DNA of 48,670 bases from a virus, in IMG/VR virus record IMGVR_UViG_3300044981_000082, positions 1-48,670 of that record. One strand, written 5' to 3'. The translations under genes and the position numbers were made by a program. Below the pieces are notes generated by a model. That model was not told the origin of the DNA and did no database searches. It was given only the letters and a program-made list of their open reading frames with translations. Shown here piece after piece: positions 1 to 48,670 of this stretch. Each line of letters starts with the position of its first letter. Position 1 is the first letter of the stretch.

Positions 1-144
1 AAGCCCAAAGCCGGACCGGATACCGAAAGCGGTCTGGGTAAGCTGTGGGATAGTATCAAAGCTGGACTCTCTGGTAACGCGCCCATCGCTCCTGATCCAA
101 AGAAAAAAGCAGCCGTACTTAAAGCTCTGGGCATAGGTGGATAA
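1..144 (+). CDS. 3' end of a putative virion protein (47 C-terminal residues)
   Basis: Frame 1 is open from the first base to a TAA at 142-144. It encodes a short Lys/Pro-rich tail (DPKKKAAVLKALGIGG). The stop shares bases with the start of the next gene (TAATG), as expected for a coupled operon. The gene open at the right edge (47954-48670) is exactly 239 codons long and would run in frame into this stretch if the molecule is circular, making one protein of 286 residues. No family is recognised; its position just before the large ejection-type protein suggests a virion or ejection component. The C-terminal identity is seen; the joining is inference. Confidence 0.6.
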   Translation, partial: KPKAGPDTESGLGKLWDSIKAGLSGNAPIAPDPKKKAAVLKALGIGG

Positions 145-3100
145 TGCCTGCTATACAATTTGAAGAAGCTGTCAATCGTATCATGTCGAAAGCAGGGCTT
201 GATCGTGGAGATGCAATCGCACAACTGCGTTCTCTGCGAGATGATGGTACGCTTGACGAGACTGCGATTCCAGATTTGAATCACGGCCTGGCTTACGAAA
301 GCATGGCGAGCATGGGCACAGGATTTGTGAAAGGCGCTTATGACACAGCTATGACGCCAGTACGCAAATTCGCAGATATCCTCGGCGGGAAAGATAGCAT
401 GGCACAGTTCGTCCCGCCTAGCACTGAATCGAGCGAACATGAGCCTGCTCCAGTGAGTGAAGCTGCTGGTTCAATGGCTGGCGCGATGCCTTATTTTCAA
501 ACACTCGGAGCCGCTACGGAGGGCCTGCCGTTGATTGGCGGTGCTGGTATGTTCAAGCAAATGTTGCGAGGAGGTCTTGAAGGATATCCACTGAGCAAGA
601 TGGGCTTGTTTGGGGACATGAGTACGCCCGCGGCAATGATCACAGGTGCTGTTACACCGCCAGTTACGAGCGCGCTTATGTATCCAGTTAAGCGAGCGTT
701 GGGCTCGTTCTCTGATATGCTCGCCAAGAGTGCAGCCAAGAAGTCGGCTGGTACTGTGCCAGAAAGTGTAGCCAAGCCTGTCGAAGAGCATGTACCAGCT
801 TCGTTTACGGACCTCATGCGTAGTGTCGCAGGTTTGCCACCCGAAGGCGAGGAAGCTGCGAGCGGAGCACCAGCCGAAAAGGAGCCAACTGCTCACGAAC
901 AAACGCTGCAAGCAGCCGAGCAAGAACGCTCGCAGCATTACGGCGCACAACCGAAACCAGCTCAGTCCGCCAACATTGGTGCCACGTTCGACATCCCACC
1001 TGCCGAGCCTAAAAAGCCTGGCTACTTAATGACTGCAGACGAGAAACTCAAGCTCAAAGATCGCGAACCAATCGGTACTATGACTGTACGTGAAGGCGAG
1101 CCTTTCCAAAGTGAGTTCATGAGGCCTGTCCAGTCGCGTGGAGGCTCGCGCGTTTACTATGACTATCGTAACACGGAGGCGGCGAGTGCGCAGGCCCGCG
1201 CTCTCAACATCGACAATCCACATGTCATTCACGTCGATACAACAGGTGAGGAAGGTCTCCGCGAGGCCGTTCGGCAAGCGTATCCTGATAGTGAGAGAGT
1301 TCTCGACGCTATCGATAACGCCCAGAATCCTCGAGAAGCAGCGATAGAGGCTCTGGGCAGGTACGCAAGGAAAAATGGCCATGACGCTATCGTGCTCAAC
1401 ACTCCTGACCCACGTGAGAACGTGATCCTGCATTACAAGAATTTTACTCCCAGTTGGCAAGATGACATGGCCGAACCTGGATGGGAGAACAAAGGGCCTA
1501 AAAAAAAAGTAATATCGGCGGATAAGCCGAAAGTAAACGCGCAGGTTGTGAAACAACAAGTTGAGCAAGACACGCAGCGTGTGCAAGCTCAGGCTGAGTT
1601 CAAGGAAAACGTGCAGACGAGCGATCCTATCACGCACTCCGAGAACAAGCGAGCAGTAGAATCGCCTGATATGTTTGATCCAGAGATAAATCATGAACTT
1701 GATGCGGCTGAACCAATGAGACGCAAGCCTGCTGCGTGGTTCAGGCTCCCGTCTAACGTAAGCGATCATCCAGGATGGAAATCTTATATTAGCGATTTGT
1801 TCGACATGCGTAGACGTATGTACGGACAAGTCAGGAGGCAATTCGAGAATAGCTTTAGGCGGATTGTCGGAGACATGAAGCCCGAGGAATACGATACTTT
1901 AGTACAAGCGATTGAAGGACTGCAACGTGACCACGAAACTCTTGAGCTGAAGCAGACTCGGCCCGACATCGATCCAGCTATTAACGAGAAAGCCAAGAGA
2001 TTCCGCGTCGGCATCACCGACCGCATGTATCAAACTATCACAGGTAACGATCCCAAAACATTCGCAATACTGGAAGATCACGGATTGCCTCACACACGGC
2101 CGCAGATGGAACGCTTGCGAATGTTGCAAAATGGTACTGTGTTGAAGAACGCGAGTACGGCCGAGATCAACGCTGCCTCGCGTTTGAAAGGCATGCTCAA
2201 CTTTGACCATACGCATGATTTGGACTGGAAGCCTATCGAAGGCTATTTCATGCACAGGCCCATCGACAACGAACGAGCATATTTGGAAGACTTAATTAAC
2301 AAGAGCCAAGAGTACTCTAAGCTGGGCTTGCAAAACCAAGACACTGAGTTTGCCTCAAAATATGCACAAGACGCCGTAAAGCGTCTCAAGGAGCTCGATG
2401 TTGAATTACAGGCGGCTGACACGCGCAGACTACCGGCTCGTGATAGTTTTCCTCGCAGGCATTATGCTGGGCCTATTAATCAGGCCCGCGATCCCAAATT
2501 GGCATCGTTTAAGTACAAGACCGATGTCCCAGGCGTGGGATCGGATTACATCCAAACTGCGTTAGCCAAACGTTATAATGATTACATGCTTGCTCGCACG
2601 AAACAACTCATTGCGAGCTTTCCTGATATGACGCCTGCTATGAAAGACTACGTGACTACGTATGTAAATACAGTACGTGGCGCACGTGGATTTAGAGGAG
2701 ATGCTCTTACAGCGGATACAATTAATGCATTAGGACGGGCCGCGACTCGCTTGACAGGTAAAGCATTCGAGCCACTCGATGCAGGTGACATTCATCACAT
2801 GGTCAGCGCGATCATGGATTTTCAATTCATGTCGAAGCTGGCAATAACACCTCTACGTTTTCCAATTATCAATCTTACACATAGCATCACAACTACCTGG
2901 TCAGATGTTGGTTCAGGTATCTACGCCAAAGCTCTCATGCGAGTGTTGAGCGATCCAGAAAGCGCTGTCAAGTGTGGAATGGCCGCGGGTATCATTACTG
3001 ATCGCTCATCGTTCCTGGACGAGGTTGGCTCACGTGTAGGTACGATGCCAGGTCCTGTACGACGTGTACTCGGAGCTACAAGCGCGTTTGCCGAAAAGCT

Positions 3101-4091
3101 ACGTTATCTTGTAGATTACGAAGCTGCTCTCGAGCAATACAGACGTGGTGAGATTTCGCCGGCTGTCACGACGTTTGTGAAAGAGAAAGCAGGCAGAACT
3201 GAGCTACAAGCCATGCGGGAGTACGCAAGGGCTCATGTTGATACGTTACAGTTTCGACAGGGCATCGAGAACAAACCATTGGCGTTTAGTGGCTCGTCGC
3301 TCTCGAGACTCGCTACGCAGTTCCGCACATGGTCTGTGAACCTCGCCGCATACACTGGTAACGTAATCAAGTCCGGTGACGTGGCCCGAATGGCCAGGCT
3401 CGGAACTGCGTTGACGTTCTTCGGTGGTCTGCCTGTATGGGTAGGCGGGCCGACCTTGTTTAAGGTAATCAGGCGAGAGTTACTTAAGCAAGGCATTGAC
3501 ATGCCAGAGCAAAATGGCCTACAGGTACTAGCTGATCAGTTCGGCTTGCAAGATTCCATTGGACAGGTATCGCTGTACTCGCTGCAAGATCCATATTCTG
3601 TTGACGTGGCCGCGAAGCTCGCTTTGGAGAAAGATCCAGGTGGCTTACTCGGCCCGACTTTTGGTTCAGTGATTGACCTAGCAAGCAGCGAATACAAAAA
3701 CTTTATGCAGAAAGGCTCACCATCGCTTGCTCCAGTCGAACAGTTTATCTCACCGCAAATACGCGCTGCTCTCGAAGCTAGTGGAGAACTGGCTAACGGA
3801 GGAGTGTTTGGGCCTGATGGTACAATAGAGGTAAATCGTCCGTGGGCAGCTGGAGCGATACGTGGCCTGGATTTATCGCAATCAGCTCGTTCACAGCGCT
3901 ACAACTACATCGAGGACATCGCAGCAGCCATGGAAAGCGGAAATGCAGAGCTTGTACGTTCGCTGCAAAAGCAAGCCGAAGCCAATGGCATACAAGTGAA
4001 CAAGAAATTCACCGAAGCAGTCAAGAGTGTAGCCATGCGCCATAAGAAAGCAGGCAAAGTTAGTAGCTGGCAGGAACTTATGGGGAATTAA
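144..4091 (+). CDS. Large putative internal virion/ejection protein with a possible ADP-ribosyltransferase-like region
   Basis: This 1315-residue protein is the largest of the genome and lies after the tail and small internal protein genes, where podoviruses carry ejection proteins. Residues about 1-200 are Ala/Gly/Met-rich and amphipathic. Residues about 200-290 are a low-complexity Glu/Ala/Gln linker. Residues about 290-445 form a compact domain ending in KNGHDAIVLN and ENVILHYKNF, reminiscent of the G-(Y/H)-D-(G/A)-I and Y-V-x-F ending of ADP-ribosyltransferase-like domains in phage polyvalent proteins; this assignment is tentative. From about 540 on it is mostly helical, with membrane-prone stretches near 893-910 (LAITPLRFPIINLTHS) and 1086-1106 (LTFFGGLPVWVGG), typical of large ejected proteins. 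The start overlaps the preceding stop (TAATG). Ejection role: moderately sure; enzymatic role: unsure. Confidence 0.7.
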   Translation: MPAIQFEEAVNRIMSKAGLDRGDAIAQLRSLRDDGTLDETAIPDLNHGLAYESMASMGTGFVKGAYDTAMTPVRKFADILGGKDSMAQFVPPSTESSEHEPAPVSEAAGSMAGAMPYFQTLGAATEGLPLIGGAGMFKQMLRGGLEGYPLSKMGLFGDMSTPAAMITGAVTPPVTSALMYPVKRALGSFSDMLAKSAAKKSAGTVPESVAKPVEEHVPASFTDLMRSVAGLPPEGEEAASGAPAEKEPTAHEQTLQAAEQERSQHYGAQPKPAQSANIGATFDIPPAEPKKPGYLMTADEKLKLKDREPIGTMTVREGEPFQSEFMRPVQSRGGSRVYYDYRNTEAASAQARALNIDNPHVIHVDTTGEEGLREAVRQAYPDSERVLDAIDNAQNPREAAIEALGRYARKNGHDAIVLNTPDPRENVILHYKNFTPSWQDDMAEPGWENKGPKKKVISADKPKVNAQVVKQQVEQDTQRVQAQAEFKENVQTSDPITHSENKRAVESPDMFDPEINHELDAAEPMRRKPAAWFRLPSNVSDHPGWKSYISDLFDMRRRMYGQVRRQFENSFRRIVGDMKPEEYDTLVQAIEGLQRDHETLELKQTRPDIDPAINEKAKRFRVGITDRMYQTITGNDPKTFAILEDHGLPHTRPQMERLRMLQNGTVLKNASTAEINAASRLKGMLNFDHTHDLDWKPIEGYFMHRPIDNERAYLEDLINKSQEYSKLGLQNQDTEFASKYAQDAVKRLKELDVELQAADTRRLPARDSFPRRHYAGPINQARDPKLASFKYKTDVPGVGSDYIQTALAKRYNDYMLARTKQLIASFPDMTPAMKDYVTTYVNTVRGARGFRGDALTADTINALGRAATRLTGKAFEPLDAGDIHHMVSAIMDFQFMSKLAITPLRFPIINLTHSITTTWSDVGSGIYAKALMRVLSDPESAVKCGMAAGIITDRSSFLDEVGSRVGTMPGPVRRVLGATSAFAEKLRYLVDYEAALEQYRRGEISPAVTTFVKEKAGRTELQAMREYARAHVDTLQFRQGIENKPLAFSGSSLSRLATQFRTWSVNLAAYTGNVIKSGDVARMARLGTALTFFGGLPVWVGGPTLFKVIRRELLKQGIDMPEQNGLQVLADQFGLQDSIGQVSLYSLQDPYSVDVAAKLALEKDPGGLLGPTFGSVIDLASSEYKNFMQKGSPSLAPVEQFISPQIRAALEASGELANGGVFGPDGTIEVNRPWAAGAIRGLDLSQSARSQRYNYIEDIAAAMESGNAELVRSLQKQAEANGIQVNKKFTEAVKSVAMRHKKAGKVSSWQELMGN

Positions 4092-4577
4092 ATGCCCAGC
4101 TTTAAAGACAATCTTAAAGGCATACCCACAGCAGACCAAGAAGCTTTACAAGCTCCGTCTGTTGATCCAATAAACACCATTGGCATGGCCGCGGGTTTCG
4201 GGCCAATGATGGCAAGCAAGCTTTTGTTTCAACAGTTGATTGCTAATGCAATTTTGCCTCAATTAGGCAGAATGAACGCCTTTCCATTACCCACACGCAC
4301 ATCGCAACTTGAACGAACAGGCTCTAATTTAGGCTCTGCACATTTACAAGATATAAGTGATTACCTCGCACATCAAAACAAAGAGACTCCTTTTGGTGTT
4401 TCATACCAATCACTCGATGATTTCAATCGTTGGATAGCAAGTAAATGGCTTAACACTAAAGCTAACTCGATAGGCGATAAGGTGTTTTCTACAATAATAC
4501 GCAGGTCTCCTTATGTTAACGACTATATGAAAAAATACGGCGATACCGTAGAACAAGGCCTGGAGGGCTTAGAATGA
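4092..4577 (+). CDS. Hypothetical protein, 161 aa
   Basis: The ATG follows the TAA of the 1315-residue protein directly, so the two are translationally linked. The N-terminal 70 residues contain a Gly/Met/Ala-rich hydrophobic stretch (TIGMAAGFGPMMASKLLFQQLIANAIL) that could contact a membrane or another virion protein. The C-terminal half is polar, with SLDDFNRWIASKWL and a final acidic tail. It overlaps the next gene by 4 bases (ATGA). No family is recognised. Its place between the large ejection-type protein and the ATP-grasp gene suggests a small virion-associated or accessory protein, but nothing in the sequence proves this. Confidence 0.6.
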   Translation: MPSFKDNLKGIPTADQEALQAPSVDPINTIGMAAGFGPMMASKLLFQQLIANAILPQLGRMNAFPLPTRTSQLERTGSNLGSAHLQDISDYLAHQNKETPFGVSYQSLDDFNRWIASKWLNTKANSIGDKVFSTIIRRSPYVNDYMKKYGDTVEQGLEGLE

Positions 4578-4996
4578 AACTTAACATCGAAATTATCCCT
4601 CACCATGAACAACGCTACGAGACCGTTGGTGACTGGTGGTTGGATCGAGAAGGCGTACTGCAAGTTCGTATAAGCAGACTATCTATGCATCGCTACGAGA
4701 TACTTGTGCTTATACATGAGCTTGTAGAGATATTTATCGAGTGGCACAGGCGAACTCAACGAGGACTCGATGACACTAAATCTTTGCTCGAACTTACAAG
4801 CGAGACGGATGAGTTCGATATTCTCTACGAGAAACGTCGTAAGCGTGGCGATAAGGAGAGCGAGCCAGGCTGCGAAACCGAGTGTCCTGTGTATAATGGA
4901 CACATGGCCGCGAGTGCGATCGAACACGTCGCTGCGCTTATCTTTGGCATAAACTACAACGACTACGCTAACGAAATCGCCAACTTACACCGATGA
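4574..4996 (+). CDS. HELVE-motif protein, putative metal-binding (140 aa)
   Basis: The central helix reads ILVLIHELVEIFIEWH, with a histidine, two glutamates and a downstream histidine in zincin-like spacing but without the full HExxH signature. Similar HExxE helices occur in small uncharacterised phage proteins. Near the C-terminus another helix carries GHMAASAIEHVAALIFG, which could supply a further metal ligand. Three cysteines lie between them (PGCETECPVYNGH). The start overlaps the previous stop (ATGA), and the stop overlaps the ATP-grasp gene by 4 bases, so all three are probably co-translated. Function is unknown; a metal-dependent hydrolase or a structural metal site are both possible. 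Confidence 0.65.
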   Translation: MKLNIEIIPHHEQRYETVGDWWLDREGVLQVRISRLSMHRYEILVLIHELVEIFIEWHRRTQRGLDDTKSLLELTSETDEFDILYEKRRKRGDKESEPGCETECPVYNGHMAASAIEHVAALIFGINYNDYANEIANLHR

Positions 4997-6342
4997 AATT
5001 CTTACTACGTTCCATGTGGGGCGAGTCATTGGCACTGGCTATGCGCTTGCTCAACGAAGGCCATCAAGTTCGCATGTCTATTGCTGACAAACAGGCCAAG
5101 CGCGTAGGCGATGGCATGGTGGAGAAATGTGAACTCGACGCCGGTGCTTCATGGGCTGATTTTATTCTTTTCGACTTGAATGATGGACGGCTTCCCGACG
5201 AGGCCGAGATGCTGCGTCGCAAACATAAGTCTGTCATAGGAAGCTCCGAGTTGGCAGGTCGCCTGGAGAATGACCGCAAAATAGGCGCAGGTATTGCACG
5301 TGAAGCCGGCCTTAGAGTTAATGTTTTCCACGAGTTCTCTGGCCCAACTGCCTTCGACAAAGCCAAAGCGTTTCTTGATTTGAGCGCAGGTAAAACTAAC
5401 TGGGTCTGGAAGTCCAATGACAGTTCGCCTGATGACCCCCCGACTTATGTTGGTAAGGATAACGATCTCTTTTTCCGTATGCTGGTGCATTATGAATACC
5501 TTTATAAAGCGCGTAAGCGAACTCCGAGTTTTATCTTAACACCAAAAATAGAGGGTGTTGAGGTTAGTACCGAGGGGTGGTTCAATGGCCGGCAATTTTT
5601 CTTGGGCAATCACACTGTCGAAAAGAACAAACTCGCTGACCACGATCTCGGGCCTAAGACAGGCTGTAGCGGTTGTGTAGTGTGGTCGGCAGAGAACAAT
5701 TCCTTGTGGCAAAAGCTTATACCTCCATTCGTGAAAGTGCTCACGGGGAAATATATCGGACCGTTTGATGTTAATGCAATCATTGACAAAGAAACCAACG
5801 AGCCAACGTTTTTGGAGTTTACTCCTCGCTTAGGCTACGACGCGATATACGCATTTCTGGAACTTTTGAATGGAAACTTAGGCGAACTATTATCAGACCT
5901 TGCCAAAGGCAAATTACCTGCTTGCACCCTTGAAAATCAGAAACGTGCAGGAACTCTCCGCCTGTATATACCTCCCTACCCCGAAAGTACAGGCGTTGAA
6001 GGAGAAGCACAAGGCGTCCCGATTGCGGGTTATGATATGGAGAAATACAGTAAGCATATCTCTCCTTGTGATATAATGTTGGATGACGACGCTTGTCCTG
6101 TAGCCGCTTACGAAGGAGGGAGACTGTTTGTTTTGAGCAGTATAGGCGAGAATATTGCTTCAGTATATGATCATCTTTATAAACAGGTTGAGACATTACA
6201 AATACCTCAGCTTGGTTATAGAACTGATCTTGCTAAATGCATCGGCGATGAATACTCTGCGCTTGAAAAAACCGGCTGGCTTGGCGAGTTGAACAAACAA
6301 CCTAAAACCTTTGGAGAGATTATCAGTGGAAAACGCAAGTGA
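4993..6342 (+). CDS. PurD-like ATP-grasp ligase
   Basis: This 449-residue protein resembles phosphoribosylamine-glycine ligase (PurD) in overall plan. There is an N-terminal Rossmann-like part (MKFLLRSMWGESLALAMRLL), a segment FVLTP-like ILTPKIEGVEVSTEGWFNG matching the PurD E-G-x-E-V-S strand, and the catalytic ATP-grasp segment GPFDVNAII...PTFLEFTPRLGYD, which parallels the PurD E-F-N-x-R-F-G-D motif with both the Glu and Arg kept. ATP-grasp enzymes join a carboxylate to an amine through an acyl-phosphate. The PurD phosphoribosylamine site is not obviously conserved, so the substrate could be something other than glycine, such as a modified nucleotide or peptide. It is coupled to the HELVE gene by ATGA and lies at the end of the virion operon. 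Fold confident, substrate unknown. Confidence 0.82.
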   Translation: MKFLLRSMWGESLALAMRLLNEGHQVRMSIADKQAKRVGDGMVEKCELDAGASWADFILFDLNDGRLPDEAEMLRRKHKSVIGSSELAGRLENDRKIGAGIAREAGLRVNVFHEFSGPTAFDKAKAFLDLSAGKTNWVWKSNDSSPDDPPTYVGKDNDLFFRMLVHYEYLYKARKRTPSFILTPKIEGVEVSTEGWFNGRQFFLGNHTVEKNKLADHDLGPKTGCSGCVVWSAENNSLWQKLIPPFVKVLTGKYIGPFDVNAIIDKETNEPTFLEFTPRLGYDAIYAFLELLNGNLGELLSDLAKGKLPACTLENQKRAGTLRLYIPPYPESTGVEGEAQGVPIAGYDMEKYSKHISPCDIMLDDDACPVAAYEGGRLFVLSSIGENIASVYDHLYKQVETLQIPQLGYRTDLAKCIGDEYSALEKTGWLGELNKQPKTFGEIISGKRK

Positions 6343-6484
6343 AGAAATCGTGGTGATTGGACAGTGCGCAGACTGTGGACAACAATACGTCAAGACACAT
6401 GTAAGAGAGAAGCACACAGGCTGTCCTAGTACATCTCCTTCAAATACTCCCACTGTTCGTTCTGACCCTGCACAAGCATCCTGA
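6326..6484 (+). CDS. Small zinc-finger-like ORF with GTG start (52 aa)
   Basis: A GTG at 6326 is preceded by GGAGAG at 6313-6318 with 7-base spacing, a good ribosome binding site inside the end of the ATP-grasp gene. The product contains QCADCGQQYVKTHVREKHTGC, which has C-x2-C followed by two histidines and a cysteine in a zinc-finger-like arrangement. It overlaps the ATP-grasp gene by 17 bases, and its 3' end overlaps the convergent leftward ATPase gene by 59 bases. The long convergent overlap lowers confidence. If real it is a nucleic-acid or protein-binding miniprotein of unknown role. Confidence 0.4.
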   Translation: MENASEEIVVIGQCADCGQQYVKTHVREKHTGCPSTSPSNTPTVRSDPAQAS

Positions 6485-7610
6485 GTACGCCAGCTTGTTT
6501 GAGTGCTTCGAGCGCAAGCTGTAAGTCGCGGCCAGACGGGAAGTATATCATGGTTTTGTGGTAGATTTCGTTACTGGAGATAATGTCTCCAGGCTTCTTG
6601 AACAAGGCCACGATATGACGGAGCTGCTCAGCGTTAGCATGGCGTCCTACGTAAGCAAATGTTTTGTGAAAATGTCGCTCGACATGTTCGCTAAGCATCA
6701 AGTCTGCTGCTTGCAACGAGCCTATATCTAACTCCATCTTAAACTCGTTAGAAATCGCAATACAAATCCCTAGCTCAACTAAATGCTCAGGCCGACTTGA
6801 AGGCCAACCTTCTCCGATACTGTCGTTGCTACGTTTGTAAGCCCTGTACCAATCGTCATACCATTGGCGTGTAGCACGCGACCAGAAAATCGGGCCTTTG
6901 AGTCGTGACATGTCACGCAGACCTTGTACAAGCGTAGCTTTGAGCCGACTATTCTCGAGCTTTATAGCATCTGCTACATCATTTGGGTCTGTTGTAAGTG
7001 ACTCCACTTTGCCTGATTGCTCCGCATAAACATAGCATACTCTTCTTTGGAAACCGTGTTGGTGCGCCTCGGGGGGAATCGATAGGCCGAGACTGCTAGG
7101 AGTAGTAGCAGCAAGAATAGTAACGCAAGCATTAAGTAACCTGTGTTTGACCGTCCTGGTTTCATATTCGTCGTCGTCCAATGCGTTGGAGAGTTTAAGT
7201 AACAAATTTATCATCGGCTCGGCGTACTGTTGTTTGGATAACAGTACACTAAGCTCGTCAGCTATAATTGTGAGTACTGCACGTTTGTCCTCGAACGAAG
7301 CAAGCTTGGCAAGCAGCTGCTCCGGTGTGATCTTGCCTACGAACATACGTGTACTGTTCGCTTCCTTCATAAGCGATTGTATAATACCCACGGCGGTACT
7401 TTTGCGTGTAATACCTGGCCCAGCCACAAGTACAGTTATTAGCTTACCAGGATAAGTACGGAAGCGCTCCACGCCATCGGCACTGATCCTGGGTAGCCAA
7501 ATGTTTCGGTTTAAGGTGCCAGCCACGCCCGCAAGCGCGCACCACATGTGATGAGTCTCGGGACTCTCCTGTGCTCTGGTATATTGCAAATAATCTTGTA
7601 ACCACGACAT
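6426..7610 (-). CDS. DUF3987-like P-loop ATPase/helicase (putative replication protein)
   Basis: This 394-residue protein has a P-loop GPGITRKST at about 64-72 after a hydrophobic strand (LITVLVA), and a Walker B-like strand VLTIIADELSVLL at about 113-125. The arrangement, including the SNALDDDEYETRT segment and the sensor-like strand CVTILAATTPSSL, resembles DUF3987/YfjI-type proteins, which are fused to or paired with primases in plasmids and phages. The usual Gly before the P-loop Lys is replaced by Arg. The C-terminal part looks like a winged helix (SSNEIYHKTMIYFPSGRDLQLALEALKQAGVL). It is the last gene of the leftward operon, 4 bases after the DNA polymerase, which fits a replicative helicase or primase-helicase role. 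Confidence 0.72.
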   Translation of the reverse strand: MSWLQDYLQYTRAQESPETHHMWCALAGVAGTLNRNIWLPRISADGVERFRTYPGKLITVLVAGPGITRKSTAVGIIQSLMKEANSTRMFVGKITPEQLLAKLASFEDKRAVLTIIADELSVLLSKQQYAEPMINLLLKLSNALDDDEYETRTVKHRLLNACVTILAATTPSSLGLSIPPEAHQHGFQRRVCYVYAEQSGKVESLTTDPNDVADAIKLENSRLKATLVQGLRDMSRLKGPIFWSRATRQWYDDWYRAYKRSNDSIGEGWPSSRPEHLVELGICIAISNEFKMELDIGSLQAADLMLSEHVERHFHKTFAYVGRHANAEQLRHIVALFKKPGDIISSNEIYHKTMIYFPSGRDLQLALEALKQAGVLRMLVQGQNEQWEYLKEMY

Positions 7611-7614
7611 TCAC

Positions 7615-10119
7615 CTAACACTCTCCCCAGCTTGGCCCACTATGCATATCAGTGGGTATGTTCAACGCCCGCCCGTGATAGTAGAGTGTATGATGGAAAG
7701 CTTTGTCTGTGATCTTGTAGATTGTCTCGCGATCTTGTTTACGATGGTTAATTAGTAGCGAGTCATGGCCGTTGTTGATAACGCGGGCCTTTGGAATTAG
7801 CTGTAACTCGCGATGCAGCCTTACCATAGCTTGATTTGTAATGTGTGACACGGGACAAGAGCCCTTCCAAGAAACGGCGTCCCTTAACATCTTGTGGTCT
7901 GCGATACCGTAAAACTCTCGCTTGCGTCCGCAAGGCGATTCCAGCCATGTTGGAGATACTTTTAATTCTTCGTTCGTTGAGTTCTGCCATGCTCGCACAC
8001 TGACGGTCAACACGATGTCGCGTATCCGCGTACCTTCTTGAATAGAGATAAAGATTCCGAAGCCTGGCAAGGTAATCGTCACCCACTTGTTTACTCCTAA
8101 CAGATAGTTAAATGCGTGGCCCGACTGCTTACTGATAAAACGTTCGCTATGAGAACAGTCTCGAATGCCCGCTTGTAAACATTTTGTGCAGATACTCTCG
8201 ATGGTTGCGAGTAGATCGTCGGGGGGGATGCCTCGATCGTAACTCCATCCTTTGAAGATAAGACAACCGCGAATGCGATGCATATCTTTTTTGGCCTCGA
8301 AGGCGCGGATGAGAAATTCGTCTTGAGAATCCCACGCCACGACCATTGCATCTGCCTGCTTGAGATCGGCTTTAGTAATTTCGCATTCTTCATCGTCAGG
8401 TATGACCAAGCTTCTACACACACCTGGCCAGTTTTGAGCTTGTGGACCTCCTTCATCAGCCCCGCTGGAACTAAGACGACCATTCTTTGCGTGCGAGAGG
8501 TCATAACTGGGATGGTAAAAATCATTGATATCCAGTGCGGGGTAAAGGAAATTCGACAATAGTGTTCGCTGTCGCGTGATTTCAATACAAGCCAAGATGC
8601 TGGGCCGCGAAGCTGGGGCATGGTGAGCATACGTGAATAAATCCTCCTCAGTTATCTTTGCCTGGTTAGATTTTTTAGTTCGGGCCGGTACGATTCCATA
8701 CTTGGCAAAGACTCGTGACATGTCGATGGGGGATTTAGTATTCGGAACAAAGCCAAGTTCTTTGTCGAGTAACTCTTGGTTCTCGTTAATTATTTTACCT
8801 GCATTTCGTCGGAGTCCTTGCAGTCGATCACGAGCAATACGCATTCCCCGCACTTGCATGTCAAGTAATACGTCCCACTGAGTTTGCATGTTATCTTGGT
8901 AGTAGTCAAGCATGCGATGTTCAGATAGCTCGCTCGATATGCCGTTTTTGATTGTAACTGGTCCGTGAGAGTCTTTGGCATTGTAGAGCCAAAATTGCTT
9001 GGCGGGAACGGTGATATCGGACTCCCATTTTCCGGACTCGTCTTTGTAGTAGGGCTCGTCGGTGTAGATGGAGGTAATGAAGCCAAGGTCATGTGGAAGG
9101 TCAGGAGCCCTGAGGCGATGAGAGTACATACTATCAAAGCCTTTGGCCATCTGCGTGCATGCGATGCCGTGTCTGCGGAGATGCCAGGTATCAAACAAGC
9201 CGTTTTGCGTGACATAAGTTTTGTGCTCCAGGTTGAGTAACCATGCTATCTTCCGCCAGATGTAAGCTTCTTGGTCAAGAGTCCAGTAAGGTTCGCGATT
9301 AGTTCGAGTGATAGGAATACAATAAGCTAGCTCAGGGCTATTTGAAAAAGCAATACAGCTAATGTACCACACGCCCGAATCAATAAGCTTGCCAGTGTAG
9401 GGGTGTAGTTTTTTCCTGGGCCACTGAAAAGTTTCGATATCGAACGATAACACCGGCCCGTCGGCCATCTCTTCCATCCACAGTAACGCTTCGTCGAAGG
9501 TTGGCTCGATTCCATATACGTGGTAAGGCCTCCGGATTTCAGGATAAGCTAACTGCTCGACCGCACGTAGGTAATCAAACTGAACAATCGAGCGGTAACG
9601 CCATTCGCCACGAACATAAAATGACGGAGGCAGCGTCGGGACCATTTTGATGCCAAGCGGAGTCTGGAGTACCGATCCACGATACGACATAATTCCGGCA
9701 ATGTCACCATTCTTCGCTTGATGAGTATAGGCGAAGTTTCCCAGACTCGCGAGCGCATAATTGCCGGCAGCAATAATGACTCGAAGATTTGGGAGTTGGG
9801 AGAGTTCACGATACAAACGAGCTTGTTCTCGGACAACATCGGTAAGACTTGGATTGCTGATTTCATCGAAAGATTGAACAGCGTTAGTAAGCCATACGTC
9901 TCGGGACTGGGATACTCCAGTAAGTACACGCGTACCATTGATTGTCTCCCATATCTCGCGGCCCGCGTCTACGCCTGCGCGGAGTAAGTGTTTGCGGGCC
10001 ATGCGTCCAGTTGTACCGATGAGCAAGCGATTTTGTTGGCACTCCTCGGCTGCAGGCTTCTCGGCCACGAATGCAATACGAGCGTCTCGCGGCCCTTCGG
10101 GTTGGATGTTATATTTCAT
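7615..10119 (-). CDS. Fusion of uracil-DNA glycosylase-like domain and family A DNA polymerase
   Basis: Residues 1-195 resemble a family 4/5 uracil-DNA glycosylase: ARIAFVAEKPA replaces the usual G-E-A-P-G motif, then VWLTNAVQ, RVIIAAGNYALASL and MVPTLPPSFYVR match later strands. Residues about 220-400 are a DnaQ-like 3'-5' exonuclease with DIET (227-230), QNGLFDTWHL and a C-terminal Y-x3-D (YNAKDS). The polymerase follows: NGRLSSS and QNWP near 546-565, motif A as ADLKQADAMVVAW with catalytic Asp at about 585, motif B R-x3-K-x4-FNYLLG near 660-675, and motif C GHDSL near 784-788. In motif A the usual steric-gate Glu is Asp. It is the replicative polymerase of the phage. A perfect inverted repeat lies just upstream. 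Polymerase certain; glycosylase activity uncertain because of the altered motif. Confidence 0.93.
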   Translation of the reverse strand: MKYNIQPEGPRDARIAFVAEKPAAEECQQNRLLIGTTGRMARKHLLRAGVDAGREIWETINGTRVLTGVSQSRDVWLTNAVQSFDEISNPSLTDVVREQARLYRELSQLPNLRVIIAAGNYALASLGNFAYTHQAKNGDIAGIMSYRGSVLQTPLGIKMVPTLPPSFYVRGEWRYRSIVQFDYLRAVEQLAYPEIRRPYHVYGIEPTFDEALLWMEEMADGPVLSFDIETFQWPRKKLHPYTGKLIDSGVWYISCIAFSNSPELAYCIPITRTNREPYWTLDQEAYIWRKIAWLLNLEHKTYVTQNGLFDTWHLRRHGIACTQMAKGFDSMYSHRLRAPDLPHDLGFITSIYTDEPYYKDESGKWESDITVPAKQFWLYNAKDSHGPVTIKNGISSELSEHRMLDYYQDNMQTQWDVLLDMQVRGMRIARDRLQGLRRNAGKIINENQELLDKELGFVPNTKSPIDMSRVFAKYGIVPARTKKSNQAKITEEDLFTYAHHAPASRPSILACIEITRQRTLLSNFLYPALDINDFYHPSYDLSHAKNGRLSSSGADEGGPQAQNWPGVCRSLVIPDDEECEITKADLKQADAMVVAWDSQDEFLIRAFEAKKDMHRIRGCLIFKGWSYDRGIPPDDLLATIESICTKCLQAGIRDCSHSERFISKQSGHAFNYLLGVNKWVTITLPGFGIFISIQEGTRIRDIVLTVSVRAWQNSTNEELKVSPTWLESPCGRKREFYGIADHKMLRDAVSWKGSCPVSHITNQAMVRLHRELQLIPKARVINNGHDSLLINHRKQDRETIYKITDKAFHHTLYYHGRALNIPTDMHSGPSWGEC

Positions 10120-10163
10120 TTATCTCTTCGCAGCTCGTACCACAAATTCTCCCACATCTTGTT

Positions 10164-10194
10164 ACGTAAGTACCAGGTGTGTTTGTACTTACGT
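10164..10194. repeat. Perfect 10-bp inverted repeat before the polymerase gene
   Basis: ACGTAAGTAC at 10164-10173 and GTACTTACGT at 10185-10194 are exact reverse complements with an 11-base loop. The right arm includes the TAA stop of the 10189-10590 gene, and the hairpin ends about 45 bases before the polymerase start on the leftward transcript. There is no T-run after it, so it is more likely a transcript-processing, stability or protein-binding element than a strong terminator. Confidence 0.6.
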
Positions 10195-10590
10195 CTTCGC
10201 TCCTTCCGGTGAAGCTTCGATGATATAGTTCGGATTGATTTCGTCGATCGGGATGCCACAGAGTCTCCCACGAAGATAGTTATCATTAGGGTGCATGGAG
10301 AGTTGATTGTAGTCTCGGATGTTCCGAAACATCCAAAACTCTACACGCTTCTCTCTAAAGATAACATGTTTGAGCAAACCGTATTCCGCACACACGTGAT
10401 CTACTATGTCGCGGATCCATGCGAAGTCCTCGATCATAGGAGAGCACATGCTGGCTTTGCACGCACCGAGGTGAACTTTCTCACCCAAAGCTGATATCCA
10501 CCCCGCAGTGAAAGCTGTTCGTTTGCTTCCACTCCCCTGCCCGTACTTGCGTACAAGCACCTGCCAATGATCCTCACACCGAGCGTTCAT
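10189..10590 (-). CDS. Hypothetical protein, 133 aa
   Basis: The start overlaps the end of the methyltransferase fusion gene by 17 bases. The product is mixed alpha/beta by appearance, with three Cys and several aromatic residues (CSPMIEDFAWIRDIVDHVCAEYGLLKHVIFREKRVEFWMF) and a basic Gly/Ser-rich segment near the N-terminus (RKYGQGSGSKRT). No known motif is recognised. Its location between the ParB-methyltransferase and the polymerase suggests a DNA-metabolism accessory role. Its stop codon lies inside the perfect inverted repeat at 10164-10194. Confidence 0.65.
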   Translation of the reverse strand: MNARCEDHWQVLVRKYGQGSGSKRTAFTAGWISALGEKVHLGACKASMCSPMIEDFAWIRDIVDHVCAEYGLLKHVIFREKRVEFWMFRNIRDYNQLSMHPNDNYLRGRLCGIPIDEINPNYIIEASPEGAKT

Positions 10591-11983
10591 CTATCGCGTC
10601 CTCCTGTTCTGCTTGTTGTTCGGCTTCAGTTGTTTCTTTGATACTGGCCCGCGCTTTTTCTTCAAGAGCGTCTTGCACTCGACTTTGGGCCAGCTTATAC
10701 ATACTTTCATTCTGTTCAACGAGAAAGAATTTCCGGCCGAGCTGTACCGCCGCAACTCCAATCGAACCTCCGCCGGCAAACGGATCAAGTACAAGTTCCC
10801 CTTCGTTCGTACTTTGAGAGATGAGTTCGGAGTACATGTTGATAGGTTTCTGAGCAGTGTATGTAGCTTCTTCGGCAGGGAACGGTCCGATGATATTTCC
10901 ATGTACTTGTGCCAATCTCCGACGCTTGGAATAGACAAAGAAGATGCCTTCGTACTGTCGTGCATACTTGTGCTCCCAATCGCCGGTCCCCCAGCGTTCT
11001 TTACCTTTGAGCCAGATAAGTGGAATAGGGTCTACGGCTTCCTCGCCGAAATGCTTGACGAGAAGCTCTAAGACCCATGAGTACTCGGTGATTGCGAAGA
11101 AAAAGTATGCGTGTCCGTTGTCTTTGAGTACGCGAACCATTTCTGGCAGGGCAGCTGCCAGAGCAGTTTGTGCGGTGGTCTTTGAATCATCAAAGTGAGA
11201 ATCTTGTCTATGCCCAAAAGTTTCGTTTCCCTCTTTGACATTGGCGAGTTCCTGTACGTCAGTACCATACGGCGGGTCTGCGATGATACAATCCACCGAC
11301 GCGTCTGGTACGTGACGGAGTACCTTTGCACAATCTCCACACCATACGTTAGCCAAATCGGTCCGAGTTTGACGAACAGAGAGTTCTCGCTCGATGTCAT
11401 CGGCTAGTCTCCGAACTACTCGCCACGCCTCTTTTTCGTCATATTTTTTAAGCTGCGGTATATACTTGATAATTCGAGCCATAGCCAAATCCAGGCTGAT
11501 ACGAGGAGTATTACTACCAACCAGATTAGCCGTGTCTTGTAGAGTCCAACCAGGAGTAGGTTCAGTAAGCCGAGTAACAACGCCGGCTTCGTTAACCTGT
11601 GGTTTGATTTCGTTGGAGTGTCCATAAAGTGCGGATTTAACTTCATGGATTTTTTCACGAAGGGCGACTCGTTCGTCCCAGGTGAAATCTTTGCGGGCCA
11701 CGTTCTCATCGAGCTCAATTTCCAGGCGTTGAAGCTCACTGAGTTCTCCTTTGAAATGGCAGGGGACTTCGAGCCATTCGAGCTGTTTGCAAGCCGTGAG
11801 ACGGCAAAAGCCTGCGAGCAAGTTATAGCTATCATCGATGACAATAGGATGGAGTAAGCCTCGGTTATTGATGGAAGTGCGTAGCTCGTCGATGTAAGCC
11901 TGCGAAACATCTTTGCGAAAGCGCTCGCCGATGAGGATTTTGTCGATAAGTACATAATGAAAAGGTACTGCGCGCTCGCTCAT
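10574..11983 (-). CDS. ParB-like domain fused to DNA methyltransferase
   Basis: Residues 1-110 have the ParB/Srx pattern: IDKILIGERFRKD, then RGLLHPIVIDDSYNLLAGFCRLTACKQL. A helical linker follows (to about 205). The C-terminal methyltransferase has DPPY at about 236-239 and the AdoMet loop LDPFAGGGSIGVAAVQLGRKF at about 398-415. DPPY before FxGxG is the beta-class order, which includes N6-adenine and N4-cytosine enzymes. The C-terminal 35 residues are Glu/Gln/Ala-rich. The start at 11983 is chosen because its ATG overlaps the upstream stop (ATGA); an in-frame ATG exists at 12001. ParB-methyltransferase fusions are known in phages and may direct or restrict methylation of the phage's own DNA. 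No cognate restriction enzyme was seen. Confidence 0.88.
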   Translation of the reverse strand: MSERAVPFHYVLIDKILIGERFRKDVSQAYIDELRTSINNRGLLHPIVIDDSYNLLAGFCRLTACKQLEWLEVPCHFKGELSELQRLEIELDENVARKDFTWDERVALREKIHEVKSALYGHSNEIKPQVNEAGVVTRLTEPTPGWTLQDTANLVGSNTPRISLDLAMARIIKYIPQLKKYDEKEAWRVVRRLADDIERELSVRQTRTDLANVWCGDCAKVLRHVPDASVDCIIADPPYGTDVQELANVKEGNETFGHRQDSHFDDSKTTAQTALAAALPEMVRVLKDNGHAYFFFAITEYSWVLELLVKHFGEEAVDPIPLIWLKGKERWGTGDWEHKYARQYEGIFFVYSKRRRLAQVHGNIIGPFPAEEATYTAQKPINMYSELISQSTNEGELVLDPFAGGGSIGVAAVQLGRKFFLVEQNESMYKLAQSRVQDALEEKARASIKETTEAEQQAEQEDAIDERSV

Positions 11984-12162
11984 TGTCCGCACCTGGAACA
12001 CTGGAGTGTGATTTTGTGAGCTATTTTCGTGGGCAAGATAAATGTTTCCTTTGGAGTGTTAGCTGTTCCGGTGATGGTTAGTTTGTAAAGCGGAACTGGA
12101 GTCGGCGTAGCTGTAGGCACAGCAGTAGCAAGCAAAGCGAGGACTATAACGGCTATATTCAT
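11980..12162 (-). CDS. Small exported or membrane protein with a Thr/Pro tract (60 aa)
   Basis: The ATG at 12162 overlaps the preceding stop (ATGA) and is preceded by GAGGAAG, so this start is preferred over an upstream in-frame one at 12249. The product begins with MNIAVIVLALLATA, a short hydrophobic signal or anchor segment, then a VPTATPTPVP linker, a beta-like segment (YKLTITGTANTPKETF) and a C-terminal CSRCGQ that could bind metal or form a disulfide. It resembles in miniature the exported Thr/Pro-rich proteins of the late region. Function unknown; an envelope protein made early in infection is the natural inference. Confidence 0.65.
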   Translation of the reverse strand: MNIAVIVLALLATAVPTATPTPVPLYKLTITGTANTPKETFILPTKIAHKITLQCSRCGQ

Positions 12163-12374
12163 GGCTTCCTCACCGCCTTTTCGAGCAGAGCTATAAAATC
12201 TCGCTCTGGTATCTCGAGAGTATGAAATTTGTGACCGCAGGCCCCGCACCGCCTGACCCGTCGTATCACGTTGTACGCGGCGAAACGCTTAGGCAAGCGC
12301 TTGTTGTTGGCGCTCTGTGCGAGCACCGACTCAAGCTTACCTTCGACTCTACATGCAGGATTAGCACACTTCAC
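12159..12374 (-). CDS. NrdR-type zinc-ribbon small protein (71 aa)
   Basis: The GTG start at 12374 has GAGGAGG five bases upstream. The protein has CANPAC near the N-terminus and RRVRRCGACGHKFHTLEI after it, matching the zinc-ribbon and R-R-R-x-C-x2-C-G-x-R-F-x-T-x-E pattern of the NrdR N-terminus. The ATP-cone of true NrdR is absent, so it is a free zinc ribbon, likely binding nucleic acid. It is coupled to the small exported protein by ATGA. A regulator or adaptor role is inferred. Confidence 0.7.
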   Translation of the reverse strand: MKCANPACRVEGKLESVLAQSANNKRLPKRFAAYNVIRRVRRCGACGHKFHTLEIPERDFIALLEKAVRKP

Positions 12375-12403
12375 AACAGCCTCCTCGTACTCACGCTACG
12401 AAC

Positions 12404-12473
12404 GGGACGGGTCGGGGAGAGGGCTTATAGATAACGCGACGGCATCACGCGCCCATGCCTCTCCCCTCGTCCC
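12404..12473. repeat. GC-rich long inverted repeat between two leftward genes
   Basis: GGGACG (12404-12409) and GGGGAGAGG (12414-12422) can pair with CGTCCC (12468-12473) and CCTCTCCCC (12458-12466), leaving a small internal bulge and a 35-base loop. It lies in the largest gap of the leftward operon (12375-12509), upstream of the NrdR-like gene. No T-run follows, so it is not a standard terminator; it may be a processing or regulatory RNA structure. Confidence 0.5.
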
Positions 12474-12475
12474 TG

Positions 12476-12502
12476 ATAGTCAGCGATTTATATTCTGACT
12501 AT
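12476..12502. repeat. 8-bp inverted repeat downstream of the ssDNA-binding candidate
   Basis: ATAGTCAG (12476-12483) and CTGACTAT (12495-12502) form perfect arms around an 11-base AT-rich loop. It begins 8 bases after the stop of the 12510-13037 gene, directly beside the GC-rich repeat. Possible weak terminator, stability hairpin or operator. Confidence 0.45.
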
Positions 12503-12509
12503 GTACCTG

Positions 12510-13037
12510 TTAGTTGAGCGAACGAACTCGCACAACTGAATTGCGATCCTCGTCGGAGCCCAGAGCTTTCTCCACGTCCACGAGTATCTTCACCATCTTA
12601 CCGGCGAAGTCATCGGAGTTGTAGGAGATTTGTGAACCAGGGGCCGAGAGGTTTCCGTTGCACTCGGGACATGCGTACATGCCGTGCTCTCGGTCTTCCA
12701 ACGGGATACGCGAGATACCGACTGCGCCGCAGCCTGCGCCGATGTGATCCCAGGGAACACCAGTCGCGACGATCATTTCGATCACCCTGTTGATGTTCAT
12801 CGGCTTGCCGTTCTTGTCCGTACCGCCTGTGACGACGTTGTAGAAGTTCACTTGGCGATTGTTGTACTGCGGCGCCTCGCTGTTGTTCTCGACCGTGAAG
12901 CCAAAAGTGAGCATGGGATTGCCGGTGCTCTTGGACTTGCCGTAGGCCACAGGTGATTGAATGCGTGCGGGATACCAGTTTTTCGGAATGGCCGAGAAAG
13001 GGTTGGTGTTGCTCGTGTCAGACGTGATTTTAGGCAT
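12510..13037 (-). CDS. DUF669-like putative ssDNA-binding protein
   Basis: The start at 13037 (MPKITSDTSNTNPF) is chosen over 13112 because it has AGGAG upstream and overlaps the previous gene by only 8 bases. The 175-residue product has IPKNWYPARIQSPVAYGKSKSTGNPMLTFGFTVEN, matching the LPxGxYxAxI...SKxGNPMxxxxF pattern of DUF669 and related phage single-strand-binding proteins, then a Cys pair (YACPECNG) that may bind zinc. It lies near the Sak4-like ATPase and RecB-like nuclease, consistent with an annealing or strand-exchange module. The family match is from pattern only. Confidence 0.65.
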   Translation of the reverse strand: MPKITSDTSNTNPFSAIPKNWYPARIQSPVAYGKSKSTGNPMLTFGFTVENNSEAPQYNNRQVNFYNVVTGGTDKNGKPMNINRVIEMIVATGVPWDHIGAGCGAVGISRIPLEDREHGMYACPECNGNLSAPGSQISYNSDDFAGKMVKILVDVEKALGSDEDRNSVVRVRSLN

Positions 13038-13260
13038 TGGACGTTTGCTCCTGTTCCTCTTCCAGTAATGGTTTAAGTATCGCGAGAACCTGGTTGATGC
13101 GGTTGATTTCATCTTGAAGCTCTAACACGATACGTTTGATGGTCTGGGGCATATCTGAGCCCTCCATGTAGGTCATAAGCATGAGATTTTTTATGGCCGG
13201 AATATGTAGTTGTGCGAACGCACTTACGGGCCGCGAATTTGTTTCATGTGAACTCCTCAT
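13030..13260 (-). CDS. Small coiled-coil protein
   Basis: The ATG at 13260 overlaps the preceding stop (ATGA). An alternative start at 13152 (MPQTIKRIVLEL) has GGAGG eight bases upstream and would give 40 residues. The shared C-terminal part is a heptad-like helix, IKRIVLELQDEINRINQVLAILKPLLEEEQEQ, so a dimerising coiled coil is likely. No known family. It sits between two small genes and the ssDNA-binding candidate and overlaps the latter by 8 bases. Confidence 0.55.
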   Translation of the reverse strand: MRSSHETNSRPVSAFAQLHIPAIKNLMLMTYMEGSDMPQTIKRIVLELQDEINRINQVLAILKPLLEEEQEQTSNA

Positions 13261-13580
13261 GATTTATTGCGAGCCTCCTCGCGAAGTTGTAAAGCCATTA
13301 GTAAACGACAACAAGCGTGTAGAAGATGATCCTCTTGGAAAGCCTCGCTGGAATTCTCTCCAGTCTCGATATCTATTCCTTGAGTATGTGCGTCCATCCT
13401 CTCGAGATTGCCCTGCGTACCAAGAGATTTCCAATCAAGAGGTTCATGTACAGCTTCGTTTGTTTCGATAAGCTCTTCGAGCTTACGTAACGCCATGTGA
13501 CAATGAACCTCGAGATGCGGGTGGTGATAGCCATCCTCACTCACAGTTCGCACCAGTTGATCGAGTTCTTCTTTGGTCAT
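13257..13580 (-). CDS. Hypothetical acidic protein, 107 aa
   Basis: The start has GGGAGG six bases upstream. The product is acidic and helical, rich in His and Glu (MTKEELDQLVRTVSEDGYHHPHLEVHCHMALRKLEELIE), with a final helix HACCRLLMALQLREEARNK. No domain is recognised. It follows the Sak4-like ATPase by 11 bases and is coupled by ATGA to the next small gene. A cofactor for the recombination proteins is possible but unsupported. Confidence 0.6.
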   Translation of the reverse strand: MTKEELDQLVRTVSEDGYHHPHLEVHCHMALRKLEELIETNEAVHEPLDWKSLGTQGNLERMDAHTQGIDIETGENSSEAFQEDHLLHACCRLLMALQLREEARNKS

Positions 13581-13591
13581 ATCAATCCTCC

Positions 13592-14494
13592 CTAGCGTAA
13601 TACGCCACAGTAATCTTGTGGTACGAACATGGATTGAAGGTCATCTCGCAAAGCTGTACCAGCCATCTTAATACGTCCGCCAGGTACTACTTGCCATCTA
13701 GCTTGGCCTCCTTCGCGAGTGGCGTAAAGTACAGCCGAGAAATACTTCGGCATGGTGTCGCGGAGGTTGCCGGTGAGAGCGGGTACAGAATTGAGAGTAC
13801 CTGTTGCTATAGCTGGAATTGTCGGGGCGTCCTTGGCCCGAACTTGCGGGCCAGGTACGATTTCTTGAACAAGAAGCTCGTGACATATGTAGACGAAATG
13901 ACAGGGAAGGCCCTTCGCGGACTCGATCACTTCGACTTCTTTATCTTTGATAGACTGCCAATCAGAGCCAGTTACGTCCTTAGTAGTACGTCCCTCGTTG
14001 CGACCCGACGTGATCATCTCTCCCTCGCCGAACTCGCGGCCTCGTTTTTTGAGAACGAAATCGTAGATCAAATCCTCGAGAGCAGTACCGCTGTCAATCA
14101 CGATACATCCTGGAGGGTTGATTGCGTCCTCACGCCAGGTGCTGGTACGCGGGTCGATCATATCGTATAGGCCGTTGAACTCATCCATGAATAACTCGAA
14201 CTCCGCGGTACTGCGGGCCGGTGCAACTTCTTTGTTGATTTTCTTCCCGCCCACGCGTGTGTTATATTTGTACACCTGCAAGTGGTCGAGCCAGTGTTCA
14301 CGATCCGCAATCGTCACAACAGGATCGCACTTGTTGTCAAGATCGTAGATTCGCAAGTTGGTGTATTTTTGTTTCTTCTTGACCATGTAGTTGTACATGG
14401 TGGTGAGAGAACGGGTCTTGCCTGAGTACGGTGCACCGATGTTTAAGATGCTAACCCAGGGCGAGAGCAGATATTCCTGACTAATAAGTGGCAT
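13592..14494 (-). CDS. Sak4-like RecA-fold ATPase (phage recombinase family)
   Basis: The 300-residue protein begins with a strand and P-loop, VSILNIGAPYSGKTRSL (Walker A at about 20-27), has YDLDNKCDPV in the next strand, and a Walker B-like GCIVIDSGTALEDL at about 129-142. Later, CHFVYICHELL resembles the strand and sensor region of AAA_24/Sak4 proteins, which share the RecA core and act in single-strand annealing or strand invasion. An AGGAG lies about 13 bases upstream. It is between the RecB-like nuclease and the ssDNA-binding candidate, the expected partners of a phage recombination module. Confidence 0.82.
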   Translation of the reverse strand: MPLISQEYLLSPWVSILNIGAPYSGKTRSLTTMYNYMVKKKQKYTNLRIYDLDNKCDPVVTIADREHWLDHLQVYKYNTRVGGKKINKEVAPARSTAEFELFMDEFNGLYDMIDPRTSTWREDAINPPGCIVIDSGTALEDLIYDFVLKKRGREFGEGEMITSGRNEGRTTKDVTGSDWQSIKDKEVEVIESAKGLPCHFVYICHELLVQEIVPGPQVRAKDAPTIPAIATGTLNSVPALTGNLRDTMPKYFSAVLYATREGGQARWQVVPGGRIKMAGTALRDDLQSMFVPQDYCGVLR

Positions 14495-14499
14495 TTGTG

Positions 14500-15528
14500 T
14501 TATACTTCTCCTACTCGTAACGTTTGTACTGGTTCAACCAGGGGGTTCCACGTGTCGGGTGAATACTTAGATAGCGAGTCCGCTGTTGGTCCATATTGAC
14601 ACAGTTCGTAATAAGGACAGATACCATATGTGCTACATTCTTTCGTTCGCTGGTCGAACACGTCTAGCACTGCCTGGTTCCCGCCGTTTACCTTATCCGC
14701 CGATAAGCGTTCGGCTTGAGCCAACAGGCCGCGCCACATTTGTACAATGTTGATGGTTTGTCTGCGCCAGGACTCGCCATCGTTTACAGTGAGAGGAAAG
14801 TAATCACGAGCAAATATGCTCGCATCGCACTTAGTCGCTGTAATTTGCACTACGTCTGGCAGTACACCTGACACAGGCTCGTCCATCATCATGGATGTCA
14901 TCTTGAAGTATCCACGAGTTTGCCTGTCTAAGCGCAGCTCTTTCATACGCATGACAGGATCACCCGAGCATGTCTTAGTCTCGCCCACTACATAGTCGTG
15001 ACGAGTCGTGCGATATAGTAAGCGATCGATGCGACCACTGTACACGAATGGATCGAACATTTCATGACTGCGAGGCCGCACAAGTATGGCAAAGCCAATC
15101 TCACTATCGACCACTTGAAAGAACTCATCCTCGGTCCTGAAATGGTCATAGTACATTACCTGCTGTTGGAGGCCTCGAGAGAGCTTGTATTTATTGGGCA
15201 ACTCGCTCTTGGCGAACTGTTTGATCCATTCGAGTTCAAAGCCACGAGCTGCACAAGCAATACGAGTCTCGTGAGGGAAGCGAAAGTTGGCGTAGTACTG
15301 AGCGATGCCCGCATGCCACACGGAGCCGAAACTCGCGGCCTGGCCTACGATCATAGCGAGTGGGATAGATTTGCCAGTGGTGCTATCCACTTGCGGGCCG
15401 ACGAGATGCCAGAAGCCCTTGCGATGGCAGGACTGGATAACATCAAGCCGATGGTTGTCGTACCATTCGAGGCCCGCGAATTTCTTCAGGGCCATCGAGA
15501 CGGAAACTTCTTGTAGTGATTCAACCAT
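14500..15528 (-). CDS. RecB/Cas4-like PD-(D/E)XK nuclease with probable Fe-S cluster
   Basis: The nuclease core shows GSVWHAGIAQYY (motif His at about 72), YSGRIDRLL with the catalytic Asp at about 168, and VVGETKT with E and K at about 183 and 185. A cysteine near the N-terminus (C34) and three near the C-terminus (C298, C304, C310 in ECSTYGICPYYELCQYG) match the Fe-S cluster layout of Cas4 and AddB nucleases. Such enzymes resect DNA ends with 5'-3' or dual polarity. At 342 residues it is longer than Cas4 and closer to phage RecB-like exonucleases. It precedes the Sak4-like ATPase by 5 bases, which suggests a resection and annealing pair. Confidence 0.85.
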   Translation of the reverse strand: MVESLQEVSVSMALKKFAGLEWYDNHRLDVIQSCHRKGFWHLVGPQVDSTTGKSIPLAMIVGQAASFGSVWHAGIAQYYANFRFPHETRIACAARGFELEWIKQFAKSELPNKYKLSRGLQQQVMYYDHFRTEDEFFQVVDSEIGFAILVRPRSHEMFDPFVYSGRIDRLLYRTTRHDYVVGETKTCSGDPVMRMKELRLDRQTRGYFKMTSMMMDEPVSGVLPDVVQITATKCDASIFARDYFPLTVNDGESWRRQTINIVQMWRGLLAQAERLSADKVNGGNQAVLDVFDQRTKECSTYGICPYYELCQYGPTADSLSKYSPDTWNPLVEPVQTLRVGEV

Positions 15529-15532
15529 ATGT

Positions 15533-15745
15533 TTAGATGCTCCGTGTGTAGCGTGAACTTTGTGTGGTCATGATGTCGAACTCAGCTTTGGGGACGTTGA
15601 CAATAGCTGATGAGAACCTGTCTTTGAGCCTGAAGTACGTGTCACGTGCAGGCTTGAACTCGAATACGTAAAAGCAGCCTACGCACATGCCCTGGAGTTC
15701 GGGATGTGAAATTCGTGTGCATTCAGGTGTGGAACATTTTTTCAT
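15533..15745 (-). CDS. Small zinc-finger-like protein (70 aa)
   Basis: The start at 15745 is chosen because GGGAG lies 7 bases upstream and because it avoids a 70-base overlap with the next gene that a start at 15871 would cause. MKKCSTPECTRISHPELQGMCVGC gives two cysteine pairs suited to a zinc knuckle. The rest is basic and aromatic (YVFEFKPARDTYFRLKDRF). It precedes the RecB-like nuclease. Function unknown; nucleic-acid binding is possible. Confidence 0.6.
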   Translation of the reverse strand: MKKCSTPECTRISHPELQGMCVGCFYVFEFKPARDTYFRLKDRFSSAIVNVPKAEFDIMTTQSSRYTRSI

Positions 15746-15801
15746 GACTATACTCCCTGTTCGTAGCCAGCTACGAAATAGCTCGGCGATGTCGGGCCAT
15801 G

Positions 15802-16011
15802 CTATATCAGGCCCTTTTGTTCCGCTATCCATTCGGTTATGACGAGTGTTCCCTCCTGCCCAAGTTTCCATATCTCACTGTCATCATGGACCTGAGATTT
15901 TGGAATCCACATGCGTTCGCCAGATTTAATACCATCTCCGATTGCTACGAAGATAGCTTTATCTGTTTCGCCGACAACTTCGCAATCCTCGAGATGTACG
16001 ATACTGGCCAT
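15802..16011 (-). CDS. Small phage protein of the WIPKSQV type (69 aa)
   Basis: MASIVHLEDCEVVGETDKAIFVAIGDG followed by RMWIPKSQVHDDSEIWKLGQEGTLVITEWIAEQKG is a pattern common in small phage proteins of unknown function, with a short beta-barrel look and an invariant-looking W-I-P-K-S-Q core. It starts three bases after the GroES-like gene ends. No enzymatic motif is visible. Function unknown, though such genes usually lie in early operons near DNA metabolism genes. Confidence 0.65.
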   Translation of the reverse strand: MASIVHLEDCEVVGETDKAIFVAIGDGIKSGERMWIPKSQVHDDSEIWKLGQEGTLVITEWIAEQKGLI

Positions 16012-16014
16012 GTT

Positions 16015-16305
16015 TCAAAGCTCACGAATACGAAGCTCTAACCTGTCGATCGGCATGATGGCGTATTCAGGTATCACCTGCCATTTCTCAAACTCGTAAC
16101 GATTAAACGTCACCCACATGCCAACGGAGATCTCGAAATCCCCGACCTTACTACCAACGGCTATCACCTGTGCAATAGCTGGATATTCGCGGCCTAGGAT
16201 GTATATCCCACCAGCCGAACGCTCAGGTACTGGCTCGCGATGGAGCAACACGCGCTTGCCCAAGATACGCATGGAGAGCAATTTGTCAACGTCCCAACTG
16301 TTCAT
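16015..16305 (-). CDS. GroES-like co-chaperonin
   Basis: The start at 16305 is chosen because its ATG overlaps the preceding 47-residue ORF stop (ATGA) and gives 96 residues, the usual GroES length. MRILGKRVLLHREPVPERSAGGIYIL matches the I-x-P-L-x-D-R-V...T-x-G-G-I-x-L pattern, followed by AQVIAVGSKVGDFEISVGMWVTFNRYEFEKW, the barrel strands, and a C-terminal IMPIDRLELRI. The mobile-loop region is short. No GroEL is present, so it would act with the host GroEL, as T4 gp31 does for capsid folding. It is embedded in the early operon, unlike many capsid-linked co-chaperonins. Confidence 0.78.
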   Translation of the reverse strand: MNSWDVDKLLSMRILGKRVLLHREPVPERSAGGIYILGREYPAIAQVIAVGSKVGDFEISVGMWVTFNRYEFEKWQVIPEYAIMPIDRLELRIREL

Positions 16306-16445
16306 ATTTCCACCCAGCCTCTTTGTTCTGCGGCGAACGCCTTGTTTTCCCATGTTAGACGAAAACGAGCCGAACGTTGTGCGTAGAACTCGAGGAATCC
16401 TGTTCCATCTCGCCTGTCAACCGATAGATGTGCGATGAATATCAT
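16302..16445 (-). CDS. Small hypothetical protein in a double ATGA overlap (47 aa)
   Basis: The ATG at 16445 overlaps the stop of the upstream gene, and the TGA at 16302-16304 overlaps the start of the GroES-like gene, both as ATGA. Such exact coupling at both ends is strong support for a real gene despite its length. The product is basic and aromatic (VDRRDGTGFLEFYAQRSARFRLTWENKAF) and looks like a small beta-hairpin domain. No family recognised. Confidence 0.65.
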   Translation of the reverse strand: MIFIAHLSVDRRDGTGFLEFYAQRSARFRLTWENKAFAAEQRGWVEI

Positions 16446-16723
16446 ATCGATATCTCGTCGTCCACGCCTTTCTTACGTCGCCCACCGGCCTCAGCGTTCA
16501 TGGCTATCCGAGATGGCCGTAGCAAGCCGAGCCACTCTTTGAGCTCTTGTGTAGACATGGAATGCTCACAGCCGACTTTCTCGGGATCTCGCAAAAGCAA
16601 GTTAGCTTTCCATGTCTCGCATTGCTGCGGACAGTTCATTGGCTTTGGCAGTAACGGAAGCTTGTCCGTGGTGTTCGTGGAGCCAGTGGGCTCGCCTGCG
16701 ATTCCTGATGTTAGTTTAGGCAT
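16442..16723 (-). CDS. Hypothetical protein, 93 aa
   Basis: A Ser/Thr/Pro-rich N-terminus leads to LLPKPMNCPQQCETWKANLLLRDPEKVGCEHS, with C-x3-C and a later Cys-Glu-His that could hold a metal, then a helix (TQELKEWLGLLRPSRIAMNAEA) and a basic/acidic tail. The start overlaps the preceding 44-residue gene by 13 bases and the stop overlaps the next by ATGA. No known family; function unknown. Confidence 0.6.
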   Translation of the reverse strand: MPKLTSGIAGEPTGSTNTTDKLPLLPKPMNCPQQCETWKANLLLRDPEKVGCEHSMSTQELKEWLGLLRPSRIAMNAEAGGRRKKGVDDEISI

Positions 16724-16845
16724 TCGTCATCGTCTCCCTCATCGCCTTGTTCGATAAGCTCGGCCATGTCTGTGACCCATTTTGTTTTTTCTTCCTCTGT
16801 CATTTGTTCCCAGTTAGGAGGAAGTTTTTTCTTTACAAGATTCAT
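16711..16845 (-). CDS. Small acidic protein (44 aa)
   Basis: The ATG at 16845 overlaps the stop of the upstream gene (ATGA). The product reads MNLVKKKLPPNWEQMTEEEKTKW and ends in a highly acidic tail (EQGDEGDDDECLN). The LPPNWEQMTEEEK start resembles short phage proteins that have a small helical domain. Evidence is its exact coupling and good coding character; function unknown. Confidence 0.55.
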   Translation of the reverse strand: MNLVKKKLPPNWEQMTEEEKTKWVTDMAELIEQGDEGDDDECLN

Positions 16846-17075
16846 GCGTGATTCAATCCCTCAAAGCGATTTAAAGCTTGCCATTTACGTTCTTTATGAT
16901 CGTAGCTCCATACACGCCCTACGTCATCTAAGCCGTAGAGCATGTAATTTTCTCGCTTTTGTACATCCTCATAGTGAGCTACATGCAACGATTTAAATCG
17001 CAGCGTGTTCTCGAACTCACTGTGAGCATCCACACCAGCACCTGAGAGTATTTTTGGCAATTGATTAGTCCTCAT
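16842..17075 (-). CDS. Hypothetical protein, 77 aa
   Basis: The start at 17075 (MRTNQLPKIL) is preferred over 17114 because it overlaps the upstream 58-residue gene by 11 bases rather than 50. The product has LHVAHYEDVQKRENYMLYGLDDVGRVWSYDHKERKWQAL, a beta-rich stretch with many aromatic residues similar to short WD-like phage proteins of unknown role. It ends with ATGA coupling to the acidic 44-residue gene. Confidence 0.6.
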   Translation of the reverse strand: MRTNQLPKILSGAGVDAHSEFENTLRFKSLHVAHYEDVQKRENYMLYGLDDVGRVWSYDHKERKWQALNRFEGLNHA

Positions 17076-17241
17076 GTATCTCGTATACTGTTGTTGTCCA
17101 ACGTGTGTAGGCATTTAGAGTCTTCTTTTTGAAAAGCTGAATGCGTACTGGTGTTTCAAGCTTCTCATGCTCACGTAGATACTTATCTAAGGTGAGCTTG
17201 TCCTGGAACTGTTTAATTGTTGTAGTTTTGAGTGTGGGCAT
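17065..17241 (-). CDS. Small basic protein (58 aa)
   Basis: The ATG at 17241 is preceded by AGGAG about 11 bases upstream. The product is basic with KQFQDKLTLDKYLREHEKLE and ETPVRIQLFKKKTLNAYTRW, possibly one helix and a beta-hairpin. It fills what would otherwise be a gap of more than 150 bases in a tightly packed operon, and ends 11 bases into the next gene. No family recognised. Confidence 0.55.
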   Translation of the reverse strand: MPTLKTTTIKQFQDKLTLDKYLREHEKLETPVRIQLFKKKTLNAYTRWTTTVYEIHED

Positions 17242-17245
17242 TTGG

Positions 17246-17479
17246 TTAGATACTCCTATTTGTATCCTGTTGTTCTTCGTATTGTCTCGCAGCCGTAAGC
17301 AAACGTTTACTATCTTTTACTTTGCCTTCGTAATACACCACTACGTACTTCTCGTAGCAATCGAGGCACTGTGAATCTAGCTCAAGATATCCAGGCCCGT
17401 TCTTGCATGCCGTACACGGATTACCTGTGCGCGTGATTCGGGGCCGTGTTCGTTTAGTCGCATTCATCGTCGATTGCAT
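17246..17479 (-). CDS. Small zinc-ribbon-like protein (77 aa)
   Basis: The ATG at 17479 has GGAG seven bases upstream; a GTG at 17485 and an ATG at 17467 are alternatives. NPCTACKNGPGYLELDSQCLDCYEKY gives two C-x2-C pairs 14 residues apart, a zinc-ribbon layout. The N-terminus is basic (TKRTRPRITRTG), which suits nucleic-acid binding. The end is Gln/Glu-rich. Function unknown. Confidence 0.62.
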   Translation of the reverse strand: MQSTMNATKRTRPRITRTGNPCTACKNGPGYLELDSQCLDCYEKYVVVYYEGKVKDSKRLLTAARQYEEQQDTNRSI

Positions 17480-17681
17480 GGCCACTCTCCAACCATTTCT
17501 TGAAATGTTGCTCAGCAGCTCGTGTAGATGTAAACCATAACTGCCAATAACCTACATAGCGATACCATTGAAGCAAAGCTTGTAGATCGTCCGCTTTGTG
17601 CGGGCCTGGTGGGAGCACGACAGCATTAGCGTAGCGTGCTACTAACAGACCTTCACGAGAGGGAAAGCGAAATTTGATCAT
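17454..17681 (-). CDS. Hypothetical protein, 75 aa
   Basis: GAGG lies seven bases before the ATG. The product has MIKFRFPSREGLLVARYANAVVLPPGPHKADDLQALLQWY, then WQLWFTSTRAAEQHFKKWLESG, alternating beta and helix by appearance, with an acidic C-terminus. No motif recognised. It overlaps the zinc-ribbon gene by 26 bases. Confidence 0.6.
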   Translation of the reverse strand: MIKFRFPSREGLLVARYANAVVLPPGPHKADDLQALLQWYRYVGYWQLWFTSTRAAEQHFKKWLESGHAIDDECD

Positions 17682-17696
17682 GACTGAGCCTCACGT

Positions 17697-18137
17697 TCAC
17701 TTGATAACGGCATCGGGGTTCTCCTTGGCGAGGGCGCTGCGTGCAGTTTTGCCCTTGTCTCGTGCGATTACGCAGACCGAAAAATGACCGAGATAGTTTT
17801 CCCACGTTTCATAGAATTGCAACGCAGCCCGCAGCCGCTCGTTCTCGCGGGCGAGAGTGTCGCGCTCAGCGAATTTGGTAGCGTACATACTTTCGACTTT
17901 ATCAACTAATTGATTAAGCCGGATTGCTTCTTGTTGCTGGTGCTCCAAGGCGTCGCAGGCGGCGCGGAGCATGGTGGAGGCGTCATAAGCTTGTTTGCGG
18001 CGGAATACGGTTATCTTTTCGCGTTCAGTCGTGTCATCAGGAAACCAACTATAATCAGCGTTACTCAACGTAATCGCCAGCGCCCGCGCCTTTTGCAAAT
18101 CGAACTTGTCGGTGGTGGTCGGCTCACTCATGGTCAT
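17697..18137 (-). CDS. Coiled-coil hypothetical protein, 146 aa
   Basis: The ATG overlaps the preceding stop (ATGA). After a polar N-terminus, a long helix runs from about residue 50 to 115 (YDASTMLRAACDALEHQQQEAIRLNQLVDKVESMYATKFAERDTLARENERLRAAL) with heptad spacing of Leu, Val and Ala. The C-terminal part is YLGHFSVCVIARDKGKTARSALAK. Probably an oligomeric accessory protein; no known family. Confidence 0.62.
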   Translation of the reverse strand: MTMSEPTTTDKFDLQKARALAITLSNADYSWFPDDTTEREKITVFRRKQAYDASTMLRAACDALEHQQQEAIRLNQLVDKVESMYATKFAERDTLARENERLRAALQFYETWENYLGHFSVCVIARDKGKTARSALAKENPDAVIK

Positions 18138-18316
18138 CCTTCCTCTTGCGCGGGTCGTACGGAATCGATTGTGTCAACGCGGTTGAATTTACCGCTCAAC
18201 AATTCACCAACATGCTGAGTGCAGCTATGGATTTCCGAATATGGCTCGTAGTCTACTTCGTAGATGACCCATTCCGCTATTGTTTTGCAATTGATTTTAC
18301 AACACGTTTCATTCAT
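18134..18316 (-). CDS. Small Cys-rich protein (60 aa)
   Basis: The product opens with MNETCCKINCKTIAEWVIYE and later has EIHSCTQHVGELLSG, a layout also seen in small phage proteins where C-x-x-H-x5-L follows a strand, with Cys and His likely holding one zinc. It overlaps the coiled-coil gene by ATGA and the upstream gene by 8 bases. Function unknown. Confidence 0.58.
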   Translation of the reverse strand: MNETCCKINCKTIAEWVIYEVDYEPYSEIHSCTQHVGELLSGKFNRVDTIDSVRPAQEEG

Positions 18317-18638
18317 TAGGATTCTCCTTCCTCTTGCGGTCGCTGGCGGCTTGGCACTGCGTCAGAAATTCGGCTTGTGAGATAAATTCTACAGATTCCG
18401 CGAAATCCTTCTCATCGCGAGCAAGGAGTTCAATGTCATCGGCGGCGACTAGGCAATTTTGCCCGAATCTCGGCAATATCGCGACTTCGTATCTCGGTAC
18501 GGGTTCGCACCAACCGCCATTGATTCCATTCGTGGCTTTCGAGACGGGTGGCCCGCATTTCACCCAGACTTCGACGCCCAAAGATTCGGGAACGCCCTGA
18601 CCGTTAATAATCCGTGCTCGTTGCCATTTAGGTTTCAT
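18309..18638 (-). CDS. Hypothetical protein, 109 aa
   Basis: GGAGG lies five bases before the ATG at 18638, favouring it over a GTG at 18644. The N-terminal 70 residues are beta-rich (WQRARIINGQGVPESLGVEVWVKCGPP...YEVAILPRFGQNCLVAADDIELLARD), like a small SH3-like barrel, and the rest is a polar helix. No family recognised. The VAADDIELL strand resembles those in small phage proteins that bind other proteins. Confidence 0.58.
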   Translation of the reverse strand: MKPKWQRARIINGQGVPESLGVEVWVKCGPPVSKATNGINGGWCEPVPRYEVAILPRFGQNCLVAADDIELLARDEKDFAESVEFISQAEFLTQCQAASDRKRKENPNE

Positions 18639-18650
18639 ACGCACCTCCGA

Positions 18651-18998
18651 TCAGCCCGCGAGAAAAGCGTGAGCTAGCGCTTCTCTCAAGACGTGGATAT
18701 TCGCGTGCGGGCTGAAAATCTGAACGTCGTCGAATCTGAAAAACTCGCACGCCTCGTGTTGCTCCCAAGCTAGAATTTCCGCGAACACTTTATGGACGAG
18801 ATCGCTGTCGGTTAGTTTGCCGATACAGACTGAGATGGCTCGCGAAAGATGACGAGGAGTTTGTGTGTCTGAGTCGATAATGTCGCGCCCGATAATGATC
18901 GACGCCATCTCCGATTGAGTTTCAGGGATCACCTTCAATGTGAATCCGTCTTTGTACTTCACGCGGGCGAGGACCAACTTCGCGGCATCAATATTCAT
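18651..18998 (-). CDS. Hypothetical protein, 115 aa
   Basis: The start at 18998 (MNIDAAKLVLARV) has GGAG nine bases upstream and overlaps the stop of the tiny membrane ORF (ATGA), so it is chosen over an in-frame ATG at 19160. The product is alpha/beta by appearance (VYKDG-like KYKDGFTLKVIPETQSEMASIIIG, then HLSRAISVCIGKL and DSDLVHKVFAEIL). No motif recognised. It sits between coupled genes, so it is probably expressed as part of the same unit. Confidence 0.6.
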   Translation of the reverse strand: MNIDAAKLVLARVKYKDGFTLKVIPETQSEMASIIIGRDIIDSDTQTPRHLSRAISVCIGKLTDSDLVHKVFAEILAWEQHEACEFFRFDDVQIFSPHANIHVLREALAHAFLAG

Positions 18999-19078
18999 AG
19001 TGCAAAACTCCAATAGACAAAGGCTAACCAAGCTATCGCGCCGACCAGCGCCCACACCCAAGTCAGGGCTAGGCGCAT
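18995..19078 (-). CDS. 27-residue single-pass membrane microprotein
   Basis: ATG at 19078 overlaps the stop of the gene before it (TAATG), and its TGA overlaps the next start (ATGA). The product is almost entirely one transmembrane segment: LTWVWALVGAIAWLAFVYWSF after MRLA. Coupling at both ends in the correct frame is hard to explain by chance. Small membrane peptides of this kind can act as inhibitors or chaperones of membrane complexes; here the role is unknown. Confidence 0.55.
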   Translation of the reverse strand: MRLALTWVWALVGAIAWLAFVYWSFAL

Positions 19079-19239
19079 TATTCTTTGACTTCCCAAACTG
19101 TAGTTCGAACGCTTCCGCCCATCTGATTGCGGATATTCTCGGCGTCTTCCTTAGAATCAAAAGGACCGATTTGCATCGTCGATGAACTAGTCGAACCGTT
19201 GCTCAGACTTTGCACGACAAAATACCATTTGCTCGCCAT
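19078..19239 (-). CDS. Small SPOR-like protein (53 aa)
   Basis: The ATG at 19239 has GAGG nine bases upstream. MASKWYFVVQSLSNGSTSSSTMQIGPFDSKEDAENIRNQMGGS matches the SPOR repeat pattern, a strand (F-V-V-Q) followed by G-P-F-x-S-x-E-D-A and a helix. SPOR domains bind denuded peptidoglycan, but without a signal peptide the protein would be cytoplasmic, so the resemblance may be only structural. The stop is shared with the start of the membrane microprotein. Confidence 0.55.
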   Translation of the reverse strand: MASKWYFVVQSLSNGSTSSSTMQIGPFDSKEDAENIRNQMGGSVRTTVWEVKE

Positions 19240-19259
19240 CGTCTCATACCTCGCAGGGG

Positions 19260-19475
19260 TTAAGCCCGTGTTATCTTCACAGTAATTGGCAGTGTTCTCA
19301 TCTGTAGCTCAGGATGAATATCTACAGGAGTTTGCTTACTCCTGTCAAAGGTTGCGTTAGCTTGAGTGCTTCTGTCGGCGCTAAGTGCCTTGTCACAGGC
19401 TTCTCTAAGCCGTGTGATAACTGCTCGTGAACCCTCGATATGAAAGCCGTCTTTGTCCATGTAAACACGGTCCAC
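19260..19475 (-). CDS. Hypothetical protein, 71 aa
   Basis: A GTG at 19475 has GGGGG eight bases upstream; an ATG at 19460 is the alternative. The product shows KDGFHIEGSRAVITRLREACDKAL, a strand-helix unit, followed by a polar linker and a C-terminal strand (LPITVKITRA). No family recognised. It lies 4 bases after the preceding gene's stop in the same operon. Confidence 0.55.
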   Translation of the reverse strand: MDRVYMDKDGFHIEGSRAVITRLREACDKALSADRSTQANATFDRSKQTPVDIHPELQMRTLPITVKITRA

Positions 19476-19479
19476 TAGC

Positions 19480-19737
19480 TTATCCCCCGATAACGGCGCT
19501 TCGCGCGCCGTCTGTAATGGCAGCTGCTAGTCGCGTTATGTACATATCCATTTGCCAGATCGGGGCCAGCTCACTTGGCCCGAGATCAGCGATAGAAGGC
19601 AACAGGTTGAATGTGAGCTTGCAAATGCACATAGCACAATCTGGCCTCCAACCTTCATGATGTTTCCACTCACGATGATGTCCAGGTGAAAACTCTTCGT
19701 GGAATGTGCGAATGGGCCTGTAGGACATGTTTGTCAT
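19480..19737 (-). CDS. Hypothetical protein, 85 aa
   Basis: The ATG overlaps the RuvB stop (ATGA). The N-terminal half is rich in His and Trp (FHEEFSPGHHREWKHHEGWRPDCAMCICKL), with Cys and His possibly binding a metal through C-x2-C. The C-terminal half is a hydrophobic helix (IWQMDMYITRLAAAITDGARSAVI). Its coupling to RuvB may reflect shared dosage. Function unknown. Confidence 0.6.
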   Translation of the reverse strand: MTNMSYRPIRTFHEEFSPGHHREWKHHEGWRPDCAMCICKLTFNLLPSIADLGPSELAPIWQMDMYITRLAAAITDGARSAVIGG

Positions 19738-20708
19738 ATCGAGTTATACGCTCCTTTGGTGTATGGCTTGCCGAGATGCTCATAAGCTTTCTCGGTCGCC
19801 GTCCGGCCTCGTGGTGTGCGTTCGATCAGGTGTTCTTGTAGTAAGTATGGCTCATACACACGCTCAATCACGTCAGGCTCTTCAATCATAACAGCTGCGA
19901 GCGTGTCCAGGCCGACTGGCCCGCCGTTGAAGCGCTCGATAAGCAGCGCGAGTATTGTCCTGTCGGTCTTAGTTAAGCCCAGTTGGTCGATGTCGAGCGC
20001 TTCCATCATACCGAGTACAACAGGATAGCTCACTTGCTGAATGCCATACGCTAAAGCAAAATCGCGTGATTGCAAGAGTAAGTTATTCGCAATGCGTGGT
20101 GTACGCTTGGCACGCTTGGCTAGCTCACTAACAGCTAAGTCTTCCATGTCAAGTTGTAACACTCGTGCCGACTGCCGTATGACCGCTGAGAGTTCCTTGA
20201 TAGAGTAGAAATCCAAATGATAGGTCGCTGAGAAGCGATCTTGTAAAGGTTTCGTAATCAAGCCCTGGCGAGTCGTGGCCCCGATGAACGTAAATTTTGG
20301 TAGGTGCATGTTAATATGCATCTTCTCCGTCGTCACATCGAGCCTGTAGTCTTCCATCACAGTGTACAGCGCCTCTTCGACTACGCGGGGCAAGCGATGA
20401 ATCTCGTCAATGAACAGCACGTTGGTCTGCTCATTCAATTGATTCAACAACGTAGCAAGCGTAGGAACTTTCGTAATACTCGTCGCCGACGCAGTGATGA
20501 GCGAGCGATTCGTGGCCGTAGCAACAATGTTAGCAAGCGTTGTCTTTCCCAGGCCTGGAGGTCCAACGAACAGCGAGTGGCGTACAGGCTCTTTGCGCGC
20601 ATTGGCACCAGCGATGGCGATCGAGAGAACATTCTTGAGCTTCTCCTGGCCGATGAATTTACTGAGGGATGCAGGACGGAGATTGTTATCTGAACTAGTA
20701 CCGTTCAT
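19734..20708 (-). CDS. ruvB: RuvB Holliday junction branch-migration ATPase
   Basis: The 324-residue protein follows bacterial RuvB along its length: RPASLSKFIGQEKLKN, Walker A GPPGLGKTTLANIVA (about 49-63), Walker B VLFIDEIHRL (about 98-107), EEALYTVMEDYRLDV, sensor 1 FIGATTRQG, the L-x-D-R-F arginine region, RAKRTPRIANNLL, and the winged-helix FNGGPVGLDTLAAV...EPYLLQEHLIERTPRGR. RuvB forms a hexamer that pumps DNA through Holliday junctions with RuvA. Neither RuvA nor RuvC was found here, so it would need host RuvA or another loader. It is coupled at both ends (ATGA to the 85-residue gene; 4-base overlap with the Zn/DUF2786-like gene). RuvB is uncommon in podoviruses. Confidence 0.95.
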   Translation of the reverse strand: MNGTSSDNNLRPASLSKFIGQEKLKNVLSIAIAGANARKEPVRHSLFVGPPGLGKTTLANIVATATNRSLITASATSITKVPTLATLLNQLNEQTNVLFIDEIHRLPRVVEEALYTVMEDYRLDVTTEKMHINMHLPKFTFIGATTRQGLITKPLQDRFSATYHLDFYSIKELSAVIRQSARVLQLDMEDLAVSELAKRAKRTPRIANNLLLQSRDFALAYGIQQVSYPVVLGMMEALDIDQLGLTKTDRTILALLIERFNGGPVGLDTLAAVMIEEPDVIERVYEPYLLQEHLIERTPRGRTATEKAYEHLGKPYTKGAYNSI

Positions 20709-21178
20709 ATACTGATCTCCTCGCGATTGCGACGGCGTTTGCGCTCACGTGTCTGCACACGAACCTCTTCGATGATAGCTTGCGTGGCCGCAGTTCTGTA
20801 CTCACGGTCAAACACCTCGCCACGAGTGAGCTTGTACGTGGCTACGAGTTTGTCTGCGAGATTAAGCGCAGCCGACTCTTCCTCCTCGCTCGCGCCGAAC
20901 TCAGATCGCTTGCGCCTGAGTGCAATTACCTGTTTAATCTTCGTGCAGCGAACACATTTAGGGTCATAAATCATCGCTGCATCAATACGTTGGCAGTCCA
21001 AGTTGTGGCTTGTACCGCAGTTGTTGGTTAAGTCCATGTCAAGACCTCGTGGCGTTTGAGTTGGATGTGGTTTCCATGATGCTGGCCATATACCAACGCT
21101 TGTCCTGCATTGGGCGGAGAAGCAAGGCTGGCACAAGCCGCCAAATTTTGATTCTCCGCCACATGCAGGACATTGCAT
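20705..21178 (-). CDS. Zinc-ribbon protein with DUF2786-like region
   Basis: The N-terminus MQCPACGGESKFGGLCQPCFSAQC is a four-cysteine zinc ribbon, and a second Cys group follows (CGTSHNLDCQR...DPKCVRCTKIK). Residues about 80-120 (CTKIKQVIALRRKRSEFGASEEEESAALNLADKLVATYKLTRGEV) resemble DUF2786, the K-I-x-x-L-x-x-x-A...EE-x-A-x-A-x-x-x-A-x-x-L-M-x-K-H helix pair found beside SprT-like proteins. The C-terminus is highly basic (RERKRRRNR), suited to DNA or RNA binding. It lies between the VWA protein and RuvB with a 1-base stop/start overlap upstream and a 4-base overlap downstream, so it may link the two. Confidence 0.7.
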   Translation of the reverse strand: MQCPACGGESKFGGLCQPCFSAQCRTSVGIWPASWKPHPTQTPRGLDMDLTNNCGTSHNLDCQRIDAAMIYDPKCVRCTKIKQVIALRRKRSEFGASEEEESAALNLADKLVATYKLTRGEVFDREYRTAATQAIIEEVRVQTRERKRRRNREEISI

Positions 21179-21816
21179 TATAGTTCTATCGCTCCAGGCG
21201 CTGGCAGTGCCAGCATTTTGCCCACGGTTGTGGAGAGCATCAATGGCGACTGTACATTCATGTCGAAGCGCACGTACCGTCCGCGGCCTGTGCGCGCAAG
21301 TTCTTGCATGAAGTTCTGAGCATCGGCGTTCTCCGGCCCGATGTACATCACGTCAATCACGCACTGGTCGGCCAGCTTCTTGGCCCAATGGAGAGCGCTG
21401 GACTTGCTATCCAAAATGCGCGATGCAGGCTCTTGTTCATCGTACACGCTATCTGTGGGCTGGCCGTCGGACACGATCAGTATGTGTAACGGTTCAAGCT
21501 CTGCGAGCTTCTTGATTGCAGCGCTCATTGGCGTACCCGCGCAGGCATTCGGTATTTCGTCCGCCTGCACAAACGATAGCTCGTTCGGGCCGAGTGTACC
21601 AAATGCCAATACCTGCACGCGACCTGCGTATGGCTTCACGGCCTCGCGTAAGCAGTTAATACGCGATTTGCCCTCGAACGCAGGACTCGCCATCGAGCCA
21701 CTGCAATCGGCTGCAATCCAATCCCAGTTGTGTAGCTGTTGCTCAGTGCGAGCCTGCTCTTGTTTAGCAAGAGCCTGATCGCGCTTCGCGATTTCGTTTC
21801 GTGTCATTCGTGGCAT
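21178..21816 (-). CDS. VWA-domain protein with intact MIDAS motif
   Basis: After a polar helix (1-30) the domain starts with WDWIAADCSGSM, giving the D-x-S-x-S metal site at D37, S39 and S41. AGTPMSAA supplies the Thr near 95, and HILIVSDGQPTD the Asp near 117, so all MIDAS elements are present. RVQVLAFGT, VIDVMYIGPENAD and RYVRFDMNV complete the strands. VWA domains bind ligands through a coordinated metal ion and are often paired with AAA+ ATPases (MoxR-VWA, CobS-CobT). Here the AAA+ in the same unit is RuvB, separated by one zinc protein. No signal peptide is present, so it is cytoplasmic. The stop overlaps the next ATG (TAATG). Confidence 0.86.
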   Translation of the reverse strand: MPRMTRNEIAKRDQALAKQEQARTEQQLHNWDWIAADCSGSMASPAFEGKSRINCLREAVKPYAGRVQVLAFGTLGPNELSFVQADEIPNACAGTPMSAAIKKLAELEPLHILIVSDGQPTDSVYDEQEPASRILDSKSSALHWAKKLADQCVIDVMYIGPENADAQNFMQELARTGRGRYVRFDMNVQSPLMLSTTVGKMLALPAPGAIEL

Positions 21817-21843
21817 GTGTGTGCTCCTTGCGCGTATTGCGCG

Positions 21844-22254
21844 TTAAACCTTATCGTGTACATTATCCAGGTCTGTGTCGATAGACACGCCTGTGGCTTC
21901 CTGCGCGGCCTTGCGTAGGTTTTCCCAAATGCTCTCGATGATCTGCGTGATCGTTTGCGATTCGTGGCCTTGGTGCTTTTTGAGCAGTTCCAAAGCTTCG
22001 ACATGCGTGTCGAGATAACCGTGACCTGCTTGCACGATGATATCTGCGAAGGCTCGTAAGCCTTGCATGAATGAAACAAAATCACCATCGGACATGGTTT
22101 TGGTTGCACCAGTCATGTTAGCTGGCGCGACATTCGTGTCACGGGCCACGCGACAGAACTCGCTAAACTCATGTTCGAGCTCGTCGAGTAGTTGCAAAAA
22201 GTGCTCTTTGAAGAACAATTTGCATGCACTATCAGCAGATGTATGGTTAGGCAT
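21844..22254 (-). CDS. Hypothetical helical protein, 136 aa
   Basis: AGGAGG lies 11 bases before the ATG, and the preceding gene stops one base earlier. The product is largely helical (CKLFFKEHFLQLLDELEHEFSEFCRVA, FVSFMQGLRAFADIIVQA, ITQIIESIWENLRKAA) with one His-rich stretch. No family recognised. It is the second gene of the leftward unit, before the VWA protein, so it might be part of the VWA-RuvB group. Confidence 0.62.
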   Translation of the reverse strand: MPNHTSADSACKLFFKEHFLQLLDELEHEFSEFCRVARDTNVAPANMTGATKTMSDGDFVSFMQGLRAFADIIVQAGHGYLDTHVEALELLKKHQGHESQTITQIIESIWENLRKAAQEATGVSIDTDLDNVHDKV

Positions 22255-22695
22255 CTAAATACTCGCCTCCTGCATCTTGCTCACGCGTTGGGCACGTGTT
22301 TGCTTGTGAACTTCCTGCTTGCGCGTGAGCACCGCACGTCCCTGGCACGCGTAAGCATGAGCCACATACTCAGGTTCGGACTTGAAAGTACGAGTGCATT
22401 TACAAGTAAACAAGTGACCGGCCTCGATCTCGGCCTGGAGCTTGGCCGCGATTTGCTTGTCCTTGACAAAACGCTGTTTGCTTTCCTCGAGAACCTTGAA
22501 CGCCTTGAACCTGCTCACGCGTAGCGTGGCCAGGATCTCCTCGCAGCGGTTCATCTCTTTGTCGATTGGCTTGACGTACAACAGGCTATAGCACGTCGGG
22601 CACAGGCCAGTGTCGCCGACAAGAAATGCCAGATCACCTACTGGTACACCAGCCGATGTTTCGACGAGGATAATTTTCTTGCAATGCTTACACAT
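22255..22695 (-). CDS. Zinc-finger protein, first gene of the main leftward operon
   Basis: The N-terminus MCKHCKKIILVET with LCPTCYSLL gives C-x2-C pairs, and a second finger-like unit lies near 95-118 (HLFTCKCTRTFKSEPEYVAHAYAC). In between is a basic helix (VSRFKAFKVLEESKQRFVKDKQIAAKL). Two zinc sites plus a basic helix suit a nucleic-acid-binding regulator. AGGAG lies 10 bases upstream. A 16-codon ORF (MEHMTNTTKQENKQYV) overlaps its start by 8 bases and could be a leader peptide, though it may be chance. It is preceded by the promoter at 22781-22810. Confidence 0.65.
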   Translation of the reverse strand: MCKHCKKIILVETSAGVPVGDLAFLVGDTGLCPTCYSLLYVKPIDKEMNRCEEILATLRVSRFKAFKVLEESKQRFVKDKQIAAKLQAEIEAGHLFTCKCTRTFKSEPEYVAHAYACQGRAVLTRKQEVHKQTRAQRVSKMQEASI

Positions 22696-22780
22696 ACTGT
22701 TTGTTCTCCTGTTTGGTTGTGTTTGTCATGTGTTCCATCCTGTAGGCTCGTGCCTGCGAGCAAGTGTTAAACTTAGGGAA

Positions 22781-22810
22781 ACAATAGCACGCCGACCGGC
22801 CACCCGTCAA
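22781..22810 (-). promoter_or_regulatory. Candidate promoter of the main leftward operon
   Basis: On the minus strand TTGACG (22810-22805) and TATTGT (22786-22781) are separated by 18 bases, matching sigma70 boxes at 5/6 each. Transcription would start near 22774, leaving an 80-base leader before the zinc-finger gene at 22695. A palindrome (22815-22828) sits just upstream of the -35 box. Confidence 0.6.
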
Positions 22811-22814
22811 GCGC

Positions 22815-22828
22815 CTAACGCTCGTTAG
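22815..22828. promoter_or_regulatory. Palindrome CTAACG-CT-CGTTAG beside the -35 box
   Basis: CTAACG (22815-22820) and CGTTAG (22823-22828) are exact reverse complements two bases apart, 4 bases upstream of the leftward -35 box. The position suits an activator or repressor operator. Confidence 0.45.
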
Positions 22829-22840
22829 TTGCATATACAA

Positions 22841-22872
22841 GTAGTTTCCTACTTTTTGTAGGATTTCCCTAC
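22841..22872. repeat. Chain of alternating GTAG/CTAC half-sites forming nested hairpins
   Basis: GTAG at 22841, CTAC at 22849, GTAG at 22858 and CTAC at 22869 alternate. They can form three mutually exclusive stems: GTAG-tttc-CTAC, CCTAC-ttttt-GTAGG and GTAGG-atttc-CCTAC. The block is between the RHH gene stop (22952) and the leftward promoter. It could be an attenuator-like switch at the end of the RHH transcript or a row of operator half-sites. Confidence 0.5.
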
Positions 22873-22951
22873 ATTTACTGGTGTGCTTCACAGGTGACTT
22901 ACGCGCGCGCCTTATCCCGCGATAACGCTCGCGAAGCTTACCATGCTTGCT

Positions 22952-23326
22952 TTATATTTCCCGCTCATCATCTGGCTTCTTATTCCCGCTGTTGATGAGC
23001 TTCAAGATGTCCTCTACAGATGTTGCTGGTTTGTCTTCAGCTGGCTTACTCACACCGAGCTCGCTCAGGTCATTATCTGTCAAACCTAGCTTAATATTGA
23101 TCTGCGGCTCGCTCACGATTGTTTGATTATTCGACGGCGAGCGCTCGAGTTTGACGCCTGTGCATTCGGCAAACACTTCGGGATACAACTGAGCTATTCC
23201 TGCTCTCACCAACATACGTATTGTCTCGCTTTTATTCCTGTGCGGTGATACTGCATGCACCATATCAATCATCTTAATGTCCTCGTAGGGAAACCTAATA
23301 TGTTCGTCACTGCTGAGTCTTGACAT
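22952..23326 (-). CDS. Ribbon-helix-helix transcriptional regulator
   Basis: The ATG has AGGAG seven bases upstream. Residues 9-48 (HIRFPYEDIKMIDMVHAVSPHRNKSETIRMLVRAGIAQLYP) fit the ribbon-helix-helix fold: a strand, helix A, a turn and the NKSETIRMLVRAGI helix B typical of CopG/Arc proteins. The rest is a polar, probably flexible region with an acidic C-terminus (NKKPDDEREI) that could contact a partner. RHH proteins bind palindromic operators as dimers. The GCATGC palindrome upstream of its own promoter is a natural candidate target, which would make it autoregulated. It stands alone between two control segments. Confidence 0.75.
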   Translation of the reverse strand: MSRLSSDEHIRFPYEDIKMIDMVHAVSPHRNKSETIRMLVRAGIAQLYPEVFAECTGVKLERSPSNNQTIVSEPQINIKLGLTDNDLSELGVSKPAEDKPATSVEDILKLINSGNKKPDDEREI

Positions 23327-23375
23327 GAGAGTTCTCCTTTTGCTTCGCTAGTTACGTAGCTCTTTGTTAGCTAGT

Positions 23376-23404
23376 ACAGTAACACGAAGTGCGGGCCGTG
23401 TCAA
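23376..23404 (-). promoter_or_regulatory. Candidate leftward promoter of the RHH gene
   Basis: On the minus strand TTGACA (23404-23399) and TACTGT (23381-23376) are spaced by 17 bases, with a perfect -35 and a TAnnnT -10. Transcription would begin near 23369, about 43 bases before the RHH ATG. The palindrome at 23407-23422 lies two bases upstream of the -35 box. Confidence 0.62.
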
Positions 23405-23406
23405 TA

Positions 23407-23422
23407 AGCATGCGGGCATGCT
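23407..23422. promoter_or_regulatory. Palindrome AGCATGC-GG-GCATGCT upstream of the RHH promoter
   Basis: Two GCATGC units separated by two bases (GCATGC-GG-GCATGC at 23408-23421). The same geometry recurs at 25495-25508 beyond the late promoter, and a single GGCATGCT sits upstream of the late -35 box. A shared regulator binding site is likely. Confidence 0.55.
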
Positions 23423-23434
23423 AGGGTGGGTGGG

Positions 23435-23610
23435 TGGTATGTACTTCCCTGCTGGAGTCAGTCTCTACCTCTCCCCCGTTCTCGCGCTCTCTGTAACTTG
23501 CTCTATTCTCTCTCACAGTAATCTCTCTCTTTATCTTAATATATATTTGAATATGTAAATGTTGTGCAAAAGAGAGTGAGAGAGACCTGACGACTGGGAA
23601 GTACCTACCA
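23435..23610. other. Long inverted repeat around a pyrimidine-rich tract and AT-rich core; possible origin
   Basis: The 15-base arms TGGTATGTACTTCCC (23435-23449) and GGGAAGTACCTACCA (23596-23610) differ at one position. Between them lie a CT-rich run (23461-23530), an AT-rich core (23530-23563, TTTATCTTAATATATATTTG) and a GA-rich run (23570-23586). An inner stem also pairs TCTCTCTCAC (23507-23516) with GTGAGAGAGA (23576-23585). AT-rich DNA flanked by strand-asymmetric tracts and inverted repeats is typical of replication origins, but a structured RNA is also possible. Confidence 0.45.
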
Positions 23611-23841
23611 CCAGCCAACCATGACTAAGAACGTGTTATTGTCACACACACTGCTAGTACGATTTGTTTGCTACTGTCTTTTGCCGATTAGTTCGATATT
23701 GTATTTGCTAATCCCATGCGCGCCATTGCTAGTTCGACTGCCGCCTGGCCGCGGCTGCCCGCGTGACGTGAACAGAAAGCACCGCGTTCGGGTATAAGTT
23801 TATTTCAAGTAATACATGCGAAAATAATTTGCTTTCCCCGC

Positions 23842-23871
23842 TTGACTTACACGCGCGATCCGCGCTAGTGT
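23842..23871 (+). promoter_or_regulatory. Candidate rightward promoter
   Basis: TTGACT (23842-23847) and TAGTGT (23866-23871) are 18 bases apart, with a CG-rich spacer (ACGCGCGATCCGCGC). The late promoter candidate at 25448 has the same spacing and a similar -10 (TAGACT). It would drive the genes at 24046 and 24638 with a leader of about 170 bases. Confidence 0.4.
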
Positions 23872-23982
23872 CTTTGGTTGACAGCACCATAACCGCCAAT
23901 AGCTAGGGAAGATGTCGCGGAACCTAGGCACCACGCAATAAAATGCGTTAGCAGGACGGGAAGTTAAAAGTAAGCTGTACAA

Positions 23983-23999
23983 GTGAGGGTGTACCTCAC
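23983..23999. repeat. Hairpin in the leader of the 24046 gene
   Basis: GTGAGG (23983-23988) and CCTCAC (23994-23999) form a 6-base perfect stem with a 5-base loop, 46 bases before the ATG at 24046. No T-run follows. Possible translational control or protein-binding element. Confidence 0.4.
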
Positions 24000-24045
24000 C
24001 ACTAACCAAAGGCAGGGCGAGCTAACACTCCCCTGAACAGGCATC

Positions 24046-24543
24046 ATGGCTAAGAAAATTCAGGCAGCGGAAATCGGCAAACGTTTGTTTCCTATTGTGA
24101 GCGAACAGCGGTCGTTCAAAGGACCGAATGACAAGCTTTACACCAAAGACGAGCTTGCCAAGATGGGACTCGAAACGGACGCCACCGTCGTCATTCCCAT
24201 GTTTACCAAAGAGGACTTCAAATCGGTGGGCGATTTCAAGCGCGCAATCGATCGCGTGTTTCAGGAATGGGAAACCGCGCGCAAGCTGATCACCGATAAC
24301 GGTGGCAAACTCGGCGACGTATTGGCGGTCGGCAAAGATGGCAAGGAATACATCCTGGCCGATCCTACTTCGGGCGACGGAACGCAGCGGTTTCTCGATT
24401 TCATGTCCGAGACGTTGCACTCTGGCATTTCGCTTGCCCACCAGCAGGTAGCTGGCGCGCGCATGCGCAACGCAGCCAAAGCCAAGATCGGCACGTCGTC
24501 CGGCGCAAAGGTTCGCGGCAGCCGCGCGGATGTCGAAATCTAG
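24046..24543 (+). CDS. Hypothetical protein, 165 aa, first rightward gene
   Basis: MAKKIQAAEIGKRLFPIVSEQRSFKGPNDKLYTKDELAKMG begins a protein with a mixed alpha/beta core (KSVGDFKRAIDRVFQEWETARKLI, KLGDVLAVGKDGKEYILADP) and a basic, Ala-rich C-terminus (GARMRNAAKAKIGTSSGAKVRG). No family is recognised. A 174-codon ORF lies on the opposite strand over the same stretch. The plus frame is preferred because it is followed by a second co-directional gene and a terminator. It is transcribed alone with the 95-residue gene, so an early or middle regulator is possible. Confidence 0.62.
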   Translation: MAKKIQAAEIGKRLFPIVSEQRSFKGPNDKLYTKDELAKMGLETDATVVIPMFTKEDFKSVGDFKRAIDRVFQEWETARKLITDNGGKLGDVLAVGKDGKEYILADPTSGDGTQRFLDFMSETLHSGISLAHQQVAGARMRNAAKAKIGTSSGAKVRGSRADVEI

Positions 24544-24569
24544 CACGCGCTAGTTACGCGCTAACATTG

Positions 24570-24606
24570 GTGGTCGGTAGCAAGCTAACTACTTGTTGCC
24601 GACCAC
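24570..24606 (+). repeat. 15-bp RNA hairpin between two rightward genes
   Basis: GTGGTCGGTAGCAAG (24570-24584) pairs over its whole length with CTTGTTGCCGACCAC (24592-24606) using two G-U pairs, around a CTAACTA loop. It lies between the 24046 and 24638 genes. No T-run follows, so it is likely a processing, stability or protein-binding RNA element rather than a terminator. Confidence 0.6.
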
Positions 24607-24637
24607 TAAACCACGCAACCAAAAACACGAGGCTACA

Positions 24638-24925
24638 ATGAAACAAGTACAAACGAAAAATATTCCTGTTCAAGACAAAATCGAACGCGCCAAGCATAAC
24701 CTGCGTAATCAAATGGAACAGCTAGGCTTATTGGCTGACCGTCTTGGCGTCACCACAGGCGAGCCTCTCACGCCCGCCGACCGCGAAACGATCCGCTTCA
24801 CCTACCTACGCGAGCTACGCGACTTGAACAACCAAGCCTGTGTACTCTTCGCGCTTGGCGATGAAGGGGCCTACGGCGCTATTCAACAAGCCATCGAAGA
24901 ACTAATCGAGTTTGCCAATCTCTAA
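24638..24925 (+). CDS. Small helical protein, 95 aa
   Basis: The ATG at 24638 has GAGG five bases upstream and is preferred over 24593. The product is helical with a polar start (KQVQTKNIPVQDKIERAKHNLRNQMEQLGLLADRLG), then PLTPADRETIRFTYLRELRDLNNQACVLFALGDEG and YGAIQQAIEELIEFANL. No motif recognised. It is the last gene before a strong terminator, so it and the 24046 gene form a short unit separate from the late operon. Confidence 0.62.
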   Translation: MKQVQTKNIPVQDKIERAKHNLRNQMEQLGLLADRLGVTTGEPLTPADRETIRFTYLRELRDLNNQACVLFALGDEGAYGAIQQAIEELIEFANL

Positions 24926-24931
24926 ACCTTT

Positions 24932-24972
24932 GGGCTAGCAGGTCTAAACAACTTGCTAGCCCATTGTTTTTT
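24932..24972 (+). terminator. Rho-independent terminator
   Basis: GGGCTAGCA (24932-24940) pairs perfectly with TGCTAGCCC (24954-24962), followed by ATTGTTTTTT. It ends the 24046-24925 unit seven bases after the stop codon. Confidence 0.88.
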
Positions 24973-25447
24973 GCTTCGCGTGTTCACTGCTTGTCTTGGT
25001 TTTGCTACGTGTCAGATGACCCCTATCACACGCTACACTTTTTGTTCAAGAAATCGCCTTAGTGCTAACTCGCAGCTAGCCTCCATAGCTCAGCACGCGG
25101 CCCGTGCTCGCGTGACTCGCCCTGCTCACGCTTACAGCTACTCCCCACAGGTGTAAACCCCAAGTTCGCGGCCCGTAACCGTGAGTCACTGCTTGTATAT
25201 ACAACTATTTAGTTAGCAACTAAACGAATAGTTGTACAGGCGTGTCAACTACAGTAGTGGGGTGGGTGCCAAGGGGGCACACATCGCCCCAGCTTGGTTT
25301 CCTGCCGGTAAAAAATTTCCAAGAATTGACTCCCTGCGAGATGGCATGCTACGTGTCGGCTTACTATGTAAGTTTAGAAGCTTATGGTAAGATTGCATTG
25401 GAAATACATGTAATAGCTGTACACGCGAAGCACGAAGGCATGCTATA
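24973..25447. other. Non-coding stretch between the first terminator and the late promoter
   Basis: No convincing gene. The ORFs at 24953-25156 and 25242-25451 have no clear ribosome binding site and unlike codon use. The stretch contains a TTGACT (25326-25331), one GGCATGCT motif (25343-25350) and another at 25437-25444 beside the late promoter. Nothing else is recognised. Confidence 0.5.
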
Positions 25448-25477
25448 TTGACACGCGCTACGCGCGGATGCTAGACT
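25448..25477 (+). promoter_or_regulatory. Candidate late (virion operon) promoter
   Basis: TTGACA (25448-25453) and TAGACT (25472-25477) lie 18 bases apart; the -35 is perfect and the -10 matches 4/6. GGCATGCT (25437-25444) is three bases upstream. Transcription would start near 25484, just before a GCATGC-TC-GCATGC repeat and a terminator-like hairpin. Confidence 0.55.
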
Positions 25478-25523
25478 GTGGTTACGACGTGCGGGCATGC
25501 TCGCATGCGGGTAGAACGCATGG

Positions 25524-25546
25524 CGGGCGGCTAGGCCCGTTTTTTT
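25524..25546 (+). terminator. Terminator or attenuator in the late-operon leader
   Basis: CGGGC (25524-25528) pairs with GCCCG (25535-25539), extended by one G-U pair, with a GGCTAG loop and T40-T46 behind it. It lies 45 bases before the gene at 25590 and about 40 bases after the presumed start of the late transcript. A second GCGGGC at 25491-25496 could pair with the same GCCCGT arm, so alternate folding is possible. Confidence 0.62.
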
Positions 25547-25589
25547 AAGGCCAGGCCCGTGATTTACTAAGCTATAGAGGAGAACCAAC

Positions 25590-25838
25590 ATGCCGGACGA
25601 CACAAACAAACAGCCTGAGTCCAAGCAGCGTTACAAGATCGATCGCGGAAGGCTCATGCTCGAAATCACGCGTGAGCTTCTGCAGGAGAACAAACATCGT
25701 TCGCGCCGGCTGAATGTGCTATCTGCGCAGTTCGAGAAAGAATTCGCCAAGGAACTCAATCCCGAGCCCAGCGAGGCCTCCGGTCAAGAACAGCAGGACC
25801 CTAACGCTCACCACGAGGAGCAGCTCAAGACTGCTTAG
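25590..25838 (+). CDS. Small hypothetical protein, first gene of the late operon (82 aa)
   Basis: AGGAG lies eight bases before the ATG. The product has a polar N-terminus, a helix with RGRLMLEITRELLQENKHRSRRLNVLSAQFEKEFAKEL and a Pro/Glu/Gln-rich C-terminus (EPSEASGQEQQDPNAHHEEQ). It precedes the small terminase subunit by six bases. Possibly a DNA-packaging accessory or regulator; no family recognised. Confidence 0.6.
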   Translation: MPDDTNKQPESKQRYKIDRGRLMLEITRELLQENKHRSRRLNVLSAQFEKEFAKELNPEPSEASGQEQQDPNAHHEEQLKTA

Positions 25839-25844
25839 TTCGCC

Positions 25845-26312
25845 ATGCCGTACCAGCCACGTAAGTTCAAGCCTGTGCATGTACAGATAGTCCGGCTCTG
25901 CTGGCAGGGCTATAGCGCAGTAGAAATCGCTCAGTTCCTAGGTATTAGCGAGATCCACGTTCGCAATATCATTAACTGCGACGAAGCCCAGGCCATGCTC
26001 TCGCAAATGAAAGAGCATGCAATTAACTCGTCGGATGAAATCCAAGACGAAGCTCAGTTAGTTGCGCCGTTGGTTATGCGAGAGAAGATTCGCCTTGCAC
26101 TCGAAGCTGGCGATGAGCGTGTACGTAACGTGGCGTGCAGCGACATACTCGCGATCGCGGGCCACACGGCTGTGAAGAAGCTGGAAATCTCTCGTTCGGA
26201 GAACTCTCGCGACGACCTCACGCGGAAGACTCCTCGAGAGCTGCAAGAAGACATCTTGAAAGACATGGGAATAGATGCAACTAAAGCGCCCGATGGGACG
26301 CTTCTAAACTAA
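25845..26312 (+). CDS. Putative small terminase subunit
   Basis: Residues 10-50 (HVQIVRLCWQGYSAVEIAQFLGISEIHVRNIINCDEAQAML) form a helix-turn-helix typical of terminase small subunits. The middle is helical, as in their oligomerisation domains (DEIQDEAQLVAPLVMREKIRLALEAGDERVRNVACSDILAIAGH). The C-terminus is polar and could contact the large subunit. At 155 residues it is of usual size. It lies upstream of the large subunit, separated by an exported protein gene. It would recognise the packaging site on phage DNA. Family from pattern and position. Confidence 0.72.
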   Translation: MPYQPRKFKPVHVQIVRLCWQGYSAVEIAQFLGISEIHVRNIINCDEAQAMLSQMKEHAINSSDEIQDEAQLVAPLVMREKIRLALEAGDERVRNVACSDILAIAGHTAVKKLEISRSENSRDDLTRKTPRELQEDILKDMGIDATKAPDGTLLN

Positions 26313-26340
26313 AGCACGCAATGCGTGTGGGGAGATAGTG

Positions 26341-27168
26341 ATGAAACGTCTCGTTGGATTGCTTACAGCAATCGCTTTTGTACTCGTGTTTCTGATTGTA
26401 CTCGCGAATAACGCCCGTGCGACTGTGTGGACGATGCCTGCGCTGCCATCGCCTGGCAGCCAGAACAACGTCATCAATTCCAATGGTGCTGTGAACACAG
26501 GCGGGGCCACGATTATCGGTAGCGTGGCTGTGTCGGCTATCGGCACGCCATCCGCCCCGACATTCGTTGTGAACGGTACAGCAGGCTCGACCTCGATCGT
26601 GTACGCATGCACCGGTGTCGATATCAACGGCAACGCGACAATTCCTTCGGCTACAGCCACTGTGAGCACTGCCAATGCCACTCTTAGCACCACCAATAGC
26701 GTGAGCATCACGTGCCCTGGCAAGAAAGGCGCTGTGGCTTTTCTGATTCACAAAGTTGATACTTCGCATGTCTTGGGCATTTGCTACACTACTGGCGCGA
26801 CTGGTTGTACGTTCACCGACGACGGTACAATCGCCACGACCTTCACGTACACGCCGAACACTGTCGATCAAACAGGCGCTGTGTACAACGGATCGATCTC
26901 GACTGGCAATCCCGCGCTGCAAGAGAACACCCTCGGTACGCAGTTAACCACCGGCACAGCCCAGGCTCAGACTGCGTTCACCGTGACTGGCGCGACTACG
27001 AGTAATAGCTGCGTCTGCGCACTCGGTATCGCGCCGCCTGCTACTTGGCAAACTGGCATTGTACTCACCTGTGCAATGACCGCAAACACGCTCACTCCCT
27101 GGTTAACCAACGGCACCGCTGGCTCGATCACGCCCGCAGCTGAACCTATCAACTGCCGCGTACTGTAA
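26341..27168 (+). CDS. Exported Thr/Ala/Gly-rich protein with signal peptide
   Basis: The ATG at 26341 has GGAG six bases upstream, preferred over a GTG at 26338. The N-terminus MKRLVGLLTAIAFVLVFLIVLANNARATVW has a positive start, a long hydrophobic core and an A-R-A-T/V cleavage-like site. The rest is beta-rich with Thr/Ser/Ala/Gly repeats and regularly spaced Cys (VYACTG, SITCPG, GICYTTGATGCTF, SCVCALG, VLTCAM, INCRVL) that could form disulfides in the periplasm or outside. It sits between the two terminase genes, where no such export is expected. Role unknown: a host-surface or virion-surface protein. Confidence 0.72.
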   Translation: MKRLVGLLTAIAFVLVFLIVLANNARATVWTMPALPSPGSQNNVINSNGAVNTGGATIIGSVAVSAIGTPSAPTFVVNGTAGSTSIVYACTGVDINGNATIPSATATVSTANATLSTTNSVSITCPGKKGAVAFLIHKVDTSHVLGICYTTGATGCTFTDDGTIATTFTYTPNTVDQTGAVYNGSISTGNPALQENTLGTQLTTGTAQAQTAFTVTGATTSNSCVCALGIAPPATWQTGIVLTCAMTANTLTPWLTNGTAGSITPAAEPINCRVL

Positions 27169-27229
27169 CCGATTTCCGGCGGTTATCCGTGGATATCAAG
27201 TTTCGCGCCGATGCCTGGAGGGGTAACGT

Positions 27230-28810
27230 ATGAGTAAGCCTGATACTCGACGTTATCCCTCACGTCTCCCGCCTCGCTATCGCGAGTTAGCATTGGCAAG
27301 CTTGTTACCAACACCAGAGCAAGTCAAGAAGCTTTCTCTGCCTAAGCTCATCGACCTTCGCCAGCATCAATGGCGTTTGCAGGCCGAGATCGAACGCGAT
27401 CCTGCGAAGTTCTTCCATCCCAACAGTGGTGGACAAGATGAGTACATGCGTTTCGACAATCCCAATAAGCGAGGCCGGTACTTCTTTGCAGGTAACAAAA
27501 CAGGTAAAACCACCGGTACGTGCATCATCGTCGCGGAGTTCATGTGTGGCAGACAGCTCTGGGGCACGGAACCAGGCGAACGACCAGCACATGCGTATCG
27601 CCTGCCCTGTAGAGGTGTTTACTATACAGAAGACTTCGCTTCGCACGAAGAAACAATCATTCCAACGTATCTTACCTGGCTACCAAAAGGTGAGATTCTC
27701 TCCATAATTCGCTCACAGAGCGGCAATGTCTCGCACATCGTCCACAAAAACGGCAGTATCTTATACTTCCGTACTTATGACCAAGGTTATGAAAAAGCCG
27801 AGGGAAAAGACTACGACATCGCTGCCTGTGATGAGCCTCCTCCTCGGGAACTCTACACCGCAATCTTTCGTGGACTGGTTGCGCTTGGAGGCTTATTCTA
27901 CATCGCTGCAACTCTACTTAAAGAAGCATGGCTCTACGACGAGCTCGCACACGGATTTAACCAGGGCTTTCAGGGAGAAATATACGACAATCCTTGGCTC
28001 GATACAAAAGCGAGGGACGACTTTGTTGCGACCCTAGACGAGACAGAGAAAGCAGTTCGCATACATGGAAAGCCAATCTCGTTGACAGGCTTGATATACC
28101 CTGAGTTTCGAGACGCAGCCCCGACGGTTATCAAATCTATCAATCCTGAGTACCCATCTGAACTCCAGGCCGATGACGTTCCCTGGGACGTGTATCGCGA
28201 GGAGCCATACCCAATAATCATGGGTGTCGATCCTCACGAACGCAAACCTCTCCATGTGGAGTGGGCTTATGTTCTGCCAAATGATTCTGTACTCTGGTTC
28301 GATTGGGCTTTGGTTCCTTCAGGCTCATTCGACGAGGTTTTCGACTTTCTTGAGGACAAGGAAAATCATCACCGAGGCCGCACGCAGCTTACAGTTATGG
28401 ACCCAAATCGAGGTGCTGCAAAGCAGGCCGGCGACACTTGCTGGATGGATCAATTTGAGGCTCATGGTTATTCAGTATTACTGGGTAACGATGATCTTAG
28501 CATTGGCCACAGTACTACAAGAGACTATCTCAAAACCCAACGAATGCGCTGGACTGAGCGATGCCGAGGCGAGAAAGGTCCGATATACCAAATGGGGCGC
28601 TATGCGTGGGACGACTGGACGGGCAAGAAGCTTCGTGATAAGAGAGCCAGTAAGGAGTCGCCTCAGGAAAAATACAAGGACTTCCCAGATGTGCATCGAT
28701 ACGTGGCGATGGCGAATTTGACTTTTGACATGCTTAAGCACAAGAACGATGCCATTCGCGTGGCCGGTGAACGGCGCGCTGCTAGTTTCGGCAGGCCACG
28801 TGCTTATTAA
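27230..28810 (+). CDS. terL: Large terminase subunit
   Basis: The ATPase domain has Walker A GNKTGKTT at about 88-95, preceded by RYFFA, Walker B YDIAACDE at about 195-202 (with the catalytic Glu), and the coupling motif IAATLLKEAW. The nuclease domain has IIMGVDPH with the metal-binding Asp near 333, LTVMDPNRG with Asp near 391, and KDFPDVHRYVAMANL near 487. Length 526 is usual. A GGAGG precedes the start. It cuts concatemeric DNA and pumps it into the procapsid through the portal encoded downstream. Confidence 0.93.
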   Translation: MSKPDTRRYPSRLPPRYRELALASLLPTPEQVKKLSLPKLIDLRQHQWRLQAEIERDPAKFFHPNSGGQDEYMRFDNPNKRGRYFFAGNKTGKTTGTCIIVAEFMCGRQLWGTEPGERPAHAYRLPCRGVYYTEDFASHEETIIPTYLTWLPKGEILSIIRSQSGNVSHIVHKNGSILYFRTYDQGYEKAEGKDYDIAACDEPPPRELYTAIFRGLVALGGLFYIAATLLKEAWLYDELAHGFNQGFQGEIYDNPWLDTKARDDFVATLDETEKAVRIHGKPISLTGLIYPEFRDAAPTVIKSINPEYPSELQADDVPWDVYREEPYPIIMGVDPHERKPLHVEWAYVLPNDSVLWFDWALVPSGSFDEVFDFLEDKENHHRGRTQLTVMDPNRGAAKQAGDTCWMDQFEAHGYSVLLGNDDLSIGHSTTRDYLKTQRMRWTERCRGEKGPIYQMGRYAWDDWTGKKLRDKRASKESPQEKYKDFPDVHRYVAMANLTFDMLKHKNDAIRVAGERRAASFGRPRAY

Positions 28811-28820
28811 GGCTTAAATA

Positions 28821-29120
28821 ATGTTTTGGGGTAAGAAAAATAATCAGTTACTTAACGACCTAGCAAAGGCTGTACAAGCCGTAAAGGAGTTACTCATGGC
28901 AGACGCAACAACTTTCCAGGCAGATGTGGATGCGCTCAAAGCGAGTGTAGAGGCCGCGGCCACGCGAGTCATCGCAGCGATCCAGGCTGCCGGCCCGCTC
29001 ACTCAGGCTCAGCTCGACGCGGCAGATGCCGAGATCCAAGCTACTAAGACCGAGGCCGACGCGATCGCACCTGGCGCGCCTGTGGTGACCTCTGCAACTC
29101 CTGCCACGGTGAAAGCATAG
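28821..29120 (+). CDS. Small helical protein between terminase and portal (99 aa)
   Basis: After a basic N-terminus (MFWGKKNNQLL) the sequence is helical with heptad-like Leu and Ala (LAKAVQAVKELLMADATTFQADVDALKASVEAAATRVIAAIQAAG, QAQLDAADAEIQATKTEADAI) and a Pro/Thr-rich tail. Similar Ala-rich coiled coils are common between terminase and portal in phages. No enzymatic motif. Possibly a virion or scaffold accessory. Confidence 0.6.
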   Translation: MFWGKKNNQLLNDLAKAVQAVKELLMADATTFQADVDALKASVEAAATRVIAAIQAAGPLTQAQLDAADAEIQATKTEADAIAPGAPVVTSATPATVKA

Positions 29121-29124
29121 CTGC

Positions 29125-31497
29125 ATGGCCGCTGCGCCGAAACTTGATCCGTTTTTCGAGACTTTGCTGAGTAGAGGGGAAACTCTCTACTCGGTGAAGC
29201 TCTCTGAAAAAACGGAGATGCCTTTGGTTGAGAATGTCATCCGTGATATCCAGGATGCTTTCGGACAGATGCAAATCTATCGCGAAAACATGATTGAGAT
29301 GAACGAGAACTGGCGCGGGATGACAACGCCAAAGGATTTCCCGTTTGAAGACTGTGCGAACGTTCGTGTACCATTTACGAGCGTGATTGTGCAGCAAATG
29401 ATTGCTCGCTTTATGAAAGCCATCTTTGGCGGCGAGTATATTGCGGAGTTTAGTTCCCTCGACAAAGTCTACACAAAAGACGAAACAGACGACTTCAACA
29501 GATGGTTTGACTATGAGCTACGAGAGATTGTCAAGCTCAAGCCTACTACGCGAGACATCTTAGGCGAAATACTCAAGTATGGTAATGCTTTCCCAATGCC
29601 ATACTGGGACAAACGTACACAAGAACTACGCTCGTACAAACGCTTCACGATTCCCGAGGAAGGTTCAGTATCTGACTTTGTAGACCAGCAAGCCGTGATG
29701 TTGGCTAGTAGTTATCCAGGAGTAACTGTTAGCGAATCTCCCGATTATGGGGTTTACAAACTTGTAGATATTCAGAACAAGCCGGCGGGCCAGTTGCTGT
29801 TTTCCATCGTTATCATGGATGGCGTACCTGAACTCAAGTGTGAGATTCGCCGTCGTGAGACAGTGTTTGATGGTGTAGAGGTCTATGTACCTAACATTGA
29901 GGACTACGTCTTAGTACCTTCTGCTGGTACAATCGAAGAGATACCTTTCTGGGCTCTCCGTCGTTGGGTGGCGCCTGAGGATTTTCGCCAGGGCATCATC
30001 GACGGAGAGTACATTGATCTAGGCAAAGAAGAAAACGATCGAATTGCTCAATCTGCCGACGTGCGCATCGCAGATTTTGTAGCGCAGGAAGAAACCGAGC
30101 TGCAAGACTCTGAGCGTGGCACGGATCAGAAAGACAGCTCTGGCTACACGCCTCATCGTAAGTACATCGAAGTCTACAAATGGGAAGGTTGGTGGAGGCT
30201 CACAGACAAAGATGCCGGAGACATGGAGCGGTATCTTGAGCCGAAAGTTCAGTACTGTGTTCAGGTTGCCGTCCGCACGAAACGCATTATCGCCATTCAC
30301 AGGCTCGAGGATTTGAACAAAGATGGAAAGCGCAGTCCTGTACATTTTGGTTTTATCCATGAGCTTAATAGGCTGCTTGATATCGGACTCGCCGAATGGG
30401 TACGTCATGTGCAGGCTACACTCGATGCTATTGATAATCAGCGTCTCGATGCTGGTCTCATTACTAATATCCCCTGGGGTTTTTATAAGCCAAGTGCGGG
30501 CTTTAATCGCGAAGTACTGCGGGTCAAAATCGGCGAGTTTCTTCCCGTAAGTGATCCACAAGCTGTAAACATGCCTCAGTCTAATTACCAACCCATGTGG
30601 TCTTTTGAAGAAGAACGCATGGTTTGGCAATACGGCATGCAACAAGGGGGCATGAATGAAGCTTCCATCGGACAATCGATATCAAAGCGCCAGAGTGCAA
30701 GCGAGTTTGTTGGTACTGCGAGTGCTGCTGATTTGCGCACTGGTGACGCTGTTGATTATATACTCGAAAGTTTTCGTGAACTGGTTTACCGAATACTGGG
30801 ATTATATCAACAATTCGCGCCCCGTAAACGTGTCTTCCAAGTAGCAGGTGAGAATGGCCTGATGATCAACAAGGAGTTTGACATTGACAAGCTCCAAGGA
30901 CGGATCGTACTTAGGCTCACTGCTAACTTACAGCAAACCAATCAAGAGCTTCAACAAAAGATCGCGCTCGACATGCTCCAGATCCTCATGAACGGTCTGT
31001 TTATACAGACGGGTGTGGTGCAGGCCGATACGATATTTGCAGCTGCGAAGAAGCTCACGCGCGCGATGGGTTACGAAGGCGTGCCATTACATAAGCCTGA
31101 CATGCCACCTATGAGCGATTCGCCACAGGAAGAGCATCGTCAGATCGCCTTCGGCAAAGAGCCAATCGGCCCGACGCCTAATGAAAACTTCGAGGAGCAT
31201 TTACATGCTCACGCCAAGCTTGCAAGCGATCCTCGACTTGAAAAGCTGCTCTCGTCTGAAGCTCAACAAATGCTCGCCGACCACATAGCCAAGACTACTC
31301 AGATGCAGCAAGTAGTTAAGATAATGCGTACTGTTCAACAAGCGCAAGCTTTGCAATTACAAAAATCTCTAGTAGCCAAGGGTATCAATCCTGGTCAAGC
31401 AGGTGGTGGACAACCTGGCGATAATGCCGAGGCCGGTACACAAGCCGAGGGCGTTAGCCAAAGTGGAGGTGCTCCAGGTGGACAAGCCGGAATTTAA
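29125..31497 (+). CDS. Portal protein
   Basis: The 790-residue protein has the portal-like FPFEDCANVRVPFTSVIVQQMIARFMKAIFGGEYI near residue 75, GEILKYGNAFPMPYWD, and later FIHELNRLLDIGLAEWVRHVQATLDAIDNQRLDAG and GQSISKRQSASEFVGTASA, which resemble the stem and wing of large podoviral portals. The C-terminal 200 residues are helical and Gln-rich (LQQTNQELQQKIALDMLQIL; MQQVVKIMRTVQQAQALQLQKSL), as in the P22-type barrel. It forms the dodecameric ring for DNA entry and tail joining. It follows the terminase and precedes the scaffold. Confidence 0.85.
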   Translation: MAAAPKLDPFFETLLSRGETLYSVKLSEKTEMPLVENVIRDIQDAFGQMQIYRENMIEMNENWRGMTTPKDFPFEDCANVRVPFTSVIVQQMIARFMKAIFGGEYIAEFSSLDKVYTKDETDDFNRWFDYELREIVKLKPTTRDILGEILKYGNAFPMPYWDKRTQELRSYKRFTIPEEGSVSDFVDQQAVMLASSYPGVTVSESPDYGVYKLVDIQNKPAGQLLFSIVIMDGVPELKCEIRRRETVFDGVEVYVPNIEDYVLVPSAGTIEEIPFWALRRWVAPEDFRQGIIDGEYIDLGKEENDRIAQSADVRIADFVAQEETELQDSERGTDQKDSSGYTPHRKYIEVYKWEGWWRLTDKDAGDMERYLEPKVQYCVQVAVRTKRIIAIHRLEDLNKDGKRSPVHFGFIHELNRLLDIGLAEWVRHVQATLDAIDNQRLDAGLITNIPWGFYKPSAGFNREVLRVKIGEFLPVSDPQAVNMPQSNYQPMWSFEEERMVWQYGMQQGGMNEASIGQSISKRQSASEFVGTASAADLRTGDAVDYILESFRELVYRILGLYQQFAPRKRVFQVAGENGLMINKEFDIDKLQGRIVLRLTANLQQTNQELQQKIALDMLQILMNGLFIQTGVVQADTIFAAAKKLTRAMGYEGVPLHKPDMPPMSDSPQEEHRQIAFGKEPIGPTPNENFEEHLHAHAKLASDPRLEKLLSSEAQQMLADHIAKTTQMQQVVKIMRTVQQAQALQLQKSLVAKGINPGQAGGGQPGDNAEAGTQAEGVSQSGGAPGGQAGI

Positions 31498-31765
31498 GAA
31501 TTCTACTGTCTGGACAATAGTAGAAAAGGCTCTGCGTGAGTACGGCACACAGCTCGTAGCTGATATGCGTGTCGCGCTCAATGCAGGAACCGAACTCGGC
31601 AAAGAACGGGCCGTGGCTATCAACGGTTCACTTACAGCCGTTGATCAGATGCTCGCTTTACCAGAGACTCTGTTCCCGTCCGCCGAATCGTTATCCGACG
31701 ATAAGCAAGAAAATAAAGTACCTGTAAAGGAGAGAGGAAATGGAATTCGACGATTTGGCACGTAA
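31478..31765 (+). CDS. Small protein between portal and scaffold (95 aa)
   Basis: A GTG at 31478 has GGAGG eight bases upstream and gives a 20-base overlap with the portal; an ATG at 31403 would overlap it by 95 bases, so the GTG is chosen. The product has FKNSTVWTIVEKALREYGTQLVADMRVALNAGTELGKERAVA, a helical unit, then TAVDQMLALPETLF and a charged C-terminus. It overlaps the scaffold gene by 26 bases. No family recognised. Confidence 0.58.
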   Translation: MDKPEFKNSTVWTIVEKALREYGTQLVADMRVALNAGTELGKERAVAINGSLTAVDQMLALPETLFPSAESLSDDKQENKVPVKERGNGIRRFGT

Positions 31766-32738
31766 ATTTATTTGTTTCATCGACGATGGAAGCGGTGGCG
31801 AAGGTGGAGGGGCTGGAGGAGGCTCTGGCGAGGGCGGAGGTGACAGCGGTGCCGGCGATCAGGGAGGCGAAGGCGGCCAGGGCGATGGTGGAGCACCCAA
31901 AGCTGAGTCACTGACGAAAGAAGGCATCGCACTGCTTGTTAGCGAGCAGATGAAGCCATTGCATGAAAAGATTGGCGAACTCACCAGTGAGAACGTCAAC
32001 CTGCGCAACGCCATGCGTTCCGGCGCGGGAGTACCTCGCAGAGCCGAACCGGAAATTGTTAAAGAGGAACCTCCCAAGCTCCCGACCAAGGACGAGTTCC
32101 TGGCTCAGATGAATGCTGATCCTGTTACGACAATCAAGACCATCATCGAGTCAATCGTCAACCCGCAACTCGACAAGCGAATCACGGCCGCGACTTCAGG
32201 TGTGAAAGCTGAGAGCGAGGCCCGCGAAGCTTTCATGCGCGATGCCGAGGGCGATCGCACCAATGCGTTATCAGTAGCTTCTACTTACGAAGGTGATCTC
32301 CGAACCGAGTACGACAAGCTGGGCGATCAGGAGCTACGAGCTATCGCGGCTTCCCGAGGTGGGCGTTACCAGGTCGGTGATCTCGAACTCGCCGCAAATC
32401 GAGCTGAGCGCAAAATGCGCCAGGCCGGCAAGTTGCCTAACGCCAACAGTAACGGAAATGGCAGTGGCAACGGTAACAACGATACTCGCTTCTCGTTCCA
32501 ACGCAACAACCCCAAGTCAAGTTCTGGTGCTGGAGCCGGTAATGGTAATGGCAACGGGGCCGGCGCGCCAGGCGCAATCAAAACCATCGACGACCTCGTG
32601 GCTCATAACAAAATGACTAAGGACGAAGCCGAGGGCGCTCGCAAGAACAACAAGAAGTGGGGGCTCTCAGACGAGGATTTCGTGAAGAGCTACATGGAAG
32701 CCGAGAAAGACAATCCCAGGTTTGGGACAGGAGCATAG
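31740..32738 (+). CDS. Scaffold-like protein
   Basis: GGAGAGAGGAA precedes the ATG. After a short N-terminus there is a Gly/Glu/Asp-rich stretch (residues about 18-50) and then helices (LLVSEQMKPLHEKIGELTSENVNLRNAM, DEFLAQMNADPVTTIKTIIESIVNPQL), a second polar Asn/Gly/Ser linker (about 235-280), and a charged C-terminal helix-turn-helix (IDDLVAHNKMTKDEAEGARKNNKKWGLSDEDFVKSYM), the usual capsid-binding end of scaffolds. It lies between portal and capsid. It would guide capsid assembly and leave the head. Charge and layout support the call; no specific family is claimed. Confidence 0.72.
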   Translation: MEFDDLARKFICFIDDGSGGEGGGAGGGSGEGGGDSGAGDQGGEGGQGDGGAPKAESLTKEGIALLVSEQMKPLHEKIGELTSENVNLRNAMRSGAGVPRRAEPEIVKEEPPKLPTKDEFLAQMNADPVTTIKTIIESIVNPQLDKRITAATSGVKAESEAREAFMRDAEGDRTNALSVASTYEGDLRTEYDKLGDQELRAIAASRGGRYQVGDLELAANRAERKMRQAGKLPNANSNGNGSGNGNNDTRFSFQRNNPKSSSGAGAGNGNGNGAGAPGAIKTIDDLVAHNKMTKDEAEGARKNNKKWGLSDEDFVKSYMEAEKDNPRFGTGA

Positions 32739-32739
32739 C

Positions 32740-33300
32740 ATGTCACGCGAAGAAAGAGACATAAACGCCGATAACAACGGCGAGGTACACGGCGAGGGTT
32801 TTGCACTACCTGGCTTCAAGGTAGACAAATTCGGCAACAAGTTTGCTCTGCCTGTTGCTGATGACGAAAGCCTGTTCGACAGCAATCCACTCGCCTGGCC
32901 GAATCAAGAGCAACTTGCCAAGGAAGGCTGGTACACATATTTCGAGACAGAAGAGAACATGGGCATCGCCCTGTCTCGAGGTTTCCGGCCCGTCTCGCGC
33001 GAAGAGGCAGGCTTTGCTCATATCGATGGCGCAGAGGAAACCGAATACGGCAAGCCCGAGGCATTAGTCATGCCTCACCGTGTTGGTAACATGACGCTGA
33101 TCAAAGCTCCGATGGAAACATACCTGGCCATCGACAAACAGCGTCAGCGTGTTGCTCGTGCAGCCACGCATCCAATCCTCTATGGCAACAAAAACAAACG
33201 CAAAGAGACCAAAACTGACCAAGGTAACGTGACCGAGGAAGACACCATTAATGCCGCAATGACTGTCGCAAGAATAACTCCCGCCTCAGGGGAGCGCTAA
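32740..33300 (+). CDS. Hypothetical protein between scaffold and capsid genes (186 aa)
   Basis: The ATG at 32740 has GGAG six bases upstream, preferred over a TTG at 32722. The product is polar and acidic at the start (MSREERDINADNNGEVHGEGF) and has GFKVDKFGNKFALP, WPNQEQLAKEGWYTYFETEENMGIALSRGFRPVSREEAGF, a compact mixed domain. It resembles proteins found at this place in phages with similar capsid modules, but no function is known. A head-completion or assembly factor is a reasonable guess. Confidence 0.6.
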   Translation: MSREERDINADNNGEVHGEGFALPGFKVDKFGNKFALPVADDESLFDSNPLAWPNQEQLAKEGWYTYFETEENMGIALSRGFRPVSREEAGFAHIDGAEETEYGKPEALVMPHRVGNMTLIKAPMETYLAIDKQRQRVARAATHPILYGNKNKRKETKTDQGNVTEEDTINAAMTVARITPASGER

Positions 33301-33331
33301 ACACCCGCGCTAAGGCGCAAGGAGAATTGCT

Positions 33332-33898
33332 ATGCCTCTCGCGAACGTAAACGCTCCAATGGGATTTCGCCTGTTGGACTCTTTTGACACCGTAATTACG
33401 AGGCAACGTAATGTGCCAGCTGCAAGAGCCGCAGTTGGCGCAGCCGCAAGTGCCGACATCGCGATAGGCGATGCATACGGAATCGACGCGAACGGAAATG
33501 CCTTCCATGCAGGTGCTGACGCAGTAGTCCGCGGCGTGGTGGTAGGCTTTGCGTTGTTGCCAGTGAGTAACATCATGAATGGCAACGGCCCGATTTCGGA
33601 GGATTATCTCGCAGCGGCGGTTGCGGGCCTCGTTATTGGATGCGAAGATCCAAATGCTACGTTCGAGGTGTGGAGCGATGCAGTAGTCGGCTTTCTCCAG
33701 GCCAACATCGGTGGTAAATTCAATCTGTTCGACGTGGCCCCCGATTCGCTCTTCCGTCAGTCTCGCCAGTACCTGAACGTTAACGGTGGTGCCGGTACGC
33801 AGTTCGTCGCCAACGACAAGATCAACTCGCCCGCAGATAACGTGTACGGGCCTAGCTGTCGAGTGCAGGTATCACTCGCGACCGCGTTGCAGCCGTAA
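33332..33898 (+). CDS. Putative head decoration or minor capsid protein
   Basis: AAGGAG precedes the ATG. MPLANVNAPMGFRLLDS starts a beta-rich protein, with IAIGDAYGIDANGNAFHAGADAVVRGVVVGFAL, similar to short barrel-like phage head decoration domains, and a C-terminal NINSPADNVYGPSCRVQVSLATAL-type strand set. It lies 32 bases before the major capsid gene, which is where decoration or stabilising proteins are found. Function by position and beta content. Confidence 0.58.
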   Translation: MPLANVNAPMGFRLLDSFDTVITRQRNVPAARAAVGAAASADIAIGDAYGIDANGNAFHAGADAVVRGVVVGFALLPVSNIMNGNGPISEDYLAAAVAGLVIGCEDPNATFEVWSDAVVGFLQANIGGKFNLFDVAPDSLFRQSRQYLNVNGGAGTQFVANDKINSPADNVYGPSCRVQVSLATALQP

Positions 33899-33930
33899 GG
33901 CCAGCACGTAGTTCGTAGGGAGGTTGTTAC

Positions 33931-34833
33931 ATGCCTAGCCTTCGCGCACAATTCCAGCGGACGATGTTTCCTGGCATCAGGGAGTTCATCTTTCGTGGAT
34001 ACAAGGAAAAACCTCTGGAGTATTCCCAGATCTACAAGGTCATGTCTTCGGACTCGGCCTTTGAGGAAGACTACCAGGCTGCTGGCGTCGGGTTGTTTAA
34101 CCTGATACCGGAAGCAACCCTGGTCGAAGAGGACACGTTCTATCCTGGCCTCTCGATTCGATACACACATCTCGACTATGCCAAGCGGATCGGCTTCTCG
34201 CATCAGTTCATCCGCGACGGCAAGATCAACATGTGGAACGATCGCTCGCGCGACATGGGATACTCCGCAAGGCAGACGATGGAAATTCTGCTCGCGGACA
34301 TCTTGAACTCGGGCAACACCACACTCGGTTATGACAATCAGCCATTGTTCTCGGCCAATCACCCGTTGACTCGTGGCGGTGCGGGTCGTGTACAGAGCAA
34401 CATTCTCTCCACGCCGGCCACGTTGTCAGTTGTCTCGTACCGAGCCATGCTCACACAGTTCCGCAGGTTTTTCGATCCGACTGGCGTGCGCCGCATTCAG
34501 TTGAATGCAGCTACGCTGGTCGTGCCGCCGGAACTCGAGTGGAACGCAAAGGAAATCGTCAAGTCAGTCACTCGCCCAGACACTGCGAACCGCGCCGACA
34601 ACGTTTCCATGAATACCACTACGATTTTCGTGTACGATTATCTGCTTCAGCCCAAGCCCTGGTTTATCTTCGCCGACAAAGGCGACGTGAAGATCAAGGT
34701 CTACGAGCGCGAGAAGTTCAACGTGATGGAGTACGAGCGCGAAGAACAGCGCATGAACTGGGTCCAGGCCGCCATCGCGTTCTCGTTCGGCTGGAGCGAC
34801 TATATTGGAGTCGTCGGCACCTATCCTCCATGA
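33931..34833 (+). CDS. Major capsid protein
   Basis: GGGAGG lies seven bases before the start. The 300-residue protein has the N-arm and E-loop-like pattern (PLEYSQIYKVMSSDSAFEED, GVGLFNLIPEATLVEEDTF), then IRYTHLDYAKRIGFSHQFIRDG, LLADILNSGNTTLGYDNQPLFSANHP, which matches the G-x-x-L-F-S-x-x-H-P signature of Mu-type major capsid proteins, and NAATLVVPPELEWNAKEIVKS, IKVYEREKFNVMEYEREEQ. It would form the HK97-fold shell. It lies between decoration and tail-adaptor genes. Confidence 0.88.
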   Translation: MPSLRAQFQRTMFPGIREFIFRGYKEKPLEYSQIYKVMSSDSAFEEDYQAAGVGLFNLIPEATLVEEDTFYPGLSIRYTHLDYAKRIGFSHQFIRDGKINMWNDRSRDMGYSARQTMEILLADILNSGNTTLGYDNQPLFSANHPLTRGGAGRVQSNILSTPATLSVVSYRAMLTQFRRFFDPTGVRRIQLNAATLVVPPELEWNAKEIVKSVTRPDTANRADNVSMNTTTIFVYDYLLQPKPWFIFADKGDVKIKVYEREKFNVMEYEREEQRMNWVQAAIAFSFGWSDYIGVVGTYPP

Positions 34834-34874
34834 GCGAGCTGTAACACAATAACGTTCGCTAAGGAGGATTTTCG

Positions 34875-35453
34875 ATGGCTAATACAAACCAGAATTTCCC
34901 ACAGGGCGCGCGGGGTATTTTTATCCCTGCACCTGAGTGGGCGTTTCCTGACGGTACGTGGACACTCACTCGAGCTGCTGCTGGTAATTACTACATGCTC
35001 AAAACAGCTGGTGCGGCCACGACTCACCCAGCTGTTAATCTGCAGAAAGCAATCAAGCGGCTTATAGCTGCGTTGCTTACTGTCAACGCGCCTATGGGCG
35101 GCGAGTTGCAAGAAGGTGGCATTTTCACCGGCTTTGATCTTGTGTACTCGATCGCTACAGCTGCTCTCACATCTATCACGCCTGCAACATACGAAACACT
35201 TTACAAAAACGCAACAGCCAATGCGGTATCGAGTCCTGGGGGAGCTGTATTATCGTATCCTACAACGGGCGTAGCAGCGCCTGTGGCTACGCAAGCGACT
35301 CCCTATGTCGTGGGTTTTCAGATGACCACGCCGTATCTCATTGGACAGAACCTTGCCGATGTGAGCGACTGGCTCGAGCTCGCTGTGGTTGACCCTGGAA
35401 CAAGTGTGTTTGCGTTGTACGGAGCGATGCTTAAGTTCAACGCGAATCAGTAG
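34875..35453 (+). CDS. Hypothetical virion protein, 192 aa
   Basis: AAGGAGG precedes the ATG. The product is beta-rich and Ala/Thr/Pro-rich (GIFIPAPEWAFPDGTWTLTRAAAGNYYMLKTAGAATTHPAVNL, YSIATAALTSITPATYETLY), with no signal peptide. Its place directly after the capsid suggests a head fibre, decoration or neck protein. It is followed by a 97-residue protein of related style. Function not shown. Confidence 0.55.
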   Translation: MANTNQNFPQGARGIFIPAPEWAFPDGTWTLTRAAAGNYYMLKTAGAATTHPAVNLQKAIKRLIAALLTVNAPMGGELQEGGIFTGFDLVYSIATAALTSITPATYETLYKNATANAVSSPGGAVLSYPTTGVAAPVATQATPYVVGFQMTTPYLIGQNLADVSDWLELAVVDPGTSVFALYGAMLKFNANQ

Positions 35454-35463
35454 AGGTACATCT

Positions 35464-35757
35464 ATGTCTATGTTACTCATGAATGCGGGGGTAGCGAGTA
35501 GTGTATCTCCAGTTGTCGAAGCAAACTCATGCGGCAAAGATTTTGTTCACTGTCGTGTGAGTGCCACCGGCACATTTGCGGCGGATTCGGTTACTGTACA
35601 GCACTCACCCGATAGCGGTACTACCTGGTTTACACTAGGCACACTTGGCAAATCAGGCGACGAGTTCGTAGTCGAAGACCCTTTCGACTGGATTCGCGCT
35701 ATTGCAGGACCAGCGATGACAGGAGTAGCAAATGTATTTCTTGACTTTAGTGCGTAG
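35464..35757 (+). CDS. Small beta-rich protein (97 aa)
   Basis: The ATG at 35464 has GAGG seven to eight bases upstream and avoids an overlap with the gene before. The product has FVHCRVSATGTFAADSVTVQHSPDSGTTWFTLGTL and DEFVVEDPFDWIRAIAGPAMTGVANVFLDFS, like a small Ig- or carbohydrate-binding-like beta sandwich. It overlaps the next exported protein by 26 bases. Possibly a head or tail fibre element. Confidence 0.58.
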   Translation: MSMLLMNAGVASSVSPVVEANSCGKDFVHCRVSATGTFAADSVTVQHSPDSGTTWFTLGTLGKSGDEFVVEDPFDWIRAIAGPAMTGVANVFLDFSA

Positions 35758-36187
35758 AGCGAGAGCGATACTGCTTCTGTCATTAAGCGTGTTGTTGTTA
35801 TCGGGAAGTGTGTATGCCTTCCCGATAACACAAAACGTACAGCGAAGCACGCAGTACATGAGTACTACACCGATCATTAACTCACATGGCACCACGTGTA
35901 CGGGTGGCTCGTGTGCTGTGTGCGCCAGTGTTACAACAGTCGCCACGATTGTGTCTGGCAACACATCTCGAGGAATGTGGTGTTTGTACACCAGTGCATT
36001 ACTCAATGGAGCTTACGGAGGAATAAATAACTCCGCGCCTGCTATCACTCCTACAAGCGCCAACGGCATTCCTATGGGTCCGGTTAATACCTGGCTTTGT
36101 GAAGTAGGAGCGCCTGGTAATAGATTTGATGTGATACCTCAGACGGGTACGGCTAGTGTTTGTACGATAGAGTATCCGCTACAGTAG
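35732..36187 (+). CDS. Exported Cys-rich small protein with signal peptide (151 aa)
   Basis: AGGAG lies six bases before the ATG, inside the end of the preceding gene. The N-terminus YFLTLVRRARAILLLSLSVLLLSGSVYAFPITQ is a clear signal peptide with VYA cleavage. The mature protein is Thr/Ser-rich with Cys pairs (GTTCTGGSCAVCASVTT, GMWCLYTSALL, TWLCEVGAPG, ASVCTIEY). It resembles the other exported proteins at 26341 and 36189 in style. Export from a phage virion operon is unusual. Function unknown. Confidence 0.7.
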   Translation: MYFLTLVRRARAILLLSLSVLLLSGSVYAFPITQNVQRSTQYMSTTPIINSHGTTCTGGSCAVCASVTTVATIVSGNTSRGMWCLYTSALLNGAYGGINNSAPAITPTSANGIPMGPVNTWLCEVGAPGNRFDVIPQTGTASVCTIEYPLQ

Positions 36188-36188
36188 T

Positions 36189-38324
36189 TTGAAAGCAAGA
36201 ATAAAAATATTTGCGGTGGCGTTCCTCGTCCTGATGGGGTGGGCGGTCTCGCCGGCTAGTGCGCAGACTCTTATCGACGGTGAGCAGCTAAGTACACCTA
36301 GCGCGTGCAGCGGCTCAATCGTTAATAAAGGATGCGTCTGCAACGGCGCGGCTACCGCTGGCGTGTTCAATTGCTCAGTAACTTGCCCTTCGAGCGGCGC
36401 GATCAATATCTGTTCGTGCATCACCTCGGGAACCGTCACCGACACCCTTACTGAGACTACGCAGTCGGCGACCGTCAATTCACGGATGCGTATTTTGTCA
36501 GCTAGTGCGCCCGCTCAAAGTCTAGAAGAAGCTGATATTCTGAGCACAAACACAAGCAGTTATAACATTCGCTCGACAGCGGGCGTATCTACGCCGTCGC
36601 ATACCACCACGCTAGCTTGTATGACTGGTCTAACGGCAACACCATTCGACCTAGCCGGTGGACAGGTGAATTCCACGGCGAGCAATACTTGGGTCGGCGC
36701 TCCCGTTGGTAGCGTTCCTATCACGGCGATCAGTTGCGCCGCTGGAACTTGTACGGCGACGACTCTTGTAACCGAAGGCTACACGAACGGACAGAACATC
36801 ACTATCACTGGCAATTCGATCGGTGCTTGCAACGCCGCATTCAGTATCACGGCTCTCACAGGAACTACGTTTTCATTTTCGTCTGGAAGTTGCACCACGG
36901 GAACAGGTGGCGCGTCCTTTCCCACGAATACGCTACTTGCTGATGCGTCTGAATTAGGGATGGTCTGTAATTGCACCAACGGCGGGCAGACGGCTATTAG
37001 CTCTGTATTGCCGTCGTACACTATTCAAGGTAATACGGTGTCCACTCCCGCTCTTGTCCATTCTAGCGTCGTGACATCAAATAAGGGGCCAGATGGAACT
37101 AATCTACTGACCGCACCGATCACTGGAACCAACGTGGTTGTGACGGGCACAACCAGAACGAACCTATCGACGATTGCTAGTTACATTGGAACCGTGCAGC
37201 CAGTCTTTATTCCACATGGAACTCCTGCTTCGACTAATTCCACAGGAGCATCGCAAACGGGGCCGATAGCGACCGGCATTTCAGTGGGAGATTGTCTAGT
37301 CGCGTCCTGTTCTATGGATTTGACGGGCAGTACCCTATCGCTCGGTGGTGGTGGTACTGATTCATACTCATTAGTGAAGGCATGCCCTTGGGGAGGTTCC
37401 GCTGCCTATCCATCGGTCGTTTATAAAGCAGTTCATACTTCTGGGGGAACGGCCCCAACGGTGACTGCGAGCTCAGCAATAACCCCTATCCTGTGCACTA
37501 GTACGGCATGGACCGGACCATCCGGAACTACTTGTCCGGTAATTGGGACGCCAGCGTGCTCCGATAACAACGGAATCGTGAATATTGTCGGCAATGGTAC
37601 TACGGCGACAGTAACTATGGCTGGGGTGGAGAGCCTAGCGACCGGACAATTGGTGTCGATTAATAACAATTCGGTATCAGGCTTTAATGTCACGACTGGC
37701 GCGATAACGATTACGAGCATAACAACATTCACTTTCGCAAGTTCGACTAACGCGACTGGAACTGGTGGGACGGCGAGCGCTACATCAAACGTTCCGATTC
37801 TTGCACCGGGAGATGCGGGCGCTGTCGTTGGCGCACAAGTAGTGTGGTGGTTCTTCAATACATTGAACCTCACTCCCTACTTCAATCAGCAACCGCAATC
37901 GGGCGATCCGCTAGCAAGCGTGTTCAGTACTGCGGGAAGTGGGCGTTCCAGTCATTCGGCAACGTATCCGGTTACAAACACAGCGGCACTTAGCAACTAT
38001 TCTGTTACGGGTAATGCTGCTGTTGGACCGGGACAATTCACTGGCGGACAGACATTTCTATTCGGACCAGCAACGCCGACACCCACACTCACGGCAACGC
38101 CCAGCGCAACCCCAACTCTCACAGCCACCCCCTCAGCCACTCCAACGCTTACGGCGACACCGAGCACGACGCCAACAGTAAGTGCTACATTATCTGCCAC
38201 TCCAAGTACAACTCCAACCACAACAACAAGTGCAACGCCGTCACCTACACCTGCGCCTGGATCTTGTGCTCAAAGTAATCGTGGGGGAAGTTATCAGTGT
38301 TATGGAAGACCTACGATTTTTTAG
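36189..38324 (+). CDS. Large exported Thr/Pro-rich protein (711 aa)
   Basis: The best start is TTG at 36189, one base after the previous stop, giving MKARIKIFAVAFLVLMGWAVSPASAQT, a typical signal peptide with ASA cleavage; there is no clear ribosome binding site. The mature part is beta-rich, with many Cys and repeated units such as VPITAISCAAGTCTATTLVTEGYTNGQNITI and TTFSFSSGSCTTGTGG. From about residue 630 there is a Thr/Pro/Ser tract with TLTATPSATPTLTATPS units, then a short Cys-containing end. It looks like a surface adhesin or stalked fibre that is secreted. A role in the virion is uncertain because virions are assembled in the cytoplasm. Confidence 0.7.
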   Translation: MKARIKIFAVAFLVLMGWAVSPASAQTLIDGEQLSTPSACSGSIVNKGCVCNGAATAGVFNCSVTCPSSGAINICSCITSGTVTDTLTETTQSATVNSRMRILSASAPAQSLEEADILSTNTSSYNIRSTAGVSTPSHTTTLACMTGLTATPFDLAGGQVNSTASNTWVGAPVGSVPITAISCAAGTCTATTLVTEGYTNGQNITITGNSIGACNAAFSITALTGTTFSFSSGSCTTGTGGASFPTNTLLADASELGMVCNCTNGGQTAISSVLPSYTIQGNTVSTPALVHSSVVTSNKGPDGTNLLTAPITGTNVVVTGTTRTNLSTIASYIGTVQPVFIPHGTPASTNSTGASQTGPIATGISVGDCLVASCSMDLTGSTLSLGGGGTDSYSLVKACPWGGSAAYPSVVYKAVHTSGGTAPTVTASSAITPILCTSTAWTGPSGTTCPVIGTPACSDNNGIVNIVGNGTTATVTMAGVESLATGQLVSINNNSVSGFNVTTGAITITSITTFTFASSTNATGTGGTASATSNVPILAPGDAGAVVGAQVVWWFFNTLNLTPYFNQQPQSGDPLASVFSTAGSGRSSHSATYPVTNTAALSNYSVTGNAAVGPGQFTGGQTFLFGPATPTPTLTATPSATPTLTATPSATPTLTATPSTTPTVSATLSATPSTTPTTTTSATPSPTPAPGSCAQSNRGGSYQCYGRPTIF
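38082..38250 (+). repeat. Tandem Thr/Pro-coding repeats at the end of the exported protein
   Basis: The DNA repeats short units coding TATPSATPTL, imperfect at base level (for example ACGCCCAGCGCAACCCCAAC and CACCCCCTCAGCCACTCCAA). It forms a mucin-like stalk. A similar tract occurs in the gene at 41489 (about 42280-42440). Confidence 0.65.
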
Positions 38325-38336
38325 AGGAGAGTCTGC

Positions 38337-38666
38337 GTGAGTGAGAATCATGAATCTGCACAAGTTACTACATGGGAAAAAATACGCTACGCAATGGATC
38401 GTTGGGGTTTGCCGGTAGTTGCTTTAGCTGTGGTATCTACTTTGTTTTGGCGTAATATGAATAGCCAGGATGAATTCGCTCGACAGACTTTGCTTCAACA
38501 AGGCCAGGCTATTCAACTTGCAACCGAAATGCATGAAGACCATAAAAGAATCATATCAATCCAAGAAACTATGGCTACAGCTACAACAGATCAAACAAGC
38601 TTACTTGCCGAAGCTAATCGTTTATTGCAAAAGATAAATGATGAGCAACATGGAAGAGATAAATAA
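38337..38666 (+). CDS. Small membrane-anchored coiled-coil protein (possible inner-membrane spanin or similar)
   Basis: A GTG start has AGGAG about 9 bases upstream. After a short N-terminus, WGLPVVALAVVSTLFW (about 23-38) is one membrane segment, followed by a long polar helix (QTLLQQGQAIQLATEMHEDHKRIISIQETMATATTDQTSLLAEANRLLQKI). One anchor and a long periplasmic helix are the layout of i-spanins. It opens a group of four small membrane-associated or lytic genes. Function by topology only. Confidence 0.6.
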   Translation: MSENHESAQVTTWEKIRYAMDRWGLPVVALAVVSTLFWRNMNSQDEFARQTLLQQGQAIQLATEMHEDHKRIISIQETMATATTDQTSLLAEANRLLQKINDEQHGRDK

Positions 38667-39002
38667 ATGAACGGAGGAGTAGATCATAGTGTACCCTGGT
38701 GGGTACAAGCTATTGGAGTAGTAGGCGTTACTGCTGCTATAGCTTTGTATCTCGTTTATTGGGTAACAAATACGGTATCTACACAACTTACTACAATTAA
38801 TACACAAGTAACAAATAACCTTGTACAAAGTGCAGCTATTTTAAAAGCAGTACAAGATGCGGAAAACGATCCAGCAGTGATAGCTTTCCGGAAATTACAA
38901 CTGCGATTCGCTCTGCAAGAATGCATTAACAACTCTAAGTCCCCGACGCAAACTCGAGACTGTATTGATATAGGCAAAGAGGGTGGGGTACAATTTCAAT
39001 AG
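38667..39002 (+). CDS. Small membrane protein of the lysis-like cassette (111 aa)
   Basis: The ATG follows the previous stop directly. VPWWVQAIGVVGVTAAIALYLVYWVT (about 9-34) is a membrane segment. The rest is a polar helix with KAVQDAENDPAVIAFRKLQLRFALQECINN and two Cys. One membrane helix plus a soluble part is compatible with a pinholin-like protein, a spanin or an anti-holin. It overlaps the following gene's upstream region. Confidence 0.58.
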   Translation: MNGGVDHSVPWWVQAIGVVGVTAAIALYLVYWVTNTVSTQLTTINTQVTNNLVQSAAILKAVQDAENDPAVIAFRKLQLRFALQECINNSKSPTQTRDCIDIGKEGGVQFQ

Positions 39003-39012
39003 AGGGAGTAAC

Positions 39013-39192
39013 ATGGAGGAACGTATGTTTTCAGACCCTTTAAAGCTAATACCGTTGGTTGGTTTCTTAGCCGGCACTCTTGGCTTGTTCACAGGCCATC
39101 TTACAACTGACCAAGCAATGGCGGTGTTCGGAATATCTGGCATTGCGCACACAGGTATTAGTTCCGTGAATAACATTAATCCAAAGGATTAA
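39013..39192 (+). CDS. Putative holin-like small membrane protein (59 aa)
   Basis: The ATG at 39013 has GGGAG four bases upstream; an ATG at 39025 has GGAGG five bases upstream and is nearly as good. The product has DPLKLIPLVGFLAGTLGLFTGHLTTDQAMAVFGISGIAHTG, one or two hydrophobic segments, in the size range of small holins. It lies directly before the endolysin-like gene. Topology and position support a holin, but no family match is claimed. Confidence 0.55.
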   Translation: MEERMFSDPLKLIPLVGFLAGTLGLFTGHLTTDQAMAVFGISGIAHTGISSVNNINPKD

Positions 39193-39194
39193 GT

Positions 39195-39584
39195 ATGCCA
39201 GCGCCTGCAAAAACCATGCCTAGCGATGCTTTCTTTCAACTCGTTGGAGCACGTTGGAAGCTCGTTAAAGCTATTTGCATACGGGAATCTAACGGCGATT
39301 CAATGGCTGTAGGTGACAACGGAGATGCCCAAGGGCTATTTCAATTGCATGCAGCTTTTGCACAGGATTACGTAATACCTGCGGGTAGCGCTGTTATGGT
39401 TATCCTTCGTGGTGTGCCTTTTGTGAGCATTAACATCATGTCTAAATTCATCGCACTCTGTGGATCTGCCATGAAAGATACTGACGTACTCGGTAATTTT
39501 CATGACGGACACAAAGGGTGGACAGAGCGTGGAGACAAAGATTCTTACGTAAAGGATGTAATGGCAATTTTAGCCAAACTATAA
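39195..39584 (+). CDS. Lytic transglycosylase-like endolysin
   Basis: AAGGA precedes the ATG. AICIRESNGDSMAVGDNGDAQGLFQLHAAFAQDY is the Slt-type lytic transglycosylase signature: the catalytic Glu at about 31 in E-S-x-G, and the G-x-x-Q-x-x-G-L-F-Q-L-H region. At 129 residues it is a compact domain with no signal peptide or SAR anchor, so it would need a holin to reach the cell wall, which fits the small membrane proteins upstream. It cuts peptidoglycan between MurNAc and GlcNAc at lysis. Confidence 0.8.
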   Translation: MPAPAKTMPSDAFFQLVGARWKLVKAICIRESNGDSMAVGDNGDAQGLFQLHAAFAQDYVIPAGSAVMVILRGVPFVSINIMSKFIALCGSAMKDTDVLGNFHDGHKGWTERGDKDSYVKDVMAILAKL

Positions 39585-39600
39585 CAGAAGGAGTGCGAGA

Positions 39601-39876
39601 ATGAAAAAACGAATGGTTGGGATCGTAATCGCGGCTACACTCTTTATCGGATGTAGCTCCACACAACAGGCGCAATTCCAGGCTCAGCTGCAAACTGTGG
39701 TGAAGAATCTTACCGCAGAGCAGTGTGCCAATCCCGTGGCTACTGTGGCGAATATACCGGCGGGATTCCTTACGCCTGCACAGATGGCGCAGTTGGGCAA
39801 TTTGCTGTGTGCAGGTGCGTTCGGTACGCAGGCAGCGCCGACCACTGCGCCCGGCATGAATCCGGTGCTTAAATAG
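39601..39876 (+). CDS. Small lipoprotein
   Basis: AAGGAG lies nine bases before the ATG. MKKRMVGIVIAATLFIGCSST is a lipoprotein signal peptide with a lipobox ending in Cys 18. The mature part is Gln/Ala/Thr-rich (QQAQFQAQLQTVVKNLTAEQCANPVATVANIP) with a hydrophobic Gly/Leu stretch and a Thr/Pro end (APTTAPGMNP). Its place after the endolysin suggests an outer-membrane spanin subunit, although o-spanins are usually shorter and more Pro-rich. An alternative is a superinfection-exclusion lipoprotein. Confidence 0.65.
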   Translation: MKKRMVGIVIAATLFIGCSSTQQAQFQAQLQTVVKNLTAEQCANPVATVANIPAGFLTPAQMAQLGNLLCAGAFGTQAAPTTAPGMNPVLK

Positions 39877-39911
39877 AGTACTAAATAACTCTCAATAGAA
39901 GGAGACAGGAT

Positions 39912-40358
39912 ATGAGTTCAGGAGCACCAATAACGAGTAGCGCCTCAGGCGCTGAAGGCGGCGCCAGCGGGTCGAACACTGGTTTGACCGAAGCCCAGCT
40001 GCAGGCAATCACTGCGGCAATCGCAGCGGGCGTACAGACTGGTGTGAGCCAGGCCATGAGCCAGGCAAGCCAGGAAATCGCCAAGCAAGTTGCGGAGAGT
40101 ATCTCCGGCGCGACAGATAGCGATAGTGGCTATCTCGTGCGCACGTCAATCGATCCAGGCGACAGTCAACGACGAGCCGAGAACCATCGCAATCGCGTCG
40201 AGGCATACTGCGAACAAGCTCTCGCCGATTGTATCGAATTTCGCAAGGCCTGCGACTCGTTGATCCTGCGCAAGATTTCCCAGGACAGCGATCACCATGC
40301 CGGCCTGCCGCCGATGGCACCGCGCGCAGCCAGCGGCCCTGGAGTCACCGCGTCGTAA
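39912..40358 (+). CDS. Hypothetical protein, 148 aa
   Basis: AAGGAG precedes the ATG. The N-terminus is Ser/Ala/Gly-rich, then a helix (LTEAQLQAITAAIAAGVQTGVSQAMSQASQEIAKQVAESI), and a second helical part with two Cys (NHRNRVEAYCEQALADCIEFRKACDSLILRKI). No signal peptide. It lies between the lysis genes and the phosphatase-like gene. Function unknown. Confidence 0.55.
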   Translation: MSSGAPITSSASGAEGGASGSNTGLTEAQLQAITAAIAAGVQTGVSQAMSQASQEIAKQVAESISGATDSDSGYLVRTSIDPGDSQRRAENHRNRVEAYCEQALADCIEFRKACDSLILRKISQDSDHHAGLPPMAPRAASGPGVTAS

Positions 40359-40369
40359 GTAAGGGAGCT

Positions 40370-40399
40370 GTGGTGCTGGGTGCGTATCTCCAGCACCAC
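40370..40399 (+). promoter_or_regulatory. Perfect 10-bp hairpin over the start region of the phosphatase-like gene
   Basis: GTGGTGCTGG (40370-40379) pairs exactly with CCAGCACCAC (40390-40399) around a 10-base loop. It begins after a GGGAG motif (40363-40367) and contains two GTG codons in frame with the phosphatase-like gene. It could block a GTG start or end transcription weakly. Confidence 0.6.
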
Positions 40400-40408
40400 A
40401 CAAATAAC

Positions 40409-40873
40409 ATGCTAAAAATGACATTTAATAGAATTGCAAAGCGTGTATTCATAGGTGGCGGGCCTATGGATGCTAATGATATACAATCACTAATCTCTGC
40501 AGGTATTGTAGCTGTTGTTGATTGTAGAGAGCTAGATGATAATCAGCTCGTTGCAGGTGCTGAACGTAGCGAGATCGAGATCTTGCATAATCCAACAGCT
40601 GACGATGGTACACCAAAGCCTGCAAGCTGGTTCGAGGCCGGTTATAATTTTGCGCATTTAATCCTGCAAAACAAAGACGGGGCCGCGTATTTTCATTGTG
40701 ACGCAGGACGAAATCGTGGTCCAAGTATGGGTTATTATTTCATGCGTCGCGAGTACGGTCTATTCGGTGACGATGTGAAGCACATCATGCACGTCCACAG
40801 GCCTATCACCGATGTTGGTGGTATCAGATACGCTGACGATGCCGACGCCGCGTTGAGACTTATCGCGGGATAA
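40409..40873 (+). CDS. Dual-specificity-phosphatase-like protein
   Basis: The protein has FHCDAGRNRGPSM, the H-C-x5-R-(G/S) phosphate loop with Cys near 97 and Arg near 103, after a strand (KDGAAYFHC), and VVDCRELDD and NPTADDGTPKP, which match the fold and the general-acid loop of dual-specificity phosphatases. It lacks a signal peptide. The ATG at 40409 is used here but has no ribosome binding site; a GTG at 40373 in the same frame follows GGGAG by five bases and lies inside the hairpin at 40370-40399. Such phosphatases are rare in phages. Possible targets are host phosphoproteins, nucleotides or RNA 5' ends. Confidence 0.72.
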   Translation: MLKMTFNRIAKRVFIGGGPMDANDIQSLISAGIVAVVDCRELDDNQLVAGAERSEIEILHNPTADDGTPKPASWFEAGYNFAHLILQNKDGAAYFHCDAGRNRGPSMGYYFMRREYGLFGDDVKHIMHVHRPITDVGGIRYADDADAALRLIAG

Positions 40874-40892
40874 CCGTTTCGGGAGTTCTACT

Positions 40893-41489
40893 GTGGCTTT
40901 AGTAGATGATAGCCCTCTTCAAGAAAACAACGTAATAAACGATTGGATTGCGGGTAATTCGCGCATCTTCAATCGTACTTACGTATTCACAGACGAAGAA
41001 GCTGCAGATTCTATCGCAGCGGCGTTTCTAACAATAAAATTGAACCCAAATGATTTAGATGCAAATGCTTTACTTCAAGTCAAGATCACGCAAATACTTA
41101 CAGTAAACGGTGTCGTGACTCCTCCAGGTACGATGGAGTTTGCAATCTTCGCAAGCCAGTACAACGCACAAGTAAACGCAGGCACGACTTACTATTATGA
41201 TATTACAATTATCACAGCGGCTGGTTACACGTACACGGCTGAAACAGGTACAATTTTCTTTCAACAGGGCGTGACACAAGCAGATGCGGCCGGCACTCCT
41301 AGTGCACAACCTGATCAAGGCATACCTATTTTTAGAGGTTATGCTGCTCAACCACCCACGACAGGCGGCCCATATAACTTAGGAGATACATTTAACAACA
41401 ATAATCCTGTAGTCGGCGGGCCTAGCGGATGGATATGTACAGCCGCGGGCACTCCTGGAACTTGGAGCGTGATTAGTAATATAGTTTGA
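40893..41489 (+). CDS. Tail fibre-like beta protein (198 aa)
   Basis: A GTG start has GGGAG seven bases upstream. The product is beta-rich (AAFLTIKLNPNDLDANALLQVKITQILTVNGVV, TYYYDITIITAAGYTYTAETGTIFF) and ends with YNLGDTFNNNNPVVGGPSGWICTAAGTPGTWSVI, a Y-x2-G-D...G-W-x-C-x2-A-G-x-P-G-x-W motif common at the ends of phage fibres and tailspikes. It lies just before the exported protein at 41489 and the nozzle. Likely a tail or head fibre. Confidence 0.65.
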   Translation: MALVDDSPLQENNVINDWIAGNSRIFNRTYVFTDEEAADSIAAAFLTIKLNPNDLDANALLQVKITQILTVNGVVTPPGTMEFAIFASQYNAQVNAGTTYYYDITIITAAGYTYTAETGTIFFQQGVTQADAAGTPSAQPDQGIPIFRGYAAQPPTTGGPYNLGDTFNNNNPVVGGPSGWICTAAGTPGTWSVISNIV

Positions 41490-43237
41490 TGGCACGTAAG
41501 ATAGAAATAATAATCATCGTACTCTTTACGTTGCTAGGCTTGTCTATAGCAACAGCTCTAGCTGTTGCTGTACATGTTAGAGATGGTGCAGTAAGCGAAG
41601 ATGGTGCTAACTGCCCAACATCTGGTACGAGTTCTTTTACGAATACTTATACCGATACAATAGGCAACGAGATTCATATTATAGTTCAAGGTCAAGGAAC
41701 CACTGTCAATCCTACTTGTTCCACAATAACGGATAACAAAGGCGATACTTTTTTCAACATGTTTCCTGGAGGTTTTAGTGGTTCGCTAACTACTGATTTC
41801 ACTATTAATCAACTCTTTATCGCTCGCAACGTAGCTGGTGGTGCTACAACTTTTACGTGTACTTATGCTAATAGTGGGGCAGGTGGACAATGCGATATAA
41901 CTATGAGTGTTATGGAATGGTCAAATACTGGAACAGGAAATCCTACTTTAGATACTAATGGTTCAAACGGCAATTCCTATACTTCAAATACTACAAATTT
42001 AACCACAGGTACAGGTGGTACATTAACAAGAACAGATGATTACGCCGTAGCCATATTTGGATTATTCACATCAGGTACACTAGCAACTGGTCCTACGGGT
42101 GGATACACCGTATCCACTGGAGTTAATGGACAACTAATACCAGCGTGGAACGCAACGGTAGGGACTGTGGCTCCAGTATGCTCTCTAACTACAAATTCTA
42201 CTGTTAGAGGACATGCGGCATACGCAGCTATATTACTTGGTCCAACATCCAGTACTACGCCTACGATATCGCCTACAGTAACTGTTACAGCAACAGCTAC
42301 ACTTACGCCAACAGCTACAGCTACACTCACAGCTACCCCTTCGGCTACTATGACTGGCCCGACACCTTCGCCTACGCCTAGTATCACAGCCACTATTAGT
42401 ACTACACCAACTGCTACACCTACGGCTATGTCAACTCCAGGCCGTGGATTTGGCAGTTGTTACGTTAACTCGCCGCCAGGAGTAATGTTGAATGATGTAG
42501 TCATAGGCGAGGTTACATACGATAGTTTCTTTGGTAGCTATGTACTTACTCCACCAGACTCTTCATGGCATCAGTTTGCTAACTGGGATTTAAACCTTGC
42601 TGATGTTACATGGTATTACCATGATGCTACAGCAAGCGAACCACCGATTTATTTGTGGAGTTTGAGTACAGATGTATCTATCGTTTGTGGTATTTTTAGT
42701 CAACGAGGGAATCCAACCCCCAGTAGCCCACTTGATGTTATAGGTATTCCACAAAATCATTGTGGATCTCCTTCTACATGTACAGCGCTAAGCATTACTC
42801 CAACACTGCCGAATGACATAATTGGATTTGGTGGAGGAAAGTTTACTATTGGTTTAATACTAGGACCAAATAACTCTGGCCTTGGATCGACTACCTCGTG
42901 GGTGCCTGGGTTTTTCGAGGGTGCAGATTTCGATAACATGGGCGAGGCCGGTTATTATTTACCCTCTATGTGTAGAAGTGCAGGACCAACAGGAAATGTG
43001 ACTAACACTGTGACAGCCGTTGCAGAAGCTTCGGAGTTTATGTTTGCTCTTAAAGCTGCGGCAACTACATGTCCGAGTCCAACGGCGAGTGCAACTTCGA
43101 CGGGGTCTCCAGGCACGCCAACTATTACACCTACTCCGCGAGCGACACCGACTACTAAGTGCTCGTGTACTCCAACTCAAACTATTCAATGGTTTACTCC
43201 AACTCTCTCAGCTACTCCGAGTGCGACGCCTACTTAG
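41489..43237 (+). CDS. Exported Thr/Pro-rich protein with signal anchor (582 aa)
   Basis: The ATG shares bases with the previous stop (TGATG). KIEIIIIVLFTLLGLSIATALAVAVHV is a signal peptide or anchor. The mature part has a beta domain (residues about 30-255), then a TATPTL-type tract (about 265-315, TATATLTPTATATLTATPS), another beta domain with Cys (about 320-520), and a Pro/Thr C-terminal tail (TPTLSATPSATPT). The plan resembles the exported protein at 36189. Two folded units held by Thr/Pro stalks are typical of cell-surface adhesins. Its role in a phage is unexplained. Confidence 0.7.
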   Translation: MARKIEIIIIVLFTLLGLSIATALAVAVHVRDGAVSEDGANCPTSGTSSFTNTYTDTIGNEIHIIVQGQGTTVNPTCSTITDNKGDTFFNMFPGGFSGSLTTDFTINQLFIARNVAGGATTFTCTYANSGAGGQCDITMSVMEWSNTGTGNPTLDTNGSNGNSYTSNTTNLTTGTGGTLTRTDDYAVAIFGLFTSGTLATGPTGGYTVSTGVNGQLIPAWNATVGTVAPVCSLTTNSTVRGHAAYAAILLGPTSSTTPTISPTVTVTATATLTPTATATLTATPSATMTGPTPSPTPSITATISTTPTATPTAMSTPGRGFGSCYVNSPPGVMLNDVVIGEVTYDSFFGSYVLTPPDSSWHQFANWDLNLADVTWYYHDATASEPPIYLWSLSTDVSIVCGIFSQRGNPTPSSPLDVIGIPQNHCGSPSTCTALSITPTLPNDIIGFGGGKFTIGLILGPNNSGLGSTTSWVPGFFEGADFDNMGEAGYYLPSMCRSAGPTGNVTNTVTAVAEASEFMFALKAAATTCPSPTASATSTGSPGTPTITPTPRATPTTKCSCTPTQTIQWFTPTLSATPSATPT

Positions 43238-46012
43238 ATGGATACTCCACAGGAACAACAAGCGCCTATAGAAATCATTGAACCTGCGGGCCTTTCGCTC
43301 AAGGTTGATGTAGATTCACGTGATCCAATGAGCTTTCAGCTGTTGGATAACATGGATCACTACATTAATGGTTCAATACGGAAAGTTCTGCCACCTACTG
43401 TATATGGCGGCCCGTATGGCAATCCTGCCACAACGATACTTAACTTCATAGAGTACCGAGTAAATGACAGCGCTCCTTTACGTATTATTGGTGTGGGTGC
43501 AGATGCTAACCTGTACGACGTTACTACAGGAGCTCTGGTCGGCAGTCTCACTAAGTTTGTCGGATTAGGACCGTTAACTGTACCGCCGTTTTTGGCTGTT
43601 CTGCCAGGTACGTTCATACCATACAACTTTCGGGCCTGGGCAAAGAATACAGTTTACGCAATTGGCGATGCGATTATTAAATATTCTCCAACTGATGGTA
43701 ATCTGTATATTTTCTCTGTTACGGCAATTACGACTGGTATAACTGGAGCTACCGAACAACAGTATCCAGCAACTGGTGTAGTTGTAGATGGAGGTGTTAC
43801 CTGGACTAATCAGGGCCTGCAAGTCGCCAACACGTTCCAGTGTAATTATCTCACAATTACTGTACCTGGTTTTTCGCCCATGAAATGGGATGCGAACTCA
43901 GGCATGGTTACACAGGTAGGCGTTAGCGCACCAGAAGTTCCTGCGAATGTAGTAGCAGTAGAAATTACACCTAATCTTGATGGATATGCACCAACGGTGG
44001 GCGCGTTTTATGCTTACACATTTTTCAATCCACAAACTTTACATGAGAGTTCACCTTCGCCTATTGCAATACAGACACAGTTTTTTGCAATCGACCAAGG
44101 AGAGACTGTTAGTACGCCAGGGAGTTTCTTACCAACCTTACCTGTTGTAGCAGGTTCTAAGAGCGACCAACAGCGCTCGTATCAAATTGTTGGTGTGGAA
44201 GTGCCAGCGGGAGCGCTTGTACCTGCTATTGGACAGAATTATACTCATTTACGTTTTTACAGAACAAAAGATGGCGGGGCTACATTTTTTCTGCTTATTG
44301 CATTATTTGATGCTTCCGGTAATCAAATAAGTAATTCCGATGGTAGTGTACCAATAGCTATGATGCCTTCGGGGACTACAGATTATGTACCGCTGCCTAC
44401 ACCTCAGAGCGTACAGCCGGTGCTTACTGTGTACGAAGGTTATGGAAATCCTAACTTAGTCGCAGCACCAACTACGCTTGACCCTAATTTTTGGAACGAT
44501 AAATCAGGCGGGAAGATTTTCGTTGTCGAGGGAGATGGTAACGACGGAGCAAATGCATTTGAATATGTAGGTACAGGCGCGGCCAGCGGGGAGCTAGATC
44601 AGGGAGCGGGGCCGATTGCAGGTACTCAAGTTGTAAACTATACGATACAGGCTTTTATTGATGCCACGCAACAAGCATCTGGTAAAATATCCGTTCGTGT
44701 AGTTCATTGGGATCAGACAGTTGTGCTTGAAGCTGCACAAGTCAATGGAACAGCAGGTACAGTTTCCGCAACAGGTATGCTCGGTGGCGTGCGTAATGTT
44801 TATTTCCAAGTTCACGAGAACGGTATAGTTAATACTGGTCTATCGGTTTTGTGGTCGAATTTCTTTTTACAGAAAGGAAACTCGATTACACCTGTAGGCT
44901 ATCCCACATTGGATGCTTCGCTAGTCACCCCGTCGCCAGCCGTAGAAAGTTCCGGCCCGCCACCTGTTGCACAATGGGCAGCTGTATATCAAGGCTCGTT
45001 TTATGTACTTGATGATACAGACAGGACCAAGGTATGGTTTAGCGACAGTATTGATTTTGAATCGTTTGGAACCACGAGTTATCTGCGATTTCCAACAGAT
45101 ACAGCCGATCCTGTAACGTGTTTGTCAAGCACATTTAATGCGCTTATCATTGGCAAGAAGCGTTCAACACAACAGATACTGGGTAATAATTTCTCTAATT
45201 TTCAGCCTACTCCTATTGATCCACAGCATGGAATACTTGGTAAGCGTGCTTTGGTAGCTGTTGGCTCGTCTCTAGTTGCATTGCTAAACGAGGGTCTCGC
45301 AATCCTTGGCCTGGCCTTGAATATCTCGTCAGGCGCACAAGTCGAGACAAGTTTCCGGCCTGAAGGTCTACTGGGCGATCCTGTACAACCTATCACGGAT
45401 AGAATACTTCCCAGCGCACTTGATTCAACTATTTGTTTTACATACCATACTAAACTCGGCATACTCTTGTTCGCGATACAAACTGTAGCTGGCGTAGGTA
45501 ACAACGAACTGCTAATGCTCACTCTTAGTAACAAGCCAAAATTCAGTCGATATCCTACTCCTCCTGCAAACATCCTAACCATACGCGAGTGCGAATTGCC
45601 AACAGGACAGATTGTTGTACTTATGTCTTGCACTGATGGTAATGTGTACACGTTGTTTGGTGGATTTCAGGATGTAAATCCGTTGATTGCATTCGCCACT
45701 ACACAAGAGCTACCCATGCCTAGCCAAATGCCTCGTCAGCTTTGGGGTGAGCGTAAGGTATTCAAAGAGCTTTGGGTAGATGGACAAGATATTGTTACTC
45801 GTCCTGGAGGGAACGCAATCGGAAATTGGATGGTAGCGTACCAGACAGACAACGGTTTATGGAGTATCCCTATACCTTTGAAAAATCGCACGCAAATTGG
45901 CCAGGAAGGTATTAGACTCACAATGGCCTTTATGCACAACGGGCCAACATGCAATGTGCCATTACTTACGTACTGGAATGTTGATTGGGATGTAGCAGGG
46001 AAGACTAGGTAA
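43238..46012 (+). CDS. Tail nozzle protein (T7 gp12-like), 924 aa
   Basis: The ATG follows the previous stop directly. The protein is beta-rich throughout, with the pattern of nozzle or stopper proteins: LLDNMDHYINGSIRKVLPPTVYGGPYG near the start, then PNLDGYAPTVGAFYAYTFFNPQTLHESSPS, and KVWFSDSIDFESFGTTSYLRFPTDTADPVTCLSSTFNALIIGKKRSTQQI, where V-W-F-S-D is the strand signature of beta-propeller nozzles. The C-terminal third has ELWVDGQDIVTRPGGNAIGNWMVAYQTDNGLWSIPI. It is followed by the adaptor gene, as in T7-like phages in reversed order. It would close the short tail and open on adsorption. Confidence 0.72.
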   Translation: MDTPQEQQAPIEIIEPAGLSLKVDVDSRDPMSFQLLDNMDHYINGSIRKVLPPTVYGGPYGNPATTILNFIEYRVNDSAPLRIIGVGADANLYDVTTGALVGSLTKFVGLGPLTVPPFLAVLPGTFIPYNFRAWAKNTVYAIGDAIIKYSPTDGNLYIFSVTAITTGITGATEQQYPATGVVVDGGVTWTNQGLQVANTFQCNYLTITVPGFSPMKWDANSGMVTQVGVSAPEVPANVVAVEITPNLDGYAPTVGAFYAYTFFNPQTLHESSPSPIAIQTQFFAIDQGETVSTPGSFLPTLPVVAGSKSDQQRSYQIVGVEVPAGALVPAIGQNYTHLRFYRTKDGGATFFLLIALFDASGNQISNSDGSVPIAMMPSGTTDYVPLPTPQSVQPVLTVYEGYGNPNLVAAPTTLDPNFWNDKSGGKIFVVEGDGNDGANAFEYVGTGAASGELDQGAGPIAGTQVVNYTIQAFIDATQQASGKISVRVVHWDQTVVLEAAQVNGTAGTVSATGMLGGVRNVYFQVHENGIVNTGLSVLWSNFFLQKGNSITPVGYPTLDASLVTPSPAVESSGPPPVAQWAAVYQGSFYVLDDTDRTKVWFSDSIDFESFGTTSYLRFPTDTADPVTCLSSTFNALIIGKKRSTQQILGNNFSNFQPTPIDPQHGILGKRALVAVGSSLVALLNEGLAILGLALNISSGAQVETSFRPEGLLGDPVQPITDRILPSALDSTICFTYHTKLGILLFAIQTVAGVGNNELLMLTLSNKPKFSRYPTPPANILTIRECELPTGQIVVLMSCTDGNVYTLFGGFQDVNPLIAFATTQELPMPSQMPRQLWGERKVFKELWVDGQDIVTRPGGNAIGNWMVAYQTDNGLWSIPIPLKNRTQIGQEGIRLTMAFMHNGPTCNVPLLTYWNVDWDVAGKTR

Positions 46013-46016
46013 GAAC

Positions 46017-46820
46017 ATGCCAAATTCACTCGGCTTGTATTCGCTGCTTGAGCTTGAAGTTAAAACTCGGGCAGTTATCTGGGGCACAGATCAGCCGGTT
46101 GACCCGAATACAGGCCTGCCAATCGGGAATCCAACTTATGACACGCTGATTTCTAAAGTCGATGTAGATGACCAAATAAATCGTGCGTACACAAGTGCCT
46201 GGTTGCAGGTTCAACAACTTGCACAAGACGCTTATGTAAGGACGATATACATTAGCACGAAGGCGGGCCTCGCGACGTATGCGCTGCCTCCGGATGCTGC
46301 AGTATTTCATACAATCCATTGGCGACATTTCGCAAACTCCAGCGGCAGTATTAACGTGACGGCTGGAGTGCCTCCACAGCCTGCGTTTCCCGCTCGCTAT
46401 GTCCCCATGCCGCGCATTGACGATGACCAGCCTGAACATTTCCATGGAGGAAGTGCCCCACCGTGGCATCGAGATGGACAGCAGCTGGTGCTTGATCGTG
46501 TACCAAACTATGATAATCCCCAGGGTATTCGTATTCGATACGTACCTTGGTTTCAGCAGCTTGTACAACCGACAGATACACTTACTGGACAGCTTGCACG
46601 ACCAATGCAAGAGGTAGTGATATACGGTGCGGCGATTGAGTTGTGCAAAACTAAACGTCGAACTGTTACACAAGACATGCAAGCAAGCTACAAGACTTAC
46701 TTAGATTTACTCATGGTCGCGGCCGGCAATATTGAAAAGCCTGATCGCGCGCAAATGGTTAGTCCTTATCCTGTCAAAGGCAGCTTTAGTGGTCGCGGCA
46801 GGCGGAGAGGTCGCTGGTAA
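46017..46820 (+). CDS. Tail adaptor protein (T7 gp11-like), 267 aa
   Basis: LLELEVKTRAVIWGTD, then DQINRAYTSAWLQVQQLAQDAYVRTIYISTKAGLATYALPPDAAVFHTIHWRHF and a C-terminal helix (MQEVVIYGAAIELCKTKRRTVTQDMQASYKTYLDLLMVAAGNI) follow the layout of podoviral adaptor proteins that join portal and nozzle. The end is basic (GRGRRRGRW). The stop overlaps the next ATG by one base (TAATG). Position next to the nozzle supports the call. Confidence 0.7.
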   Translation: MPNSLGLYSLLELEVKTRAVIWGTDQPVDPNTGLPIGNPTYDTLISKVDVDDQINRAYTSAWLQVQQLAQDAYVRTIYISTKAGLATYALPPDAAVFHTIHWRHFANSSGSINVTAGVPPQPAFPARYVPMPRIDDDQPEHFHGGSAPPWHRDGQQLVLDRVPNYDNPQGIRIRYVPWFQQLVQPTDTLTGQLARPMQEVVIYGAAIELCKTKRRTVTQDMQASYKTYLDLLMVAAGNIEKPDRAQMVSPYPVKGSFSGRGRRRGRW

Positions 46821-47530
46821 TGCCTAATTTGCTTCCACATGCGTTCGGTACATATCCTGGCGAGATGGGTAAGTTCTTCGGACCAGCAGCTTGGCAGTAC
46901 GCGCAGGATATCAGGGGAGCTGCTCAAGGCGGACCATACGCTGCGGCTGCCTCGGATGATGCTGCGGGTGATTACTACGCTCGCCCTAACAACATGCCGA
47001 GCTTCTCGGACATGATTACGGGAGTTGGTGACCTCGGCAGGCTAACTACACTAGGCCGTGGACTTGCTGGAGCGAATGTCTCAGGTACTCAAGCTACAAA
47101 CAAAGGCAGGAATGTCGGAATCCAAGGTACACTGAGTAACAATAACGCTTTTGCTCAGTCCAAGTATAACGATATCGCAAGTCAAATGGGCCTGCAATTT
47201 GCCAAGAACCAGGCCACGGACCAAAACATCGGCATTTTCGGCCAGCTCGCAAAACCCTTCTTTGGTGCAGGTGGAATGCTTACAGGCGGGCCAGGTTCTC
47301 CTGGAGCAATACCACAAATCATCGGTGGTTCAGTTGGCATGCCAAATATAAATATCTTTAGCAAACTACTTGGGCCTGGTGGAATCATGGGCTTGTTTAG
47401 TGGTGGTGGGGCTGGCTTGTCAGCGGGAGACGCAGTTGGCTTAGGCGATGCTGCGGCTGGTACAAGTGGTCTAGGCGATTTCTTTAGTAGTATGCTTGCA
47501 GCAGCTCCTGATCTAGCTTTCGCCGCATAG
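46820..47530 (+). CDS. Gly-rich putative internal virion protein, 236 aa
   Basis: The protein is rich in Gly, Ala and Ser with membrane-prone segments (QIIGGSVGMPNINIFSKLLGPGGIMGLFSGGGAGLSAG). Such sequences occur in ejection proteins that pass through the tail and enter the cell envelope. No signal peptide is present. It is the first of the four consecutive genes of this type (46820, 47539, 47954-144 and 144). Confidence 0.58.
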   Translation: MPNLLPHAFGTYPGEMGKFFGPAAWQYAQDIRGAAQGGPYAAAASDDAAGDYYARPNNMPSFSDMITGVGDLGRLTTLGRGLAGANVSGTQATNKGRNVGIQGTLSNNNAFAQSKYNDIASQMGLQFAKNQATDQNIGIFGQLAKPFFGAGGMLTGGPGSPGAIPQIIGGSVGMPNINIFSKLLGPGGIMGLFSGGGAGLSAGDAVGLGDAAAGTSGLGDFFSSMLAAAPDLAFAA

Positions 47531-47538
47531 GTGTAAAC

Positions 47539-47952
47539 ATGGCTGGTTTTCCAGGTTTTGGTCGCGCTCTAAACACGGATAGAAAGCTCGGTAATAACTT
47601 ACGGAGTAATCTGTACTCGACTTATTTACCTGGAGCGTCCGACGAGAACGCAACCTTTAGTGCTTTGCTTAGTCAGCCGTTTACGAAGCAACCAGGCGGT
47701 GGAGTGGGAGACATAGCTACGCGAAATCAGTTTGCTATGCAGGGCTACAATCCCACAAGATCGGGCTTGGTTACAGAGAACGAGCAACAAAAGAACCTGT
47801 TCGCGGATGCTTTGTCTGCTACTGGCTCATCTCGTGCAAATATTATGGACATGATTCGCCAGTTGCTTACTATGCAGACGCAGCTTGGTACATCGAGTAC
47901 AGCTGGTCTCGGCGGCGCACTTGGTTCTGTAGGACAGGGTTTTGGGTTATAA
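47539..47952 (+). CDS. Putative internal virion protein, 137 aa
   Basis: The product is polar and helical with Gln-rich runs (NEQQKNLFADALSATGSSRANIMDMIRQLLTMQTQLG) and a Gly-rich C-terminus (TAGLGGALGSVGQGFG). It lies between two other putative ejection components. No family recognised. The next gene starts two bases after its stop. Confidence 0.55.
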   Translation: MAGFPGFGRALNTDRKLGNNLRSNLYSTYLPGASDENATFSALLSQPFTKQPGGGVGDIATRNQFAMQGYNPTRSGLVTENEQQKNLFADALSATGSSRANIMDMIRQLLTMQTQLGTSSTAGLGGALGSVGQGFGL

Positions 47953-47953
47953 T

Positions 47954-48670
47954 ATGCCATATTTGCCAAATAATGCAAACATCTTTGGCGACCTCATGCG
48001 CAGGCCCGACGTTGCGGCTAACTGGTTTCAAGGCGCGGTGGCCCCTAACGCCAGTAACGCAGGTATCGGTGGCTTTGGTGGCTTCTCGCCAGATCAAGAG
48101 ACTATGCTCATGGGTACAGAAGCTACAGAGCAGCCTGTGGAAAGCGTCCCGAGGACGGGCCTGTTTCCAGAGCTACTCGCGAAAGCTGGCCTAATATCGC
48201 CTGATATACACGCTGATGTACGAACACAGTTTGCAGAACAAGCAATTCTGCGTGCAGCAAAGGAACGCGAGGCTGAGCGACGCGGGGCCGCGCTTGATCA
48301 TTACATGGGTGTGGTGAAGGAAGTCGGCGGGGATCGCGCAGCTATGATTGGCCCGTCGATCTTTCAGGGTTTGGTATCGCCTGAGGTATTTGAAGACTTC
48401 AAAGGCGTGCCGAGCTACGCTGACATGCTGGACAAGAAGCTTAATCAACAGTTTCAACAAGAGCAACAAAAAGAAGACGCACGTGCTGCGCTCGCTCAGA
48501 CACAACAAGAAGCCATGATGCAACGCACGCAAGCTGTAATCGAAGGGCATCAGGGAGCAGATCACGAAGCTCAAAACGTGAATGCGATTACGCATGCGTT
48601 CACAGGTGGCCTGGTTAACGATAGTGATGGTTTCGCGCGTGCGATGCAAGCTTACTCTGTAACTGGTAAC
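47954..48670 (+). CDS. Putative ejection protein, open at the window edge
   Basis: The ATG at 47954 begins a frame that is open for 239 codons to the last base. The product has an N-terminal Gly/Ala part, then a helical, Gln/Glu/Ala-rich part (ADVRTQFAEQAILRAAKEREAERRGAALDHYMG; LNQQFQQEQQKEDARAALAQTQQEAMMQRTQAV). Its reading frame continues exactly into the open frame at 1-144, so the full protein may have 286 residues. It would be part of the ejection set before the 1315-residue protein. Confidence 0.65.
   Translation, partial: MPYLPNNANIFGDLMRRPDVAANWFQGAVAPNASNAGIGGFGGFSPDQETMLMGTEATEQPVESVPRTGLFPELLAKAGLISPDIHADVRTQFAEQAILRAAKEREAERRGAALDHYMGVVKEVGGDRAAMIGPSIFQGLVSPEVFEDFKGVPSYADMLDKKLNQQFQQEQQKEDARAALAQTQQEAMMQRTQAVIEGHQGADHEAQNVNAITHAFTGGLVNDSDGFARAMQAYSVTGN

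Follow-up and report, generated by a model that had tools for sequence, protein, structure and literature searches.

Late operon of the window

The window analysed here spans an entire viral record (48,670 bases), for which neither near-identical phages nor close relatives were found in INPHARED. In its late operon the terminase small subunit (TerS, 25845) is followed by exported protein 1, the large subunit (TerL, 27230), portal, a scaffold-like protein and capsid (33931), and then by small virion genes, exported proteins 2 and 3, a lysis cassette, gene 40893, exported protein 4, nozzle, adaptor and further late proteins. "Exported" stands throughout for a protein with a predicted Sec-type signal sequence. 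The features and their evidence are:

25845..26312, + strand: terminase small subunit (PHROG 2538, 1.7e-9)
26338..27168, + strand: exported protein 1 (ORF; signal test; same-slot homologue in L015)
26341-26421, + strand: predicted Sec signal of exported protein 1 (signal test)
27230..28810, + strand: terminase large subunit (tblastn to annotated terminases; A1 relatives)
33931..34833, + strand: major capsid protein (position and conservation; A3 alignment of 11 sequences, 48-81% identity to the window)
35732..36187, + strand: exported protein 2 (ORF; signal test; comparison with L028)
35732-35818, + strand: predicted Sec signal of exported protein 2 (signal test)
36189..38324, + strand: exported protein 3 (ORF; Cys count; signal test; internal repeat)
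36189-36263, + strand: predicted Sec signal of exported protein 3 (signal test)
38064..38258, + strand: Thr/Pro stalk of exported protein 3, TATPSATP repeats (sequence)
38337..39584, + strand: lysis cassette of two or three membrane proteins and an SLT-type lysozyme at 39195 (Pfam SLT 4.4e-4, below cut-off)
39601..39876, + strand: small lipoprotein-type, spanin-like protein MKKRMVGIVIAATLFIGC in the lysis cassette (sequence)
40893..41489, + strand: non-exported partner, fibre-tip/adaptor-like (PHROG 23059 tail fiber, 2.5e-6; homologues)
41486..43237, + strand: exported protein 4 (ORF; Cys count; signal test; architecture shared with L028)
41489-41563, + strand: signal or signal anchor of exported protein 4 (signal test)
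42236..42439, + strand: first Thr/Pro stalk of exported protein 4 (sequence)
43049..43234, + strand: second, C-terminal Thr/Pro stalk of exported protein 4 (sequence)
43238..46012, + strand: nozzle-like tail protein (homologues near exported genes in G001, G003 and G004)
46017..46820, + strand: head-tail adaptor (Pfam SU10_adaptor 1.2e-6; homologues)

The window's terminase shows about 24% identity to its nearest cultured counterparts. With 39601, which does not belong to the Thr-rich exported set, the lysis cassette spans 38337-39876. Exported protein 1 separates TerS from TerL, 35732 and 36189 follow the capsid gene with its small neighbours, and 41489 directly precedes the nozzle gene, in agreement with the arrangement described in a first-pass annotation of this DNA.

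Some other genes of the window deserve mention. Between the lysis genes and 40893, positions 40229-40873 encode a protein resembling dual-specificity phosphatases (below the Pfam cut-off). Positions 4993-6342 encode an ATP-grasp protein resembling PurD (weak GARS matches, below cut-off); in G004 and G007 a similar protein directly follows the exported spike. The minus strand encodes a ParB N-domain fused to a DNA N4/N6 methyltransferase (10574-12001) and, in the early region, a RuvB-like helicase and a VWA-domain protein (19734-20708 and 21178-21816); VWA-like counterparts were recognised by eye in G001, G003, G004 and L019.

Signal sequences of the four proteins

The exported proteins are encoded by ORFs of 275 aa (GTG 26338/ATG 26341-27168), 151 aa (35732-36187), 711 aa (TTG 36189-38324) and 582 aa (TTG 41486/ATG 41489-43237). 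Clear Shine-Dalgarno sequences precede 26341 (ggggaga) and 35732 (aggag), and the start of 41489 overlaps the stop codon of 40893. The best cleavage sites fall between MKRLVGLLTAIAFVLVFLIVLANNARA and TVW in 26341, MYFLTLVRRARAILLLSLSVLLLSGSVYA and FPI in 35732, MKARIKIFAVAFLVLMGWAVSPASA and QTL in 36189, and MARKIEIIIIVLFTLLGLSIATALA and VAV in 41489.

Signals were scored by a rule-based test and not by SignalP; it comprises a charged n-region, an uncharged hydrophobic core with a mean Kyte-Doolittle value of at least 2.0, and an AXA-type site behind the core. The control set consisted of the window ORFs of at least 90 aa, with the lipoprotein-type gene 39601 set aside. All four genes for which Sec-type signals had been claimed at first reading passed, compared to 0 of 47 other ORFs and 0 of 233 internal Met positions. 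The signal of 41489 is the weakest; its hydrophobic stretch is long and its n-region contains a Glu, so that it fails under stricter rules and could be either a signal or a signal anchor. A lipobox Cys follows the signal in none of the four, and within the window is found only in 39601, outside the set. Judged from sequence, Sec-type export of the four window proteins is well supported.

Composition of the mature parts

The several cysteines noted earlier in each mature part number 8, 6, 22 and 13, corresponding to 2.3-4.9% compared to 0.38% in 13 signal-less virion genes of the window. Exported protein 1 is rich in Thr, Ser, Ala and Gly and looks FN3/fibre-like by eye; its homologue in L015, located in the same slot upstream of TerL, shows 51% identity over 66 aa. 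Exported protein 2 has a small, decoration-like mature domain, and its counterpart (L028:7421-7825, likeness of the domain judged by eye) carries a signal, too. Exported protein 3 consists of a Cys-rich N-terminal part, two copies of a fibre-type beta domain (internal repeat score 98 vs a shuffle maximum of 81), a Thr/Pro stalk and a Cys-containing tail. In exported protein 4 a beta domain is followed by a stalk, a Cys-containing domain and a second stalk, an architecture shared at 35% identity by L028:8822-9934. The presence of TATPSATP stalks in two of the proteins, 36189 and 41489, was thereby confirmed.

Signal prediction and a structure and domain search of the mature parts, both suggested by the first-pass annotation, gave a divided result: the signals stood up in the rule-based test, and the four proteins had no family match in PHROG, Pfam, NCBIfam or PADLOC. 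The 41489 domain had no PDB sequence match, and tblastn searches of phage records with three window proteins gave none either. Fold models were poor. That of a domain from one window protein reached a pLDDT of 40 with the N-terminal helix alone confident, and that of the A6 family, found in relatives, reached 60 with Foldseek matches to generic beta-sandwiches including some phage tail proteins; neither was used as fold evidence. By slot, architecture and kinship to proteins of relatives, the chances are about even that the four are of fibre/spike or decoration type.

Exported late proteins in related viral genomes

Scans of viral contigs with the single capsid or nozzle protein of the window returned nothing, but alignment-based scans of IMG/VR found about 25 relatives, which are uncultured, metagenomic viruses of bacteria from the environment. 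Of these, G001, G003, G004, G007 and G008, contigs of 46-50 kb, were read from end to end; together with the window they form the six near-complete genomes compared below, bearing in mind that IMG/VR contigs are possibly incomplete. The relatives have terminase, capsid, adaptor and nozzle genes in common with the window, adaptor and nozzle homologues being present in most. A terminase alignment run against 84,980 genomes in search of a host yielded only two distant phage contigs, without such exported proteins in the stretch covered.

All six genomes encode exported late proteins at matching slots. These comprise the gap between the two terminase genes or that separating TerL from portal, the stretch following the capsid gene, the neighbourhood of the adaptor, and the flank of the nozzle or of a 40893-type gene. 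Most shorter relatives covering these slots have signals there as well. The curated list contains four exported proteins in the window, six in G001, nine in G003, four in G004, one in G007 and seven in G008. A strict version of the signal test was passed by 25 of 167 late-strand ORFs, a few of which are lipoproteins or membrane proteins, compared to 2 of 129 on the opposite strand. The median Cys content was 2.8% in 31 exported proteins and 0.37% in 134 other late ORFs (Mann-Whitney p 2e-13, a nominal value as the sequences are related), an enrichment expected for proteins folding outside the cytoplasm. Conservation of the predicted Sec export across this phage group is well supported.

Homology between the exported proteins of different genomes is patchy; the slots persist with changing content, a usual pattern among adhesins. 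Some elements recur. A family with a signal (A6) lies directly behind the adaptor in five genomes, and a 40893-type gene directly followed by an exported spike is kept in the window, L028, G004 and G007. In the window (40893/41489/43238) and in relatives, exported genes have their place beside adaptor, nozzle or fibre-partner genes of the late operon. For one exported pair the mature domain, with a dN of about 0.36 and a dS of about 2.7, appears to be under purifying selection; the letters of its signal have diverged with hydrophobicity kept.

Otherwise different exported proteins of G001, G003 and L020 have in common a C-terminal domain, some 65 aa long and containing four invariant cysteines, which is carried by the following ORFs:

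L011:11432-11971, four-Cys domain
L011:11922-13355, four-Cys domain
L011:14842-17055, four-Cys domain
L023:1344-2375, four-Cys domain
L020:11503-12000, four-Cys domain

The domain was not found in phage records; a search of 297 genomes of one phylum did not find it either, a negative that shows little. Three large exported proteins just before nozzle genes (G001, G003 and L009) end in MPYYF or MPYFW. Both the four-Cys domain and the MPYYF tail could be docking modules or sorting signals.

Two further genes were observed near exported ones. L009:14140-15291, directly behind an island of proteins with Thr/Pro stalks and followed by an HSP20-like ORF (below cut-off), encodes a 383-aa polytopic membrane protein that resembles GT-C glycosyltransferases by eye and has no Pfam match; a role as modifier of the Thr stalks is possible. 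Within the exported set of G003, L011:14140-14835 encodes a spermidine-synthase-like protein (Pfam 2.3e-8) with a signal sequence.

Fibre and spike domains in the relatives

In G008, L042:5992-7413 lies between adaptor and nozzle and combines a signal, a QGRPIP beta domain and the tail-fibre hallmark sequences GSMWIDRTHYTAYIATAVNTGNAEWL and VTNSSQSISGSKRFTG, recognised by eye with weak Pfam matches. In G004, the minus-strand gene L052:7254-10154 between TerL and portal encodes a signal, Thr/Pro stalks, a pectate-lyase-type domain (PF12708, 2.6e-5, just below cut-off) and fibre repeats; this spike also matches PHROG 2234, "tail spike protein" (9.7e-4). G007 has a Cys-rich spike with almost no Thr/Pro stalk, beta-helix-like by eye and without a family match, directly behind the 40893 homologue. 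In the contig as read it is the only exported late protein besides one likely membrane protein, and it is the main candidate for receptor binding. LamG lectin domains were detected in G001 (2.5e-8 and 7.5e-13). The domain content supports the prediction that exported late proteins of the relatives include recognisable tail fibres and tailspikes.

Comparison with cultured phages

The exported spike of G004 matches the spike domain of Shewanella phage vB_Sb_QDWS with 33% identity over 260 aa. The full QDWS ORF of 687 aa (L056:5245-7308, i.e. OK094664.1 14004-16067, minus strand) opens with a Sec signal, behind which lie fibre repeats, but only 14004-15260 is annotated and a gene on the opposite strand has been called over its 5' part. 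Such trimming of starts may hide signals elsewhere, too. This ORF in turn matches gp48 of Burkholderia phage Bcep43 and gp49 of Bcep781 (Naesvirus), for which the depositors noted "possible tail fiber; possible signal peptide domain".

In likeness to the exported set described here, Bcep43 gp48 and Bcep781 gp49 have a Sec-type signal (MKKNKHVLFGVLLTACGLPAFA, predicted cleavage before Q) directly ahead of a tail-fibre and pectate-lyase-like spike, and they are encoded by a late gene adjoining a baseplate gene. In contrast to that set, they lack Thr/Pro stalks. They have no detectable homology to the window proteins, and both phages are myophages for which a single such protein is noted, next to additional fibre genes. 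Similarly, the QDWS spike (OK094664.1 14007-16067) has a signal (MIKKILLTALLVPAMALA, predicted cleavage before QT), fibre repeats and a spike, but belongs to a myophage with baseplate J, a further tail fibre and one such protein in the stretch read. P22 gp9, T7 gp17 and the fibres of tf resemble the exported proteins in their late-gene place and expected receptor-binding role, and the beta-helix or fibre content of the relatives adds to this likeness; they differ in being built in the cytoplasm without a Sec signal, and no fibre or spike of these podophage controls passed the signal test. T5 Llp, TP-J34 Ltp and P22 SieA are phage lipoprotein or membrane exclusion factors. They, too, are phage proteins sent to the envelope, but they are small, lipidated or polytopic, are encoded outside the tail genes, contain no fibre domains, and their models had no match here.

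A literature search found no paper on Sec-exported tail fibres, and the signal-bearing fibres of QDWS and the Bcep phages were met only in annotation notes or unannotated. Crassvirus virions carry disulfides, and signal peptides are not mentioned there (PMC10172136).

Possible role and assembly of the exported proteins

On the premise that virion proteins assemble in the cytoplasm, the first-pass annotation had concluded from the signals that the four proteins are non-virion products that remodel the host surface or are secreted. Export itself is well supported, the signals being present and conserved. The step to a non-virion product is not secure, because genes of the same operon in relatives, with like signals and cysteines, encode recognisable fibres and tailspikes, because the signal-bearing spike of G007 is the main receptor-binding candidate of that contig, and because two cultured lineages have signal-bearing tail fibres. 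Our best reading, at roughly even confidence, is that the phage makes the four as Sec pre-proteins, members of a set that serves in receptor binding (fibres or spikes) and decoration; we infer their attachment to the virion. Late in infection they would be translocated by Sec and their signals removed. Folding would follow in the oxidising periplasm, with rigidity conferred by disulfides and perhaps by glycosylated Thr stalks, and at or after lysis the proteins would meet the particles built in the cytoplasm and dock there, either via the small non-exported partner of the 40893 family or via a shared C-terminal module (the four-Cys domain or the MPYYF tail). P22 tailspikes can join finished heads outside cells, in vitro.

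The main rival, a serious one that we hold to be less likely, is that the exported proteins act apart from the virion as soluble or surface-held adhesins, lectins or depolymerases. They might, for instance, block receptors to prevent superinfection, stop progeny from sticking to debris, loosen the polysaccharide of the host or build a matrix. This reading is in keeping with the Cys enrichment, explains the signals equally well, and explains the large number of exported proteins better than virion attachment does, the nine of G003 exceeding the usual need of a tail. Also in its favour are the lectin- or enzyme-like domains in the set (LamG, and the signal-bearing spermidine-synthase fold of G003) and the further tail fibres of Bcep781 (gp31) and QDWS. 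Against virion attachment speak these further fibres, the spermidine-synthase-like protein, for which a virion role is a poor fit, and fibre candidates without a signal (40893, and in G007 a beta-helix protein behind the capsid gene, L048:11351-12286), as do the lack of a family match and the poor fold models of the four window proteins themselves. Free products would account less well for the location of the exported genes amid tail genes and beside a virion-type partner, for the virion-type fibre repeats in L042 and G004, and for the export of the sole or main spike of G007. Known exclusion or defence models are unmatched, and the idea of exclusion or defence found no PADLOC match for the four window proteins. 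As a genome can encode up to nine exported proteins, host-surface remodelling, decoy activity or matrix formation is a plausible role for some of them; part of the set may remain free, and a mixture of virion-attached and free exports within one genome is quite possible.

It is improbable that the N-terminal segments stay uncleaved, either as signal anchors tethering fibre precursors to the membrane or as assembly helices buried in the virion. The features that weaken the 41489 signal would fit this, as would segments lying farther from the start in some relatives (G004:32352, L030:3313), but most are short n-h-c signals that end in AXA and are followed at once by Thr/Pro- or Cys-rich sequence. 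In L029, L030 and G004 an AFA/AFT-type site just before a TATATS stalk is kept with the rest of the signal unrelated, and the Cys enrichment implies an oxidising compartment. That the hydrophobic N-termini result from chance or wrong starts is hardly credible. Three of the four starts are TTG or GTG or ambiguous between two codons, but signals recur in the same slots of the six genomes and of most shorter relatives covering them, and a mature part seems to be under purifying selection. For the set as a whole this explanation was rejected by the controls in the window and in the six genomes; single starts could still shift.

Significance

Assembly of tailed phages is taught as wholly cytoplasmic. 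We propose, tentatively and short of even confidence, that this group of tailed phages assembles in two compartments and builds its receptor-binding appendages outside the cytoplasm, as Sec-exported, disulfide-bonded and Thr/Pro-stalked, possibly glycosylated proteins that are added at or after lysis. With a clade whose adhesins systematically carry Sec signals and many cysteines, the site of fibre assembly becomes accessible to tests, for which Bcep781 and QDWS are cultured proxies. If fibres are assembled outside the cytoplasm, the phages would have disulfide bonding and glycosylation at their disposal, and fibres left free may also affect cells nearby. If the exports are free products instead, phages would secrete a large repertoire of adhesins and depolymerases that has been overlooked. 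In both cases such proteins can escape notice where annotation trims starts, as happened with QDWS. The sequences suggest that some viruses may finish building their grip on the host outside the cell interior.
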